Position numbers and translations under genes: made by a program
Shown: positions 1-64,000 of the stretch, one piece after another
Layout: the number at the start of each line of letters is the position of its first letter
How positions within the stretch are numbered: the first letter of the stretch is position 1
NCBI GenBank assembly: GCA_018402075.1
Contig: JAGYJP010000002.1
Span: 248,001-312,000, forward strand
Source of the DNA: Candidatus Nanopelagicales bacterium
Lineage (GTDB): Bacteria > Actinomycetota > Actinomycetes > S36-B12
DNA: 64,000 bases
Reading direction: 5' to 3'
The notes under the pieces: generated by a model
Seen by the model: the letters and a program-made list of their open reading frames with translations, nothing else
What the model was told of the DNA's origin: nothing
Database searches by the model: none

Positions 1-491
1 CAGATGCCCTCCCTTGGCTAACAGACAACGTACGCAATCTCCCGACCGAGGTCCCGGTCACAGTGGTGGCGGCCGACGTCACTGACATTTCGAATGCGCA
101 ATTACGCGCTGCCGCTGGAACCTGCGATGTTGTGACTTGCAATCCTCCGTATATTCCGAATGGTTCGTTACCACGCGACCCAGAAGTCCGTGATCACGAA
201 CCGGCATTGGCTCTTTATGGTGGACCTGATGGCCTCGACGTGATTCGCAAGGTTGTGATCACAGCTGGCATGTTATTGAAATCAGGTGGGTTGCTCGTCA
301 TTGAGCACGCAGATGTTCAGGGTCCTGAATCACCGGGTGGCGGAGTAGTGGAGATTGTTCGTCAGGGAAAAGTCCCCGAAGACATGGCAGACTTCATTGC
401 AGGTGTTGTTGGATCACCACTATTTGTCAACGTTGAAGACAGACAGGATTACAACCAACTACCTCGGTTCACATTGGCAAGGCGGGTCTAA
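1..491 (+). CDS. prmC: Peptide chain release factor N5-glutamine methyltransferase, C-terminal part (partial)
   Basis: The reading frame is open to the left edge, so the gene begins upstream. It contains NPPYIP, the catalytic motif of PrmC/HemK-type N5-glutamine methyltransferases, which methylate the GGQ glutamine of release factors RF1 and RF2 using S-adenosylmethionine. After the motif come the usual conserved elements EPALALYGG and DGLDVIRK and a C-terminal segment running to the TAA. The N-terminal helical domain and most of the SAM-binding loop lie outside the window. tsaC starts four bases after the stop, the common actinobacterial prmC-tsaC order. Identification is firm. Confidence 0.93.
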   Translation, partial: DALPWLTDNVRNLPTEVPVTVVAADVTDISNAQLRAAAGTCDVVTCNPPYIPNGSLPRDPEVRDHEPALALYGGPDGLDVIRKVVITAGMLLKSGGLLVIEHADVQGPESPGGGVVEIVRQGKVPEDMADFIAGVVGSPLFVNVEDRQDYNQLPRFTLARRV

Positions 492-495
492 GCCT

Positions 496-1143
496 GTGAC
501 CATTCGGATTAAATGCGGAAACGGCGAAAATCGTGAGCGCGCGTTGTCGATGGCTCTGTCCACCTCCCGAAGGGGTGGTCTCATGGTTATTCCCACTGAA
601 AGCATGTATGCGGTTGTCACAGATGCATTCAGTATCCGAGGAACAGCGGCGCTGCGTGAATTCAAGGATCTTGATCCCTCGATGCCACTGAGTGTTCTTG
701 TTCCGCAGGCATCAACGGTCAGTGGAATTACTCGAAGAATTCCGCAAACTGCCCATCAACTCATGGAAGCCCTCTGGCCGGGTGAATTAACGTTGCTCCT
801 CGATGCAGGAATGACCTTGAGTTGGGATCATCCAGACGAGGCACCCGTGGCCGTTCGCATGCCTCTTCACCCGCTGGCACTCAGTGTGTTACAGACAACT
901 GGGCCAATGGCTTCGACGGGCGCACATCCCTCGGGAACTGCACCCATCACAACTTCACAAGGTCTGGATGCTCTTGAGGTAGACGACATTGCGGTAATCC
1001 TCGACGCTGGGGATCTTTCCAACAATTCGGACACTGTGGTGACCAGCACGGTCGTGGACTGCACTACTTCACCGCCAAGGGTGGTGCGACAAGGGAGTTG
1101 CGACCTACCGACATTGCGGTCCGTAATTCCTGAAATCGCGTAA
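496..1143 (+). CDS. tsaC: L-threonylcarbamoyladenylate synthase (TsaC/Sua5/YrdC family)
   Basis: About 215 residues from a GTG four bases after prmC. The family makes threonylcarbamoyl-AMP from threonine, bicarbonate and ATP for the t6A37 modification of ANN-decoding tRNAs. Visible landmarks are PTESMYAVVTDAF (the nucleotide-binding strand, usually PTDTVYGL), MPLSVLV, a PGELTLLL block and VAVRMP. The open frame continues upstream to 355, but that part overlaps prmC and has no family resemblance, so the GTG at 496 is preferred. The PTES variant of the first motif is slightly off the usual consensus. Length matches the short TsaC form without the Sua5 C-terminal domain. Confidence 0.9.
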   Translation: MTIRIKCGNGENRERALSMALSTSRRGGLMVIPTESMYAVVTDAFSIRGTAALREFKDLDPSMPLSVLVPQASTVSGITRRIPQTAHQLMEALWPGELTLLLDAGMTLSWDHPDEAPVAVRMPLHPLALSVLQTTGPMASTGAHPSGTAPITTSQGLDALEVDDIAVILDAGDLSNNSDTVVTSTVVDCTTSPPRVVRQGSCDLPTLRSVIPEIA

Positions 1144-1212
1144 GGTGTGCTCTTTGACGTTTCGCACGGACAATCGGCACGGACAATCGTGCCCATGCAA
1201 AGTGAGGGTGAC

Positions 1213-2472
1213 ATGGTTTTTTGGGGACCAGATTTTTCAGAATTGCAGAATGAGGATCCTGTAATCGCGGAAATCATTCTCGCCGAGTTGGAGCGGGCAC
1301 GTAGCGGTCTTCAACTGATCGCTAGTGAGAACTTCACCTCACCTGCTGTGCTTGCAGCACTGGGATCTACTTTGAGTAATAAGTACGCAGAGGGTTATCC
1401 GGGCAAGCGCTATTACGGTGGCTGTTCGGAAGTTGATCGCGCTGAAATTATTGGTATTGACAGAGCCAAGGAATTATTCGGCGCAGATCATGCCAATCTG
1501 CAACCCCATTCGGGGGCTAGTGCCAATATTGCCGCCTACGGAGCCTTTGTGGCGCCGGGTGACACCGTCATGGCCATGAGCTTGTCACACGGTGGTCATT
1601 TGACCCACGGTTCACCGGTGAACTTCTCAGGCAAGTGGTTCAACGTGGTCTCGTATGGAGTTCGACCAGAAGATGACCTCATCGACATGGATGAAGTGCG
1701 TCGGTTGGCAGTCGAAAATAAGCCCAAAATGATAATTTGCGGTGCAACGGCGTATACGCGACTCATTGATTTCGCCGGTTTCCGGGCGATTGCTGACGAA
1801 GTAGGTGCGATCATGATGGTAGATGCCGCTCACTTCATTGGGCTTGTTGCTGGCAAGGCAATTCCCAGCCCGGTGCCTTATGCCGATGTTGTCTGTTTCA
1901 CAACACATAAAGTTCTGCGAGGGCCGCGCGGTGGCATGATTTTGTGTAAGGCAGAGCATGCTGCGAAAATTGACAAGGCTGTTTTCCCCATGATGCAGGG
2001 TGGTCCTCTCATGCACGCCGTCGCAGCCAAGGCTGTTGCACTTAAGGAAGCAAGTACTCCTCAGTATCAGGAGTACGCAAAGCAGGTGATCCTCAATGCA
2101 CAGGCATTAGCATCAGGATTGGCAGATCGGGGCATGCGTCCGGTAAGTGGCGGTACAGACACGCATTTGGCTCTGATTGACATCACGAGCACAGGGGTGA
2201 CAGGTGCTGAGGCGGAGGTGCGTTGCGATGCAGGGCGAATCACATTAAATAAGAATGCCATCCCTTTTGATCAACAACCACCGTCCATTGCCTCGGGTAT
2301 TCGGGTTGGCACACCATCTGTCACGACCCAAGGAATGGGAACCGCGCAAATGGATGTCATAGCTGATCTTATTGATCGTTCCGTTCGATCCGACGACCCC
2401 AAAGAGCATGCGGCGATTGCTGAGCAGACGGAGCAGCTTGTTTCGAAGTTTCCCGCGTATGCTCGACCGTAG
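1213..2472 (+). CDS. glyA: Serine hydroxymethyltransferase
   Basis: PLP enzyme interconverting serine plus tetrahydrofolate with glycine plus methylene-tetrahydrofolate, the main one-carbon source. The FTTHKVLRGPRGG motif carries the PLP lysine (about residue 233). ASENFTS near the N-terminus and KYAEGYPGKRYYGG are family signatures. The frame extends upstream to a GTG at 1147, but the ATG at 1213 follows a GAGGG ribosome site by about six bases and gives MVFWGPDF at the family N-terminus. The resulting 419 residues match the usual length. The gene sits between tsaC and the WecA-type transferase, a place where mycobacteria have no glyA. Confidence 0.95.
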   Translation: MVFWGPDFSELQNEDPVIAEIILAELERARSGLQLIASENFTSPAVLAALGSTLSNKYAEGYPGKRYYGGCSEVDRAEIIGIDRAKELFGADHANLQPHSGASANIAAYGAFVAPGDTVMAMSLSHGGHLTHGSPVNFSGKWFNVVSYGVRPEDDLIDMDEVRRLAVENKPKMIICGATAYTRLIDFAGFRAIADEVGAIMMVDAAHFIGLVAGKAIPSPVPYADVVCFTTHKVLRGPRGGMILCKAEHAAKIDKAVFPMMQGGPLMHAVAAKAVALKEASTPQYQEYAKQVILNAQALASGLADRGMRPVSGGTDTHLALIDITSTGVTGAEAEVRCDAGRITLNKNAIPFDQQPPSIASGIRVGTPSVTTQGMGTAQMDVIADLIDRSVRSDDPKEHAAIAEQTEQLVSKFPAYARP

Positions 2473-2554
2473 TGCATGATTTACACGCATTGATGAAAGC
2501 GTAATTCACGCGCACCGGTAGAGGGTAGAAATACGGAACGGAGGCAAATGCACT

Positions 2555-3676
2555 ATGCGTGAATACCTGCTTTGTCTCTTCGCTGCGGCGGCCGTGACCT
2601 ACTTACTTACTCCACCTGTACGTGCATTGGCTCTGAAGTGGGGAATTGTCGCTCCGGTTCGCGATCGCGATGTTCACGACACTACGACCCCGCGTCTTGG
2701 TGGCTTGGCCATGTTCGGTGGGTTACTCACTGGGCTGCTGCTCGCGAGCAAACTCCCCATGATGGGTTCTGTTTTTGAGGGATCACAAACGGTTGTCGCG
2801 CTACTCTCTGGGGCAGCGATAATTGTGGTGCTGGGAATCGTCGACGATAAATGGGGCCTTGACGCGCCAACCAAATTGGCCGGACAGGTTCTTGCCGCTG
2901 GTGTTATGGCCTTCCAAGGCATTGCCATCATCTGGTTGCCATTTGGTGGAACATTTGTTCTCGATCCTCTGACAAGTGTTTTACTCACCGTGATTATTGT
3001 CTTGATCAGTATTAATGCAATCAACTTCGTTGACGGTCTCGACGGCTTGGCAGCCGGGATTGTGGCAGTTGCTGCAGGAGCGTTCTTTATTTATGCCTAT
3101 TTGTTGTCGGTGGAACTTGGTTTGGAGCGGGCAACCCTGGCCACGCTGGTCAGTGTGCTCTTGGTGGGAATGACGCTTGGTTTCTTGCCAAATAACCTTT
3201 TTCCCGCACGTATCTTCATGGGGGACACCGGCTCCATGCTGTTGGGATTGCTCCTTGCTGCTGCAACGATTACCCTCACCGGGCAAGTAGATCCGAGTGC
3301 TGTGTCTGGTGGTGCGTTCTTCCCAGCCTTGTTACCGGTATTACTACCTTTGGCGGTAATGGCCATTCCACTCGTGGATCTGGTGCTGGCCGTCATCAGG
3401 CGAACCAGGGCAGGGCGTAACCCATTTGCGCCGGATAAACAGCACCTCCACCACCGTCTGCTTGAAATGGGCCATTCCCAGCGTCGAGCTGTATTTCTGA
3501 TGTACGCCCTAACCGCACTTATTTCAGGGGCAGTTCTTGCGGTCGCCTTTTTCCCGATCGTTTATGCAGCGGTCGGTGCAGCGATTGGCGTAATTATCTT
3601 GATTCTTTTTGTACGGCACAGGCCAGCACAAGAAAAAGTGCGAGACATCTCACGTTCTGTGAACCGCACGGGCTGA
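2555..3676 (+). CDS. wecA: Undecaprenyl-phosphate N-acetylglucosaminyl 1-phosphate transferase (WecA/MraY family)
   Basis: Polytopic membrane enzyme of about 373 residues that transfers a sugar 1-phosphate from a UDP-sugar to a polyprenyl phosphate, starting cell-wall glycan assembly (in actinomycetes the arabinogalactan or secondary polymer linkage unit). Visible motifs: TPRLGG, VDDKWG (the Mg-binding aspartates), NFVDGLDGLAAG, FMGDTGS and the HLHHRLLE loop typical of WecA rather than MraY. About ten hydrophobic segments alternate with these loops. The ATG has a GGAGG site nine bases upstream. It lies directly before the ATP synthase genes, as rfe does in mycobacteria. The exact sugar substrate cannot be read from sequence. 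Confidence 0.9.
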   Translation: MREYLLCLFAAAAVTYLLTPPVRALALKWGIVAPVRDRDVHDTTTPRLGGLAMFGGLLTGLLLASKLPMMGSVFEGSQTVVALLSGAAIIVVLGIVDDKWGLDAPTKLAGQVLAAGVMAFQGIAIIWLPFGGTFVLDPLTSVLLTVIIVLISINAINFVDGLDGLAAGIVAVAAGAFFIYAYLLSVELGLERATLATLVSVLLVGMTLGFLPNNLFPARIFMGDTGSMLLGLLLAAATITLTGQVDPSAVSGGAFFPALLPVLLPLAVMAIPLVDLVLAVIRRTRAGRNPFAPDKQHLHHRLLEMGHSQRRAVFLMYALTALISGAVLAVAFFPIVYAAVGAAIGVIILILFVRHRPAQEKVRDISRSVNRTG

Positions 3677-3766
3677 CGCGACCTCGCCCGGCATGCGATA
3701 CCGTTTTGTCAGCAGTGCACTCCACTTTCACCTGTAACCGCGAATCACATATGACTAGAGGTATTG

Positions 3767-4195
3767 ATGTCTCAAGCGCGCAGTATTGACGCACTAGTTC
3801 TTCAGCGGGCAGGGTTTGGGACTGTTGTTGCAGGAGTGATTGTTGTTGTCATTTCAGCGGTGATTGCCGGAAGCACCGGCGCTGTGGGTGCCATCCTGGG
3901 AACGATTTTGGTCGTTGTGTTCTTTAGCGTAGGACAGTTTGCCTTAGGAGCTGTACTGAAATCTAATCCACAAATGGCGCTCACTATGGCCCTCACCCTG
4001 TATTTGGTCAAAGTTGGAGTTCTGTTGCTGATCATTGTGTTATTCGCAGACACAACACTGTTTGATACCAAGACATTTGCGGCCGCAATTTTAACTGGCA
4101 CCCTGGTCTGGACAGTCGTGGAAGTGTGGATTTTTGGCACGTCTAAGGTGCTGTATGTTGAACCGGAAACCTCACAAGATGGTGATCGAAAATGA
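3767..4195 (+). CDS. Small integral membrane protein, AtpI-like, first of the ATP synthase cluster
   Basis: 142 residues with about four hydrophobic segments, preceded by an AGAGG site. In position and size it corresponds to the conserved membrane protein ahead of atpB in actinomycetes (Rv1303-like). In other bacteria, AtpI-type proteins help assemble the c-ring or move Mg into the membrane; that function is inferred here from position only. A TTG three bases upstream is the alternative start. Its stop overlaps the start of the next gene by four bases (ATGA), so the two are translationally coupled. Confidence 0.75.
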   Translation: MSQARSIDALVLQRAGFGTVVAGVIVVVISAVIAGSTGAVGAILGTILVVVFFSVGQFALGAVLKSNPQMALTMALTLYLVKVGVLLLIIVLFADTTLFDTKTFAAAILTGTLVWTVVEVWIFGTSKVLYVEPETSQDGDRK

Positions 4196-4568
4196 CTTCA
4201 TTGAGCCCCCAACCCAGCAGTGAATCAGTAGATGAGAAGTGGTACCGTTCGCGCGCACGATCAATATCGGGAAATGCCCCGCAACGGACGCTTCCCAGTA
4301 TGGATAACACCGCGTGGATTATCTCCAGTCGATTAATCGCTGGTCTGATCCTCTACTCGGCTCTCGGTTGGCTGTTGTCTTTATGGCTCGGACATCGAGA
4401 GGTGCTTATGGCGGTCGGCGCCCTGGTCGGGCTCGGATTGTCGTACTACCTGATATTCACCGGGCTCAGTCGGGAAAATAAGGTAGTACAAGAGCAAGCG
4501 CGAAATTCGAATAAGAGCATTAACGAGAGCATCAGCGAGAGCAAACCTGTGAGCGAAGGGAATCGTGC

Positions 4569-4572
<4 letters not shown>
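4192..4572 (+). CDS. Small two-helix membrane protein in the ATP synthase cluster (AtpZ-like)
   Basis: 126 residues: a polar N-terminal half, two transmembrane segments (about residues 42-62 and 70-90) with the short loop LGHREVL between them, and a polar, Ser/Asn/Glu-rich tail. The two-helix hairpin and the site just before atpB recall AtpZ, the partner of AtpI in other F-type operons, but sequence conservation is too weak to be sure. It overlaps both neighbours by four bases (ATGA at each end), so expression is tied to the ATP synthase subunits. Confidence 0.65.
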
Positions 4573-5721
<1,149 letters not shown>

Positions 5722-5788
5722 TTCAACCTGGTTTTTACTCAGTTTGAATCACGTGACTAGAACGACCTAGGGAAAGGGAAAGGCTCAC

Positions 5789-6346
5789 ATGAACGTGTTG
5801 ACCTCTTTAATCGCCGCAGGTGGCGAGTCTGGCGAGGAGATGCCGTCGGTACTTGCCGTGCCGCTGGACGAATTCATCATTGGGCTCATCGCATTTCTCA
5901 TCGTTTTTGGTGGTCTCGCCAAATTCGCTCTGCCTAAGATCAAGGAAACCCTGGACGAACGGGCCAACTTGATTGAAGGTGGTTTGGAGCGTGCCGGAGC
6001 AGCTGAAGCGGAAGCAGCAGCCCTCCTTGATGAGTACAGAGCTCAGCTTGCTGGAGCTCGTGAAGAAGCCTCAGCTATTCGGACACAGGCTCAGGCTGAT
6101 CGCAGTGCCATTATTGAGGAAGCTCGCAATGAGGCGCGCACGGCTGCCGCGAGTGTGACGGCTGCCGCAGAGGCATCCATGGCAGCAGAGCGGGCGCAAG
6201 CGATTTCTTCACTCACCAAGCAGGTGGGTGAACTTGCCATTTCGCTCGCGGACAAAATCGTTGGCGAGTCCCTCTCTGACGATGCCCGAGTCAGAGCCAC
6301 GGTTGATTCCTTTATTGCTGATCTGGAAGGACAGGCTGCACGCTAA
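5789..6346 (+). CDS. atpF: F0F1 ATP synthase subunit b
   Basis: 185 residues: a single membrane helix (about residues 28-48) followed by a long Ala/Glu/Arg-rich coiled coil (about 55-150) that forms the peripheral stalk. Start supported by GGGAAAGGGAAAGG upstream. The N-terminus has an acidic lead (GESGEEMP) before the helix. This is a stand-alone b subunit, unlike mycobacteria where a second b is fused to delta. The stop overlaps the next start by one base (TAATG). Confidence 0.95.
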   Translation: MNVLTSLIAAGGESGEEMPSVLAVPLDEFIIGLIAFLIVFGGLAKFALPKIKETLDERANLIEGGLERAGAAEAEAAALLDEYRAQLAGAREEASAIRTQAQADRSAIIEEARNEARTAAASVTAAAEASMAAERAQAISSLTKQVGELAISLADKIVGESLSDDARVRATVDSFIADLEGQAAR

Positions 6347-7155
6347 TGCTTGGATCCAGCCGCGAAGCACTCGCCACATGTCGTGATTTTCTCGACGATC
6401 AACGGGAGAGCTCCGATTTTGGGAGTCTTTCCGAGCAGTTGTATGCCGTCGCAGATCTCATGGACACGGAATCGGTGCTTCGTTCGGCTTTGGCGGACTC
6501 AGGTCAACTCACGGCTGTCCGAGAGAATTTAGCCCAAGATATCTTTTCGAGTCGAGTCAACCCACTTGCCTTGCAACTCATCCGTCTTGCAGTTGTGCAA
6601 AGGTGGTCCGAGGACATGGATCTTGTTCTCGCACTGGAGCAGTTAGCAGAGCAGGCGATTTTGACGGTGGCCCAAAATGATGGAACTCTCGATGCCACCG
6701 AAGAAGAATTATTTCTCTTCGGTCGGGCCGTTGACAGTTCAGCGGAGCTACAAATGGCCCTGACTGACCCAGCGAGCAGTGCCGATGTGAAGGCGTCGAT
6801 CGTTCGTGATCTGGTAGCCGCGCGTGGAACCAGTGCTGCCGCAGCTCTGTTGGGGTACTCGATTAGTCACCTACACGGGCGCCGAATTGATTCCGTGGTC
6901 AGCCACTTGGGGGAAATGGCCGCCAAACAGCGGGATCGAGTTGTGGCGGACGTCCGAGTCGCAGCTCCATTGACACCTGAACAAAGCCAGCGCCTGGCTT
7001 CTGCACTTTCGAAGTTGAAGGGCAGAACTGTTCGGCTCAATGTTGCTGTGGACCCCAGTGTGCTTGGTGGAGTTCACGTATCCATTGGCGAAGAAGTAAT
7101 TGACGGCACAATTGAATCTAGATTGGAACAAGCACGCAGGGCATTGCTGGGTTAA
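6346..7155 (+). CDS. atpH: F0F1 ATP synthase subunit delta
   Basis: 269 residues, the long actinobacterial form of the OSCP/delta subunit that joins the peripheral stalk to the top of F1. The C-terminal part ([19 protein letters not shown] then [21 protein letters not shown]) is the conserved family signature. The N-terminal 160 residues are helical and poorly conserved, as usual. Its start overlaps the atpF stop (TAATG). A 125-base gap follows before atpA, where no further gene or clear hairpin was seen. Confidence 0.93.
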
Positions 7156-7280
7156 GTCACTTAGCCAATAACGTACTAAAGCAACATGAAAAATCAATAA
7201 ATAAGAAGCTAGATACACAAGCTCGAAAAGGAAATATTCGCAACTGCCGCAATGCGGCCCGACACAGAGAGCAGGACACC

Positions 7281-8915
7281 ATGACGGAGCTGACGATCCG
7301 ACCGGAAGAAATCCGGGATGCGATCGAGCGGAACGTCGCGGCGTACTCGCCGACAACCGCCCGAGAAGAAGTTGGACGTGTACTAGAAACCGGAGACGGC
7401 ATTGCCCGTGTCGAGGGTTTGCACTCCGCCATGACCAATGAGTTACTGGAGTTTGAGGGAGGGCTGCTCGGAATTGCGCTGAACCTTGATGTTCGCGAAA
7501 TCGGATGCGTTCTCCTTGGCGATGGCTCCAAAATTGAAGAGGGCCAGGCGGTGCGCCGTACCGGCGAGGTTCTTTCCGTCCCAGTGGGCGATGCCTTCCT
7601 CGGTCGCGTGGTCGATCCGCTGGCGAACCCAATTGATGGATTGGGTCCGATCATTCCCGATGCTCGCCGTGCCCTTGAAGTTCAGGCCCCTTCGGTTGTT
7701 CAGCGTCAACCTGTGACCGAGCCCATGCTTACCGGTATCAAGGCAATTGACGCCATGACGGCTATTGGACGCGGACAGCGCCAGTTGATCATCGGTGACC
7801 GCCAGACGGGTAAAACCGCCGTATGCATCGATACGATCATCAACCAGAAGGAAAACTGGGAATCGGGCGATCCCAATAAGCAGGTCCGTTGTATTTATGT
7901 CGCCATTGGACAAAAAGGCTCCACCATTGCCTCAGTCAAGGGTGCGCTGGAGGAATACGGCGCGCTCGAATACACCACGATTGTTGCCGCACCTGCGTCT
8001 GACCCTGCCGGTTTCAAGTACCTGGCTCCTTACACTGGTTCAGCTATTGGCCAGCACTGGATGTACCAGGGCAAGCATGTTCTGATCGTCTTCGACGACC
8101 TTTCCAAGCAGGCTGATGCCTACCGAGCAGTTTCACTGCTACTGCGTCGTCCGCCAGGTCGCGAGGCCTACCCAGGCGATGTCTTCTACTTGCACTCCCG
8201 CCTGCTCGAGCGCTGTGCCAAGCTTTCCGATGAAATGGGTGGTGGTTCCATGACGGGTCTTCCTATCATCGAAACTAAGGCCAATGACGTTTCTGCGTTT
8301 ATTCCCACAAACGTTATTTCGATCACCGATGGACAGTGCTTCCTCGAGTCTGACCTGTTCAACTCGGGTGTTCGTCCGGCCATCAACGTCGGTATTTCGG
8401 TGTCGCGTGTCGGTGGATCCGCACAGCCCAAGGCCATGAAGAAGGTGGCAGGCCGACTGCGTCTGTCCTTGGCCCAGTACCGCGAGTTGGAGGCCTTTGC
8501 CGCCTTTGGATCGGACCTGGATGCAGCGTCAAAGGCTCAACTTGAGCGCGGTTCACGTCTGGTGGAGTTGCTCAAGCAGCCCCAGTATCAACCACAGGCA
8601 ATGGAGCGCGAAGTTGTCTCGGTGTGGACAGGAACCACGGGTCAATTGGACGATGTCCCCGTAGAGGACATTCGCCGATTCGACTCTGAGTTTTTGGATT
8701 ATGTGGATCGTTCCGCTCCGCAGGCATTCGACGCCATTCGCACGACATCTGATCTCTCGGATGACACCGTGAGTGTTCTTGAGTCGACTATTGCTGAGTT
8801 TAAAAAGCAGTTCACCACAAGTTCGGGTGAACTACTGATTAAAGATGAACCGGTGGCGGCAATCGCAGACGAAGAAATCGATCCCACCCAGATCAAGCGG
8901 TCTGTCCGAGGCTGA
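7281..8915 (+). CDS. atpA: F0F1 ATP synthase subunit alpha
   Basis: 544 residues, the non-catalytic nucleotide-binding subunit of F1. P-loop GDRQTGKTA at about residues 172-180, Walker [12 protein letters not shown], and the family signature [17 protein letters not shown]. The C-terminus is about 30 residues longer than in Escherichia coli, an extension (running to KRSVRG) that is common in Actinobacteria; in mycobacteria the alpha C-terminal extension suppresses ATP hydrolysis. Whether it does so here is inference. ATG start follows GAGCAGGACACC. The atpG start lies one base past the stop. Confidence 0.97.
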
Positions 8916-8916
8916 C

Positions 8917-11305
<2,389 letters not shown>

Positions 11306-11307
11306 TA

Positions 11308-11709
11308 ATGGCCGATCAACTCGAAGTTGCAGTGGTTTCCGCCGAGCGCGCACTCTGGTCAGGTAAGGCCAAGAGTGTCTCGGCAAAAACCCCCGAAGGA
11401 GACGTAGGAATTCTGCGCGGCCATGAACCAATGTTGGCGCTCCTGGTGGAAGCTCCGCTTCGAATTGAACTCGAGGATGGTTCAAAAGTGCTCGTAGCTG
11501 TGCACGGTGGATTTTTCTCGGTGGACAGCGACAAAGTAAACGTTATTGCGGAAACAGCAGAACTCGCTGAAGATGTTGACCTGGAACGTGCGCAAGCAGC
11601 ACTTGCTCGATTGAAGGCGAACCCGGATTCGGAAGATCTCTCCGCTCTTCGTCGGGCCGAGACTCGAATTCAGGTCGCTGGAGTAGCCAAAGGCGTTTCT
11701 ACACGTTAA
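11308..11709 (+). CDS. atpC: F0F1 ATP synthase subunit epsilon
   Basis: 133 residues: the N-terminal beta-sandwich (EVAVVSAERALWSGKAKSV, TPEGDVGILRGHEPMLALL, HGGFFSV) and the C-terminal helical hairpin (ERAQAALARLKANPDSEDLSALRRAETRIQVA) that can latch the motor. It closes the eight-gene atpBEFHAGDC operon. No DUF2550 gene follows, in contrast to mycobacteria. The gene after it, pduO, is on the other strand. Confidence 0.95.
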   Translation: MADQLEVAVVSAERALWSGKAKSVSAKTPEGDVGILRGHEPMLALLVEAPLRIELEDGSKVLVAVHGGFFSVDSDKVNVIAETAELAEDVDLERAQAALARLKANPDSEDLSALRRAETRIQVAGVAKGVSTR

Positions 11710-11714
11710 CTAGG

Positions 11715-11772
11715 CTACGCGCTTACTCCCTCTCGCCTCCCGGCCACGCGCTTACTTCCTCTCGCCTCCCGG
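11715..11772. repeat. 29-bp tandem duplication overlapping the 3' end of pduO
   Basis: Two adjacent copies of 29 bases (11715-11743 and 11744-11772) differ at two positions. The right copy encodes the last residues of PduO (PGGERK and stop), and the left copy would encode the same ending with one change, so the 3' end of the gene has been duplicated into the gap between convergent atpC and pduO. Confidence 0.9.
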
Positions 11773-12327
11773 CTTCCAAAGAACATCCCCACCAGCATCC
11801 TTGTTCGCGACCCGGGCAAGGATAAATAGTAAGTCACTCAACCGGTTCAAATAGGTAGCTGCAAGCGGGTTCATTCCACCGTGATACGCATCGAGGGCGG
11901 CCCACGTTGATCTCTCGGCACGACGCACCACGGTGCGTGCCACATGTAAGTGAGCAGAGGCTGATGTGCCCCCGGGAAGAACAAAAGACCTCAACGGCTC
12001 CAGTTGCTCGTTGTATGAATCGCAGGCGGCTTCCAATTTGTTGATATAGGAATCCTCGACCCTGAGGGCATGTGATTCTTCGTCTCGCACTGGAGTGCAT
12101 AGATCCGCGCCCACGTCAAAGAGATCATTTTGGATGCTGAGCAGGAGTTCTGAAATTTCAGGCCCAAGGTCGCACATGCTCAGCGCAAGGCCGATTGTGC
12201 AGTTAGCTTCGTCAACGTCTGCATAGGCGCGCAAGCGTGGGTCGTTTTTCCCCGTGCGCGACATGTCTCCTAAGGACGTGGTGCCATCGTCGCCGGTTCC
12301 GGTGTAAATGCGGGTGAGATTAACCAT
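11752..12327 (-). CDS. pduO: Cob(I)alamin adenosyltransferase, PduO type
   Basis: 191 residues. PduO-type enzymes transfer the 5'-deoxyadenosyl group of ATP to cob(I)alamin, making coenzyme B12. The N-terminal ATP-binding block TRIYTGTGDDGTTSLGD, the DEANCTIGLA turn, and RTVVRRAERS plus LNRLSDLLFILAR near the C-terminus are family signatures. The ATG lies six bases after a TAGAGT -10-like box, suggesting a leaderless mRNA. The product is the cofactor of the mutase encoded at 14084, and pduO beside murA is also the mycobacterial arrangement. Confidence 0.93.
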   Translation of the reverse strand: MVNLTRIYTGTGDDGTTSLGDMSRTGKNDPRLRAYADVDEANCTIGLALSMCDLGPEISELLLSIQNDLFDVGADLCTPVRDEESHALRVEDSYINKLEAACDSYNEQLEPLRSFVLPGGTSASAHLHVARTVVRRAERSTWAALDAYHGGMNPLAATYLNRLSDLLFILARVANKDAGGDVLWKPGGERK

Positions 12328-12333
12328 AAATGG

Positions 12334-12339
12334 ACTCTA
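12334..12339 (-). promoter_or_regulatory. Leaderless -10 box of pduO
   Basis: TAGAGT on the minus strand, then six bases, then the pduO ATG. No Shine-Dalgarno sequence separates box and start. Part of a window-wide pattern. Confidence 0.55.
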
Positions 12340-12365
12340 TCGGCAATCGACCTCCTTGGCTCACC

Positions 12366-12371
12366 TACGAT
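12366..12371 (+). promoter_or_regulatory. Leaderless -10 box of murA
   Basis: TACGAT, six bases, then GTG at 12378. This box supports the GTG over the ATG at 12330, because the shorter product begins where homologous MurA proteins begin. Confidence 0.6.
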
Positions 12372-12377
12372 GCGCAG

Positions 12378-13631
12378 GTGGATGTTTTCCGAGTGACGGG
12401 CGGGGCCCGGCTGGAGGGCAGAGTTGAAGTTCCCGGTGCTAAGAACTCGGTCTTGAAGTTGATGGCAGCAACACTTCTGGCCCCCGGAAAATCAATTCTG
12501 ACAAACGTCCCAAATATCGAAGATGTTGCCATCATGGCGGAGTTGTTGCGCAGGTTGGGTTGCCAGGTTGAGCAAAGCGGGGACCGAGTATCCATCACGG
12601 TGCCGGTAAGCCCTGACCATAGAGCGGATTATGACCTTGTGAGAAAAATGCGCGCCTCCATTTGTGTTCTGGGTCCGTTAATTGCACGCTGTGGTGCTGC
12701 CGATGTCGCTGTCCCGGGTGGGGACAATATTGGTTCACGCGGACTGGATATGCACGTGGAAGGTCTGCGAAAACTAGGTGTAGAAATTCATAACGAACAC
12801 GGCTACCTTCTCGCCGAAGCTCAACAACTTACGGGTGCCCACATTGTGTTGGACTTTCCCAGTGTGGGTGCAACCGAAACTTTACTCATGGCCGCCGTTA
12901 CGGCTCAAGGTGCAACAGTTCTGGAGAATGTGGCACGGGAGCCAGAGATTGTGGATATCTGCCAAATGCTGGTGCACATGGGCGCATCTATAGATGGCAT
13001 CAGCACATCGTCTTTGACGATTCAAGGCGTGCCGGAATTGCATCCGGTGGAGCATCGTGTTGTCTCTGATCGAATTGTTGCTGGTACATGGGCGGTAGCC
13101 GCCGCTATGACTCGAGGCAGTATTACTGTCGTGGGCGTTTCACCCCAACACCTCGAAGTTCCATTAAGCAAACTGATCGCGGCAGGCGCTGACGTTATCT
13201 CAGGAGAGCAAGAATTCACCATCAGCATGTCTGAGAGACCAACATCAGTTGATATTGTCACGCTCCCATATCCAGGATTCCCAACAGATTTACAACCTCA
13301 GTTCATTGCCATGAACGCGATCGCAAGCGGAGCGGCGTTGGTCACTGAGAACCTCTTCGAGGCCAGATTTAGATTCGTCCAGGAACTCACGCGGCTTGGT
13401 GCTGATGTTCGCACCGATGGACACCATGCACTGATTCGAGGTAAATCCGAGTTATCGGGCGCACCTGTTGAGGCAACTGACATCAGGGCAGGCGCGGGAT
13501 TAGTCTTGGCGGGATTGGTCGCCCAAGGCGAAACATCCGTATATGGCGTCAGTCATATCGATCGAGGGTATGCAGGTTTTGTTGATGTACTCCAATCCCT
13601 TGGCGCTGAGATTTCTCGCGTTTCCGAATGA
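12378..13631 (+). CDS. murA: UDP-N-acetylglucosamine 1-carboxyvinyltransferase, Asp-type active site
   Basis: 417 residues. MurA adds enolpyruvate from PEP to UDP-GlcNAc, the first committed step of peptidoglycan synthesis. [13 protein letters not shown] carries the conserved Lys-Asn pair, and [11 protein letters not shown] and the ending [17 protein letters not shown] are family signatures. The loop residue that is Cys115 in Escherichia coli, the fosfomycin target, is Asp116 here ([10 protein letters not shown]), as in mycobacteria. The frame opens at ATG 12330, but the GTG at 12378 fits both the leaderless box and the family N-terminus (VDVFRVTGG). It is divergent from pduO. Confidence 0.95.
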
Positions 13632-13640
13632 GAGTTTGAG

Positions 13641-13680
13641 CGCGCGTTTTTTAGCGCAAAAGACGTAGCGCGCGTTTTTT
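13641..13680 (+). terminator. Possible murA terminator created by the tandem repeat
   Basis: The self-complementary CGCGCG of copy 1 (13641-13646) can pair with that of copy 2 (13669-13674), which is directly followed by six Ts. The loop is long (22 bases) but contains an inner GCGC pairing. This is inference from the pairing rules only. Confidence 0.4.
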
Positions 13681-13696
13681 AGCGCAAAAGACGTAG
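13641..13696. repeat. 28-bp perfect tandem repeat between murA and a convergent gene
   Basis: Two identical copies (13641-13668, 13669-13696) of a unit starting CGCGCGTTTTTTAGCGC; a third partial CGCGCG follows. The right copy encodes the last residues (ALRLLR and stop) of the minus-strand gene. The left copy repeats that coding end in another frame. Confidence 0.92.
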
Positions 13697-14002
13697 CGCG
13701 CGGGCTTCATCTGCGGGCCAAACCAGGACTTTAGGGCCATCCAAGGTGTGTGAAAGGTTTGCTTTGATTCCTTGGTCTTCGAGAGTTCGTCGAAGTATTT
13801 CGCCTTGAATGTAATCACCGGGGCTCGCGACACATACGAGAAGCCCATACTCGTCCTCCCGGCCGGCTCGCGCTGGTGCAGCAACCACCGATGACCCTCG
13901 GGAATATGCCCAACGCAGAACCAGCACCATGAGACCCACTCCAATGAGAGCCACGATTGGCCCAAAGACATAGGAGAAACTATTGGTGATTTGCACATCC
14001 AT
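13679..14002 (-). CDS. Small membrane-anchored protein with DUF2007-like C-terminal domain
   Basis: About 107 residues. One N-terminal membrane helix (about residues 11-30, VFGPIVALIGVGLMVLVLRW), a short linker, then a small alpha/beta domain (LLVCVASPGDYIQGEILRRTLEDQGI to GPKVLVWPADEARALRLL). The pattern of a strand, a helix written as EILRRTLEDQGI and a closing VWPADEARA resembles DUF2007 putative signalling domains; this is a weak resemblance. The chosen ATG has no ribosome site, and the frame is open to 14083, so the start is uncertain. Convergent with murA. Function unknown. Confidence 0.6.
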   Translation of the reverse strand: MDVQITNSFSYVFGPIVALIGVGLMVLVLRWAYSRGSSVVAAPARAGREDEYGLLVCVASPGDYIQGEILRRTLEDQGIKANLSHTLDGPKVLVWPADEARALRLLR

Positions 14003-14071
14003 ATGGTGCCGTGGAAACGTGATGTACGCGACTTTTTCCCCGCAACTCCCTCTCGGGCCAGCGAGGTTCGC

Positions 14072-14077
14072 TACCCT
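14072..14077 (+). promoter_or_regulatory. Leaderless -10 box of ecm
   Basis: TACCCT, six bases, GTG at 14084. Using this start the protein begins [14 protein letters not shown], the place where actinobacterial homologues start, so the box also resolves the start codon. Confidence 0.6.
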
Positions 14078-14083
14078 TCCCAC

Positions 14084-16027
14084 GTGGCCGACTCACCGTG
14101 GATTATGCGTACCTATGCGGGGCATTCGACCGCGAAAGACTCCAACGCGCTTTTTCGGCGCAATCTGGCCAAGGGTCAAACGGGCTTATCGGTGGCATTT
14201 GACCTGCCCACGCAAACCGGCTACGACCCGGATGACCCCATGGCTCGAGGGGAGGTGGGCAAGGTAGGGGTTTCGGTGGCTTCGATCGCAGATATGCGCC
14301 AACTCTTTGACTCTATTGATCTTGGCACCATGAACACATCCATGACGATTAATGCAACCGCCGTTTGGCTCTATGCCCTCTACATAGCTGTTGCCGATGA
14401 ACAAGGTGTGGACCGAGCGGAACTCTCCGGAACCACCCAAAATGACATAATTAAGGAGTATCTGTCGAGGGGAACCTATGTTTTCCCACCGGCACCGTCA
14501 TTGTCACTAGCCACGGACCTAGTGGCATTTTCGGTGGAAAACACGCCTAAATGGAATCCGATCAATATTTGTAGTTATCACCTTCAAGAAGCTGGGGCAA
14601 CCCCGGTCCAGGAAGTTGCCTTCGCATTGAGTACCGCCGTTGCCGTACTCGACTCAGCACGTGTCAAAACAGATGTTGAATTCGATCGTGTAGTTTCGCG
14701 GATTTCCTTTTTTGTCAATTCAGGCGTGCGATTTATTGAAGAAATGTGCAAAATGAAGGCATTCGGCCGATTGTGGAATCAATTACTTATAGATCGCTAT
14801 GGAGTAACAGATCCAAAATCTCGCCGATTCCGATACGGAGTTCAAGTTAATTCATTGGGGCTGACCGAAGAACAGCCGGAGAATAATGTTCAGAGGATCA
14901 TGCTTGAGATGCTGGCCGTTACTTTGTCCAAGGATGCCCGTGCACGCGCGGTGCAACTGCCCGCATGGAATGAAGCCATGGGATTACCGCGACCTTGGGA
15001 TCAGCAGTGGTCACTGCGTATGCAACAAGTGCTCGCATTAGAGAGTGACATTCTTGAATACGAAGATATTTTTGCGGGCTCAACCGTCATTGAGAACAAA
15101 GTTGAAGAACTCATGGCAGCGATTCAATCTGAATTTGAGCGCATTGAAGAATTAGGAGGAGTTGTACCTACACTTGAATCGGGTTATCTTAAGAGTTCAC
15201 TGGTTGCTTCGCATGCAATTCGTCGTTCAGCAATTGAATCTGGGGAACTTCCCATAGTGGGAGTGAATATTCATACGACAACAGAGGTGAGTCCCTTGAT
15301 GGACTCTGTGGAGTCCAATATTTTTGTGGTTGATGAATCAGTGGAAGGTGATCGAGTTCGAGAGATTCACAATTGGAAGCAGACCCGGGATGCGAATCAA
15401 GTCGCCAATGCCTTAACCGAATTGACTCGTGCTGCAGAGGCTGGCGAGAATCTGGTTCCTGCCAGTATTGTTGCAGCAAGGGCTGGCGTTACGACTGGAG
15501 AGTGGGCCGAAGCTCTTCGCACCATTTACGGTGAGTATCGAGCTCCCACTGGTGTGATCGAATCAATATCCACTGATACCGACGCGATTAGAGTTGTTCG
15601 AGGGCGCGTTCATGCACTTGCTGAAGAGAGAGGCGCGCCACTAAGAATGCTTGTTGGCAAGCCGGGCTTGGACGGTCATTCCAACGGAGCAGAACAAATA
15701 GCGGTACGTGCCAGAGACTGTGGATTCGAAGTGATCTATCAGGGCATTCGGCTTAGGCCAGAGGAGATAGTTTCTGCAGCGGTAGCAGAGGATGTCGATG
15801 TCATCGGTCTCTCGATTCTCTCAGGATCGCATCGAACCCTTGTGGCTCAAGTCTTGGCGGGACTGGAAGCTTCTGGCGTCTCGGAAATACCTGTTGTCGT
15901 AGGTGGCATCATCCCCGATGACGATGCAGAGTGGCTTCATGAGCAGGGTGTTCGGGCTGTTTTTACGCCTAAGAACTTTGACACAACAGCAATCATGTCT
16001 GAGATTGTGGCGTTGCTGGAATCATGA
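14084..16027 (+). CDS. ecm: Ethylmalonyl-CoA mutase (MeaA-type, coenzyme B12)
   Basis: 647 residues. N-terminal catalytic barrel with [32 protein letters not shown] and [19 protein letters not shown]-terminal cobalamin domain (about from residue 510) with the base-off motif [15 protein letters not shown] and VVGGIIP. The single-chain architecture and near-verbatim agreement with Streptomyces MeaA mark it as the ethylmalonyl-CoA to methylsuccinyl-CoA mutase rather than the two-subunit methylmalonyl-CoA mutase. Nearby ccr makes its substrate; pduO and meaB supply and protect the cofactor. The ORF extends upstream to 13991, but GTG 14084 fits homologues and the -10 box. It overlaps nucS by four bases. 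Confidence 0.88.
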
Positions 16028-16689
16028 GGCTGCTCGTTGCTGAATGCACAGTGACGTATGTGGGGCGCCTCGATGCCCACCTGCCTCGCGCCACGAGATT
16101 AATTATGTTCAAGTCGGACGGCTCAGTTCTGATTCACTCCGATGGCGGGTCTTACAAACCACTTAACTGGATGAGTCCGCCGTGTACAGTGCGTGAGGAT
16201 CCCGAAGTGTCAGAGTTTGTGGTTACCAATAAGTCGGGGGAGATACTCACCATTGAAGTCCATGAAGTGCACAGCGACCAGTCGCATGAACTTGGCATAG
16301 ATCCAGGTCTTATCAAAGATGGAGTGGAGGCGCATCTGCAGAAGCTTCTTGCCGAGAATCTTGCACCCCTGGGCGATGGCTACACACTCGTGCGTCGGGA
16401 ATACCCGACGGCTATTGGCCCAGTAGATATTCTTTGTAAAGGCGCTCAAGGTGAGACCGTGGCCGTTGAGATTAAACGCAGGGGAGAAATAGATGGAGTT
16501 GAACAGCTCACAAGATATTTGGAATTGCTCAATAGGGACCCACTCATTGCACCCGTCCGAGGTGTCTTTGCCGCTCAGGAGATAAAGCCTCAGGCTCGAA
16601 CTCTGGCTTTGGACCGGGGAATTAGTTGCGTCACTCTGGATTACGAAGCCTTGAAGGGAACCGACGATAGCTCACTTCGCTTGTTCTAA
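16024..16689 (+). CDS. nucS: Mismatch-specific endonuclease NucS/EndoMS
   Basis: 221 residues. NucS cuts both strands at G-T, G-G and T-T mismatches and replaces MutS/MutL repair in most Actinobacteria. The RecB-like nuclease core is visible as GPVDILCK (Asp) and VAVEIKRRG (Glu and Lys). The N-terminal dimerisation domain contains [19 protein letters not shown]. The last residues, SLRLF, are the clamp-binding tail used for activation by the DNA polymerase sliding clamp. Its ATG overlaps the ecm stop (ATGA), so it is co-translated with a metabolic gene, an arrangement worth noting for a mutation-rate gene. Confidence 0.95.
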
Positions 16690-16695
16690 TGCGAT

Positions 16696-16725
16696 TTGCC
16701 ATTGGAATAAGCACAATTACATAAT
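16696..16725 (+). promoter_or_regulatory. Possible promoter of the dehydrogenase gene
   Basis: TTGCCA (16696-16701), an 18-base spacer and CATAAT (16720-16725) precede the gene at 16782. Unlike the leaderless genes, this one keeps a ribosome site (AAGGAAG). Motif-based only. Confidence 0.4.
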
Positions 16726-16781
16726 CATTTGGTGGCAAAGATTCATTACACAACCCAGACACGAAGGAAGCGGGCGGCGAA

Positions 16782-18545
16782 ATGGAAATCACACGTATCG
16801 GAGTGGTGGGGCTTGGAACCATGGGCTCGGGCATATTGGAGGTCGTGGCTCGTAATGGGTATTCGGTCGTTGGAGTTGACCTTACTGAAGACGGAGTTGC
16901 CAAAGCATCAAGGCGCGTGAAAGAGTCCATGGATAGAGGATTGGCCCGCGGCAAACTCACCGAAGAAGACATTGCGAGCGTTAATGGTCGCATGTCTCTC
17001 ACGACTCAGTTGGCCGAGTTGGCGGACTGTGACCTCGTCATTGAAGCAATACATGAGGACTTGGATTCCAAGCGAAGGGTATTCGCCGAACTGGATCAAA
17101 TATTGGCTCCACAGGCAATTCTTGCCACCAATACTTCGGCGCTCTCTGTGACAGACATTTCCGTTTCCACCGGGCGCCCAAGCCGAGTACTGGGGATGCA
17201 TTTCTTCAATCCCGCAACAGTTCAGAAATTTGTTGAAATTGTTCAAACTGTCACGACTGATCCTGCTGTCGTAGAAATTGCTCGGGAGTTTGCTGTGTCG
17301 CTGAGCAAAGAACCAGTCGTGGTGTCTGATCGCGCAGGATTTATTGCAAATGCGTTGCTATTCGGCTATCTCAACCAAGCGGTTGCCATGTACGAGCAAA
17401 AGTATGCATCCCGCGAGGATATTGATAACGCCATGAAATTGGGGTGTGGTCTGCCCATGGGGCCGCTGGCCCTCCTGGATCTCATTGGACTGGATACTTC
17501 CCTCCAAATCTTGGACACCATGTATCGACAAGGCAGGGATCGATTGCATGCCCCAAATGCTTTGCTGAAGCAGATGGTTGCAGCGGGTTTATTGGGTCGT
17601 AAATCTGGGCGAGGTTTCTATACCTATGAATCTGGAAATTCACCGAATGTCGTTGCGGATCAATTCACTCCTGCAGTGACTGCGAGTTTAGGCTCGAGCA
17701 GGTTTAAGTCGGTCGGCGTGATTGGCTCAGGCACCATGGCAACGGGAATTGCGTCAGTTTTCGCGAGTGCTGGAGTACCAGTGACGTTGGTGACAAGGAG
17801 CCCAGAAAAATCAGAGGCAGCATTGGCTGGTTTAGCCAAATCTTGGCAGAAGTTAGTGGACAAAGAGAAAATATCTCAAGAGACACTTGGTAAATATCTG
17901 GCCAACATCCAGACAACCGAAGCCATGTCGACTTTGAACGTGGATCTCGTGATCGAAGCTATTGCCGAGGACTTCGATACCAAAGCCGCCATCTTTCGGG
18001 AACTAGACCAAGTCTTACCCGCCAATGTTGTTTTTGCGACTACAACTTCTAGCTTGTCGGTCATTGAACTGGCTGCTCAGACCGGTCGTCCCGAGAAGTT
18101 TCTCGGTATTCACTTCTTCAATCCTGCAGCAATCATGAAGCTTGTGGAGATGGTGAGCACCGTGGTCTCTGACCCAGTAATCGTCGCGGAGTGTACGGAT
18201 CTCATTCAGAGTGTAGGAAAGGTGCCAGTGCAATGCTCAGACAGAGCGGGCTTCATTGTCAATGCACTGCTCTTCCCTTATCTGAACAACGCCATCACTA
18301 TGGCAACGGAAAACTATGCAACCCTTGATGACATTGATTCAGCCATGAAGTTGGGGTGCGGGTACCCCATGGGCCCATTCGAACTGATCGATGTAGTCGG
18401 ACTGGATGTTTCATTGGCGATCATCACAACTTTGTATCTCGAATTCAGGGAGCCAGGGTTTGCTCCCGCTCCTCGATTAGAGCACTTGGTTACCGCTGGC
18501 TACCTTGGGCGTAAAGTTGGGCGAGGCTTTAGATCTATTGCCTAG
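16782..18545 (+). CDS. Double-domain 3-hydroxyacyl-CoA (3-hydroxybutyryl-CoA) dehydrogenase
   Basis: 587 residues made of two complete 3-hydroxyacyl-CoA dehydrogenase modules in tandem, about 1-290 and 306-587. Each has a Rossmann glycine motif (GLGTMGSG, GSGTMATG), the catalytic His in MHFFNPA or IHFFNPA, the SDRAGFI block, a KLGCGLPMGP or KLGCGYPMGP turn, and a GRKxGRGF ending. The family oxidises 3-hydroxyacyl-CoA with NAD, or reduces acetoacetyl-CoA. No hydratase domain is fused, so it is not a FadB/FadJ protein. With thiolase and crotonase in the window it likely makes 3-hydroxybutyryl-CoA for the ethylmalonyl-CoA route. Confidence 0.9.
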   Translation: MEITRIGVVGLGTMGSGILEVVARNGYSVVGVDLTEDGVAKASRRVKESMDRGLARGKLTEEDIASVNGRMSLTTQLAELADCDLVIEAIHEDLDSKRRVFAELDQILAPQAILATNTSALSVTDISVSTGRPSRVLGMHFFNPATVQKFVEIVQTVTTDPAVVEIAREFAVSLSKEPVVVSDRAGFIANALLFGYLNQAVAMYEQKYASREDIDNAMKLGCGLPMGPLALLDLIGLDTSLQILDTMYRQGRDRLHAPNALLKQMVAAGLLGRKSGRGFYTYESGNSPNVVADQFTPAVTASLGSSRFKSVGVIGSGTMATGIASVFASAGVPVTLVTRSPEKSEAALAGLAKSWQKLVDKEKISQETLGKYLANIQTTEAMSTLNVDLVIEAIAEDFDTKAAIFRELDQVLPANVVFATTTSSLSVIELAAQTGRPEKFLGIHFFNPAAIMKLVEMVSTVVSDPVIVAECTDLIQSVGKVPVQCSDRAGFIVNALLFPYLNNAITMATENYATLDDIDSAMKLGCGYPMGPFELIDVVGLDVSLAIITTLYLEFREPGFAPAPRLEHLVTAGYLGRKVGRGFRSIA

Positions 18546-18572
18546 AAGTTAACCAGCGTGCCAAGGAGTGAC

Positions 18573-18857
18573 ATGGGGCGGAAGAATCGTCGGGCTGAAC
18601 CGGCTCCGCGACCCAGTGTTGGTGGGAACACAACCACCGAAACTCATCTTGATGGTGAGTGGCTTGTTCGCAAATTAACGGGGTCTGCTTCGACCAAAAT
18701 ATACAGATGTCCCGGGTGCGATCATGAAATACGTCCCGCGACGCCGCATATCGTGGCCTGGCCCGCTGACATTCCGCAGGGAGCAGATGAACGTCGCCAT
18801 TGGCACACGCCTTGCTGGAATAACAGGCGTAATCGAGGGCCAAAGGGTCGCGCATGA
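18573..18857 (+). CDS. Small actinobacterial protein with CxxC...HxxxC zinc-finger-like motif
   Basis: 94 basic residues. YRCPGCDHEI followed about 35 residues later by HWHTPCW gives a plausible zinc-binding set (two Cys, His, Cys). Similar short proteins, sometimes labelled ATP/GTP-binding without evidence, are common beside alpha/beta hydrolase genes in actinomycetes. The ATG follows AAGGAG by four bases. The stop overlaps the next start by four bases (ATGA). Function unknown; an RNA or protein binding role is possible. Confidence 0.75.
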   Translation: MGRKNRRAEPAPRPSVGGNTTTETHLDGEWLVRKLTGSASTKIYRCPGCDHEIRPATPHIVAWPADIPQGADERRHWHTPCWNNRRNRGPKGRA

Positions 18858-19585
18858 ATGCGATCACTGCAAACTCGGTACTGCCTGCCCAACGCACACC
18901 AATCACTTTGACTACATCGGATGCACTGACACTCGTTGGTGAACTAGCAAGCCCACCAAATCCACAGGCGACAGTGATCTGTGTCCATCCGTTGCCCACT
19001 CACGGCGGCATGATGGACAGTCATGTATTCCGCAAAATGTCATGGCGATTGCCTGCGTTGGCAAATATCGCGGTCATTCGATTCAATTCCCGAGGCACCT
19101 CGAGCGTAGCTGGTACCAGCGAGGGAACATTTGATCACGCTGTTGGTGAGGGTCGTGACTTACAGGCAGCAATCACATTTGCCGTTGACCATGGGCTGCC
19201 CAATATCTGGGTCATTGGCTGGTCATTTGGAACTGACGTCATCTTGAAGAACCTGTTGAATACTCGGGTCAGTGGGGTCATCCTTTTATCACCACCACTT
19301 CGCTACACGTCGGAAACGGAATTGAGTAGATGGTCAGGAACAGGAATGACGGTGGTAGCCCTTGTTCCTGAACTCGATGACTTTCTCACACCACAGGAGG
19401 CGATCAAAAGATTTACGTCGGCGACAGATATTCAGATTGAGGCCGTGGACGGTGCCAAACATTTGTGGGTGGGGGAGAAATATGTTTCTTTGGTCCTCAA
19501 CAAAGTTGTGGATTTAATCGCGCCAGATCACGCTCCGCTCCCCACTCAGTGGGACGGGCCCATGGACAGGTGGACTGATCTCTAG
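18854..19585 (+). CDS. Alpha/beta hydrolase
   Basis: 243 residues. Oxyanion region VICVHPLPTHGG, nucleophile elbow GWSFGTDV (Ser in GxSxG), an acid at about VPELDDF and the catalytic His in AKHLWVG make a complete triad. FNSRGTSSVAG matches the RFNFRGxGxS pattern of small serine hydrolases of unassigned substrate. Translationally coupled to the zinc-finger-like gene. It ends tail-to-tail with the acyltransferase, the two stop codons overlapping by four bases. Substrate not predictable. Confidence 0.88.
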   Translation: MNAITANSVLPAQRTPITLTTSDALTLVGELASPPNPQATVICVHPLPTHGGMMDSHVFRKMSWRLPALANIAVIRFNSRGTSSVAGTSEGTFDHAVGEGRDLQAAITFAVDHGLPNIWVIGWSFGTDVILKNLLNTRVSGVILLSPPLRYTSETELSRWSGTGMTVVALVPELDDFLTPQEAIKRFTSATDIQIEAVDGAKHLWVGEKYVSLVLNKVVDLIAPDHAPLPTQWDGPMDRWTDL

Positions 19586-21453
19586 GAGGGAATGCTTTCC
19601 TTGATCAGGGATGCAAATGCATCAGCACCCTTTTTGGTCAGGTGCACCTTGTCCGATACGAAATAATCAGCCCGACCTTGTGATGCAGATTTCCAGTCTG
19701 CAATAACCACATTGGGATAGTCGGGTGCCACGCGATCAATGACAGCATTGTTTGGTTTCTCCCATGAGCGTGGCATGGAACTGTTAATCAGGATCACCTC
19801 TTGGTAGTCGGTAAGTTGATCCAAAAGATCACGCAACATCCTCTCGGGCATGACACCATTTGTCCCAGGATGAATTGCAACGATATCGGCGAGCTGGTTC
19901 TGCCTAGATAGTTTCTTCACTCGACCAATGAAGCCGCCGGGGAATCGTGATACCGCTGCATCTATTGTGGTGCCAGGGATCGAATTCTCAATCGCATTGC
20001 GTGCCCCCAATACAACCGAGTCACCAATAACGCTCAATGGCACAGTGGGTGGATCTTCCTGTTCCAGGACTGCGTCAGTCGCTACATCCGCTGAATCATT
20101 GGTATTGGCCTGAGCCACAGGAGTGGGAAGTGCAGAAGGTTCATCTATGAGGACTTCATCGACAATTCCAATCGCAGCCGTGACATCGGGCGCTACCGCA
20201 GCCGTAGTGGGAACGAGCGCCAATGCCATCGCTGTAGAAAGGGCGATGATTGCTGTGCCTAATCCTGCAGTTGTGACGAGTACCCGTTCCTTAGTACTTG
20301 AAGAGCCAGTCTTGAGTCTTTTCCAGGTGCGACCCAATGCTCCGCGTCGGATGGGCATCTCCACAAATCTGTAACTTAATTCGGCAATGGCAAGTGTTAA
20401 AAACATGCGGAATGCAAAGAGTGGGAGGCCATCGAGCGGGATATCTTGACCAGGTCGAGTCACCATGAAAATGGGCCAATGCCACAGGTAGATTCCATAG
20501 GAGCGCTGGCCCAAATAACGAAGTGGAGCGATACCTAGCCACGCACCTAATGGAAGAGCAGGATGAGTGGCGAGGGCAATTGTGCCTGCGACAACTAAGG
20601 CCAGTACAAGGAAGCCACCTCGATAGAGAAATGGATTGAATTCAGAACTGAAAGCGTAGAAAGCGATGATGAGGACAATCGAACCGAAACCTGCGGCCGT
20701 GAGGCCAATTCGTGCAGGACGTGCGATTGTGAGGGGGAGTCGACCTGGACGCCACACGGTGGCCAGGGCGGCTCCAATGAGCAGACCCATCGCATGGGAG
20801 TCGGCACCAAAGTAAGCGCGACTGGGATCAGCGAATTCCGGCATTCCTTGGGATGTTGCGATGACAAACATCCAGACAGTTGATGCCAGAGCACCGAAAA
20901 GCGCCACAAGCCCGACTGCACGGCGAGAGAACCTACGAATCACGAGAAATGTAATGAATGGCCAGATTAAATAAAACTGTTCCTCAACTGCGAGAGACCA
21001 CAAATGATTGAGTAAGGCGGGTCGACCGGTAAATTCGAAATATGAATGATCGGCAATGATGTACCACCAGTTATTTATATAGAAAATAGATGCCAGCGCA
21101 TCAGCGCGGAAACTGGCGGCGCTGTCTCGATATACGAGAGCGACTGCTATTCCTACAACCACGAGCATGAGAAAGAGTGCGGGGAGCAAGCGTCTGGCTC
21201 GACCGAGATAGAACTGCTTAAAGTTTATTGTTCCTGAGCGCTGGAACTGCTCAAGAATGAGTGAAGTGATCAAGAAACCACTCAGCACGAAAAAGACGTC
21301 AACACCGAGAAATCCACCGGGTAAGGGATCAAATCCCGCGTGATAGAGCAAAACACCGATAATCGCGAGGGCACGTAAGCCGTCTAGACCGGGCAGATAG
21401 CCCATTTCGCCTTGTGCCCGCCCGCCATCGAGGTTCCATGGGGAGACGGACAT
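19582..21453 (-). CDS. OatA-like membrane O-acyltransferase with C-terminal SGNH domain
   Basis: 623 residues. An acyltransferase-3 domain of about ten membrane helices (LPGLDGLRALAI, the catalytic His in LLYHAGF, FFVLSGFLI, LWSLAVEEQFYLIWP, RSYGIYLWHWP) covers residues 1-400. A Thr/Ala/Pro-rich extracytoplasmic linker leads to an SGNH esterase-like domain (about 465-623) with IGDSVVLGA (Ser), GTNG (Asn) and DKVHLTKKG (Asp, His). This two-part build is that of OatA-type enzymes, which acetylate cell-envelope glycans outside the membrane. The ATG lies six bases after TACCAT. Whether the acceptor is peptidoglycan or another polymer is unknown. Confidence 0.9.
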   Translation of the reverse strand: MSVSPWNLDGGRAQGEMGYLPGLDGLRALAIIGVLLYHAGFDPLPGGFLGVDVFFVLSGFLITSLILEQFQRSGTINFKQFYLGRARRLLPALFLMLVVVGIAVALVYRDSAASFRADALASIFYINNWWYIIADHSYFEFTGRPALLNHLWSLAVEEQFYLIWPFITFLVIRRFSRRAVGLVALFGALASTVWMFVIATSQGMPEFADPSRAYFGADSHAMGLLIGAALATVWRPGRLPLTIARPARIGLTAAGFGSIVLIIAFYAFSSEFNPFLYRGGFLVLALVVAGTIALATHPALPLGAWLGIAPLRYLGQRSYGIYLWHWPIFMVTRPGQDIPLDGLPLFAFRMFLTLAIAELSYRFVEMPIRRGALGRTWKRLKTGSSSTKERVLVTTAGLGTAIIALSTAMALALVPTTAAVAPDVTAAIGIVDEVLIDEPSALPTPVAQANTNDSADVATDAVLEQEDPPTVPLSVIGDSVVLGARNAIENSIPGTTIDAAVSRFPGGFIGRVKKLSRQNQLADIVAIHPGTNGVMPERMLRDLLDQLTDYQEVILINSSMPRSWEKPNNAVIDRVAPDYPNVVIADWKSASQGRADYFVSDKVHLTKKGADAFASLIKESIPS

Positions 21454-21459
21454 GCCCCA

Positions 21460-21465
21460 ATGGTA
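21460..21465 (-). promoter_or_regulatory. Leaderless -10 box of the OatA-like gene
   Basis: TACCAT on the minus strand, six bases, then the ATG at 21453. No ribosome site. Confidence 0.5.
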
Positions 21466-21483
21466 AGTGGTCTGCTGGCAGAG

Positions 21484-22818
21484 TTACGAAGCGGTAAAAC
21501 GGTTAATCTCAGATAGCGTTCGAGACCGTAATTCCTGGTCAATAACGCCTAGACCTGGTTCTGGGGCCAGGCACAGCACCCCCACTTTGCCCTGGTGCTG
21601 GTTTTGATGGACTTCGAAGGCGGCCTGACCGGCCTCTTCGAGGGGAAATGACTTAGACAATGTGGGGTGAATCATGCCTTTGGCAATCAGGCGATTTGCT
21701 TCGTAGGCTTCTCGGTAATTGGCGAAATGACTTCCCACGATTTTCTTCAGGTTCATCCAGAGGTAGCGGTTGTCGTATTCATGCATGAAACCGGTTGTGG
21801 ATGCGCAGGTAGCGATTGTGCCGCCACGTTTGGTGACGTACACACTTGCTCCGAAGGTTTCGCGCCCTGGGTGTTCGAAAACGATATCGGGGTCTTCACC
21901 GCCGGTGAGTTCTCGAATTTTTTTGCCCAGACGTTGCCATTCCTTGGGATCCTGAGTCTGCGGATCCTTCCAAAATTTATAGTTCTCCACGCTGCGATCA
22001 ATAACGAGTTCTGCCCCCATATCGCGACAGATCTGAGCTTTCTCTGGACTGGACACAACACAGACAGGAATTGCCCCACCATTGAGTGCGTATTGCGTGG
22101 CGTACCCTCCGAGGCCTCCCGAAGCACCCCAAATGAGAACAATGTCGCCTTGCTTCATTCCAGCACCGTTGCGCGAAACGAGTTGTCGGTACGCGGTGGA
22201 ATTCACGAGTCCTGGGCTTGCTGCTTCTTCCCAGGTTAAATGCTCGGGCTTGGGCATTAACTGATTTGCCTTAACCACAGCGAATTGAGCAAGTCCACCG
22301 AAATTCGTTTCAAAACCCCAAATGCGTTGCTCGGGATCCATCATGGTGTCGTTATGGCCCATGGGAGATTCCAACTCAACGCTAAGGCAATGGGCCACAA
22401 CACGATCACCGGGTGCGAAGGCATTGACACCTGGGCCAACGCGCAAAACCACGCCGGCCGCGTCTGAGCCAATAATGTGATACGGGAGGTCGTGGCGCTG
22501 CCCATTGGGGTTTGATCTTGCATACTTTTCGAGGAATCCGAAAGTTGAGACAGGTTCAAAGATGCTGGTCCACACGGTGTTGTAGTTGATGCTGGAGGCC
22601 ATCACGGCAATAAGGGCTTCACCGGCTACCAATTGCGGAACAGGGACTTCGTCAATGTGGATACTGGTTCGTGGGTCCTTGTCTTGGAACTTCATTCCCT
22701 CGAACATGCCAACATCTGCCTTGTGAACGGTTACAGCTCGATATGTGGAAGGGATCTCCAGGGATTCAAATACTTCCCGACCGGCGCGATTCTCAATGGC
22801 ATCAATAATTTCCTGCAT
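21484..22818 (-). CDS. ccr: Crotonyl-CoA carboxylase/reductase
   Basis: 444 residues, medium-chain reductase fold with an NADPH Rossmann region (IWGASGGLGGYATQYAL). Ccr reduces crotonyl-CoA with NADPH and adds CO2, giving ethylmalonyl-CoA. The four residues described for the CO2 pocket of the Kitasatospora enzyme are all present with a one-residue offset: Asn80 (INYNTVW), Phe169 and Glu170 (WGFETNFGG) and His364 (GSHFANY). This supports true carboxylation rather than plain enoyl reduction. The start has a TTTAAT box six bases upstream, a weaker version of the leaderless pattern. It is the key enzyme of the ethylmalonyl-CoA route here. Confidence 0.95.
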   Translation of the reverse strand: MQEIIDAIENRAGREVFESLEIPSTYRAVTVHKADVGMFEGMKFQDKDPRTSIHIDEVPVPQLVAGEALIAVMASSINYNTVWTSIFEPVSTFGFLEKYARSNPNGQRHDLPYHIIGSDAAGVVLRVGPGVNAFAPGDRVVAHCLSVELESPMGHNDTMMDPEQRIWGFETNFGGLAQFAVVKANQLMPKPEHLTWEEAASPGLVNSTAYRQLVSRNGAGMKQGDIVLIWGASGGLGGYATQYALNGGAIPVCVVSSPEKAQICRDMGAELVIDRSVENYKFWKDPQTQDPKEWQRLGKKIRELTGGEDPDIVFEHPGRETFGASVYVTKRGGTIATCASTTGFMHEYDNRYLWMNLKKIVGSHFANYREAYEANRLIAKGMIHPTLSKSFPLEEAGQAAFEVHQNQHQGKVGVLCLAPEPGLGVIDQELRSRTLSEINRFTAS

Positions 22819-22846
22819 AAGGGTATTAAACCTAAGGAACAGGGTT

Positions 22847-23029
22847 CTAGTTGGACAATTGCCAAACCAATACCCCCACAGTGATTGTGAGGCCGATCAC
22901 GCCAATGGTAGCTATTCGGCGGATTCGCTTGAAAAGTCCAATTAACAGCAGTGCTCCAAAGGCTCCCAAGAGCATGGCCGCAATTGGGTGATCCAGTAGT
23001 GAGACTTCAGGAATGTTGAACAAACTCAA
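22847..23029 (-). CDS. Possible two-helix small membrane protein
   Basis: 60 residues with two hydrophobic helices (about 16-33 and 38-56) split by the basic turn KRIRRIA. It fills the gap between mce and ccr on the same strand, overlapping the mce 3' end by 23 bases. The only upstream start is a TTG without a clear ribosome site, so it may start later or not be translated. No family recognised. Confidence 0.4.
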   Translation of the reverse strand: MSLFNIPEVSLLDHPIAAMLLGAFGALLLIGLFKRIRRIATIGVIGLTITVGVLVWQLSN

Positions 23030-23468
23030 TTAGTACGCCCCCGCAGTCACGTGGATGAGCAAAGTTCACCAAACTTCCGCCTGTGCCAATTCGAGGTTGG
23101 GGGTACAGCATTCGAACTCCGCGGGAGTCCAGAATTCGGGCGACCTCTAGAACATCTTTTACACGAAAGGCCATTTGTTGGATCCCCGGACCTTGTTTGG
23201 CCAGGAACTTTCCAATAGTGGTGTCGGGACCCAGGGGTGCAAGCAATTGGATTTCAGATTTCCCCTCAGAAGATGTCCCCTCAGAGAAAGTGAGCATGGC
23301 CTCTTCAACGCCCTGTTCTTCATTTACTTCAGTATGGTGACAGTGCAATCCGAGCGTTCCTTGATAAAAATTCAGAGCATCTTGTAAATCAGGAACCGCG
23401 ATTCCAATGTGGTCAATTCCCACAATCAAGTGCGAAATTTCATTTGTCACCCCGGCGGTAGTATTCAT
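23007..23468 (-). CDS. mce: Methylmalonyl/ethylmalonyl-CoA epimerase
   Basis: 153 residues of the vicinal-oxygen-chelate fold: IDHIGIAVPDLQDALNFY, NEEQGVEEAML, IQLLAPL, RVKDVLEVARIL and GVLIEF. The enzyme inverts C2 of methylmalonyl-CoA and also serves ethylmalonyl-CoA, linking Ccr to the mutase. The usual metal ligands are His (DHIG), Gln (IQLL), His (normally GLHHMAW) and Glu (LIEF); here the third is Gln in GIQQMAF. Other actinobacterial members may share this. It is divergent from the thiolase gene, with 52 bases between starts. Confidence 0.9.
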   Translation of the reverse strand: MNTTAGVTNEISHLIVGIDHIGIAVPDLQDALNFYQGTLGLHCHHTEVNEEQGVEEAMLTFSEGTSSEGKSEIQLLAPLGPDTTIGKFLAKQGPGIQQMAFRVKDVLEVARILDSRGVRMLYPQPRIGTGGSLVNFAHPRDCGGVLIEFVQHS

Positions 23469-23520
23469 GGACCTAATGTTGGCACACGGATAGTCCGGTC
23501 ATGGGGAAGTGGGATGTGAC

Positions 23521-24747
23521 ATGAACGACAAGAAAATAACTGCGCACGATCATGAGCCGACCGTATTGGTCGCGGGGGCTCGAACCCCAATGGGTCGCCT
23601 CCAAGGTGCACTCAAGTCTATGAGTGCTGCTGAACTTGGAGGTGTTGCCATCAAGGGAGCTCTAGACAAGGCCGGGGTGAGTCCAAATTCCGTGGATTAC
23701 GTGATTATGGGGCAGGTACTTCAGGCCGGTGTCGGACAAATGTCGGCTCGTCAAGCCGCGGTCAATGCGGGAATTAGCATGACTGTGCCAGCTTTGACGA
23801 TCAACAAAGTCTGTCTCTCAGGCCTCGATGCCATTGCGCTAGCTGATCAACTCATTCGAGCAGGGGAAGCCGAATGCGTGGTGGCAGGGGGCATGGAATC
23901 CATGACAAACGCCCCGCATTTGTTAATGGGTTCGCGTGATGGGGTTAAGTTTGGTGATTGGGCAATGATCGATTCCATGGCCTTTGATGGCCTTACATGT
24001 GCATTTGATCAGTGCGCAATGGGTGAGTCAACTGATAATTACAATTCGCGCTACGGTCTTACTCGTGATTCCCAGGATCAATTTTCTCAACTCTCCCATG
24101 CCAGGGCAGCTGCAGCCCAAGAAGCCGGTTACTTTATCGATGAAATCGTGAGCGTAGAGATACCGCAACGAAAGGGTGATCCCTTAATAGTCATTCGCGA
24201 TGAAGGAATCAGAGCAGATACAACTTTAGAAGGACTGGCAAAACTCAAGCCGGCTTTTAACCGAGAAGGAACAGTCACTGCGGGGAACGCGTCGCAGATC
24301 TCTGACGGCGCTGCTGCAGTAATTGTCATGAGTAAATCGCGGGCTGAGTCACTTGGATTGTCCTGGATCGCAGAAATTGGCGCACATGGCAATGTGGCAG
24401 GTCCAGATGCCAGCCTCCATGAACAACCTGCCCAGGCCATTTTGGCGGCATGTCGAAGGTCAGGGTTAGACCCCGCAGATATTGATCTCTTTGAGATTAA
24501 TGAGGCCTTTGCGGCTGTGGGACTGGTTTCCATGCAGGTGCTGCAAAAGGCAGGGGCCACGGCTGACACTCAGCATGTCAACGTCAATGGTGGTGCAATC
24601 GCACTAGGGCATCCGATCGGAATGTCAGGTGCTCGACTTGTGCTTCATCTCGCCCATGAATTAAGGCGCCGCGGTGGTGGCATTGGCGCTGCAGCATTAT
24701 GTGGCGGTGGTGGCCAAGGCGATGCATTGCTCATTCGGGTGCCATAG
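23521..24747 (+). CDS. Acetyl-CoA C-acetyltransferase (biosynthetic thiolase)
   Basis: 408 residues. The acylated cysteine is in [12 protein letters not shown], the catalytic His in [16 protein letters not shown] and the second Cys in [20 protein letters not shown] is also conserved. It condenses two acetyl-CoA to acetoacetyl-CoA or runs in reverse. The ATG at 23521 follows GGGAAGTGGG; a GTG at 23509 is an alternative. In mycobacteria the gene next to the epimerase is likewise a thiolase (fadA4). Here it most likely feeds the double dehydrogenase, crotonase and Ccr. Confidence 0.93.
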
Positions 24748-24769
24748 ATCTCGAAATCGGGGAAGGCAA

Positions 24770-24775
24770 TAACCT
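24770..24775 (+). promoter_or_regulatory. Leaderless -10 box of meaB
   Basis: TAACCT, six bases, GTG at 24782. No ribosome site is visible. Confidence 0.5.
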
Positions 24776-24781
24776 GAGCAG

Positions 24782-25723
24782 GTGACCAATTGGGAAGATG
24801 TGCTCCGTGATGGGAATCCGCGCGATATTGCCCGCGCGATCACTGCCGTAGAAAACTCGAGTGGCGTAAGCGAAGAGATTCTGGGGCAACTTCCACTCCC
24901 TACCGCCCATGTCATCGGCTTGACGGGTCCACCGGGAGTGGGTAAATCAACATCGACATCGGCTCTGGTGGGAAAGCTTCGATCAAGTGGTCACAGGGTG
25001 GCCGTTCTCGCTGTTGACCCATCGTCACCGTTCAGTAAAGGAGCTCTTCTGGGGGATCGGATTCGCATGCAGGAGCATGCGAATGACCCGGGTGTATTTA
25101 TTCGCTCTTTAGCGGCGCGCGGGCATCTTGGTGGGCTGACAGAAACAACCCTTGATGTGATCACCGTTTTGAGTGCAGCGGGGTTTGATTCGATCATTGT
25201 GGAAACGGTTGGCGTGGGTCAATCTGAAATAGATATCGCATCAGCTGCTGATACCACGATTGTGATCACGGCCCCAGGAATGGGCGACGGGATTCAGGCA
25301 GCCAAGGCAGGAATATTGGAAATAGCAGATATTTTCGCCGTCAATAAAGCGGATCGAGAAGGCGCAGAGGTTGCGGTGCGTGAGCTCAAATCAATGATCA
25401 GCCTCGCCCCGAGTGTGACAGATTGGGCGCCTCCGGTCATACCGACTGTCGCGACTACGGGTGACGGATTCGAGGACCTCATCTCTGCCATTGCCAAGCA
25501 CTTCCAGTATTTGCAGGATTCGGGAGACTTAGATCGCCGGCGCGAACAGCGGTTACGCGACTATCTTGTGGCCAGGGCTTTTGCGGTGGCGCACCGGAGT
25601 ATTCAGGAAAATGAAGCCGCTGGACAGCTTGCTCATCGAGTTGCTTGCGGCGACCTCGCTGCCTTGGTGGCGCTTGAGCAACTGATCAGCGCATTCGCCG
25701 CTGACGAGCGCCAGGAGAATTGA
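24782..25723 (+). CDS. meaB: Methylmalonyl-CoA mutase-associated GTPase MeaB
   Basis: 313 residues of the SIMIBI G3E GTPase class. P-loop GPPGVGKST, the switch AVDPSSPFSKGALLGDRIRM, VETVGVGQSE, and NKADREGA for guanine specificity. MeaB gates delivery of adenosylcobalamin to its mutase and ejects damaged cofactor. The only B12 mutase in the window is Ecm, so Ecm is the likely client. The C-terminal arm ends in a helical dimerisation segment. The gene begins at a GTG and its 3' end overlaps the convergent rrf2 gene by 38 bases. Confidence 0.93.
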   Translation: MTNWEDVLRDGNPRDIARAITAVENSSGVSEEILGQLPLPTAHVIGLTGPPGVGKSTSTSALVGKLRSSGHRVAVLAVDPSSPFSKGALLGDRIRMQEHANDPGVFIRSLAARGHLGGLTETTLDVITVLSAAGFDSIIVETVGVGQSEIDIASAADTTIVITAPGMGDGIQAAKAGILEIADIFAVNKADREGAEVAVRELKSMISLAPSVTDWAPPVIPTVATTGDGFEDLISAIAKHFQYLQDSGDLDRRREQRLRDYLVARAFAVAHRSIQENEAAGQLAHRVACGDLAALVALEQLISAFAADERQEN

Positions 25724-26153
25724 TGAGTTTCACGATCTCTTCCGTGAATTTGCCATCCACAACTTGATCAACTGTTATTCCTTCAAGTACTGAACGCATT
25801 GCGGCGCGCAAAGCAATCCAAACATCGACAAGGGAACTATCGGGGTGAACCACATCTTCGGGTCGCTGCCCACGCACTGCTGCTAGGGGCCCGTCGAGTG
25901 CCCGCACGACATCTGCCACTGAAATTAATTCAGGGGAAGAGGCCAGTCGATATCCGCCTTCGGGGCCCCTCTTGCTCAAGACAATATTTGCTTGACGAAG
26001 TTCTCGCAAGATTCCTTCAAGAAACTTGGCCGGTATGTCTTGGGATTGGGCAATATAGTCACTCGTCACTAGTTGAGACGGTGACGTAGCGTAAGCGCGA
26101 GCGAGTTCAACAACCGCGCACATTCCATAATCAGCTCGAGCGGACACGTACAT
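25686..26153 (-). CDS. Rrf2-family transcriptional regulator without Fe-S cysteines
   Basis: 155 residues, N-terminal winged helix (YVSARADYGMCAVVELA, IPAKFLEGILRELRQANIVLSKRGPEGGYRLA) typical of Rrf2. The three C-terminal cysteines that hold the cluster in IscR and NsrR are absent; the only Cys is in the first helix. It therefore probably senses something other than Fe-S or NO, like CymR-type members. A TTG four codons upstream is an alternative start. Convergent with meaB and divergent from the thioredoxin-like gene, with 95 bases between starts. Targets unknown. Confidence 0.88.
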   Translation of the reverse strand: MYVSARADYGMCAVVELARAYATSPSQLVTSDYIAQSQDIPAKFLEGILRELRQANIVLSKRGPEGGYRLASSPELISVADVVRALDGPLAAVRGQRPEDVVHPDSSLVDVWIALRAAMRSVLEGITVDQVVDGKFTEEIVKLINSPGARQRRMR

Positions 26154-26248
26154 GGCCGAAGTCAAGCACAGACCGTGGGATGGTGGGATGTACCCTGAGG
26201 AAATACCTCATGTTGATGCCAAATGGGACTGGGGGGAGAATAGCGCAT

Positions 26249-27157
26249 ATGAGCACACCTTCATTTTCGGGAGCGGTCGACCTAGGTGCACTTGCGGCCA
26301 AGAAGAAGGCAGCAGCGCACTCCGGAAATTCTTTGACCGTAGATGTCACAACCGCGGATTTCGAGTCAAAGGTTCTTTCGCAATCCCAAACTATTCCTGT
26401 TGTGCTTGACGTATGGGCTGAATGGTGTGGTCCGTGTAAGCAGTTGTCTCCAATTCTCGAAGAATTGGCCCAGGAATACGCCGGTAGAATCTTGATAGCC
26501 AAAGTTGATGCCGACACCGAACAGCAAATTGCTCAAGCTTTACAAGTGCAATCCATACCTTCGGTTTTTGCCGTGATCAAGGGCCAACTTATTCCTCTCT
26601 TCCAGGGCGCCTATCCCAAAGAGCAGATCCGGCAAATTCTTGACAAGTTGTTGGAACTGGCAGCGGAGCAGGGGCTATCACCCGCCGCCCAAGATTCTTT
26701 GCATGATCCCGGTTCTGATGATCCCAGTTCTGATAATGCCAGTTCTAAACAGGAGCAGGTTGAGCCTCCGGTAGACCCCAGATTCGACTCCGCCGTAAAT
26801 GCTATTGAGGCGGGGAACTGGGCACTTGCCAAAACTGAATATCAGGGAATTTTGGCTACCGACCCTAGCGATGCCGATGCGCGCGGTGGTTTCATTATGT
26901 GTGAAATTTTCGAACGAACCGAAGGAGTGGGAGAGCCTTCGGGGGATTCATTTGAGGACGTTCTCATTTTAGCTGATTTAGCAGCAGCACAAGGGGACTG
27001 GATAAATGCTTTTACCCACATTATTTCCGCTGTGCGCATGTCTCAAGGAGGCGATCGCGAGACGGCCCGCTCTCGCGCAGTGGACTATTTCACACTGGCG
27101 GGGGAGCATCCGGACGTACCGGCCGCGAGAGTGTCATTAGCAAACGCCCTTTTTTAG
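26249..27157 (+). CDS. Thioredoxin-TPR protein (YbbN/CnoX-like)
   Basis: 302 residues. A thioredoxin domain (about 27-130) with active site WAEWCGPCKQ and the cis-Pro in QSIPSVF, an acidic Ser/Asp/Pro linker with five-residue repeats, and a helical C-terminal domain (about 175-302) with tetratricopeptide-like spacing (SAVNAIEAGNWALAKTEYQ). Relatives combine a holdase-like TPR with thioredoxin and pass clients to GroEL or guard cysteines. An intact CxxC argues for redox activity. The ATG at 26249 follows GGGGAGA. Mycobacteria carry a similar gene between fadA4 and glgB. Confidence 0.87.
   Translation: MSTPSFSGAVDLGALAAKKKAAAHSGNSLTVDVTTADFESKVLSQSQTIPVVLDVWAEWCGPCKQLSPILEELAQEYAGRILIAKVDADTEQQIAQALQVQSIPSVFAVIKGQLIPLFQGAYPKEQIRQILDKLLELAAEQGLSPAAQDSLHDPGSDDPSSDNASSKQEQVEPPVDPRFDSAVNAIEAGNWALAKTEYQGILATDPSDADARGGFIMCEIFERTEGVGEPSGDSFEDVLILADLAAAQGDWINAFTHIISAVRMSQGGDRETARSRAVDYFTLAGEHPDVPAARVSLANALF
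26705..26749 (+). repeat. 15-bp repeat x3 in the thioredoxin-TPR linker
   Basis: Three 15-base units encode DPGSD, DPSSD and NASSK. The first two differ by one base and the third is more diverged. In frame, so only the linker length changes. Confidence 0.85.
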
Positions 27158-27197
27158 TGCGTGCAAAGGGTTTGAACATCTCCCGACAGCGGGTAGT

Positions 27198-29369
27198 TCA
27201 CTCCGGTGTGAAGAATGTTGCTGATAACGGCGGCACGGTTATGCGCGCCATGGCTGGTTTGCCACTCCATTCAGTGTCGTGAGCTGTAATTCGTCCCTGA
27301 TTTCCCACTCCTGATCCACCATAATGTTGGGAGTCTGTGTTGAGAACCTCACGCCATGATCCAGCTTGCGGCAATGCTAGGGGAAAATCGTGATGCACGA
27401 CTGGTGAAAAGTTTGCAATGAATGCAATGGATTTTCCAGCGTGTGACCATCGGAGCCAACTGAAGATATTTGTATCGACAGCTGCACCATCAATCCATTC
27501 GAATCCGCGAGGGTCGTTGTCTCGCTGCCACATTGCGGGTGTAGATCGGTACAGTTGGTTGAGATCATGGACCGCATTCAGGATTCCTTGATGTTCCGTG
27601 AACTGCAATAGGTGCCAATCAAGTCCGCGCTCACTGGACCATTCGGCAGATTGCGCAAACTCGGAGCCCATGAACAGCAATTTCTTGCCGGGGTGCGCCC
27701 ACATGAATGCCAAATAGGTGCGCAGATTTGCTAACGCTTGCCAACGATCTCCGGGCATGCGCGAGATTAGGGATCCTTTTCCATGGACAACTTCGTCGTG
27801 GGAGAACGGCAAAACGAAATTTTCACTAAATGAATACATAAGTGAAAATGTCATTTCATCGTGGTGGTACTTTCGATGAATCGCCTCATGTTCCACGTAT
27901 CCCAAGGAGTCATGCATCCAGCCCATGTTCCACTTAAAACCGAAACCGAGTCCGCCGAGGCTTGTGGGGCGAGTCACGCCGGGCCACGCGGTTGACTCCT
28001 CGGCAATGGTAATAACGCCAGGAACGCGTTTGTATACGGTGGCATTCATTTCCTGAAGAAAAGAAACAGCATCAAGATTTTCGCGTCCCCCATATTGATT
28101 CGGTAACCAATCGCTACCTTCTCGGGAATAGTCCAGATACAGCATGGATGCAACAGCATCTACGCGAAGGCCGTCGAGATGAAATTCTTCCAACCAATAC
28201 ACGGCATTGGCAACAAGGAAATTTCGAACTTCCTTGCGACCAAAATCAAAAATAAATGTTCCCCAATCGGGGTGCTCTCCTTTGCGAGGGTCTGAGTGTT
28301 CATAGAGCGATGTGCCATCGAATTGAGCGAGAGCCCAAATGTCCTTCGGAAAGTGCGCGGGCACCCAATCGAGAATCACGCCAATACCAGCTAAATGAAG
28401 AGTGTTGATCAGATATCGAAATTGATCGGGTGATCCGAATCGTGACGTGGGAGCGTAATAGGAAGTAACTTGGTATCCCCATGAAGGTGCATACGGATGT
28501 TCTGACACAGGTAGAAATTCCACGTGAGTAAATCCAGTGCTCCGGAGATAGTTCACGAGTTCGGTTGCAATTTGTTCGTAAGTCAATCCGGGTCTCCACG
28601 ATCCCAGATGCACTTCATAGATGGACATTGGTTGTGCATGTGGATCAGAAGCAGCTCTGCGATTCATCCATTCCGTGTCCGTCCACGTAAATGTTGATTC
28701 ATAAATCACAGATGCTGTTTTCGGAGGAACTTCTGTTGCGAAGGCCACAGGGTCAGCTTTCAAGTTCCATTGGCCGTTGTGATCAAGCAGGGCAAATTTG
28801 TATGCCTGCCCGACAACAAGGTCAGGGATGAATAATTCCCACACTCCGGTCGAGCCCAAAGACCGCATGGGGTGCGCGTGTCCATTCCAAAAATTGAAGT
28901 CTCCGACAACTCGCACGCCCTGAGCATTAGGTGCCCAGACGGTGAAGCGAACACCATCAACGCGGGAGTCACCTACCGAGATGGAATGTGTATGAGCGCC
29001 GAGTGCGTTCCAGAGTTCCTCGTGCCGACCTTCGCCCAATAGGTGGAGGTCGATCTCACCGATAGTAGGCAAAAAAATGTAGGCATCGGGTGAAATGACT
29101 TCGGAGTCCTCATACAGAGTCTCGAATTGATAAAAGGGAATCGGGGTGGCCGGCTCGTAGGGAATATTTGCGGCCCAGATACCGGGAATCTCTTGGGTCA
29201 TGGGATACCTCTGGCCCTGGTATATCAATGTCACTGTGCGGGCATCGGGTCGCAACGCTCGGATCGTGAGGGAGCCATTTTCTGGGTGCGCGCCCAAGAT
29301 GGCATGCGGATTGAAATGCGCACCATCCCGGACACGCTGCAGTTCCGCATGGGAAATGGCAGATGTCAT
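27198..29369 (-). CDS. glgB: 1,4-alpha-glucan branching enzyme (GH13)
   Basis: 723 residues. N-terminal branching-enzyme domains (AILGAHPE and a CBM48 with VRFTVWAPNAQGVRVVGDFN), then the GH13 barrel. Nucleophile Asp404 in DGLRVDAVASMLY, acid/base Glu in TIAEESTAW (about 457), and the third Asp in PFSHDEVVHG. It makes alpha-1,6 branches in glycogen-like glucan. Its ATG overlaps the glgE stop by four bases, so glgE-glgB is an operon, as expected for the GlgE pathway, where both act on the same growing polymer. Confidence 0.96.
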   Translation of the reverse strand: MTSAISHAELQRVRDGAHFNPHAILGAHPENGSLTIRALRPDARTVTLIYQGQRYPMTQEIPGIWAANIPYEPATPIPFYQFETLYEDSEVISPDAYIFLPTIGEIDLHLLGEGRHEELWNALGAHTHSISVGDSRVDGVRFTVWAPNAQGVRVVGDFNFWNGHAHPMRSLGSTGVWELFIPDLVVGQAYKFALLDHNGQWNLKADPVAFATEVPPKTASVIYESTFTWTDTEWMNRRAASDPHAQPMSIYEVHLGSWRPGLTYEQIATELVNYLRSTGFTHVEFLPVSEHPYAPSWGYQVTSYYAPTSRFGSPDQFRYLINTLHLAGIGVILDWVPAHFPKDIWALAQFDGTSLYEHSDPRKGEHPDWGTFIFDFGRKEVRNFLVANAVYWLEEFHLDGLRVDAVASMLYLDYSREGSDWLPNQYGGRENLDAVSFLQEMNATVYKRVPGVITIAEESTAWPGVTRPTSLGGLGFGFKWNMGWMHDSLGYVEHEAIHRKYHHDEMTFSLMYSFSENFVLPFSHDEVVHGKGSLISRMPGDRWQALANLRTYLAFMWAHPGKKLLFMGSEFAQSAEWSSERGLDWHLLQFTEHQGILNAVHDLNQLYRSTPAMWQRDNDPRGFEWIDGAAVDTNIFSWLRWSHAGKSIAFIANFSPVVHHDFPLALPQAGSWREVLNTDSQHYGGSGVGNQGRITAHDTEWSGKPAMARITVPPLSATFFTPE

Positions 29370-31426
29370 GCCGAAGGCCCAGCCTTTGGCGAATACACAA
29401 ATTGAGATGTAATGCGGCTCGATATTCGGGCGATGTGCGCCACATTTTCATATGGATTCAAACGTACAAAAGTATGCGGCCCCCACCGCCAACTTGAATC
29501 GGTAAGTTCTTCGCGGACAGAAAAATCAGAATCCCAGTCCAAGCCGAGTGCAGGCATATTCCAATGCACCGTGGAGGAATGTTCGTGATACGGATCCAAG
29601 GTGCAGACCACGAGCACGATATTGGAATGATCCTGTTTTGAATAGGCGATGATGTCTGGGGAATCCGTAGCGTGAAAACGAAGTGACCGTAAGGAATGTA
29701 ACGCTGAGTTTTCGCTTCGGATTCGGTTCAATTCCGTGAGGTAAGGGGCTAGTGTTCGTCCTTTCTCATGTGCCAATTGCCAGTCCCGGGGTCTGTATTC
29801 AAATTTTTCGGAATCGAGATACTCCTCGCTACCAGGGCGTAATGAGACATGTTCAAAGAGCTCGAAGCCACTATAGATTCCATAGGTGGGAGAGAGAGTT
29901 GCTGCCAAAGTTGCCCGAATGGCAAATGCCGCGGGCATTCCTGATTGCAAGTATTCGTGCAAAATATCAGGTGTGTTTGTGAATAAATTGGGTCGCATAT
30001 AGGCGGACATGGGCCCTGCTAGTTCAGTGAAATATTCCTCGAGATCACTCTTGCTTGTCTTCCATGTGAAGTAGGTGTAACTCTGTTGGAAGCCTTGTTC
30101 CGCTAGTGCTCGCATCATGGGTGCACGAGTGAACGCCTCCGCCAAGAAAATCACCCGGGGGTGCTTGGCATTTATGGAATGAATAAGCCGATTCCATACC
30201 CAGACTGGTTTGGTGTGTGGATTGTCAACTCTAAATATCTCAACTCCGAGGTCGATCCAGTGCTGCACCACTCTTTCGACTTCAGCGTATAAACCTTCCG
30301 GATCATTATCAAAATTGAGCGGATAAATGTCCTGGTATTTCTTGGGTGGGTTCTCTGCGTACGCGATGGATCCGTCCGCACGAGTTGTAAACCACTCTGG
30401 ATGATCCTTAACCCATGGGTGATCGGGGGCCGCCTGCAAGGCAAGGTCCAAAGCGATCTCGAGTCCTTCTTTGCGTGCGGCGATCAAGAACTTTGTGAAA
30501 TCACTCACTGTTCCAAGATCAGGATGAATGCAGTCATGGCCACCGTCCTTGGAGCCAATTGCCCACGGTGAGCCAGGGTCTTGTGGGCCTGCAATGAGAG
30601 TGTTATTGGGGCCCTTGCGATCCATTTCGCCAATTGGATGAATTGGTGGCAGATAAATGACATCGAAACCCATCGCGGCGATACCCGGTAACCGTTGTGC
30701 CGCGGTGGCAAATGTGCCGGAGCGCAAGGGACTCAGGGACGCGCCTTCACTTCTTGGAAAAAACTCGTACCATGCCCCGATGAGTGCGCGCGGTCTTTCA
30801 ACAAGCAAGGGCCAGGGCCCAGACTCCGTGGGTGATTGGCGGATTGGATTGTGTTGAACAATTCCCATAATGGATGCGTCAGTGGCGGCTGCAAGTCGCA
30901 CACTCGCAGGCAGGGTTGTGTTGGAGACGGTCGTGATCGCGGACTTGATTACTAGCCGCTGTTTTGAGGAAAGTGTTGGCTGATTAGCGATCAACTGCAG
31001 AATCTGGGCGCCCTCGGTCAGTTCAAGGTCGGTATCGAGGTTCGCTGGAATTTTGATACGAGCTCGTGCGCACCAGGTTTCCCATGGGTTCCCCCATGCC
31101 GTGATGATGAAGTTCCATGAACCTTCTTTATCGGGTTGGAAAAGAGCTTCATAGCGATCAGAGTCATAGCGATCAGAGTCATAGCGATCAGAGTCATGGC
31201 CGGTCTGCATGGGAAATGGGCCGAATTCTCGACCGGCCGGATCGCTGAACCGAATATCTACGCTGAGGGAGTCATGCCCCTCGCGAAATGCCGTCACACT
31301 AAAGGGAACAACCTCACCCGTCACGGCGGCAGCAGGATATTTTCCGCAGGCCACCACGGGGAATACATCCGTGAGCGTGAATCTTTGGAAGCGGGGTGGG
31401 TCAACCGTGAGGGGACGCGGAGACAT
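29366..31426 (-). CDS. glgE: Alpha-1,4-glucan:maltose-1-phosphate maltosyltransferase (GlgE)
   Basis: About 686 residues of GH13_3. GlgE extends alpha-1,4-glucan with maltose from maltose 1-phosphate. Signatures: DVFPVVACGKYPA, YLPPIHPIG, EIFRVDNPHTKP with the nucleophile Asp, FLAEAFTRAP with the acid/base Glu, and SYTYFTWK. The N-terminal beta domain carries a perfect triple DSDRY repeat (about residues 78-92). Start: ATG 31426; a TTG at 31450 lies six bases after a TAGTGC box and is an alternative. No TreS, Mak or clear GlgM lies in the window, so the maltose 1-phosphate source is elsewhere. Confidence 0.95.
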   Translation of the reverse strand: MSPRPLTVDPPRFQRFTLTDVFPVVACGKYPAAAVTGEVVPFSVTAFREGHDSLSVDIRFSDPAGREFGPFPMQTGHDSDRYDSDRYDSDRYEALFQPDKEGSWNFIITAWGNPWETWCARARIKIPANLDTDLELTEGAQILQLIANQPTLSSKQRLVIKSAITTVSNTTLPASVRLAAATDASIMGIVQHNPIRQSPTESGPWPLLVERPRALIGAWYEFFPRSEGASLSPLRSGTFATAAQRLPGIAAMGFDVIYLPPIHPIGEMDRKGPNNTLIAGPQDPGSPWAIGSKDGGHDCIHPDLGTVSDFTKFLIAARKEGLEIALDLALQAAPDHPWVKDHPEWFTTRADGSIAYAENPPKKYQDIYPLNFDNDPEGLYAEVERVVQHWIDLGVEIFRVDNPHTKPVWVWNRLIHSINAKHPRVIFLAEAFTRAPMMRALAEQGFQQSYTYFTWKTSKSDLEEYFTELAGPMSAYMRPNLFTNTPDILHEYLQSGMPAAFAIRATLAATLSPTYGIYSGFELFEHVSLRPGSEEYLDSEKFEYRPRDWQLAHEKGRTLAPYLTELNRIRSENSALHSLRSLRFHATDSPDIIAYSKQDHSNIVLVVCTLDPYHEHSSTVHWNMPALGLDWDSDFSVREELTDSSWRWGPHTFVRLNPYENVAHIARISSRITSQFVYSPKAGPSA
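31151..31195 (-). repeat. Perfect 15-bp repeat x3 inside glgE
   Basis: Three identical adjacent 15-base units (31151-31165, 31166-31180, 31181-31195) encode DSDRY three times in frame. Perfect identity implies recent expansion. Confidence 0.95.
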
Positions 31427-31506
31427 AGAGCCGAGGGTATCGTTGATCAATGGACGGCACTAGGTCTTTTCATGTATACGTTTGCATAAAGGTCTGCCCT
31501 GCCCGA

Positions 31507-31512
31507 TAGGTT
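31507..31512 (+). promoter_or_regulatory. Leaderless -10 box of glgP
   Basis: TAGGTT, six bases, GTG at 31519, within the 92-base gap between divergent glgE and glgP. Confidence 0.55.
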
Positions 31513-31518
31513 TATGCC

Positions 31519-34119
31519 GTGCGCGCATTGAAGAGAATCACCGTCCGAAATATTCTCCCACCCGCATTAGAGCCACTCAATGAACTTGCGCTGAATCTGC
31601 GGTGGAGTTGGGATTTAGAAACTCGTGAGATTTTCACGGCGATCGACCCTCAGTTGTGGAAACAAACTCATGATCCACTTCGACTATTGGGCGAGGTCTC
31701 TCAGTCCCGCCTTGAAGATCTAGCGACTGATAACGGATTTGTCCAATGGGTGCAGCAAAGGAGTGACAATCTTCAGCAGTACATCACTCACTCCAGTTGG
31801 TTCCAAGCTGAAGACCAAATCCAGGTACGAAAGATTTCTGGTATCGCATACTTTTCGCCGGAATTCGGCGTAACCGCTTCACTCCCGCAATACAGCGGAG
31901 GTCTGGGAATTCTCGCGGGGGATCATCTGAAGTCCGCAAGTGACCTTGGCATCCCGATCATTGGAATTGGTCTCTTTTATAAGTCTGGCTATTTTCGCCA
32001 AACACTCTCTCGAGATGCTTGGCAACTGGAGGCCTATCCGGTGTGCGCGCCTGAAGCAAGCCCCGTAGCTCTCCTACGCAATCACGACCACGCGCCAGTA
32101 ATTATTCGTGTCGGACTCCCTGACAACAGAGAATTGAGCGCGCAGGTCTGGATCGCGCAAGTCGGACGAGTACCACTGGTCCTCTTAGACACGGATATTG
32201 AAGTGAATGATCCTTCGGGTCGCGATATAACCGATCGACTTTATGGCGGAGGCGGCGAAACCCGACTTCAGCAAGAAATGCTCCTGGGAATTGGTGGCAT
32301 CCGCGCCTTGAGAGCGTTCTGTGCAACTACGGGAACACCTGAGCCCAATGTCTTTCACACCAATGAAGGCCATGCAGGATTTTTGGGAGTAGAGCGAATT
32401 CGGGAACTTGTCCAAAGTGATAGCGGACTCGATTTCAACCAAGCGTTAGAGGCAACACGAGCGAATACCGTGTTCACCACACACACTCCTGTTCCTGCGG
32501 GCATTGATCGTTTCCCTATCGATTTAATTGTTCGTTACTTCGGTGGCGACAATGCAGAAGCGGGAGTGCCTGTTGAAAAAATCCTTGAATTAGGCCAAGA
32601 AGGTTCGGGTGATTTTTTCAATATGGCCATGATGGGATTTCGTATAGCAGGTCGAGCCAACGGCGTCAGTCTTCTTCACGGTAAAGTCTCACGAGAGATG
32701 TTCGCCCACCTGTGGCCCGGTTTTGATCCTGCGGACGTCCCCATTACATCCATCACAAATGGTGTACATGCTCCAACGTGGGTCGCAGCAGAAATATTTG
32801 AATTAGTGAAAGACGAGTATGGAGTGATCGACCCAGACAATATATGGGAATATCTTGGCAACATTTCACTCCAAAGATTCTGGGAAACAAAGCGCTCCAT
32901 GCGTGAGGCTCTTGTTTTTATGTCGCGTGAGCGACTGCGTCAGGCATGGCTGGAGCGCGGGGCACATGAAGCCGAATTGCATTGGACAAATCACGTATTG
33001 GACCCGGATATTCTGACAATAGGTTTTGCTCGTCGAGTTCCTTCATACAAGCGACTGACTTTGATGCTCCGAGATCCGGACCGCCTTGGAGCTTTATTGA
33101 CACACCCTGATCATCCGATCCAAATAGTTATTGCGGGCAAAGCTCACCCCGCCGATGAGGGCGGAAAGGCACTCATTCAGCAGTTGGTGAGATTCGCTGA
33201 TTCCCCTGAAGTGCGCCATCGAATTGTCTTCCTGCCCAATTACGACATAGGAATGGCCACAACGTTGTACCCAGGCTGCGATATCTGGCTCAATAATCCG
33301 ATCCGTCCGCTTGAAGCAAGTGGAACATCCGGCATGAAGGCCGCGCTGAACGGCGCCCTGAACTTGTCCATCATGGATGGTTGGTGGGACGAGTGGTTCG
33401 ATGGCTCAAATGGCTGGTCTATTCCGACAGCACATTCATCGTTGGATTCAGAAGATCGTGACGACTTCGAGGCCAAAGCAATGTATGACCTCATCGAGAG
33501 TGATATCGCTCCGAAGTTCTATCGTCGAGGCGACGACCAGCTTCCCCAGGATTGGTTGGAAATGATCCGACACACATTACGAACTTTGGGACCAAAGGTG
33601 CTCGCCACTCGAATGGTGAAGGAATATACCGAAAGATTGTATGCACCAGCGTCATTGGCTGGCGAACAGCTGGCACAAGATAATTTCCGGGGTGCACGAG
33701 AGTTGGCACAATGGAAACATTACGTGCGTGACCAATGGCCGTACATATCAATCGAACATGTGGAATCAGACGCAGGAGGTTCCACTGTCTCACTAGGCGA
33801 CACTCTGCCAATTCTCTCCTATGTCTCATTAGCGGGGTTGAATCCCTCTGACGTCGTGATAGAGGCCGTTTATGGCCATGTTGACGATCTCGATGTCATA
33901 GAGAATGCACATCACGTGATACTCAAGCCTGAGTTGGAAGTTGGGAGCAATCGATGGAAGTACGTCGGTGAGATTCCCCTTCACCAGAGTGGGTCATTCG
34001 GTTATACGGTTCGAGTAGTTCCCTCCCACGCTCTCATGCCGAGCACGGCGGATTTGGGATTGCAAGTGTTGCCTGAAGTGAGCGCCAGTACAGGAGCACC
34101 TGACATACATTTACGTTGA
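31519..34119 (+). CDS. glgP: Alpha-glucan phosphorylase
   Basis: 866 residues of the short archaeal/actinobacterial GT35 type. It releases glucose 1-phosphate from alpha-1,4-glucan or maltodextrin. The PLP lysine is in ASGTSGMKAALNGALNLS. SPEFGVTASLPQYSGGLGILAGD, HTNEGHAGFLGVERIREL and TTHTPVPAGIDRF are conserved blocks. Unlike long GlgP, it begins with a DUF3417 region (RNILPPALEPLNELALNLRWSWD). GTG start. Divergent from glgE-glgB, so synthesis and breakdown genes share one intergenic control region. Its 3' end overlaps convergent glgX by nine bases. Confidence 0.95.
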   Translation: MRALKRITVRNILPPALEPLNELALNLRWSWDLETREIFTAIDPQLWKQTHDPLRLLGEVSQSRLEDLATDNGFVQWVQQRSDNLQQYITHSSWFQAEDQIQVRKISGIAYFSPEFGVTASLPQYSGGLGILAGDHLKSASDLGIPIIGIGLFYKSGYFRQTLSRDAWQLEAYPVCAPEASPVALLRNHDHAPVIIRVGLPDNRELSAQVWIAQVGRVPLVLLDTDIEVNDPSGRDITDRLYGGGGETRLQQEMLLGIGGIRALRAFCATTGTPEPNVFHTNEGHAGFLGVERIRELVQSDSGLDFNQALEATRANTVFTTHTPVPAGIDRFPIDLIVRYFGGDNAEAGVPVEKILELGQEGSGDFFNMAMMGFRIAGRANGVSLLHGKVSREMFAHLWPGFDPADVPITSITNGVHAPTWVAAEIFELVKDEYGVIDPDNIWEYLGNISLQRFWETKRSMREALVFMSRERLRQAWLERGAHEAELHWTNHVLDPDILTIGFARRVPSYKRLTLMLRDPDRLGALLTHPDHPIQIVIAGKAHPADEGGKALIQQLVRFADSPEVRHRIVFLPNYDIGMATTLYPGCDIWLNNPIRPLEASGTSGMKAALNGALNLSIMDGWWDEWFDGSNGWSIPTAHSSLDSEDRDDFEAKAMYDLIESDIAPKFYRRGDDQLPQDWLEMIRHTLRTLGPKVLATRMVKEYTERLYAPASLAGEQLAQDNFRGARELAQWKHYVRDQWPYISIEHVESDAGGSTVSLGDTLPILSYVSLAGLNPSDVVIEAVYGHVDDLDVIENAHHVILKPELEVGSNRWKYVGEIPLHQSGSFGYTVRVVPSHALMPSTADLGLQVLPEVSASTGAPDIHLR

Positions 34120-36228
34120 TGCACCGCGAGCCTTCATTACCAATGTGGACCGAGGGGTGATCATCACAGGCTGTCCCGCTATATACGAAGTTTCATGGGG
34201 CTTACCGTTTGTATGCGATGTGTCAAGAATTGGAATATACGAGTATCCGTCATAGGGGCCACCCGGCAAATAAAACTCGACTGGCTCACATCCTGCGTGG
34301 AAAATTGCTAAGAGGGCGTCACCGTGACTAGGTGAAATAAACATTCCAACGGTGGAAAGTGACTCAACGCCCCAGTCCTCGATTTCATGACCTCCCGGGC
34401 CGAACCACGCCAAGTCCTTTGGGCCACTCTCTGCATGCGGTAAACCCGTGAAAAACCCTGATGGGTGGATATGTCTCCAAGAAATGCGCACGTGATTCAG
34501 CGTTGCACATAAATCAACAAGATCCCAGTCAGATTGATTAAGTTCCCAACTCACCCAAGAAATTGAATTGTCTTGACAATAAGCGTTGTTGTTTCCGAGC
34601 TGTGTTCTGTGAAATTCATCGCCGGCTAGAAGCATGGGGACTCCACTGGACAGGTACATGGTTGCCAAGAAGTTTCGTACTTGGCGTGCTCGGGTCTCAA
34701 TGATCTCCGGGTCAGTCGTTGGGCCTTCTATTCCATAGTTACTTGAGCGATTGTTGTCCGTACCATCTCGATTATCTTCGAGGTTCGCCTGATTGTGTTT
34801 ATGGTTGTAACTGACTAAATCCCACAACGTGAAGCCATCGTGAGCAGTGACAAAGTTTATGTTTGTATACGGATCCACTGACTTTCCACCATGGATATCT
34901 TCGGAACCTGATAGGCGCCAACCGAGGTGAGCGATACCGGAATCACCTCGCCAAAAATCACGAACATCGTCCCTGTACCTGTCATTCCACTCACTCCACA
35001 AACTAGGAAAGGATCCAACGCGATAGCCGTCAGGTCCCACATCCCAAGGTTCGGCAACAAGTTTGACCTTTCTCAGCACTGGATCTTGCTGAACTGCATT
35101 GAGAAAAACTCCATGCATCTCGACATCTATTTCTCCACGCGCAAGGGCTGATGCGAGATCGAATCGGAATCCGTCCACGTGCATTTCGGTCACCCAATAA
35201 CGCAATGAATCCATAATGACTTGTAGCGCCTGAGGTAGCGACGCGTTGACCGAATTCCCACAACCAGTGAAGTCAATGTATTCGCCAGATTCACTAATTC
35301 GATAGAAATCAATATTGTTGATTCCTTTGAAGCACAGAAATGGTCCATGTGCCCCGCCTTCGGCGGTGTGGTTATACACAACGTCGAGAATTACCTCGAT
35401 CCCCGCGCGGTGAAGCTCTCGCACCATGAATTTGAAATCCTCGACTTCAGTTCCAGTTTGCGAAGCATATTGAGCATGCGGAGCGAAAAAGCCAATTGTG
35501 TTGTACCCCCAATAATTGGTCAGACCTGATTCCACAAGATGCCGCTCGCTGAGGAATGATTGAATCGGTAACAATTCAATTGCTGTCACACCTATGTGTC
35601 TTAGGTGCTCAATGAGTGCGGGTGCGGCTACACCCCGGAATGTTCCGCGCTCACTATCCGATACAGATGGATGTAGTTGAGTCAATCCCTTGACATGAGC
35701 TTCGTAAATCACGGTTTCAGCCCATGGGGTACTGGGAGGAGTGTCACCTTCCCAATCAAAATGGGATTCCGTCACAACGGAGTGCGGCACGAAATTCTTG
35801 TTATCGGTGGTCGAGATAGTGGATGGGTCTTCCAGAGAAAAGTCATAAATTGCGGGCGACTCAATGAGATTGCCTGCTATTCGTTTTGCGTATGGATCAA
35901 GCAGAAGTTTGTGTGGATTGAATCGCATGCCAGATTCAGGGTTCCATTCACCGGAAACGCGGAATCCATACCGTGAACCAATGGGTACATTGGGAACGAC
36001 TGCGTGATAAGTCCCTTGAACAAGTCGTGTCAATTCGGTGTGATGTTCGACAGTGCCCCCCCTGGAATCAGTGACCAAAAGACAGAACACGACAGACGTG
36101 GCCCGAGGGGCCCACAGTGAGACATTGACTGATCCGTCGGGGAGAGGTGTGACACCAAAGTTGTCCCATAATCCTCCTGGCGCCCTCACGGTGGAGACTT
36201 TACTTGCTCCACTTTCGGCTATGGCCAT
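34111..36228 (-). CDS. glgX: Glycogen debranching enzyme (isoamylase type)
   Basis: 705 residues of GH13_11 hydrolysing alpha-1,6 branches, usually short limit-dextrin stubs. CBM48-like N-terminus (VNVSLWAPRATSVVFCLL), LLPIQSFLSE, VVYNHTAEG, the nucleophile Asp in DGFRFDLASALAR, the acid/base Glu in LVAEPWDVG, and TAHDGFTLWDLVSYNHKHN. The segment ENNRD-like LEDNRDGTDNNRSSNYG is a family mark. The ATG follows TTAGAGG. Convergent with glgP, so glucan breakdown genes face each other. Confidence 0.95.
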   Translation of the reverse strand: MAIAESGASKVSTVRAPGGLWDNFGVTPLPDGSVNVSLWAPRATSVVFCLLVTDSRGGTVEHHTELTRLVQGTYHAVVPNVPIGSRYGFRVSGEWNPESGMRFNPHKLLLDPYAKRIAGNLIESPAIYDFSLEDPSTISTTDNKNFVPHSVVTESHFDWEGDTPPSTPWAETVIYEAHVKGLTQLHPSVSDSERGTFRGVAAPALIEHLRHIGVTAIELLPIQSFLSERHLVESGLTNYWGYNTIGFFAPHAQYASQTGTEVEDFKFMVRELHRAGIEVILDVVYNHTAEGGAHGPFLCFKGINNIDFYRISESGEYIDFTGCGNSVNASLPQALQVIMDSLRYWVTEMHVDGFRFDLASALARGEIDVEMHGVFLNAVQQDPVLRKVKLVAEPWDVGPDGYRVGSFPSLWSEWNDRYRDDVRDFWRGDSGIAHLGWRLSGSEDIHGGKSVDPYTNINFVTAHDGFTLWDLVSYNHKHNQANLEDNRDGTDNNRSSNYGIEGPTTDPEIIETRARQVRNFLATMYLSSGVPMLLAGDEFHRTQLGNNNAYCQDNSISWVSWELNQSDWDLVDLCATLNHVRISWRHIHPSGFFTGLPHAESGPKDLAWFGPGGHEIEDWGVESLSTVGMFISPSHGDALLAIFHAGCEPVEFYLPGGPYDGYSYIPILDTSHTNGKPHETSYIAGQPVMITPRSTLVMKARGAST

Positions 36229-36307
36229 CCTCTAAGGTGGGGCTCACATCATTACTCGAGATGCCGTGCATGCGGCAGCCGCATGTCCAATGGAGGGAAT
36301 ACTTACC

Positions 36308-37099
36308 GTGATAATTTCTGAAGAGGAATTTGTTCGTGTTGAACTAGATAATGGTGTTGCGATCTTGCATTTGACGCGTCCTCCCATGAATGCTCTCAAT
36401 TTGCAGATGCAGCAGCAAGTCGCTCAGGCCGCCAACTTGATATCCACCCATAAGGAAGTTCAAGCGGCTGTCCTGTACGGGGGGCCGAAAGTTTTCGCAG
36501 CGGGGGCTGATGTCAAAGAGATGGCACTTATGTCCTACGCCGATATGGCTGACTCCGCACACCGTTTACGTGAGTCATTTGATGCCGTGGCACGAATCTC
36601 GCAACCGACGATTGCAGCTATCACGGGATTTGCCCTTGGTGGAGGACTGGAGCTGGCCATGTGTGCCGATTTTCGGGTAGCGGGCGATAACGCAAAACTT
36701 GGTCAACCGGAGATTCTTCTGGGAATCATTCCAGGTGCGGGTGGAACTCAACGGCTCCCACGACTTATTGGCCCTTCTCGAGCTAAAGAATTGGTTTTCG
36801 GCGGACACATGATTACTGCTGCTGAGGCACTCGAGATCGGCCTGATAAATCGCATCTGTGCACCGGACTTAGTACTGCAGACGTCGCTGGAGTGGGCCCA
36901 AACTTTTGTTGGAGGCCCGCGCATTGCCCTTGGTGCAGCAAAGCGTGCCATTAACAACGGGGTAAATGTAGATCTGGCTACTGGATTATCGATTGAAACA
37001 ACAGAATTTGCCGCACTATTCGCAACAGAAGACCAAAAGAGCGGCATGAACTCCTTTATCGCTGATGGCCCTGGCCGAGCACAATTTAAAGGACGCTAA
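36308..37099 (+). CDS. Enoyl-CoA hydratase (crotonase family)
   Basis: About 263 residues. Oxyanion holes and catalytic glutamates are in the usual places: VFAAGADVKEM, GFALGGGLELAMCADFR and QPEILLGIIPGAGGTQRLPRLIG. Both acidic residues of true hydratases (GGGLE, GQPE) are kept. It probably dehydrates 3-hydroxybutyryl-CoA to crotonyl-CoA, the Ccr substrate, though a beta-oxidation role is possible. The start is uncertain: GTG 36308 lies about ten bases after GGAGGG, while the frame opens at 36266. TAATG overlap with the methyltransferase gene. Confidence 0.88.
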   Translation: MIISEEEFVRVELDNGVAILHLTRPPMNALNLQMQQQVAQAANLISTHKEVQAAVLYGGPKVFAAGADVKEMALMSYADMADSAHRLRESFDAVARISQPTIAAITGFALGGGLELAMCADFRVAGDNAKLGQPEILLGIIPGAGGTQRLPRLIGPSRAKELVFGGHMITAAEALEIGLINRICAPDLVLQTSLEWAQTFVGGPRIALGAAKRAINNGVNVDLATGLSIETTEFAALFATEDQKSGMNSFIADGPGRAQFKGR

Positions 37100-38034
37100 T
37101 GCCGATAACCGATGATCAAATGCAAGCAGCTTGGAATGATCCCAAGCTTGCCAACATTGTGTATCACGATTGGGAATCCGAAACCTACGATGACAAATGG
37201 AGTATTTCCTACGACCAACGTTGCGTGGACTATGCCAGAAACTGCTTTGATCACGTCCTCCCTTTAGATGAACAGAATGACTATGACACTGTCGTTGAGC
37301 TCGGATCTGGAACAGGATTCTTCTTGCTCAACCTCATGCAATCTGGAATTGGAAAAAGAGGAATTGCCACGGATCTGAGTCGTGGCATGGTGTCCGTTGC
37401 CGCACGCAATGGCCAAAAATTGGGACTTCCTGTAACTGGAGCGGTGGCAGATGCTGAGTCGCTCCCTTTTGTCACCGGTAGCGTGGATTTGATAGTTGGG
37501 CACGCCGTGCTACACCATGTTCCAGATCTGGAGAAGCTTTTTTCTGAGGTTTTTAGGGTACTTAAACCCGGAGGACGATTTGTTTTCTGTGGAGAGCCCA
37601 CGGAAAAGGGTGACATAGTGGCTCGTTCACTTTCACGGTTCACCTGGTGGGCTTCCACAAGAATGATGGCCCTACCCCCATTTGCGAATAAGTGGTCTCG
37701 TCCTGCCCAAGAGTTAATGGAATCTTCACGAGAACAAGCCCTTGAATCAATTGTTGATATTCATACTTTTGATCCTGATTCACTCGCCCGAATTGCATTG
37801 AGGTGTGGAGCGACGGATGTCTCCGTTGTTACCGAAGAATTAAGCGCCAGTTGGTTCGGATGGCCAGTTCGAACGTTTGAAGCTGCTGTGAAACCAGGGG
37901 CTTTGGGTTGGGGTTGGGCAAATTTTGCCTACGGGACTTGGAGTAAATTGGCAAAATTAGATAAAAAAGTACTATCTCGAATAGTACCCGATGAATTTTT
38001 CTACAATGTGTGCATCACTGGCGTAGCTCCTTAA
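37099..38034 (+). CDS. SAM-dependent methyltransferase, class I
   Basis: 311 residues. Motif I VVELGSGTGFFLLNL, acidic loop TDLSRGM, and VLHHVPDLEKLFSEVFRVLKPGGRFVF mark a Methyltransf_11-like Rossmann domain at about 55-190. The N-terminus (MPITDDQMQAAWNDPKLANI, then HDWESETYDDKWSISYD) is a conserved, distinctive lead found in actinobacterial homologues. The C-terminal third resembles no domain I recognise. Being next to a GT4 glycosyltransferase, an acyltransferase and a GH57 branching enzyme, a glucan or lipid-linked sugar acceptor is possible. Substrate unproven. Confidence 0.85.
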   Translation: MPITDDQMQAAWNDPKLANIVYHDWESETYDDKWSISYDQRCVDYARNCFDHVLPLDEQNDYDTVVELGSGTGFFLLNLMQSGIGKRGIATDLSRGMVSVAARNGQKLGLPVTGAVADAESLPFVTGSVDLIVGHAVLHHVPDLEKLFSEVFRVLKPGGRFVFCGEPTEKGDIVARSLSRFTWWASTRMMALPPFANKWSRPAQELMESSREQALESIVDIHTFDPDSLARIALRCGATDVSVVTEELSASWFGWPVRTFEAAVKPGALGWGWANFAYGTWSKLAKLDKKVLSRIVPDEFFYNVCITGVAP

Positions 38035-38041
38035 CTCATTC

Positions 38042-39214
38042 ATGAAAATTTTGCATTTTTCTTGGGAGTACCCGCCCGTTATGTATGGTGGTTTGGGAGC
38101 GCATGTTGTTGAATTGACGCGTGAACAGGTGAAGCAAGGTCATGAAGTTTCCGTGGTTACACAACAGTCGAATCCAGCTTCACCTGTGCATGAGGTGGTA
38201 CAGGGTGTTCAGGTTTTTAGGGCGAGAAGTGCTTACCCTCACGCGGCATTTTCTCAGAACTCGCTCGATGATTGGGCACACGGATTCGCCTTGGGTTCCT
38301 TTGCGCTGGCGCGCGACCACTTAGGAAGTGCCGTTCCCAACATTGTCCATGGACACGATTGGGTAGGGGCAGAGCAGGCTAATCTTTTTTCTCGATACCA
38401 CGATATTCCTCAGGTCATCACCATCCACGCAACTGAATTTGGTCGTCATCAAGGGTGGTTGGTCTCGAGAACATCTCGCATAGTCCATTCGCGCGAATTG
38501 CGAGCGTTAGCGCAAGCAGATCAGATAATTGTGTGTAGTGATTACATGAAGCACGAATTGATCAATTCCTTGGGGGGCGACAGAAGAAAAATCTCCGTGG
38601 TACCCAATGGAATTGAGCCACCAAAAAACGGCCCTGTCTTTCCTGAATCTCGGGACAATGAATCCTTCACAATTGGATTCCTGGGTAGAGTCGAATGGGA
38701 AAAAGGTGCACATCATGTGATTGATGCACTCGCGATCTTGAATAGCCCTCGGTACCGCGTCAGCATTATTGGCGTGGGCAGTCAGCTGGGGGAGTTGCAG
38801 AGGAAAGTACATCGCCGAGGATTGGACGAGTATGTTGATTTCTTTGGTTATGTCTCACCGGAGCGAAAACAAGAATTGCTCGCGCAGTGCAATGCACTGG
38901 TGGTTCCATCTAGTTATGAACCCTTTGGAATAGTTGCCCTTGAATCTGGGATATCAGGTGTGCCGCTTGTGGTGTCTCAATCGGGCGGTTTGAAGGATAT
39001 TGTGCCGTCTCATGAATTTGGGTATCCGCTAGTTCACGTCTCCGGACAAAATATTGCTCTATCAATCAGTGAAATTGACAGCGACCCACACCAAGCTGGC
39101 ATACGGGCGCGCAAACTTTATGATCGAGTTTGCAAGGTGTACAACTGGGCGTCCATTTCCCAAATGACCACAAATGTCTACCATGAAGCGTTGAAAGAGC
39201 CTGGGAATGACTGA
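38042..39214 (+). CDS. GT4 glycosyltransferase (Rv3032-like alpha-glucan transferase)
   Basis: 390 residues of GT-B fold. N-terminal SWEYPPVMYGGLGAHVVELT, HGHDWVGAEQA and TIHATEFGRHQGW closely recall mycobacterial Rv3032, the transferase that elongates the methylglucose lipopolysaccharide. The nucleotide-sugar block is FLGRVEWEKGAHHVIDAL and VVPSSYEPFGIVALE (with the EX7E glutamates). GlgM and GlgA share the fold but have different N-terminal motifs. Seven bases separate it from the methyltransferase, and its stop overlaps the acyltransferase start by eight. Confidence 0.88.
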   Translation: MKILHFSWEYPPVMYGGLGAHVVELTREQVKQGHEVSVVTQQSNPASPVHEVVQGVQVFRARSAYPHAAFSQNSLDDWAHGFALGSFALARDHLGSAVPNIVHGHDWVGAEQANLFSRYHDIPQVITIHATEFGRHQGWLVSRTSRIVHSRELRALAQADQIIVCSDYMKHELINSLGGDRRKISVVPNGIEPPKNGPVFPESRDNESFTIGFLGRVEWEKGAHHVIDALAILNSPRYRVSIIGVGSQLGELQRKVHRRGLDEYVDFFGYVSPERKQELLAQCNALVVPSSYEPFGIVALESGISGVPLVVSQSGGLKDIVPSHEFGYPLVHVSGQNIALSISEIDSDPHQAGIRARKLYDRVCKVYNWASISQMTTNVYHEALKEPGND

Positions 39215-39905
39215 GTTCAAGATTCTTCGTTTTCGCAATGTGATGTGGGTTATTCGGAGCCGCGCATGGACTCCTTACTACTTAGTGAGGTATGCCAGGT
39301 TTCTTCGCCTTAGAATTTTTGGGCCACGTGATGTGGTGTGCCGTGGTTTCGTTTTCTTAGGAAAGGGCGTGGAGCTCAGCGTCCGAAAAGGCTTCGGTCG
39401 AATTGTCATTGAGCCATGGGTGCATTTAGGTGATCATAATCGGATTAGAGCCCATGAGGGCACCATCACAATCGGCACAAAGTCTGTATTCGGCCGCGAT
39501 AACACCATTAATGCCTATCTGAATGTCTCGATCGGCTCCGAATGTATTTTCTCAGACGCCATATACATATGCGATTTCGATCATCGAATGGATGACATCA
39601 CTGTCCCCATGCGGAGACAAGGGATTATCAAGTCACCGGTTGTGATCGAGTCTGATGTGTGGGTAGGAACAAAAGTCACTGTTTTGCGTGGGTCCATTAT
39701 TGGCCGTGGTTCAGTGATTGGAGCGAATTCCGTGGTCAAGGGGTACTTTGAACCCCTCACCATTGCAGGTGGTGTCCCAGCGCGCGTTATCCGGTCACGG
39801 CGCGAAACTACTTCAGAGGCGCAAAAGAAGATGGAACATAAGGCCTATGTCAATGCGCTCACCCAAGCTGCTCAGGCACGGGGCCAGGACAAGGAAAATG
39901 GATAA
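39207..39905 (+). CDS. Left-handed beta-helix (hexapeptide-repeat) acyltransferase
   Basis: 232 residues. A basic N-terminus (residues 1-45) precedes hexapeptide turns (IVIEPWVHLGDHNRIRAHEG, ITIGTKSVFGRDN, VVIESDVWVGTKVTVLRGSIIGRGSVIGANSVV) and the ending IAGGVPARVIRSR of the NodL/CysE-like O-acetyltransferases. The His in DFDHRMDD is the likely catalytic base. A similar transferase gene (Rv3034c) lies in the mycobacterial methylglucose lipopolysaccharide locus, where glucans are O-acylated. Acceptor and donor here are inference. It overlaps the convergent GH57 gene. Confidence 0.87.
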   Translation: MTEFKILRFRNVMWVIRSRAWTPYYLVRYARFLRLRIFGPRDVVCRGFVFLGKGVELSVRKGFGRIVIEPWVHLGDHNRIRAHEGTITIGTKSVFGRDNTINAYLNVSIGSECIFSDAIYICDFDHRMDDITVPMRRQGIIKSPVVIESDVWVGTKVTVLRGSIIGRGSVIGANSVVKGYFEPLTIAGGVPARVIRSRRETTSEAQKKMEHKAYVNALTQAAQARGQDKENG

Positions 39906-41344
39906 AGGGAATCGTTGTAATCGGCTTCTGGGTCATTGAACAAAGTATTGAAGCGAGAATAATGTTGTTGGGACCGAGCGCGCCCGTACTCAGCAGCCGA
40001 GTCCCGGCTAACCATAAATGCCCAATCACTTGATAGTTGAAGCACGGCCTCATTAAGAAGTGAGGATTCACGTCGTGGCGGCATTCTTTTGCCTTCCAAG
40101 GAATCAAGAATTTTTCTTTGGGTGGCGTGGTTCATGACAACTAAGTCTCGAACGGAATTGGAAGTCCAAAGTCGCCAGTCTTTGCCTTCACCCCATGAAG
40201 TGTCACCTAGTGCAATAGAGAATTTGGGGTGTTGAGTGACTTGTTCGAGCGTAACTGTCTCGATACCAACTGCAGGAAGCCTCTCAATCACTTGTGTAAA
40301 CCACTCCACACCCTCGCGCCACCAATGTCCAAGCAATTCAGAATCGATGGCAATGACGACCACCGTGGTATCGGGGGCGGATGAGTGTGATGAGGAATCC
40401 AAAATCGCTGACAGTTCACTGATGAATTCCTGCGCATCTCGGGTAACTGCTTCCCGTGCCTCTGCGGGGTCATATTCGAATTTCATTAAAGATGATTTGT
40501 CACCGACCCGAGATAAGCGAAGCCCGCGCTCAGTATCCACGTTATGGAAATCAAGGTATTCAGGGCGTCCCGGGTAGCCACGCTCCGAAGACCACACGAG
40601 ATCACTTGCGGCTAAATCCCTGGCAATTACATTTACGGAACTCCCTTCGAGCCAATACGGGACATTGGGAAATCCACTTGCAGCGGCCACGGCTGATTGA
40701 TCCACCAAGAAGTGGGTTACACCGAGGTCTTGATAAATGTTCTCTTGGCTCGGTCGATATCCGCACTCTGGCACCCAGATACCGGTTGGCTTGTTGCCCC
40801 AACGCCTTTGCGCATCGTTAAGCCCCTGAGACAAAACAAATGAATGAATATCGGGATCAAGTAAGGGGGAAAATGAATGTGCCAGTGGACCACCCAAAAT
40901 TTCAATCGTGTGTGAATCAAGGAGTTTGCGGATCACGGGGGAGGCACCTCGTGAGAAAGAACTCCGAAAGAGATTGAGAGCCGAAGAGGCTTCTCTTATG
41001 TTGTGTTCGTAGGCCGGATGTGAACGCGGTATCTGCACTGTTCGCAACTGCCAATCTTCAAGCCAGATATGTAAGTTGTCCAATGCGTGTGGATGATCCA
41101 GTTGGGCAGCAAGTATCGGTGTGATACCCAATGAGGCAATATTTCGAAATCCACGATCTGAAAGATTGGATAAGGACTGAAATAAGGGCATATAGCAGTG
41201 GCCGTAGGCCTGATAAAGCCATTCTTCTCCCACCGGCCAACTCCCATGGCCCAGTACCCAAGGGAGATGACTGTGGAGGACAAAACAGACTTGGCCGCGA
41301 TATTCCCCATCCCACAACTCGCCTGTTTCAGGATCCTTTGCCAC
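39872..41344 (-). CDS. GH57 1,4-alpha-glucan branching enzyme (Rv3031-like)
   Basis: About 490 residues. GH57 motifs: LHSHLPW (motif 1), GGPLAHS (motif 2), GIWVPECGY with the nucleophile Glu (motif 3), AIDSELLGHWW with the catalytic Asp (motif 4) and SWGEGKDW (motif 5). A C-terminal helical domain with SSDWAFMVSRDSAAEYG is characteristic of the branching-enzyme subfamily. This is a second branching enzyme besides GH13 GlgB. The frame opens further upstream, but the GTG at 41344 lies six bases after TACTGT and puts motif 1 at the usual distance. Confidence 0.9.
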   Translation of the reverse strand: MAKDPETGELWDGEYRGQVCFVLHSHLPWVLGHGSWPVGEEWLYQAYGHCYMPLFQSLSNLSDRGFRNIASLGITPILAAQLDHPHALDNLHIWLEDWQLRTVQIPRSHPAYEHNIREASSALNLFRSSFSRGASPVIRKLLDSHTIEILGGPLAHSFSPLLDPDIHSFVLSQGLNDAQRRWGNKPTGIWVPECGYRPSQENIYQDLGVTHFLVDQSAVAAASGFPNVPYWLEGSSVNVIARDLAASDLVWSSERGYPGRPEYLDFHNVDTERGLRLSRVGDKSSLMKFEYDPAEAREAVTRDAQEFISELSAILDSSSHSSAPDTTVVVIAIDSELLGHWWREGVEWFTQVIERLPAVGIETVTLEQVTQHPKFSIALGDTSWGEGKDWRLWTSNSVRDLVVMNHATQRKILDSLEGKRMPPRRESSLLNEAVLQLSSDWAFMVSRDSAAEYGRARSQQHYSRFNTLFNDPEADYNDSLYPFSLSWPRA

Positions 41345-41350
41345 AATATG

Positions 41351-41356
41351 ACAGTA
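41351..41356 (-). promoter_or_regulatory. Leaderless -10 box of the GH57 gene
   Basis: TACTGT on the minus strand, six bases, GTG at 41344. Within the 102-base divergent gap to etfB. Confidence 0.5.
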
Positions 41357-41446
41357 GTCCGTGTGCTGTGGTCGGGCGTAACGAGTTACCCATGGGTAAC
41401 ATAGTGGGCGTCGACCGTTGGTCAAGTTTCCGAAAGGGTAAATAAC

Positions 41447-42226
41447 GTGAAAATCGCGGTGTGCGTAAAGCAGGTTCCAGACACCTGGGCAGAGAAGAAA
41501 CTTCGTAGTTCTGATTCACGACTTGACCGAGAGTCCGCAGACGGCGTACTCAATGAGCTTGATGAGTATGCGGTTGAGCAAGCTCTTCAACTGGTTGAAG
41601 CCGCTGGTGGCGAAGTAGTGATAGTCACCATGGGTCCCGAGCGTGCGGGAGAAACACTGCGTAAGGCGATCAGCATGGGCGCAGACTCTGGAATTCACGT
41701 TGTCGATGACAATCTTGGTGGCTCTGATGCAGTTGCCACTTCAGCCGTGCTCGCTAAGGCGCTCACAGGTCGGGATTTTGACCTTATTCTGTTCGGGTCT
41801 GAGTCGACGGATGCGCGGATGTCTGTCATACCCGCCATGGTTGCGGAGCGGCTCGATCTGCCACAGGTGACATTCGCCCAAAAAGTCGAAGTGAATGGAT
41901 CCGAACTCACAGTAGAACGTGTGACGGAATATGGATTTGATGTTTTATCAACTCAACTTCCAGCCGTGGTCAGCGTGGTGGAAAAGATAAACGAGCCACG
42001 TTACCCATCTTTCAAGGGAATTATGGCAGCGAAAAAGAAGCCCGTTGACATTCTGACGGTTGCAGACTTGGGTCTCGAGGCATCTGTTGTGGGTGCCAGT
42101 GCTGCCTGGAGCGAAGTCAAGGACTTCGCTGCTCGGCCTCCCAAGGCTGCCGGTGTCGTTATCGCAGATGAAGGCGATGGCGGAGTAAAGATTGCAGATT
42201 TCCTCACCTCGCAGAAAATCATTTAA
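41447..42226 (+). CDS. etfB: Electron transfer flavoprotein, beta subunit
   Basis: 259 residues. KIAVCVKQVPDTWAEKKL start, NELDEYAVEQALQL, and the conserved loop GFDVLSTQLPAVVSVVEKINEPRYPSFKGIMAAKKKP that meets the dehydrogenase and AMP site. EtfAB passes electrons from acyl-CoA dehydrogenases to the quinone pool. GTG start after GAAAGGG. etfA follows after nine bases. Adjacent to GH57 and GT4 genes as in mycobacteria (fixA, Rv3029c region). Confidence 0.96.
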   Translation: MKIAVCVKQVPDTWAEKKLRSSDSRLDRESADGVLNELDEYAVEQALQLVEAAGGEVVIVTMGPERAGETLRKAISMGADSGIHVVDDNLGGSDAVATSAVLAKALTGRDFDLILFGSESTDARMSVIPAMVAERLDLPQVTFAQKVEVNGSELTVERVTEYGFDVLSTQLPAVVSVVEKINEPRYPSFKGIMAAKKKPVDILTVADLGLEASVVGASAAWSEVKDFAARPPKAAGVVIADEGDGGVKIADFLTSQKII

Positions 42227-42235
42227 GGAGCACTC

Positions 42236-43189
42236 ATGACTGACGTACTTGTTCTTGCGGAGCATCACGATTCTGAGATTAAGAAGATCACATTGGAACT
42301 GGTGACCGGTGCCCGTGTGCTGGGTGATCCTGTGGTTCTGTGGCTTGGCGCTGGCTGCACAGATGAAGTTGTAGCCACACTGGGTAATTACGGTGCAACG
42401 AAAGTGTTGGTTGCGGACACCGATGTCGTGAAAAATCACCCGGTGGCTCCAGGTGCGGAAATCTTGGCTTCTTTGATAAACTCCATGACTCCAAGTGCTG
42501 TCCTTGTCCCATCAACTGCAGATGGCAAGGAAATAGCGGCGAGAGCAGCTATCAAGACAAGCAGTGGAATTATTACCGATGCAGTGGAAATTGCTGCTGA
42601 TTCGACTGCCACCCAAAGCGTGTTTGGGGGTAGCACGGTGGTGCATTCGCGGGTGACTCAGGGCACGCCCATTATTACGGTGCGCCCGAATGCGATTCCC
42701 GCGACACCACAACCATTCGCCGCAGTCCGCGAAGATATCTCCGTGGATATCAGTGCTGCAGCACAGCGGGTCATTGTGAAAGATCGCACTGTTGTAGCCA
42801 AGGGCGCGCGTCCCGAGCTCACTGAGGCCGAGGTTGTCGTTAGTGGTGGCCGAGGTGTCGGTGGGGCTGAGGGCTTTGGCGTGATTGAAACCCTCGCCGA
42901 TTCACTGAATGCTGCGGTCGGTGCTTCCCGTGCGGCAACCGATGCCGGATGGTACCCACATCAGTATCAGGTGGGACAAACTGGAAAAACTGTGGCGCCC
43001 CAGCTCTACATTGCGAATGGAATTTCGGGGGCTATTCAGCATCGTGCCGGCATGCAAACATCGAAAGTGGTCGTTGTGGTCAATAAGGATTCTGAGGCGC
43101 CCATTTTTGAGTTGGCCGACTATGGCGTGGTTGGTGACTTATTTAGTGTTGTTCCACAACTCACCGAGGAAATCACCAAGCGAAAATAG
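42236..43189 (+). CDS. etfA: Electron transfer flavoprotein, alpha subunit
   Basis: 317 residues. The C-terminal FAD-binding domain shows GGRGVGGAEGFGVIETLAD, GASRAATDAGWYPHQYQVGQTGKTVAPQLYIANGISGAIQH and the end VVGDLFSVVPQL. ATG start after AAGGAG. It pairs with EtfB; the likely electron donor from this window is a methylsuccinyl- or other acyl-CoA dehydrogenase encoded elsewhere. Confidence 0.97.
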   Translation: MTDVLVLAEHHDSEIKKITLELVTGARVLGDPVVLWLGAGCTDEVVATLGNYGATKVLVADTDVVKNHPVAPGAEILASLINSMTPSAVLVPSTADGKEIAARAAIKTSSGIITDAVEIAADSTATQSVFGGSTVVHSRVTQGTPIITVRPNAIPATPQPFAAVREDISVDISAAAQRVIVKDRTVVAKGARPELTEAEVVVSGGRGVGGAEGFGVIETLADSLNAAVGASRAATDAGWYPHQYQVGQTGKTVAPQLYIANGISGAIQHRAGMQTSKVVVVVNKDSEAPIFELADYGVVGDLFSVVPQLTEEITKRK

Positions 43190-43246
43190 GTCGTTCGTCT
43201 AACCATCGGCGCCTTTATGCGTTATTGCAAGATGTATATGCTTGTT

Positions 43247-43267
43247 GCCCGTGCGAATTGCACGGGC
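43247..43267 (+). terminator. Hairpin after etfA
   Basis: Perfect 8-base stem GCCCGTGC / GCACGGGC with a GAATT loop, in the 142-base gap before the cysteine desulfurase. No T-run follows, so it may be an RNA-stabilising or partial terminator structure rather than an intrinsic terminator. Confidence 0.45.
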
Positions 43268-43331
43268 ACTTGCATAGTGGGTGCGGTGTAAATGGAATGT
43301 ACTCGCCTGAATCACGAGGTAGGAGGCTGTT

Positions 43332-44498
43332 GTGTCACGCGTCTACCTTGACCATGCTGCCACTACGCACCTTCGGCCGGAAGCAGCACAAGCTTGGATA
43401 CAGGCCGGACAGCACGTGGGGAATGCATCGAGTCTGCATACATCTGGAAGATCCGCCCGAAGAATTGTGGAACAAGCCCGTGAGTCCATCGCTGAAGATC
43501 TAGGTGTGCGCCCCTCGTCGGTCATTTTTACCGGAGGGGGTACCGAATCTGACAACCTTGCCATTAAAGGGCTGTTCTGGGCTCGATCCAAGAACGGAGG
43601 TCCACGAGGGATCGTCACCAGCGCCGTGGAACATCACGCAGTCCTTGACCCGATCTTGTGGCTGCGGGATCATGAAAATGCCGAGGTATCCTTTTTGCAC
43701 GTTGATTCCACCGGAAAAGTTGATGTACATCAACTTCGCACTTTGCTGGAATCAGGTGGTGTTGCACTTGTGTCCATCATGTGGGCAAATAATGAAATTG
43801 GAACTATTCAGCCGGTGCAAGAAATTTCCGCTTTGTGTCGAGAATTTAATGTTCCATTCCACACCGATGCGGTTCAAGCTTTCGGACAACTTGATCTTGG
43901 ACTGACAGAACTAGGGGCCACTGCAGTAACCCTTAGCAGTCATAAAATCGGAGGACCCGTTGGCGTAGGCGCGCTCATCATGGACCCTCATGAAAAAGTT
44001 GTCCCAATATTGCATGGAGGTGGTCAGGAAAGAGAGATTCGCTCGGGCACTCTCGATCCAGCGTCAATCTCAGCCTTTGCTGCCGCTTCACGGTTAGTAA
44101 GCCAAGCTCGGGAAGCACATGCACAGGAAATGCGAGACATTCAACAGTACTTGATAAGTGGTGTGGAATCAGCTATTCCAAAGGCGCGACTTAATGGCCC
44201 GTTGCCGGGTGAAGATCGTTTACCCAACAATATTCACTTCTCCTTTCCGGGATGCGAAGGTGACTCACTCCTCATGCTGCTGGATGCTGCCGGAATTGAT
44301 TGTTCCACCGGATCCGCATGTACCGCCGGCATCCCGGAGCCCAGCCACGTTCTTTTAGCTATGGGTGTCGAAGAAAAAATCGCTAGAGCTTCTCTTCGCT
44401 TCAGCCTTGGGCGAGGGAGTTCCAAAGAACATGCGGATCTGCTTGTAGCTGCATTGCCAGCTGTTGTGGAGCGCGCAATTCGGGCAGGATCGGTATAA
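43332..44498 (+). CDS. iscS: Cysteine desulfurase (IscS/NifS family)
   Basis: 388 residues, PLP aminotransferase class V. YLDHAATTHLRPEA at the N-terminus, PLP lysine in SSHKIGGPVGVGAL, and the persulfide cysteine in STGSACTAGIPEPSHVL. It supplies sulfur; the immediately following gene, mnmA, is the natural acceptor through tRNA thiolation, as in mycobacterial iscS-trmU. GTG start after GTAGGAGG. Confidence 0.93.
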   Translation: MSRVYLDHAATTHLRPEAAQAWIQAGQHVGNASSLHTSGRSARRIVEQARESIAEDLGVRPSSVIFTGGGTESDNLAIKGLFWARSKNGGPRGIVTSAVEHHAVLDPILWLRDHENAEVSFLHVDSTGKVDVHQLRTLLESGGVALVSIMWANNEIGTIQPVQEISALCREFNVPFHTDAVQAFGQLDLGLTELGATAVTLSSHKIGGPVGVGALIMDPHEKVVPILHGGGQEREIRSGTLDPASISAFAAASRLVSQAREAHAQEMRDIQQYLISGVESAIPKARLNGPLPGEDRLPNNIHFSFPGCEGDSLLMLLDAAGIDCSTGSACTAGIPEPSHVLLAMGVEEKIARASLRFSLGRGSSKEHADLLVAALPAVVERAIRAGSV

Positions 44499-44500
44499 CA

Positions 44501-45622
44501 ATGCGCGTTATTTCAGCCATGAGTGGAGGCGTGGATTCTTCGGTAGCCACCGCTCGCATGATTGATCAAGGCCACGACGTGGTGGGTGTGCATCTAGCTT
44601 TGTCTCGCACAGATTCACATGGCAAGAGTCGAGGTTGCTGCACCCTAGATGACGCCCGTGATGCGCGTCGGGTGGCTGACAAACTAGGAATCCCATTTTA
44701 TGTGTGGGATTTCTCTACTCAGTTTGCTGATAGTGTCATGAACAATTTTCTTGATGAATACTTGGCGGGGCGCACACCAAATCCGTGCCTCAGGTGCAAT
44801 GAAAAGATTAAGTTCAGTGCCGTATTAGATCGCGCACTCGCCTTGGGATTCGATGCCGTGGCCACCGGGCACTACGCTCAATTGAGGGAGGGCCCGCATG
44901 GCAGAGAAATGCATCGCGCAGTCGACCCTTTGAAGGATCAGTCATATGTTCTTGGCGTTTTGACTCAAAAGCAATTGGAACACTCATTTTTTCCACTTGG
45001 TGGGGACCACAAGCCTGCAATTCGAGCGGAGGCCGAAGCCCGTGGACTGCTCACCGCGCAGAAGCCGGACAGTCACGACATCTGCTTTATTCCCGATGGC
45101 GACACGGCTGGGTTCCTGGTGAAGAAACTGGGTGAAAGTCCCGGTGCGATTCGAGATATTTCCACGGGGGAGGTCCTTGGAGAACACCAAGGAACTTTTA
45201 CAGTCACCATAGGTCAACGTCGTGGACTTAACCTTAAAATACCAGCGGAAGATGGTAAACCACGATACGTCGTAAATGTAGATCGCGATTCACACGATGT
45301 TTTTGTTGGCGCGCCGGAGTTGCTTGACGTGTATCAACTCATTGGTGTCGATTCCATTTGGGCAGGCCCTCCCTTAACGTCCGCTCCGACGGAAGTTCTG
45401 GCACAGGTACGGGCACATGCGGAACCCGTCCGAGCTGAGGCGTTCGTTCTCGATTCATGTTTGCATGTAACGCTTCGTGAACCGATTAGAGGTTTAGCAC
45501 CCGGCCAAGCAGTAGTTGTTTACGAGAACACGCGAGTTATTGGTTCGGCCACGATTGTGGCCACGGATCGAGTGAATCCGAAGGGCTACGCTTTCCCCAG
45601 TCCCTCTCATGTGGGCGGGTAG
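44501..45622 (+). CDS. mnmA: tRNA-specific 2-thiouridylase MnmA
   Basis: 373 residues. The PP-loop SGGVDSSVA activates U34 of Glu, Gln and Lys tRNAs with ATP for sulfur insertion. The catalytic cysteines are in NPCLRCNEKIKF and SHDICFIPDGD. DARRVADKLGIPFYVWDF is the typical insertion. It starts two bases after the desulfurase gene and ends three bases before the MetE-like gene, so the three are likely co-transcribed. Confidence 0.95.
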   Translation: MRVISAMSGGVDSSVATARMIDQGHDVVGVHLALSRTDSHGKSRGCCTLDDARDARRVADKLGIPFYVWDFSTQFADSVMNNFLDEYLAGRTPNPCLRCNEKIKFSAVLDRALALGFDAVATGHYAQLREGPHGREMHRAVDPLKDQSYVLGVLTQKQLEHSFFPLGGDHKPAIRAEAEARGLLTAQKPDSHDICFIPDGDTAGFLVKKLGESPGAIRDISTGEVLGEHQGTFTVTIGQRRGLNLKIPAEDGKPRYVVNVDRDSHDVFVGAPELLDVYQLIGVDSIWAGPPLTSAPTEVLAQVRAHAEPVRAEAFVLDSCLHVTLREPIRGLAPGQAVVVYENTRVIGSATIVATDRVNPKGYAFPSPSHVGG

Positions 45623-45625
45623 TTC

Positions 45626-46627
45626 GTGTCACAGGCCAGAGTCAGCGGCCTAGGAGTTGTGCCGGGGCAGTCAAGTGTGGAGGCTGCCCATGTTGTTGCA
45701 GGGGAATGTGGTGCCGCACCATTTGTCCCCGTTATTCCCCGGCGAGGCCCGGGGGCGGATCCGGTGGGGAGAACCGCTGGATTCCTCACGAATATTTCCC
45801 CACAGTTTGGACTGATGACCGTTCCCTCAGGGTGGCGACTACATGGCTCGCCAGGTCGAGACATGGCGCGAGCGCGAGGATTCCTCAGCGAAGACTTCGA
45901 TTCTTTGGAAGAACAATTTCAAGGTTTCCGTGGACCGTTGACCGTATCCATTGTGGGACCGGTGAGTTGGGCGGCCTCGGTTGAAGGGCCAGGGGGAGAG
46001 AAACTTATTCGTGATCATGGTGCTTTGCGTGACATCAGCATCGCTCTATCCCTTGTCATTGCTGGATTGACCGTCGATTTTTCACGGAGACTTCCGGGCG
46101 CAGTACTGACAGTTCAAATTGACGAGCCTCTTGTCATGTCCGCAACCACGGGGGAAATACCCACGGCGAGTGCACTCCGGACATATGTTGCCCTAGATCG
46201 TCAGTTTGTAGCAGCTTTGTGGAGCCCGCTATTCATTGAAGCCGCAGCGATGGGAGTCGGCTATGGAATCAACGCTAGCGGCGGTCACGTCTCATTGAGT
46301 GATCCCTATGTTTCCCTACTTCGAGCTGCGAGCGTGACCAGGTTTTATGCCATGGAAACCGCCAAAGAACTGGGGGAAGTCATTGAGTCCGGTGCGGAGA
46401 CCGTCTGGATCGCATCACAACGCTTAACGGGTCTCGATCTAGCCCGAGATATCGCTGCTCGGATCGGCTCACTCGGCTTTGAGTTGACGGATTTCACACC
46501 TACTGCCCTAGTTGTTCCCAGCGAAGCAAACATGGTGGACGACTGGGCGAAAGCCCGACGTGCGTGGAATCGAACTCAAGGAGCGGTAGATTTGTTGAAT
46601 GATCCAGATCGCCTCATGTCTTGCTGA
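45626..46627 (+). CDS. MetE-like (UROD/MetE superfamily) protein of unknown role
   Basis: 333 residues resembling the C-terminal barrel of cobalamin-independent methionine synthase (LTVQIDEPLV, GGHVSLSD, AMETAK). GLGVVPGQSSVEAAHVV opens the domain. The zinc-binding His-x-Cys of MetE is not obvious (the expected HxC site reads YGINASGG), so methyl transfer to homocysteine is doubtful. Mycobacteria carry a similar uncharacterised gene (Rv3015c) between the mnmA and ligA genes. GTG start. Function unassigned. Confidence 0.75.
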   Translation: MSQARVSGLGVVPGQSSVEAAHVVAGECGAAPFVPVIPRRGPGADPVGRTAGFLTNISPQFGLMTVPSGWRLHGSPGRDMARARGFLSEDFDSLEEQFQGFRGPLTVSIVGPVSWAASVEGPGGEKLIRDHGALRDISIALSLVIAGLTVDFSRRLPGAVLTVQIDEPLVMSATTGEIPTASALRTYVALDRQFVAALWSPLFIEAAAMGVGYGINASGGHVSLSDPYVSLLRAASVTRFYAMETAKELGEVIESGAETVWIASQRLTGLDLARDIAARIGSLGFELTDFTPTALVVPSEANMVDDWAKARRAWNRTQGAVDLLNDPDRLMSC

Positions 46628-48796
<2,169 letters not shown>

Positions 48797-48826
48797 TCGG
48801 GCGAATTCCCCACGCGTGAGTGCCAA

Positions 48827-48832
48827 TAGAAT
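48827..48832 (+). promoter_or_regulatory. Leaderless -10 box of gatCAB
   Basis: TAGAAT, six bases (GTGAAA), ATG at 48839. Box, spacer and start match those of serA closely (both have CAATAGAAT). Confidence 0.6.
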
Positions 48833-48838
48833 GTGAAA

Positions 48839-49138
48839 ATGTCATCTATTGACCGTGAGCAGGTAATTCACCTTGGACGATTAGCTCGGCTGGAATTATC
48901 TGATGTTGAGGTCACTCACTACACCGAACAGTTGGATCAAATATTGGGTGCAATAGCGCTGATTTCTCAGGTAGCGGCAGAGGATATTCCGCCTACGTCG
49001 CATCCGATCCCCATGACAAATGTATTCCGCGATGACATTCCTGTTTCAGGGCTAGAGAGGTCCGTGGTTGCTGAAGGCGCACCAGCATGGGAAGACGATC
49101 GTTTTCTTGTTCCACGAATTCTGGATGACCCAGCATGA
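48839..49138 (+). CDS. gatC: Aspartyl/glutamyl-tRNA amidotransferase subunit C
   Basis: 99 residues. GatC stabilises GatA and bridges to Gat[29 protein letters not shown] and [31 protein letters not shown] are family signatures. ATG 48839 is preferred over the GTG six bases upstream because it sits at the expected leaderless start. Overlaps gatA by four bases. Confidence 0.94.
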
Positions 49139-50652
49139 ATCAGAAAATCCACTCAATGGAGGTCGATCTCATTCGCCAGAGCGCTTCTACTTTAGCCAGT
49201 GCTATTGCCCAAGGTGATATCACCAGTGAACAAGTGACTGCTGCGCACTTGGATCGGATTGAACAGGTTGACTCTTCCGTGCATGCTTTCCTCCATGTCA
49301 ATCGAGAGCAATCGCTTGAACGTGCGCGTACTGTTGATCGGGGCATTGCCGATGGCAGCATTTCAAGCCCCTTGGCCGGCGTCCCCATTGCTTTGAAGGA
49401 TCTTCTCGCAACGAAAGGAGTTCCCACCACGTGTGGTTCACGAATTCTGGAAGGTTGGCGGCCACCGTATAACGCCACCATCGTCGATCGCCTTGAAGCT
49501 GCTGGCGTGGTCTCACTCGGGAAAACAAATATGGATGAATTCGCCATGGGTTCCTCCACCGAGCACAGCGGTTATGGACCAACTCGAAACCCTTGGGATT
49601 TGGAACGCATCCCAGGTGGGTCTGGCGGCGGGTCAGCGGCCGCTCTTGCAAGCTTTGAAGCACCGTTAGCAATTGGTACTGACACCGGCGGATCTATTCG
49701 ACAACCCGCTGCTGTGACGGGAACGGTGGGTGTTAAGCCGACATACGGTGGGGTATCACGATATGGAATCGTGGCGTTAGCTTCGTCACTGGATCAAGCA
49801 GGACCATGCGCCCGCGATGTCATGGATACTGCGCTTCTTCATTCGATCATCGCTGGATACGATCCACGCGACTCTACTTCTATTAATTCGGCAGTCCCAG
49901 ATGTCATTCGCGCTGCGCAATCAGCTGATGTACGCGGCATGAAAATTGGCGTCATCAAGCAACTGCAGGGCGAAGGATTCCAGCGGGGCGTGCTTGATCG
50001 ATTTAATGCTGCTCTCGACATCTTGGCAAGTCTGGGGGCTGAAATCATTGAAGTGTCATGTGAGCACTTCCAATACGCCCTGGGTGCCTATTACCTCATT
50101 CTTCCATCGGAGGCATCCAGTAACCTTGCACGTTTTGATGGAATGCGATTTGGAATACGTAAAGGCGATAATGGCGACAATTCTGTTGAACAAGTCATGA
50201 GTGCAACTCGTGAAGCAGGATTTGGTCCTGAAGTAAAGCGCCGAATAATGCTCGGCACTTATGCGCTGTCCAGTGGCTACTACGACGCCTACTACGGTCA
50301 GGCGCAAAAAATTCGCACGCTAATCACCCGCGATTTTGAGTCCGCATTCGCTCAAGTAGATGTCCTCGTTTCACCGACCGCACCCACGACGGCATTTAAA
50401 ATTGGGGAGAAGCTCGATGACCCGTTGGCCATGTATCTCAACGATATTGCCACGATCCCTGTCAACCTCGCAGGCAACTGTGCCATGTCTCTCCCCATCG
50501 GTTTGGCTTCAGAAGATGGCTTACCCGTTGGTTTTCAGATAATTGCCCCAGCCATGGCCGATGACCGTCTCTATCGTGTTGGGTCAGCCCTTGAAGGGGC
50601 ACTTGTTGACCAATGGGGCGGATTGCTTATTGAGGAGGCTCCTGCTTTATGA
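49135..50652 (+). CDS. gatA: Aspartyl/glutamyl-tRNA amidotransferase subunit A
   Basis: 505 residues of the amidase-signature family. The catalytic triad Lys ([14 protein letters not shown]), cis-Ser ([10 protein letters not shown] region) and Ser nucleophile ([12 protein letters not shown]) are present. GatA releases ammonia from Gln for transfer to Glu-tRNA(Gln) or Asp-tRNA(Asn). No Gln-tRNA synthetase is seen in the window, and most actinomycetes rely on this indirect path. ATGA overlaps at both ends. Confidence 0.96.
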
Positions 50653-52151
50653 CCTCTACAGCATTTGACAGTGTCATCAATGAATTTGAGCCTGTTATTG
50701 GATTAGAAACGCATATTGAATTGGGCACGCGAACCAAAATGTTTTGTGGATGCTCTACTGAATTTGGTGGCGATCCGAACACTCACGTGTGTCCTGTCTG
50801 CCTGGGGCTTCCTGGCTCTATGCCCGCGGTCAATCGGGCAGCGGTGGAGTCCACAATCCGCATGGGCTTGGCCTTGAATTGTTCGATTGCACCGTGGTCC
50901 CGTTTTGCTCGCAAAAATTATTTTTATCCCGATATGCCAAAGAATTATCAAATCTCACAATATGACGAACCATTGTGTAGCAATGGGTTTCTTGAGGTCA
51001 CCCTCGTGACCGATAACGGTCCTCAGATGTTTCGCATCGAGATCGAACGTGTTCACATGGAGGAAGACACGGGCAAACTTACGCACAGTGGTGGCGCTGG
51101 CCGAATCCACGGCGCGACACACTCCTTGGTCGATTACAACAGAGCCGGTATTCCACTAATCGAGGTTGTGACAAAGCCGATAACCAATACGGGCATGCTG
51201 GCGCCTGAGGTGGCAAAGGCATATGTCGCGGAGTTGCGGGACCTGATGCGGGCGCTTGGGGTGTCTGATGTTCGAATGGAAGAGGGGTCCCTTCGTTGCG
51301 ATGTCAATGTTTCGCTTGGGCGCCCCGGAGACCAATGGGGCACCAGAACTGAAACCAAGAATGTGAACTCACTGCGTTCGGTTGAGCGTGCTGTTCGAAC
51401 GGAAATGATTCGCCAGGCCGAGCGATTGCGTGCCGGAGACCGAATTATCCAAGAAACGCGCCATTTCAATGAAGAATCTGGTGACACGACATCAGGTCGG
51501 TCCAAGGAGCAGGCTGAAGATTATCGATATTTTCCTGAACCAGATCTCATCCCGGTGGCACCATCGGAGCAATGGATTTCTGAGCTCCGAAAGACATTGC
51601 CGGAGATCCCTTCTATGCGCAGAGCTCGTCTTCAGAAATCATGGGGCATCAGTGACTTTGACATGGCCAGTCTGGTCAATGCGGGGGCTCTTGATCTCAT
51701 TGAACGAACAGTTGATTCAGGAGTGAGCGAGCAGGCAGCTCGAAAGTGGTGGATGGGTGAATTTTCCCGTATCGCTAATGAACGTGGGTGTGAACTTGAA
51801 GAGTTACAGATTCAACCGTTAGATATTCAGGAAGTGGAAGCTCTTATCGAGAATGGAGAATTGACTGACAAGTTGGCTCGGTCAGTTTTCGAAGGGGTCA
51901 TTGCTGGTGAGGGGTCTGTCACCAAAGTTATTTCTAGCAGGGGTTTAAAGGTGGTTAGTGACGATAGCTCGCTCATGGCAGCTATTGAACAGGCATTATT
52001 AGATCAGCCTGATATTGCTGAGAAAATAAAGTCGGGCAAAATCCAAGCTGCGGGGGCAATTGTTGGTGCAGTCATGAAAGCAACTCAGGGGCAGGCCGAT
52101 GCAGCTAAAGTGCGATCACTGCTCTTCAAGCAACTAGGTGTATCCGAATAA
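50649..52151 (+). CDS. gatB: Aspartyl/glutamyl-tRNA amidotransferase subunit B
   Basis: 500 residues. The kinase-like N-terminus has [53 protein letters not shown] and [10 protein letters not shown]; the helical C-terminal part is the YqeY-like tRNA-binding tail ending [25 protein letters not shown]. It phosphorylates the mischarged tRNA and completes the amidotransferase. Third gene of the gatCAB operon. Confidence 0.96.
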
Positions 52152-52177
52152 TTCATCCGAGTAGACAGGTTCCCGCT

Positions 52178-53881
52178 ATGCCAAACACAACATCTCACAA
52201 TATGAAACCTCGAAGCTCCGACGTTACCGAAGGCCTTGAGCGGTCCGCAGCACGAGGCATGTTGCGCGCGGTAGGCATGACCGATGAAGATTTTCCTAAG
52301 CCGCAGATTGGTATTGCCTCGAGCTGGAATGAAATCACTCCCTGCAATTTATCCCTCGCGCGCCTTGCTATTGCGGCTAAAGAAGGTGTTCATGCAGCTG
52401 GTGGATTTCCCATGCAGTTTGGAACTATCTCGGTCTCTGATGGCATCTCCATGGGCCACGAAGGCATGCACTTCTCACTTGTGAGCCGGGAGATAATTGC
52501 CGATTCCGTCGAAGCTGTTATGCAAGCTGAGCGCCTCGATGGCATGGTGACTTTTGCTGGTTGTGATAAGTCGCTTCCCGGAATGCTCATGGCAGCTGCT
52601 CGGTTAGACCTTGCATCTGTTTTCGTGTATGCAGGATCGATTTTGCCCGGCTTTGTAAAACTTTCTGATGGAACAGAAAAAGATGTCACGATCATTGATG
52701 CATTTGAAGCGGTCGGAGCATGTTCGCGCGGTCTAATGTCTCGCGAAGATGTAGATGCCATCGAGCGCGCAATCTGTCCGGGTGAAGGAGCGTGCGGTGG
52801 CATGTACACCGCCAACACCATGGCAAGTGCGGCAGAGGCCATGGGAATGTCCCTTCCTGGGTCTGCAGCTCCTCCCGCGGTTGATCGGCGTCGCGATGGT
52901 TTCTCCCGCAAGTCTGGTGAGGCGGTTGTGGAGTTGATCCGTCAAGGAGTCACAACTCGAGACATCATCACTAAACAATCATTAGAGAATGCGATCGCGG
53001 TGGTCATGGCGTTTGGTGGTTCAACAAACGCGGTGTTGCATTTACTTGCGATTGCCCATGAAGCACATGTAGAGCTGTCCCTTCATGACTTCCACCGCAT
53101 TGGTTCAAAAGTGCCGCTGCTCGCTGATGTCAAACCATTTGGTCGTTATGTCATGAGCGATGTTGATCGGGTCGGGGGAGTTCCGGTAATCCTGCGCGCG
53201 CTTCTCGATGCTGGTTTGATTCATGGTGACTGCCTCACGGTCACAGGAAAGACCATGGCAGAAAATCTTGAATCCATTAATCCTCCGGATCCCGATGGCG
53301 ATATTTTGTATGCATCAAAAAATGCCATCGCGGTAAGTGGTGGAATCACGATACTGAGTGGCTCGCTTGCCCCCGAGGGTGCTGTTGTGAAAAATGCGGG
53401 TGTTCACGTGGAATCATTCAAAGGCAAGGCTCGCGTATTTGATCGTGAGCAAGCTGCCATGGATGCGCTCGAAGACGGAACCATTACCTCCGGCGATGTT
53501 GTTGTAATCCGCTACGAAGGCCCCAAAGGTGGCCCGGGAATGCGCGAGATGCTCATGGTGACGGCAGCCATTAAGGGAGCGGGACTAGGCAAGGAAGTGC
53601 TTCTCATCACCGACGGTAGGTTTTCGGGGGGTACCACGGGACTGTGCGTGGGTCACGTAGCCCCGGAGGCGGCCGACGGTGGCCCTATTGGCCTGGTGGA
53701 AGATGGTGATCTGATCGCAATCAACCTTCAGACCCGTCAACTTGACCTCCAGGTAGATCCAGCCGAGCTGGAAAGGCGTAGGCAAAATTTCACACCCCTT
53801 CCTCCACGGTATGAACGCGGAGTCCTTGCGAAATACGTGAAATTGGTGGGAAGTGCCTCCCGAGGGGCGGTCTGCGACTAA
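52178..53881 (+). CDS. ilvD: Dihydroxy-acid dehydratase
   Basis: 567 residues. ILVD/EDD family; converts 2,3-dihydroxyisovalerate (or -methylvalerate) to the keto acid for Val, Leu and Ile. The Fe-S cysteines are in [13 protein letters not shown] and [26 protein letters not shown] and the C-terminal [18 protein letters not shown] are conserved. ATG 52178; no strong ribosome site. It lies upstream of the ilvB attenuator rather than inside the ilvBNC unit. Confidence 0.96.
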
Positions 53882-53896
53882 ATAGGGCCCTCGGGG

Positions 53897-53925
53897 GTGA
53901 CAGCCGAGGCAGATGAGACTATTGT
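53897..53925 (+). promoter_or_regulatory. Promoter of the ilvBNC operon
   Basis: GTGACA (53897-53902) then 17 bases then TATTGT (53920-53925). The start codon of the leader peptide (53932) falls six bases further, so transcription is predicted to start at the leader peptide ATG. Confidence 0.65.
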
Positions 53926-53931
53926 GGCCCC

Positions 53932-53976
53932 ATGGCAAAAAAGTTTTCGGTAGTAGTTATTAGGCGCGTGGGCTAA
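53932..53976 (+). CDS. ilvB leader peptide
   Basis: Fourteen codons encoding MAKKFSVVVIRRVG with a Val-Val-Val-Ile run and another Val near the end. Such a branched-chain codon run before a terminator is the hallmark of an attenuation leader. Ribosome stalling when charged tRNA-Val or tRNA-Ile is scarce would alter folding of the downstream RNA. Confidence 0.75.
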   Translation: MAKKFSVVVIRRVG

Positions 53977-54028
53977 GCAGCACTCCTACGCGCAGCCCTC
54001 CGCAACCCACTTGGGTCGGGGGGTTTTT
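53964..54028 (+). promoter_or_regulatory. ilvB transcription attenuator with terminator
   Basis: Pause-type stem GCGCGT (53964-53969) with ACGCGC (53988-53993), alternative pairing GTGGG (53968-53972) with CCCAC (54006-54010), and a terminator stem around ACCCA-CT-TGGGT within 53996-54023, followed by TTTTT (54024-54028). The ribosome on the leader covers the first pairing region. Exact competing structures need folding. Confidence 0.6.
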
Positions 54029-54048
54029 CATTCACAAGAAATCAAAAT

Positions 54049-54076
54049 AGATCAGCCCCCAAAGATCAGCCCCCAA
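54049..54076. repeat. 14-bp tandem repeat upstream of ilvB
   Basis: AGATCAGCCCCCAA occurs twice in direct succession (54049-54062, 54063-54076), between the attenuator and the ilvB start at 54112. Confidence 0.85.
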
Positions 54077-54111
54077 AAAGTTAGACCACCAAGAAGTAGA
54101 ACGGACTGGAC

Positions 54112-55854
54112 ATGACTCAAGAGATCAGCGGAGCCCAAAGCCTCGTTCAATCAATGGAAGCGGCAGGTGTCGAGGTCGTATTTGGTATCCCGGGCGGTGC
54201 GATTCTTCCGGCCTACGACCCAATCATGGATTCCACGAAGATTCGCCATATTTTGGTTCGACATGAACAAGGCGCAGGGCACGCTGCGGAGGGGTATGCC
54301 TCCGCTACCGGGCGTGTGGGAGTCTGCATGGCAACAAGTGGCCCGGGTGCAACCAACTTGGTCACACCCATCGCCGATGCATACATGGACTCGGTTCCCA
54401 TGGTGGCTATCACCGGCCAGGTCCCGAGCGCGGCGATCGGCACCGATGCCTTCCAAGAAGCCGATATCCGTGGCATCACTATGCCTATCACCAAGCATAA
54501 TTTCCTTATCACGGATCCTGATCAAATCTCTACCGCGATCGCACAGGCATTCCACTTGGCGTCCACGGGTCGGCCAGGCCCAGTGTTGGTGGATATTTCT
54601 AAAGACGCCCTCCAAGCTATGACAACGTTTAATTGGCCGGATGAAATAGACCTTCCCGGCTACCATCCCAAAACTCGACCGCATTCCAAGCAAATTCGAG
54701 AGGCAGCCAAGCTTATTCTTAGTTCTCGCCAGCCAGTTTTGTATGTCGGTGGTGGGGTTATTCGAGGAAATGCATCTGAGTCACTTCGCAAGTTGGCTGA
54801 TTTGACGGGCATTCCCGTCGTCACGACCCTCATGGCTCGTGGAGCATTCCCCGATTCCCATCCGCAACACCTTGGCATGCCAGGAATGCATGGAACGGTG
54901 GCAGCAGTGGGGGCACTTCAACAGGCAGACCTATTGATTACTTTAGGTGCTCGTTTTGATGACAGAGTGACCGGCAAGTTGTCTTCCTTTGCACCAAAGG
55001 CCGCGGTGATCCACGCCGATATCGATCCAGCTGAGATCGGGAAGAATCGTCAGGCCGATATTCCAATAGTCGGCGATGTCGCCGAGGTGATCCCAGATCT
55101 CATCACGGCTCTTCAAGCCGAAATGGATCAGGGCACGCATGGGGACTATGAAGGTTGGTGGCTACAACTCAACCGCCTGCGCGATGTCTATCCACTCGGT
55201 TATGACCTGCCTCAGGATGGCTCGTTGTCACCTCAATATGTCATTGAGCGCCTAGGCAAGATTTCGGGTCCAGAATCCATATATGCGGCGGGAGTGGGTC
55301 AGCATCAAATGTGGGCCGCTCAATTCATTGGCTATGAATTCCCTGGCACATGGTTGAATTCCGGTGGTGCCGGCACCATGGGCTATGCGGTTCCAGCAGC
55401 CATGGGGGCGAAAGTGGGTCGCCCCGATGCAACCGTATGGGCTGTTGATGGCGATGGATGCTTCCAAATGACCAATCAGGAACTGGCAACATGCACTATT
55501 AATGAGATTCCGATTAAGGTCGCGTTGATAAATAACTCTAGTTTAGGAATGGTGCGCCAATGGCAAACCTTGTTCTACAACGAGCGTTACTCAAATACAG
55601 ATCTGCACTCACATCGATTCCCCGATTTCGTAAAGTTGGCGGAGGCTTATGGTGCTTACGGGCTTCAGTGTGACTCGCCTGACCAAGTTGATTCGGTCAT
55701 AGAAAAAGCTCTCAGCCTCAACGATGCCCCCGTAGTGATTGATTTTGTTGTTCATCGCGATGCCATGGTGTGGCCAATGGTTGCCGCTGGAACAGGCAAT
55801 GACGAGATCATGTACGCCCGGTCAATTGCACCTGAATGGGGGAGTGACGACTAA
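54112..55854 (+). CDS. ilvB: Acetolactate synthase, large catalytic subunit
   Basis: 580 residues, thiamine diphosphate enzyme joining pyruvate with pyruvate or 2-ketobutyrate. The catalytic Glu is in [15 protein letters not shown]; the ThDP/Mg motif is [15 protein letters not shown] followed by [15 protein letters not shown] and the FAD-domain region GGGVIRGNA are conserved. First structural gene after the attenuator. One-base overlap with ilvN (TAATG). Confidence 0.97.
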
Positions 55855-56378
55855 TGTCTCGACACACTTTGTCCGTTTTGGTCCAGGATCAACCGGGGGT
55901 CTTGGCAAGAGTTGCGAGCCTTTTCTCACGCCGCGGGTTCAACATTGAGTCACTCGCGGTCGGTCCCACAGAGGTCACTGATGTTTCTCGTATGACGATT
56001 GTGGTCAACGTGGAAGACCTCCCCCTCGAGCAGGTCACAAAACAACTGAATAAATTGATCAACGTGCTCAAGATTGTAGAACTGGAACCAGATCAATCAG
56101 TTCAGCGGGAAATTATGCTGGTCAAGGTTAAAGCAGACTTGGAGTCTCGTAGCCATATTTTGGAAACGGTCCAGCTTTTCAGAGCCAAAGTCGTTGATGT
56201 TGCACACGATGCGGTCACAATTGAGGCAACAGGTGCCCATGACAAGCTCATTGCTCTCCTGAGGGTTCTAGAGCCATATGGAATAAGGGAGCTTGTTCAA
56301 TCCGGAATGGTAGCCATGGGTAGGGGTTCACGCTCCATTAGTGACCGTACGCTTAGATCCTCAGATAAATCAGCATAA
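55854..56378 (+). CDS. ilvN: Acetolactate synthase, small regulatory subunit
   Basis: 174 residues. N-terminal ACT domain with HTLSVLVQDQPGVLARVASLFSRRGFNIESLAVG, then a C-terminal ALS_ss domain (REIMLVKVKADLE to GIRELVQSGMVAMGRG). It activates IlvB and imposes valine feedback inhibition. The length is that of the long form. Same operon as ilvB and ilvC. Confidence 0.96.
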   Translation: MSRHTLSVLVQDQPGVLARVASLFSRRGFNIESLAVGPTEVTDVSRMTIVVNVEDLPLEQVTKQLNKLINVLKIVELEPDQSVQREIMLVKVKADLESRSHILETVQLFRAKVVDVAHDAVTIEATGAHDKLIALLRVLEPYGIRELVQSGMVAMGRGSRSISDRTLRSSDKSA

Positions 56379-56428
56379 CTAGTCCCGCGACATTGTCCCC
56401 CATTCAATTAGCACCCCGATAGGTATAA

Positions 56429-57469
<1,041 letters not shown>

Positions 57470-57537
57470 CTAACCCGCACCTAACTCAGAACACCCTTGT
57501 GAGTCTCACCGCGTGATCCGCAGGATGTCCTCAGCAA

Positions 57538-57543
57538 TAGAAT
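57538..57543 (+). promoter_or_regulatory. Leaderless -10 box of serA
   Basis: TAGAAT, six bases, GTG at 57550; no ribosome site. Identical box to that of gatCAB. Confidence 0.6.
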
Positions 57544-57549
57544 GGTCGG

Positions 57550-59130
57550 GTGACTAAAGCCAAAGTCCTCATTGCCGAGGAGCTCTCTCCTGCCACTGTT
57601 GAAGCACTTGGACCTGATTTCGACATCGTTCACTGTGATGGCGCAAATCGCGATGAACTCCTGTCGGCAATTGTAGATGTTGACGCATTGCTTGTGCGTT
57701 CAGCAACGCAGGTAGATGCTGAAGCGCTCGCGACTGCGAAACAGCTGAAAGTTGTTGCTCGGGCTGGTGTTGGGCTAGACAATGTTGATGTCAAGGCTGC
57801 AACACAAGCCGGTGTCATGGTGGTGAACGCTCCCACTTCCAATATTGTGAGTGCCGCTGAATTGGCGGTTGCTTTGATGCTGGCGAGTGCGCGCAATATT
57901 GTCCCAGCAAATGAAGCACTGCACAAAGGTGAATGGAAAAGAAGTAAGTACACGGGTGTTGAAATTGCAGACAAAGTGGTCGGCATTGTCGGATTGGGCA
58001 GGATTGGCGTATTGGTGGCCCAACGCTTAAATTCTTTTGGAGTACAGCTCATTGCATATGACCCGTATGTTCAACCGGCTCGAGCTGCGCAACTTGGAGT
58101 TCGCATGGTGACCCTTGACGAACTGCTCGCAGAGAGCGACTTCATCACTGTTCACTTACCTAAAACCCCTGAGACCATTGGGTTGATTGGTGACGCTGAG
58201 TTACATAAAACGAAACCCACCGTTCATATTGTGAATGCCGCTCGCGGCGGAATCATCGATGAAACAGCGCTTTACCAAGCTCTGGTCGATGGACGTGTGG
58301 CGGGTGCAGGAATTGATGTATACGCGAAAGAGCCTTGCACTGACTCACCGCTTTTCACTCTAGAAAATGTTGTTGCGACCCCCCATTTAGGTGCCTCGAC
58401 AGATGAAGCGCAGGAAAAGGCGGGAATCTCAGTTGCTCGATCTGTCCGCCTAGCTCTGGCGGGTGAACTCGTTCCCGATGCCGTGAATGTTCAAGGAGGT
58501 CAACTACATGAGGATCTGAAGCCGCTGGTTCCCCTCGCTGAGAAGTTAGGTGCCATTGCATGCTCATTGGCCCCAGCTGCCGTCGAGAGAGTAGACGTCA
58601 TTGTTATGGGTGATGTCGCTGATCACGATGTCCGTGTTCTGGAGCTCAGCGCACTTAAAGGCGTGTTTCAGACCCTTGTTCATGATCCGGTGTCCTTTGT
58701 GAACGCGCCCGTTCTTGCTGAGGCTCGTGGAGTCGAGGTGGTTTTGACAACCGATAGAACTACGGATGACCATCGCAATCTTGTCAGGGTAGTCGTAACG
58801 CTCACGGATGGGTCGAAAGTGGGGGTTGGAGGAACGGTGACGGGTCCACGATTCGCCGAGAAAATTGTGGAAGTGGATAACTTCAGTGTCGACGTCCCAC
58901 TGAGTCAGCACATGGCGTTCTTCCGATATCACGATCGACCTGGTGTTGTTGGTCTGGTTGGGAATATTCTGGGTAAGGATCAGGTCAATATTGCGGGCAT
59001 GCAGGTGAGCCGCGATGACACTGGACATGCACTCATTGTGCTTACGGTTGATTCGGAGATCTCACCGGAATCTATTGAACTCATCACCTCTGAGATTCAG
59101 GCTCACTCAGGCCGGGCTGTGAACCTCTAA
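57550..59130 (+). CDS. serA: D-3-phosphoglycerate dehydrogenase
   Basis: 526 residues, the long actinobacterial type. Substrate/NAD domain with VARAGVGLDNVD, VGIVGLGRIGVLVAQRL, ARGGIIDE and the catalytic His in ATPHLGAST; then an intervening ASB domain (about 320-450) and a C-terminal ACT domain (HDRPGVVGLVGNILGKDQVNIAGMQV) for serine feedback. First step of serine synthesis, which also feeds glyA at the other end of the window. GTG start. Confidence 0.96.
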   Translation: MTKAKVLIAEELSPATVEALGPDFDIVHCDGANRDELLSAIVDVDALLVRSATQVDAEALATAKQLKVVARAGVGLDNVDVKAATQAGVMVVNAPTSNIVSAAELAVALMLASARNIVPANEALHKGEWKRSKYTGVEIADKVVGIVGLGRIGVLVAQRLNSFGVQLIAYDPYVQPARAAQLGVRMVTLDELLAESDFITVHLPKTPETIGLIGDAELHKTKPTVHIVNAARGGIIDETALYQALVDGRVAGAGIDVYAKEPCTDSPLFTLENVVATPHLGASTDEAQEKAGISVARSVRLALAGELVPDAVNVQGGQLHEDLKPLVPLAEKLGAIACSLAPAAVERVDVIVMGDVADHDVRVLELSALKGVFQTLVHDPVSFVNAPVLAEARGVEVVLTTDRTTDDHRNLVRVVVTLTDGSKVGVGGTVTGPRFAEKIVEVDNFSVDVPLSQHMAFFRYHDRPGVVGLVGNILGKDQVNIAGMQVSRDDTGHALIVLTVDSEISPESIELITSEIQAHSGRAVNL

Positions 59131-59178
59131 AAATTGTCATTGGCAATTCGTTGCAGAAATATTCGTGGTTCTTGTGTG

Positions 59179-61094
<1,916 letters not shown>

Positions 61095-61103
61095 AGTGAC
61101 TTC

Positions 61104-61109
61104 AGGGTA
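61104..61109 (-). promoter_or_regulatory. -10 box of the leuA leader
   Basis: TACCCT on the minus strand. Expected transcription start is near 61097, three bases before the leader ATG. Confidence 0.45.
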
Positions 61110-61163
61110 GCACTGATCCCATCTGAAAAATATCCCGACGTGTTCACCGGTGGTGAGCCTGAC

Positions 61164-61169
61164 TAATCT
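61164..61169 (+). promoter_or_regulatory. Leaderless -10 box of leuB
   Basis: TAATCT, six bases, ATG at 61176; no ribosome site. Confidence 0.55.
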
Positions 61170-61175
61170 GCGCCT

Positions 61176-62234
61176 ATGTCCCGAAGTTATTCGATTGCGC
61201 TCATCCCAGGAGACGGTATCGGCACCGAAGTCGTAGCCGAGGCAGTCAAGGTTCTCCAGGCTGTTGGCCAAATGGCTGGCTGTGAATTTGTCACCACCGA
61301 CTACGACCTCGGCGCACGCCGCTACAACGCGACTGGCGAATTACTTCCAGAATCAGTTATTGAGGAATTGAGGACCCATGATGCAATTCTGCTAGGCGCC
61401 ATAGGTGATCCATCCGTTCCCCCTGGGGTACTGGAGCGCGGTGTTCTTTTGCCATTGCGTTTCGTTATGGATCATCACGTGAACTTGCGTCCGGTCAAAC
61501 TTTATCCGGGTGTAGTTGGCCCGCTCTCAGGCAAGACTCCCTCCGATATTGATTTTGTCGTTTGTCGCGAGGGGACAGAAGGTCCTTATGTGGGTGCGGG
61601 GGGAGTTTTGCGCAAAGGAACGCCACATGAAGTTGCTGTCGAAGAAAGTCTGAACACTGCATTTGGAGTTGAGCGAATTGTGCGGGATGCATTTGACCGG
61701 GCAAGCAAACGTCGGAAGCAGGTGACCCTTGTTCATAAAACCAATGTCCTGATAAACGCCGGTAGCTTATGGAAAAGAACCTTCGACAGAATTGCACGTG
61801 AATACCCTGATATTTCAGTCGACTACCAGCATGTTGACGCTGCCGCTATGTATTTCATAACTAACCCTGAGCGTTTTGACGTAGTAGTAACCGATAATTT
61901 GTTTGGTGACATCCTCACCGATATTGGAGCAGCGATAGTTGGCGGAATTGGTTTGGCGGCCAGCGGAAATATTGACCCGAGTCGCAGTAATCCAAGCATG
62001 TTTGAACCCGTCCATGGATCCGCACCTGATATCGCTGGCCAAGGAAAAGCAGATCCAACGGCAACGATTATGTCGCTTGCCATGCTGTTGGATCATATCG
62101 GCGAATCCCACGCAGCATCATGGGTTGAGCAGGCGGTAGCCCAGGATTTGGCCACGAGGCCTCCCGATGCACGCGGTACCTCGGCCATTGGTGATTCCAT
62201 TGTTGCTGCCATGTTGCCTTTCGCCAAGGAGTAG
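61176..62234 (+). CDS. leuB: 3-isopropylmalate dehydrogenase
   Basis: 352 residues. [17 protein letters not shown] at the NAD site, [13 protein letters not shown], and the metal-binding [20 protein letters not shown]. It oxidatively decarboxylates 3-isopropylmalate. Compared with tartrate dehydrogenases, the length and the [10 protein letters not shown] context fit LeuB. Its stop TAG is part of the -10 box of ilvE. leuC and leuD are not in the window. Confidence 0.95.
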
Positions 62235-62237
62235 ATT
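62232..62237 (+). promoter_or_regulatory. Leaderless -10 box of ilvE
   Basis: TAGATT, six bases, ATG at 62244. The TAG is also the leuB stop codon, so ilvE has its own promoter inside a nine-base gap. Confidence 0.55.
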
Positions 62238-62243
62238 TGCGCC

Positions 62244-63359
62244 ATGCAACATGCAGACAGACTGGTTATTTCTGATTCCACTTCGGGAGCAGCCCTCGCG
62301 AGCGATACAGATCGTATGGCTATTGTGGAAAACCCGGGATTCGGTAAATACTTCACCGATCACATGGTGACAATTGATTGGTCGAGCACTGATGGCTGGC
62401 ACGATGCTGAACTCAAGGATTATGGCCCCCTTCTGATGGATCCAGCGACCAATGTGTTGCATTACGGACAGGCGATTTTCGAAGGCCTCAAGGCTTATCG
62501 ACACCCTGACGGGAGCATTCAAACTTTTCGTCCCTATGAAAATGCCCAAAGGTTTGCCCGATCCGCCCGCCGCCTTGCCATGGCGGAATTGCCTGCCGAG
62601 TTATTTGTTGCCAGTCTGGAATCCCTTGTCAATTCTGATCAGGTATGGGTGCCTTCGGGGCGTGAAAAGTCTTTGTATCTGCGCCCGTTCATGGTCTCTA
62701 CCGAAGTGGGCTTGGGTGTCAGACCCGCGAACTCATATAAATACATTCTTATTGCTTCACCCGCAGGAGCGTATTTCTCAGGAGGAATCACACCCGTGAG
62801 CGTGTGGATCTCTGACGACTACGTCAGGGCGTCGCCGGGAGGGACCGGCGAGGCAAAGTGTGCGGGAAACTATGCAGCTTCCTTGCTTGCCCAAGCTGAG
62901 GCCGCCGCCCATGGGTGCGATCAAGTTGTATGGCTAGATGCAATTGGCCGCGAAAAGATTGAAGAGATGGGGGGCATGAACCTCTATTTCGTTTACGGCC
63001 AAGGTGATTCAGCTCGAATCATGACCCCGTTATTGACTGGCTCCTTACTACCCGGAGTAACTCGCGATTCTTTGCTCACCGTTGCTGCTGATCTTGGAAT
63101 CGCCGCGTCAGAGGGTGAGATCACTGTTGCCGAGCTCCGAGTAGGCTGCGAATCCGGTGAGATCACCGAAGTATTTGCGTGCGGAACAGCTGCCGTGATT
63201 ACTCCTGTGGGGAAAGTGAAATCCAGGACTAATGGTGAGTTTGTCGTCGGTCAAGGAACCACCGGTGCAGTAACCCTGCGTCTTAGGGATGCTCTCCTTG
63301 ATATCCAATCAGGAACTACTCCTGATCGTCACAACTGGATGCATACACTCGTCAATTAG
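62244..63359 (+). CDS. ilvE: Branched-chain amino acid aminotransferase
   Basis: 371 residues of fold-type IV PLP enzymes. The PLP lysine is in [39 protein letters not shown] and [13 protein letters not shown] are conserved. It makes the last transamination for Leu, Ile and Val. An N-terminal extension of about 25 residues before [12 protein letters not shown] is usual for the long actinobacterial type. Lies between leuB and cimA. Confidence 0.95.
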
Positions 63360-63446
63360 TTGGTCCTGTGTGAAATTGGCCGATCCTGTGTGAGTTGCCT
63401 TGGTCCCGCGTTGTCTGCGGAAGGCTTCATATGGCACACTGTGGTT

Positions 63447-63476
63447 ATGGCTTTTGAAATCAACATTATTAATTAG
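63447..63476 (+). CDS. cimA leader peptide
   Basis: Nine codons, MAFEINIIN, with three Ile codons in the last five. A CACACT box lies six bases upstream and TTGTCT 18 bases before that. Too short for ORF finders; it is supported by the hairpins that follow. Confidence 0.7.
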   Translation: MAFEINIIN

Positions 63477-63494
63477 CGCGTCGGATCGACGCGC
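63476..63494 (+). promoter_or_regulatory. cimA attenuator pause hairpin
   Basis: Perfect 8-base stem GCGCGTCG / CGACGCGC with a GAT loop, starting inside the leader stop codon. Confidence 0.65.
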
Positions 63495-63496
63495 TG

Positions 63497-63522
63497 CCCT
63501 TCGCATTGCGAAGGGTTTTTTT
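63497..63522 (+). terminator. cimA attenuator terminator
   Basis: Perfect 8-base stem CCCTTCGC / GCGAAGGG with an ATT loop, then seven Ts (63516-63522). Textbook intrinsic terminator between leader and structural gene. Confidence 0.85.
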
Positions 63523-63547
63523 GTGCCCATACGAAGGGAGTAAGTCA

Positions 63548-64000
63548 GTGTCACGTGGCGATGCATTTCACCTATATGACACCACATTGCGCGACGGGGC
63601 CCAACGTGAGGGAATTTCTTACTCCGTCAAAGACAAACTGGCGGTTGCCATGTTGCTGGATGACTTCGGAGTCGATTTCATTGAAGGTGGCTGGCCGGGT
63701 GCCCTTCCAAAGGATACCGAGTTCTTTGAGGCGGCTCAGTCGCTTCCATTGAAAAACGCGCAACTCGTGGCCTTCGGTTCCACTCGAAAAGCAGGAATTG
63801 ATGTTTCCCAAGATTCGCAGGTTCAGGCACTAATTGATTCGCAGGCACCGGTCATCACCATCGTGGCAAAGTCCGATATTCGTCATGTAGAGCAAGCACT
63901 GAAAACAACCGGCCAAGAGAATCTGCAAATGGTCAGAGACACCGTGAAGTATCTCGTAGAAAATGGCAGACGAGTCTTTGTCGATTTAGAGCACTTCTTC
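63548..64000 (+). CDS. cimA: (R)-citramalate synthase, N-terminal part (partial)
   Basis: GTG start after AGGGAG; the frame is open to the right edge, so only the first 151 residues are seen. YDTTLRDGAQREGISYSVKD is the DRE-TIM signature of the citramalate synthase branch rather than LeuA (which reads [12 protein letters not shown] in this genome), and FIEGGWPGALPKDTEFF is typical of CimA. The enzyme joins pyruvate and acetyl-CoA for isoleucine without threonine deaminase. The Ile-coding leader in front of it supports that role. Confidence 0.88.
   Translation, partial: MSRGDAFHLYDTTLRDGAQREGISYSVKDKLAVAMLLDDFGVDFIEGGWPGALPKDTEFFEAAQSLPLKNAQLVAFGSTRKAGIDVSQDSQVQALIDSQAPVITIVAKSDIRHVEQALKTTGQENLQMVRDTVKYLVENGRRVFVDLEHFF

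What the first reader, a model, noticed from the sequence alone, without database searches (positions are those of the whole stretch)
12334..62244. Recurring leaderless start signature: TAnnnT, exactly six bases, then ATG or GTG
At least twelve starts share the same layout and lack a ribosome site: pduO (TAGAGT), murA (TACGAT), ecm (TACCCT), the OatA-like gene (TACCAT), meaB (TAACCT), glgP (TAGGTT), the GH57 gene (TACTGT), gatC (TAGAAT), the ilvB leader peptide (TATTGT), serA (TAGAAT), leuB (TAATCT) and ilvE (TAGATT). The constant six-base spacing puts the transcription start on the first base of the start codon. The rule independently chose starts that match homologues for murA and ecm. Genes inside operons keep Shine-Dalgarno sites.
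Basis: partly seen in the sequence, partly recalled or inferred. Interest (0 to 1): 0.7.

Follow-up and report, generated by a model that had tools for sequence, protein, structure and literature searches.

The report
Leaderless gene starts in a Nanopelagicales actinobacterium
Many genes in this actinobacterium appear to begin their messenger RNA directly at the start codon, with the promoter box six or seven bases before it; the signal is real, but it is the leaderless-gene design already known from actinobacteria.

Summary
All twelve starts have TANNNT, six bases, then ATG/GTG. A count that assumes no start choice peaks sharply at spacing six: 10 of 52 called genes in the window (mean 0.61 at spacings 8-30) and 52 of 309 in 400 kb of a relative, G001 (mean 3.91). 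Spacing seven is a smaller second peak (16 of 309), so 'exactly six' is too strict. G001 is collinear with the window (77% identity); there all twelve boxes keep T1, A2, T6, the spacing and an ATG/GTG, whereas 16 of 42 other non-coding TANNNT survive. TTG shows no signal; Shine-Dalgarno motifs are rare at these starts (3 of 80). Best reading: -10 boxes that put the transcription start on the first base of the start codon, in about 20% of genes here, near the published actinobacterial average (19.2%, PMC3160421). ilvE is doubtful: its TAG is leuB's stop codon. gatC is leaderless-like in 30 of 48 non-Streptomycetaceae loci, but in 26 of 30 Streptomycetaceae loci a box lies 43-55 nt upstream with a Shine-Dalgarno motif. 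A new example of a known kind; 5' ends are unmeasured.

The parts
12334..12339 (-). -10 box TAGAGT, six bases before the ATG (12327) of cobalamin adenosyltransferase (pduO-like)
   Evidence: PF01923; identical in G001
12366..12371 (+). -10 box TACGAT, six bases before the GTG (12378) of murA
   Evidence: PF00275; box at spacing 6 or 7 near the aligned start in 6 of 10 relatives examined
14072..14077 (+). -10 box TACCCT before GTG 14084 of the methylmalonyl-CoA mutase family gene (ecm)
   Evidence: PF01642; TAACCT in G001, where its TAA is an in-frame stop 4 codons upstream
21460..21465 (-). -10 box TACCAT before ATG 21453 of an OatA-like acyltransferase
   Evidence: PF01757
24770..24775 (+). 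-10 box TAACCT before GTG 24782 of meaB
   Evidence: PF03308; of 8 relatives examined only G001 shares it
   Evidence: PF11896; TACTCT in G001
31507..31512 (+). -10 box TAGGTT before GTG 31519 of glycogen phosphorylase (glgP)
   Evidence: PF00343 and PF11897
   Evidence: PF02922; box kept in G001
41351..41356 (-). -10 box TACTGT before GTG 41344 of the GH57 gene
   Evidence: PF03065
48827..48832 (+). -10 box TAGAAT before ATG 48839 of gatC
   Evidence: PF02686
53920..53925 (+). -10 box TATTGT before ATG 53932 of the ilvB leader ORF
   Evidence: identical in G001 (GTG start there)
53932..53976 (+). ilvB leader ORF MAKKFSVVVIRRVG, followed by two predicted hairpins and a T run
   Evidence: related leader ORFs upstream of ilvB in relatives
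57538..57543 (+). -10 box TAGAAT before GTG 57550 of serA
   Evidence: PF02826 and PF00389; box in 4 of 11 relatives examined
61164..61169 (+). -10 box TAATCT before ATG 61176 of leuB
   Evidence: PF00180; box at spacing 6 or 7 in 9 of 20 relatives (7 at the aligned start)
62232..62237 (+). TAGATT before ATG 62244 of ilvE; its TAG is the stop codon of leuB, so the assignment is doubtful
   Evidence: PF01063

Best explanation
These are housekeeping (sigma-70 type) promoters whose -10 hexamer TANNNT sits 6, sometimes 7, bases before the start codon, so that RNA polymerase begins on the A or G of the ATG/GTG and the mRNA has no 5' leader. The ribosome then starts at the 5'-terminal RTG without a Shine-Dalgarno site. 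Shown here: box, spacing, restriction to ATG/GTG, rarity of SD motifs, conservation. Inferred: the transcription start position, the sigma factor, and the mode of translation (from published work on mycobacteria and corynebacteria).
For: Spacing peak at 6 with a smaller one at 7 and background counts at 5 and 8 (3 and 1 in G001, background 3.91). No peak at internal RTG and no TTG or CTG signal. T1, A2 and T6 kept in 12 of 12 boxes in G001 against 16 of 42 other non-coding and 119 of 500 coding TANNNT (5 unaligned of each set aside); Fisher p about 1e-4 against the non-coding ones. Inside the boxes, positions 3, 4 and 5 are kept in 8, 11 and 11 of 12, and the six spacer bases in 7, 8, 10, 7, 8 and 7 of 12. 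SD motif at 3 of 80 such starts. Commoner at first genes than in tight tandem in G001 (39 of 135 against 15 of 106, p 0.008). At spacing 7 the base before RTG is a pyrimidine in 16 of 18, against 149 of 241 at other starts (p 0.02), as expected if the purine of RTG is the initiating base. No conserved -35 word and no TGN extension (0 of 80), as reported for M. tuberculosis, where 7% had TGN (PMC3898074, passages). gatC: box at spacing 6-8 in 30 of 48 non-Streptomycetaceae loci (24 of 48 at 6 or 7); 0 of 30 Streptomycetaceae loci with gatC found, of which 26 have a box 43-55 nt upstream plus an SD motif and 4 an SD motif only. A box that moves away where an SD leader is present behaves like a promoter.
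Against: No RNA data. The G001 sample is about 20% of one genome, and genes came from a home-made caller with unverified starts. Shuffle background is 5.6 against 52, so about one in ten individual calls could be chance. Excess at 6+7 is lower in other samples: 7.2% of 65 genes in G004, 4.8% of 42 in G017, none in 41 Streptomyces genes (small samples). 117 of 241 other G001 genes also lack an SD motif by my test, so lack of SD alone is weak evidence. The three bases just before the box are also well kept (11 of 12 each), and two boxes (pduO, murA) lie in a nearly identical stretch, so they add little to the conservation test. At spacing 6 the pyrimidine at -1 (42 of 62) is hardly above other starts (149 of 241). 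The Streptomycetaceae gatC loci are close kin, not independent. ilvE has another reading.
Confidence: 0.93

Rival explanations
1. The box is a real -10 element, but the transcripts start elsewhere nearby or from a second upstream promoter, so the mRNAs carry leaders and are translated by other means.
For: No 5' ends are mapped; spacing-7 starts could leave one leader base; the C. glutamicum ilvL start codon is described as one nucleotide from the transcription start (PMC11857589, passages).
Against: Sharp 6/7 spacing with background counts at 5 and 8, pyrimidine at -1 for spacing 7, few SD motifs, ATG/GTG only.
Confidence: 0.05
2. For ilvE alone: the TAGATT is chance overlap with leuB's TAG stop codon, and ilvE is translated from the leuB mRNA through its upstream AAGGAG or by coupling.
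For: TAG at 62232-62234 is leuB's stop and ilvE starts 9 nt later; AAGGAG just upstream; by eye, ilvE of G004 and G002 has SD-like sequence before its ATG and no box.
Against: The T at position 6 is also kept in G001 (TAGGTT); AAGGAG lies 12 bases from the ATG, longer than usual SD spacing (recalled); G017 has TAGTTT six bases before an ATG near the aligned ilvE start.
Confidence: 0.5
3. Chance: TANNNT is short and the reader chose starts that fit it.
For: Start choice was free; several candidate starts exist per gene (132 RTG candidates for 52 genes).
Confidence: 0.01

Closest known systems
TA-led (leaderless) genes of Actinobacteria and Deinococcus-Thermus, Zheng et al. 2011, PMC3160421 (passages read)
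   Same: [quoted passage not shown] 19.2% of genes on average in 86 actinobacterial genomes
   Different: In the passages seen, medium-GC groups (Aquificae, Chloroflexi) show TAtaaT; this 52-54% GC actinobacterium keeps the degenerate TANNNT, with G at position 3 in 42 of 80 boxes and T there in 5. Nanopelagicales is not named in the passages I saw.
Leaderless transcripts of mycobacteria, Cortes 2013 PMC3898074 and Shell 2015 PMC4633059 (passages read)
   Same: TANNNT -10, no conserved -35, purine start usually preceded by C; ATG/GTG at the 5' end, TTG and CTG ineffective there
   Different: There 5' ends and translation were measured; here only sequence
ilvBNC leader peptide and attenuator of Corynebacterium glutamicum, PMC11857589 (passages read)
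   Same: Short leader ORF with a valine run and RR, start codon one nucleotide from the transcription start, reported without a ribosome binding site (title of its reference 4)
   Different: The peptide differs; the hairpins here are a prediction for one sequence

Membership tests
Bacterial leaderless genes | -10 box at fixed 6-7 nt before the start codon, above chance | tested here: met
Bacterial leaderless genes | Start codon ATG or GTG only | tested here: met
   TTG 0 genes at spacing 6 in window and G001 (37 and 241 candidates); CTG 0 and 1
Bacterial leaderless genes | No Shine-Dalgarno site at the start | tested here: met
   motif in 1 of 12 called window starts (spacing 6 or 7) and 2 of 68 in G001, no higher than at internal RTG
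Bacterial leaderless genes | Box and spacing kept in a relative more than other TANNNT | tested here: met
   12 of 12 in G001 against 16 of 42 other non-coding
Bacterial leaderless genes | Primary 5' end on the first base of the start codon | not testable with these tools
   no RNA data
Bacterial leaderless genes | Translation from the 5'-terminal RTG without SD | not testable with these tools
   inferred from PMC4633059 (M. smegmatis reporters, passages)
Actinobacterial ilvB leader-peptide attenuator | Branched-chain-rich short ORF upstream of ilvB, kept in relatives | tested here: met
   first 20 of the 30 loci: leaderless ORF with a branched-chain run in 6 of 20, such an ORF without the box at 6 or 7 in 9 of 20, none found in 5 of 20
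Actinobacterial ilvB leader-peptide attenuator | Terminator/antiterminator hairpins | tested here: inconclusive
   two hairpins and a T run, z -2.38, one sequence; no Rfam match at gathering score

The most novel reading that the evidence does not exclude
In Actinobacteria a gene can switch between leaderless and leadered expression while keeping the same promoter element: at gatC the box abuts the start codon in Nanopelagicales, acI-like, Nocardioides and micrococcal loci but stands about 45 nt upstream, with a Shine-Dalgarno motif near the start, in Streptomycetaceae. If the boxes are homologous, single loci record the gain or loss of a 5' leader, and the direction of the switch and its effect on expression become testable gene by gene.
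Probability: 0.4. Interest if true: 0.4.

Novelty: new member of a known kind. Interest (0 to 1): 0.2.

Why it matters
It extends a well-described leaderless design to a lineage for which three paper searches returned nothing on the subject, and it gives a practical rule for choosing start codons there: TANNNT, 6 or 7 bases, ATG or GTG. The box-plus-conservation test needs only two genomes, and the gatC comparison offers a case in which a leader may have been gained or lost.

Tried and rejected
Counting TANNNT-N6-RTG over the whole sequence without regard to genes was uninformative. A -35 element was sought by TTG-type words at all positions over 80 sequences and by per-position information over 52: no conserved word; at most 0.15 bit at positions -38 to -31, which I did not pursue. 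The idea that position 3 of the box is often G because TAG at spacing 6 is an in-frame stop: TAG or TAA in 43 of 62 at spacing 6 and 13 of 18 at spacing 7, so no support. Other genomes: G004 4 at spacing 6 and 2 at 7 of 65 genes; G017 2 and 0 of 42; Streptomyces G018 0 and 0 of 41; Mycolicibacter G021 5 and 4 of 62; E. coli K-12, 50 kb, 1 and 1 of 30 against 0.65 background. Pooled loci, excess at 6+7: low-GC Nanopelagicales-like 11.4% of 126 genes, nearer Nanopelagicales 12.9% of 43, nocardioid and micrococcal 9.6% of 180, six Streptomycetaceae loci 13.3% of 68, mycobacterial and kin 17.7% of 92; these pools hold many copies of the same region. I did not settle whether the TAG before ilvE in L085 is leuB's stop. 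In one search I left out L195-L199 (partial or weaker ecm-like matches), L211 (second serA match in G017) and L220-L223 (weaker meaB matches); two of the four ecm boxes counted lie 12 and 17 codons before the aligned start. In one search, 11 of the 38 'other' loci have a box further upstream (7 with SD motif), 3 SD only, 3 neither. No Rfam match and no tRNA in the window.
Full report
Where the window comes from. The gatA product (window 49135-50652) is 93% identical to that of a Candidatus Nanopelagicales MAG (L001, M30B76), and the window from base 71 onward is collinear with G001:C11:211207-274977. Over 63413 aligned positions identity is 77.0%. No whole genome is held for the window itself, so G001 served as the near relative and as the larger sample (400 kb).

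Checking the observation. All twelve listed starts have the stated layout. Because starts can be chosen to fit a motif, I asked for every called gene whether any in-frame ATG/GTG near its 5' end has TANNNT at each spacing from 0 to 30. In the window 10 of 52 genes have it at spacing 6 and 2 at 7, with a mean of 0.61 at 8-30; in G001 52 of 309 at 6 and 16 at 7, mean 3.91. Dinucleotide shuffles of the upstream bases give means of 1.05 and 5.58 at spacing 6 and maxima of 5 and 15 in 200 rounds. Internal in-frame RTG codons and TTG or CTG candidates show no peak. The excess at 6 and 7 is 20.7% of genes in the window and 19.5% in G001, but 7.2% in 80 kb of G004 and 4.8% in 80 kb of G017. The published average for Actinobacteria is 19.2%, range 2.3 to 29.8 (PMC3160421, passages).

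Independent test by conservation. In G001 all twelve boxes keep T1, A2 and T6, the spacing and an ATG or GTG (ATG became GTG at the ilvB leader). Six of the twelve boxes are identical; six differ at one inner base. Inner positions are kept in 8, 11 and 11 of 12; spacer positions in 7 to 10 of 12. Of other aligned TANNNT, 16 of 42 non-coding and 119 of 500 coding ones are kept. Of the 12 other TANNNT-N6-RTG strings, 5 keep the box and 3 of these also the RTG; all 5 lie in coding sequence. Two boxes (pduO, murA) lie in a nearly identical stretch, and the TA of ilvE is also a stop codon, so nine boxes carry most of the weight.

Anatomy. In window and G001 together, 80 boxes have G at position 3 in 42, no TGN extension (0 of 80) and no conserved -35 word; per-position information over 52 sequences is at most 0.15 bit between -38 and -31. 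SD motifs occur at 3 of 80 such starts, against 60 of 613 and 245 of 3892 internal RTG. Leaderless starts are commoner at first genes than in tight tandem in G001 (39 of 135 against 15 of 106, p 0.008), but tandem genes are far from all SD-led (38 of 106), and 117 of 241 other genes show no SD motif. At spacing 7 the base before RTG is a pyrimidine in 16 of 18 (149 of 241 at other starts, p 0.02), which fits initiation on the purine of RTG; at spacing 6 it is 42 of 62, hardly above other starts.

Relatives. leuB has the box at spacing 6 or 7 near the aligned start in 9 of 20 relatives, murA in 6 of 10, serA in 4 of 11, ecm in 4 of 7, meaB in 1 of 8. gatC is the most telling: the box stands at spacing 6-8 in 30 of 48 non-Streptomycetaceae loci (21 of 38 other Actinobacteria and 9 of 10 low-GC acI-like; 24 of 48 if only 6 and 7 are counted), and in 0 of 30 Streptomycetaceae loci with gatC found; 26 of these 30 have a box 43-55 nt upstream and an SD motif, the other 4 an SD motif only. 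That fits a promoter element better than a translation signal.

The ilvB leader. MAKKFSVVVIRRVG (53932-53976) has a leaderless-type start; G001 has MTLKSSVVVIRRVG at the same place. Of 20 ilvB loci, 6 have a leaderless ORF with a branched-chain run, 9 such an ORF without the box at 6 or 7, and in 5 none was found. Two predicted hairpins and a T run follow. This resembles the attenuator of C. glutamicum, whose leader start lies one nucleotide from the transcription start (PMC11857589, passages).

Weak points. ilvE starts 9 nt after leuB and the TAG of its box is leuB's stop codon; an AAGGAG lies upstream, and by eye G004 and G002 have SD-like ilvE starts. I rate ilvE at even odds. 5' ends are not measured. 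The gene caller is simple; it recovered 10 of the 11 listed genes at spacing 6.

Verdict. It is the leaderless design of Actinobacteria, in a lineage on which three searches found no paper about it, with spacing 6 as the main mode and 7 as a minor one.

Noticed in passing
window 53932-54045: Leaderless-type branched-chain leader ORF with two predicted hairpins and a T run before ilvB, resembling the C. glutamicum ilvBNC attenuator; no Rfam match at gathering score.
   Followed up: partly
gatC upstream regions in loci L001-L080: In 26 of 30 Streptomycetaceae loci a TANNNT-type box stands 43-55 nt before gatC with an SD motif near the ATG, whereas in 30 of 48 other loci it stands 6-8 bases before the start.
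   Followed up: partly
window 12298-12387: The stretch around the pduO start, shared with the divergent murA promoter, differs from G001 at only 2 of 90 bases although overall identity is 77%.
   Followed up: no
window 31426-31519 and 12327-12378: Two divergent pairs, glgE/glgP (92 bases apart) and pduO/murA (50 bases apart), in which both genes look leaderless.
   Followed up: partly
window 36189 and 36228, - strand: The CBM48/alpha-amylase gene has an upstream ATG at 36228, but a box kept in G001 at spacing 7 points to the GTG at 36189.
   Followed up: partly
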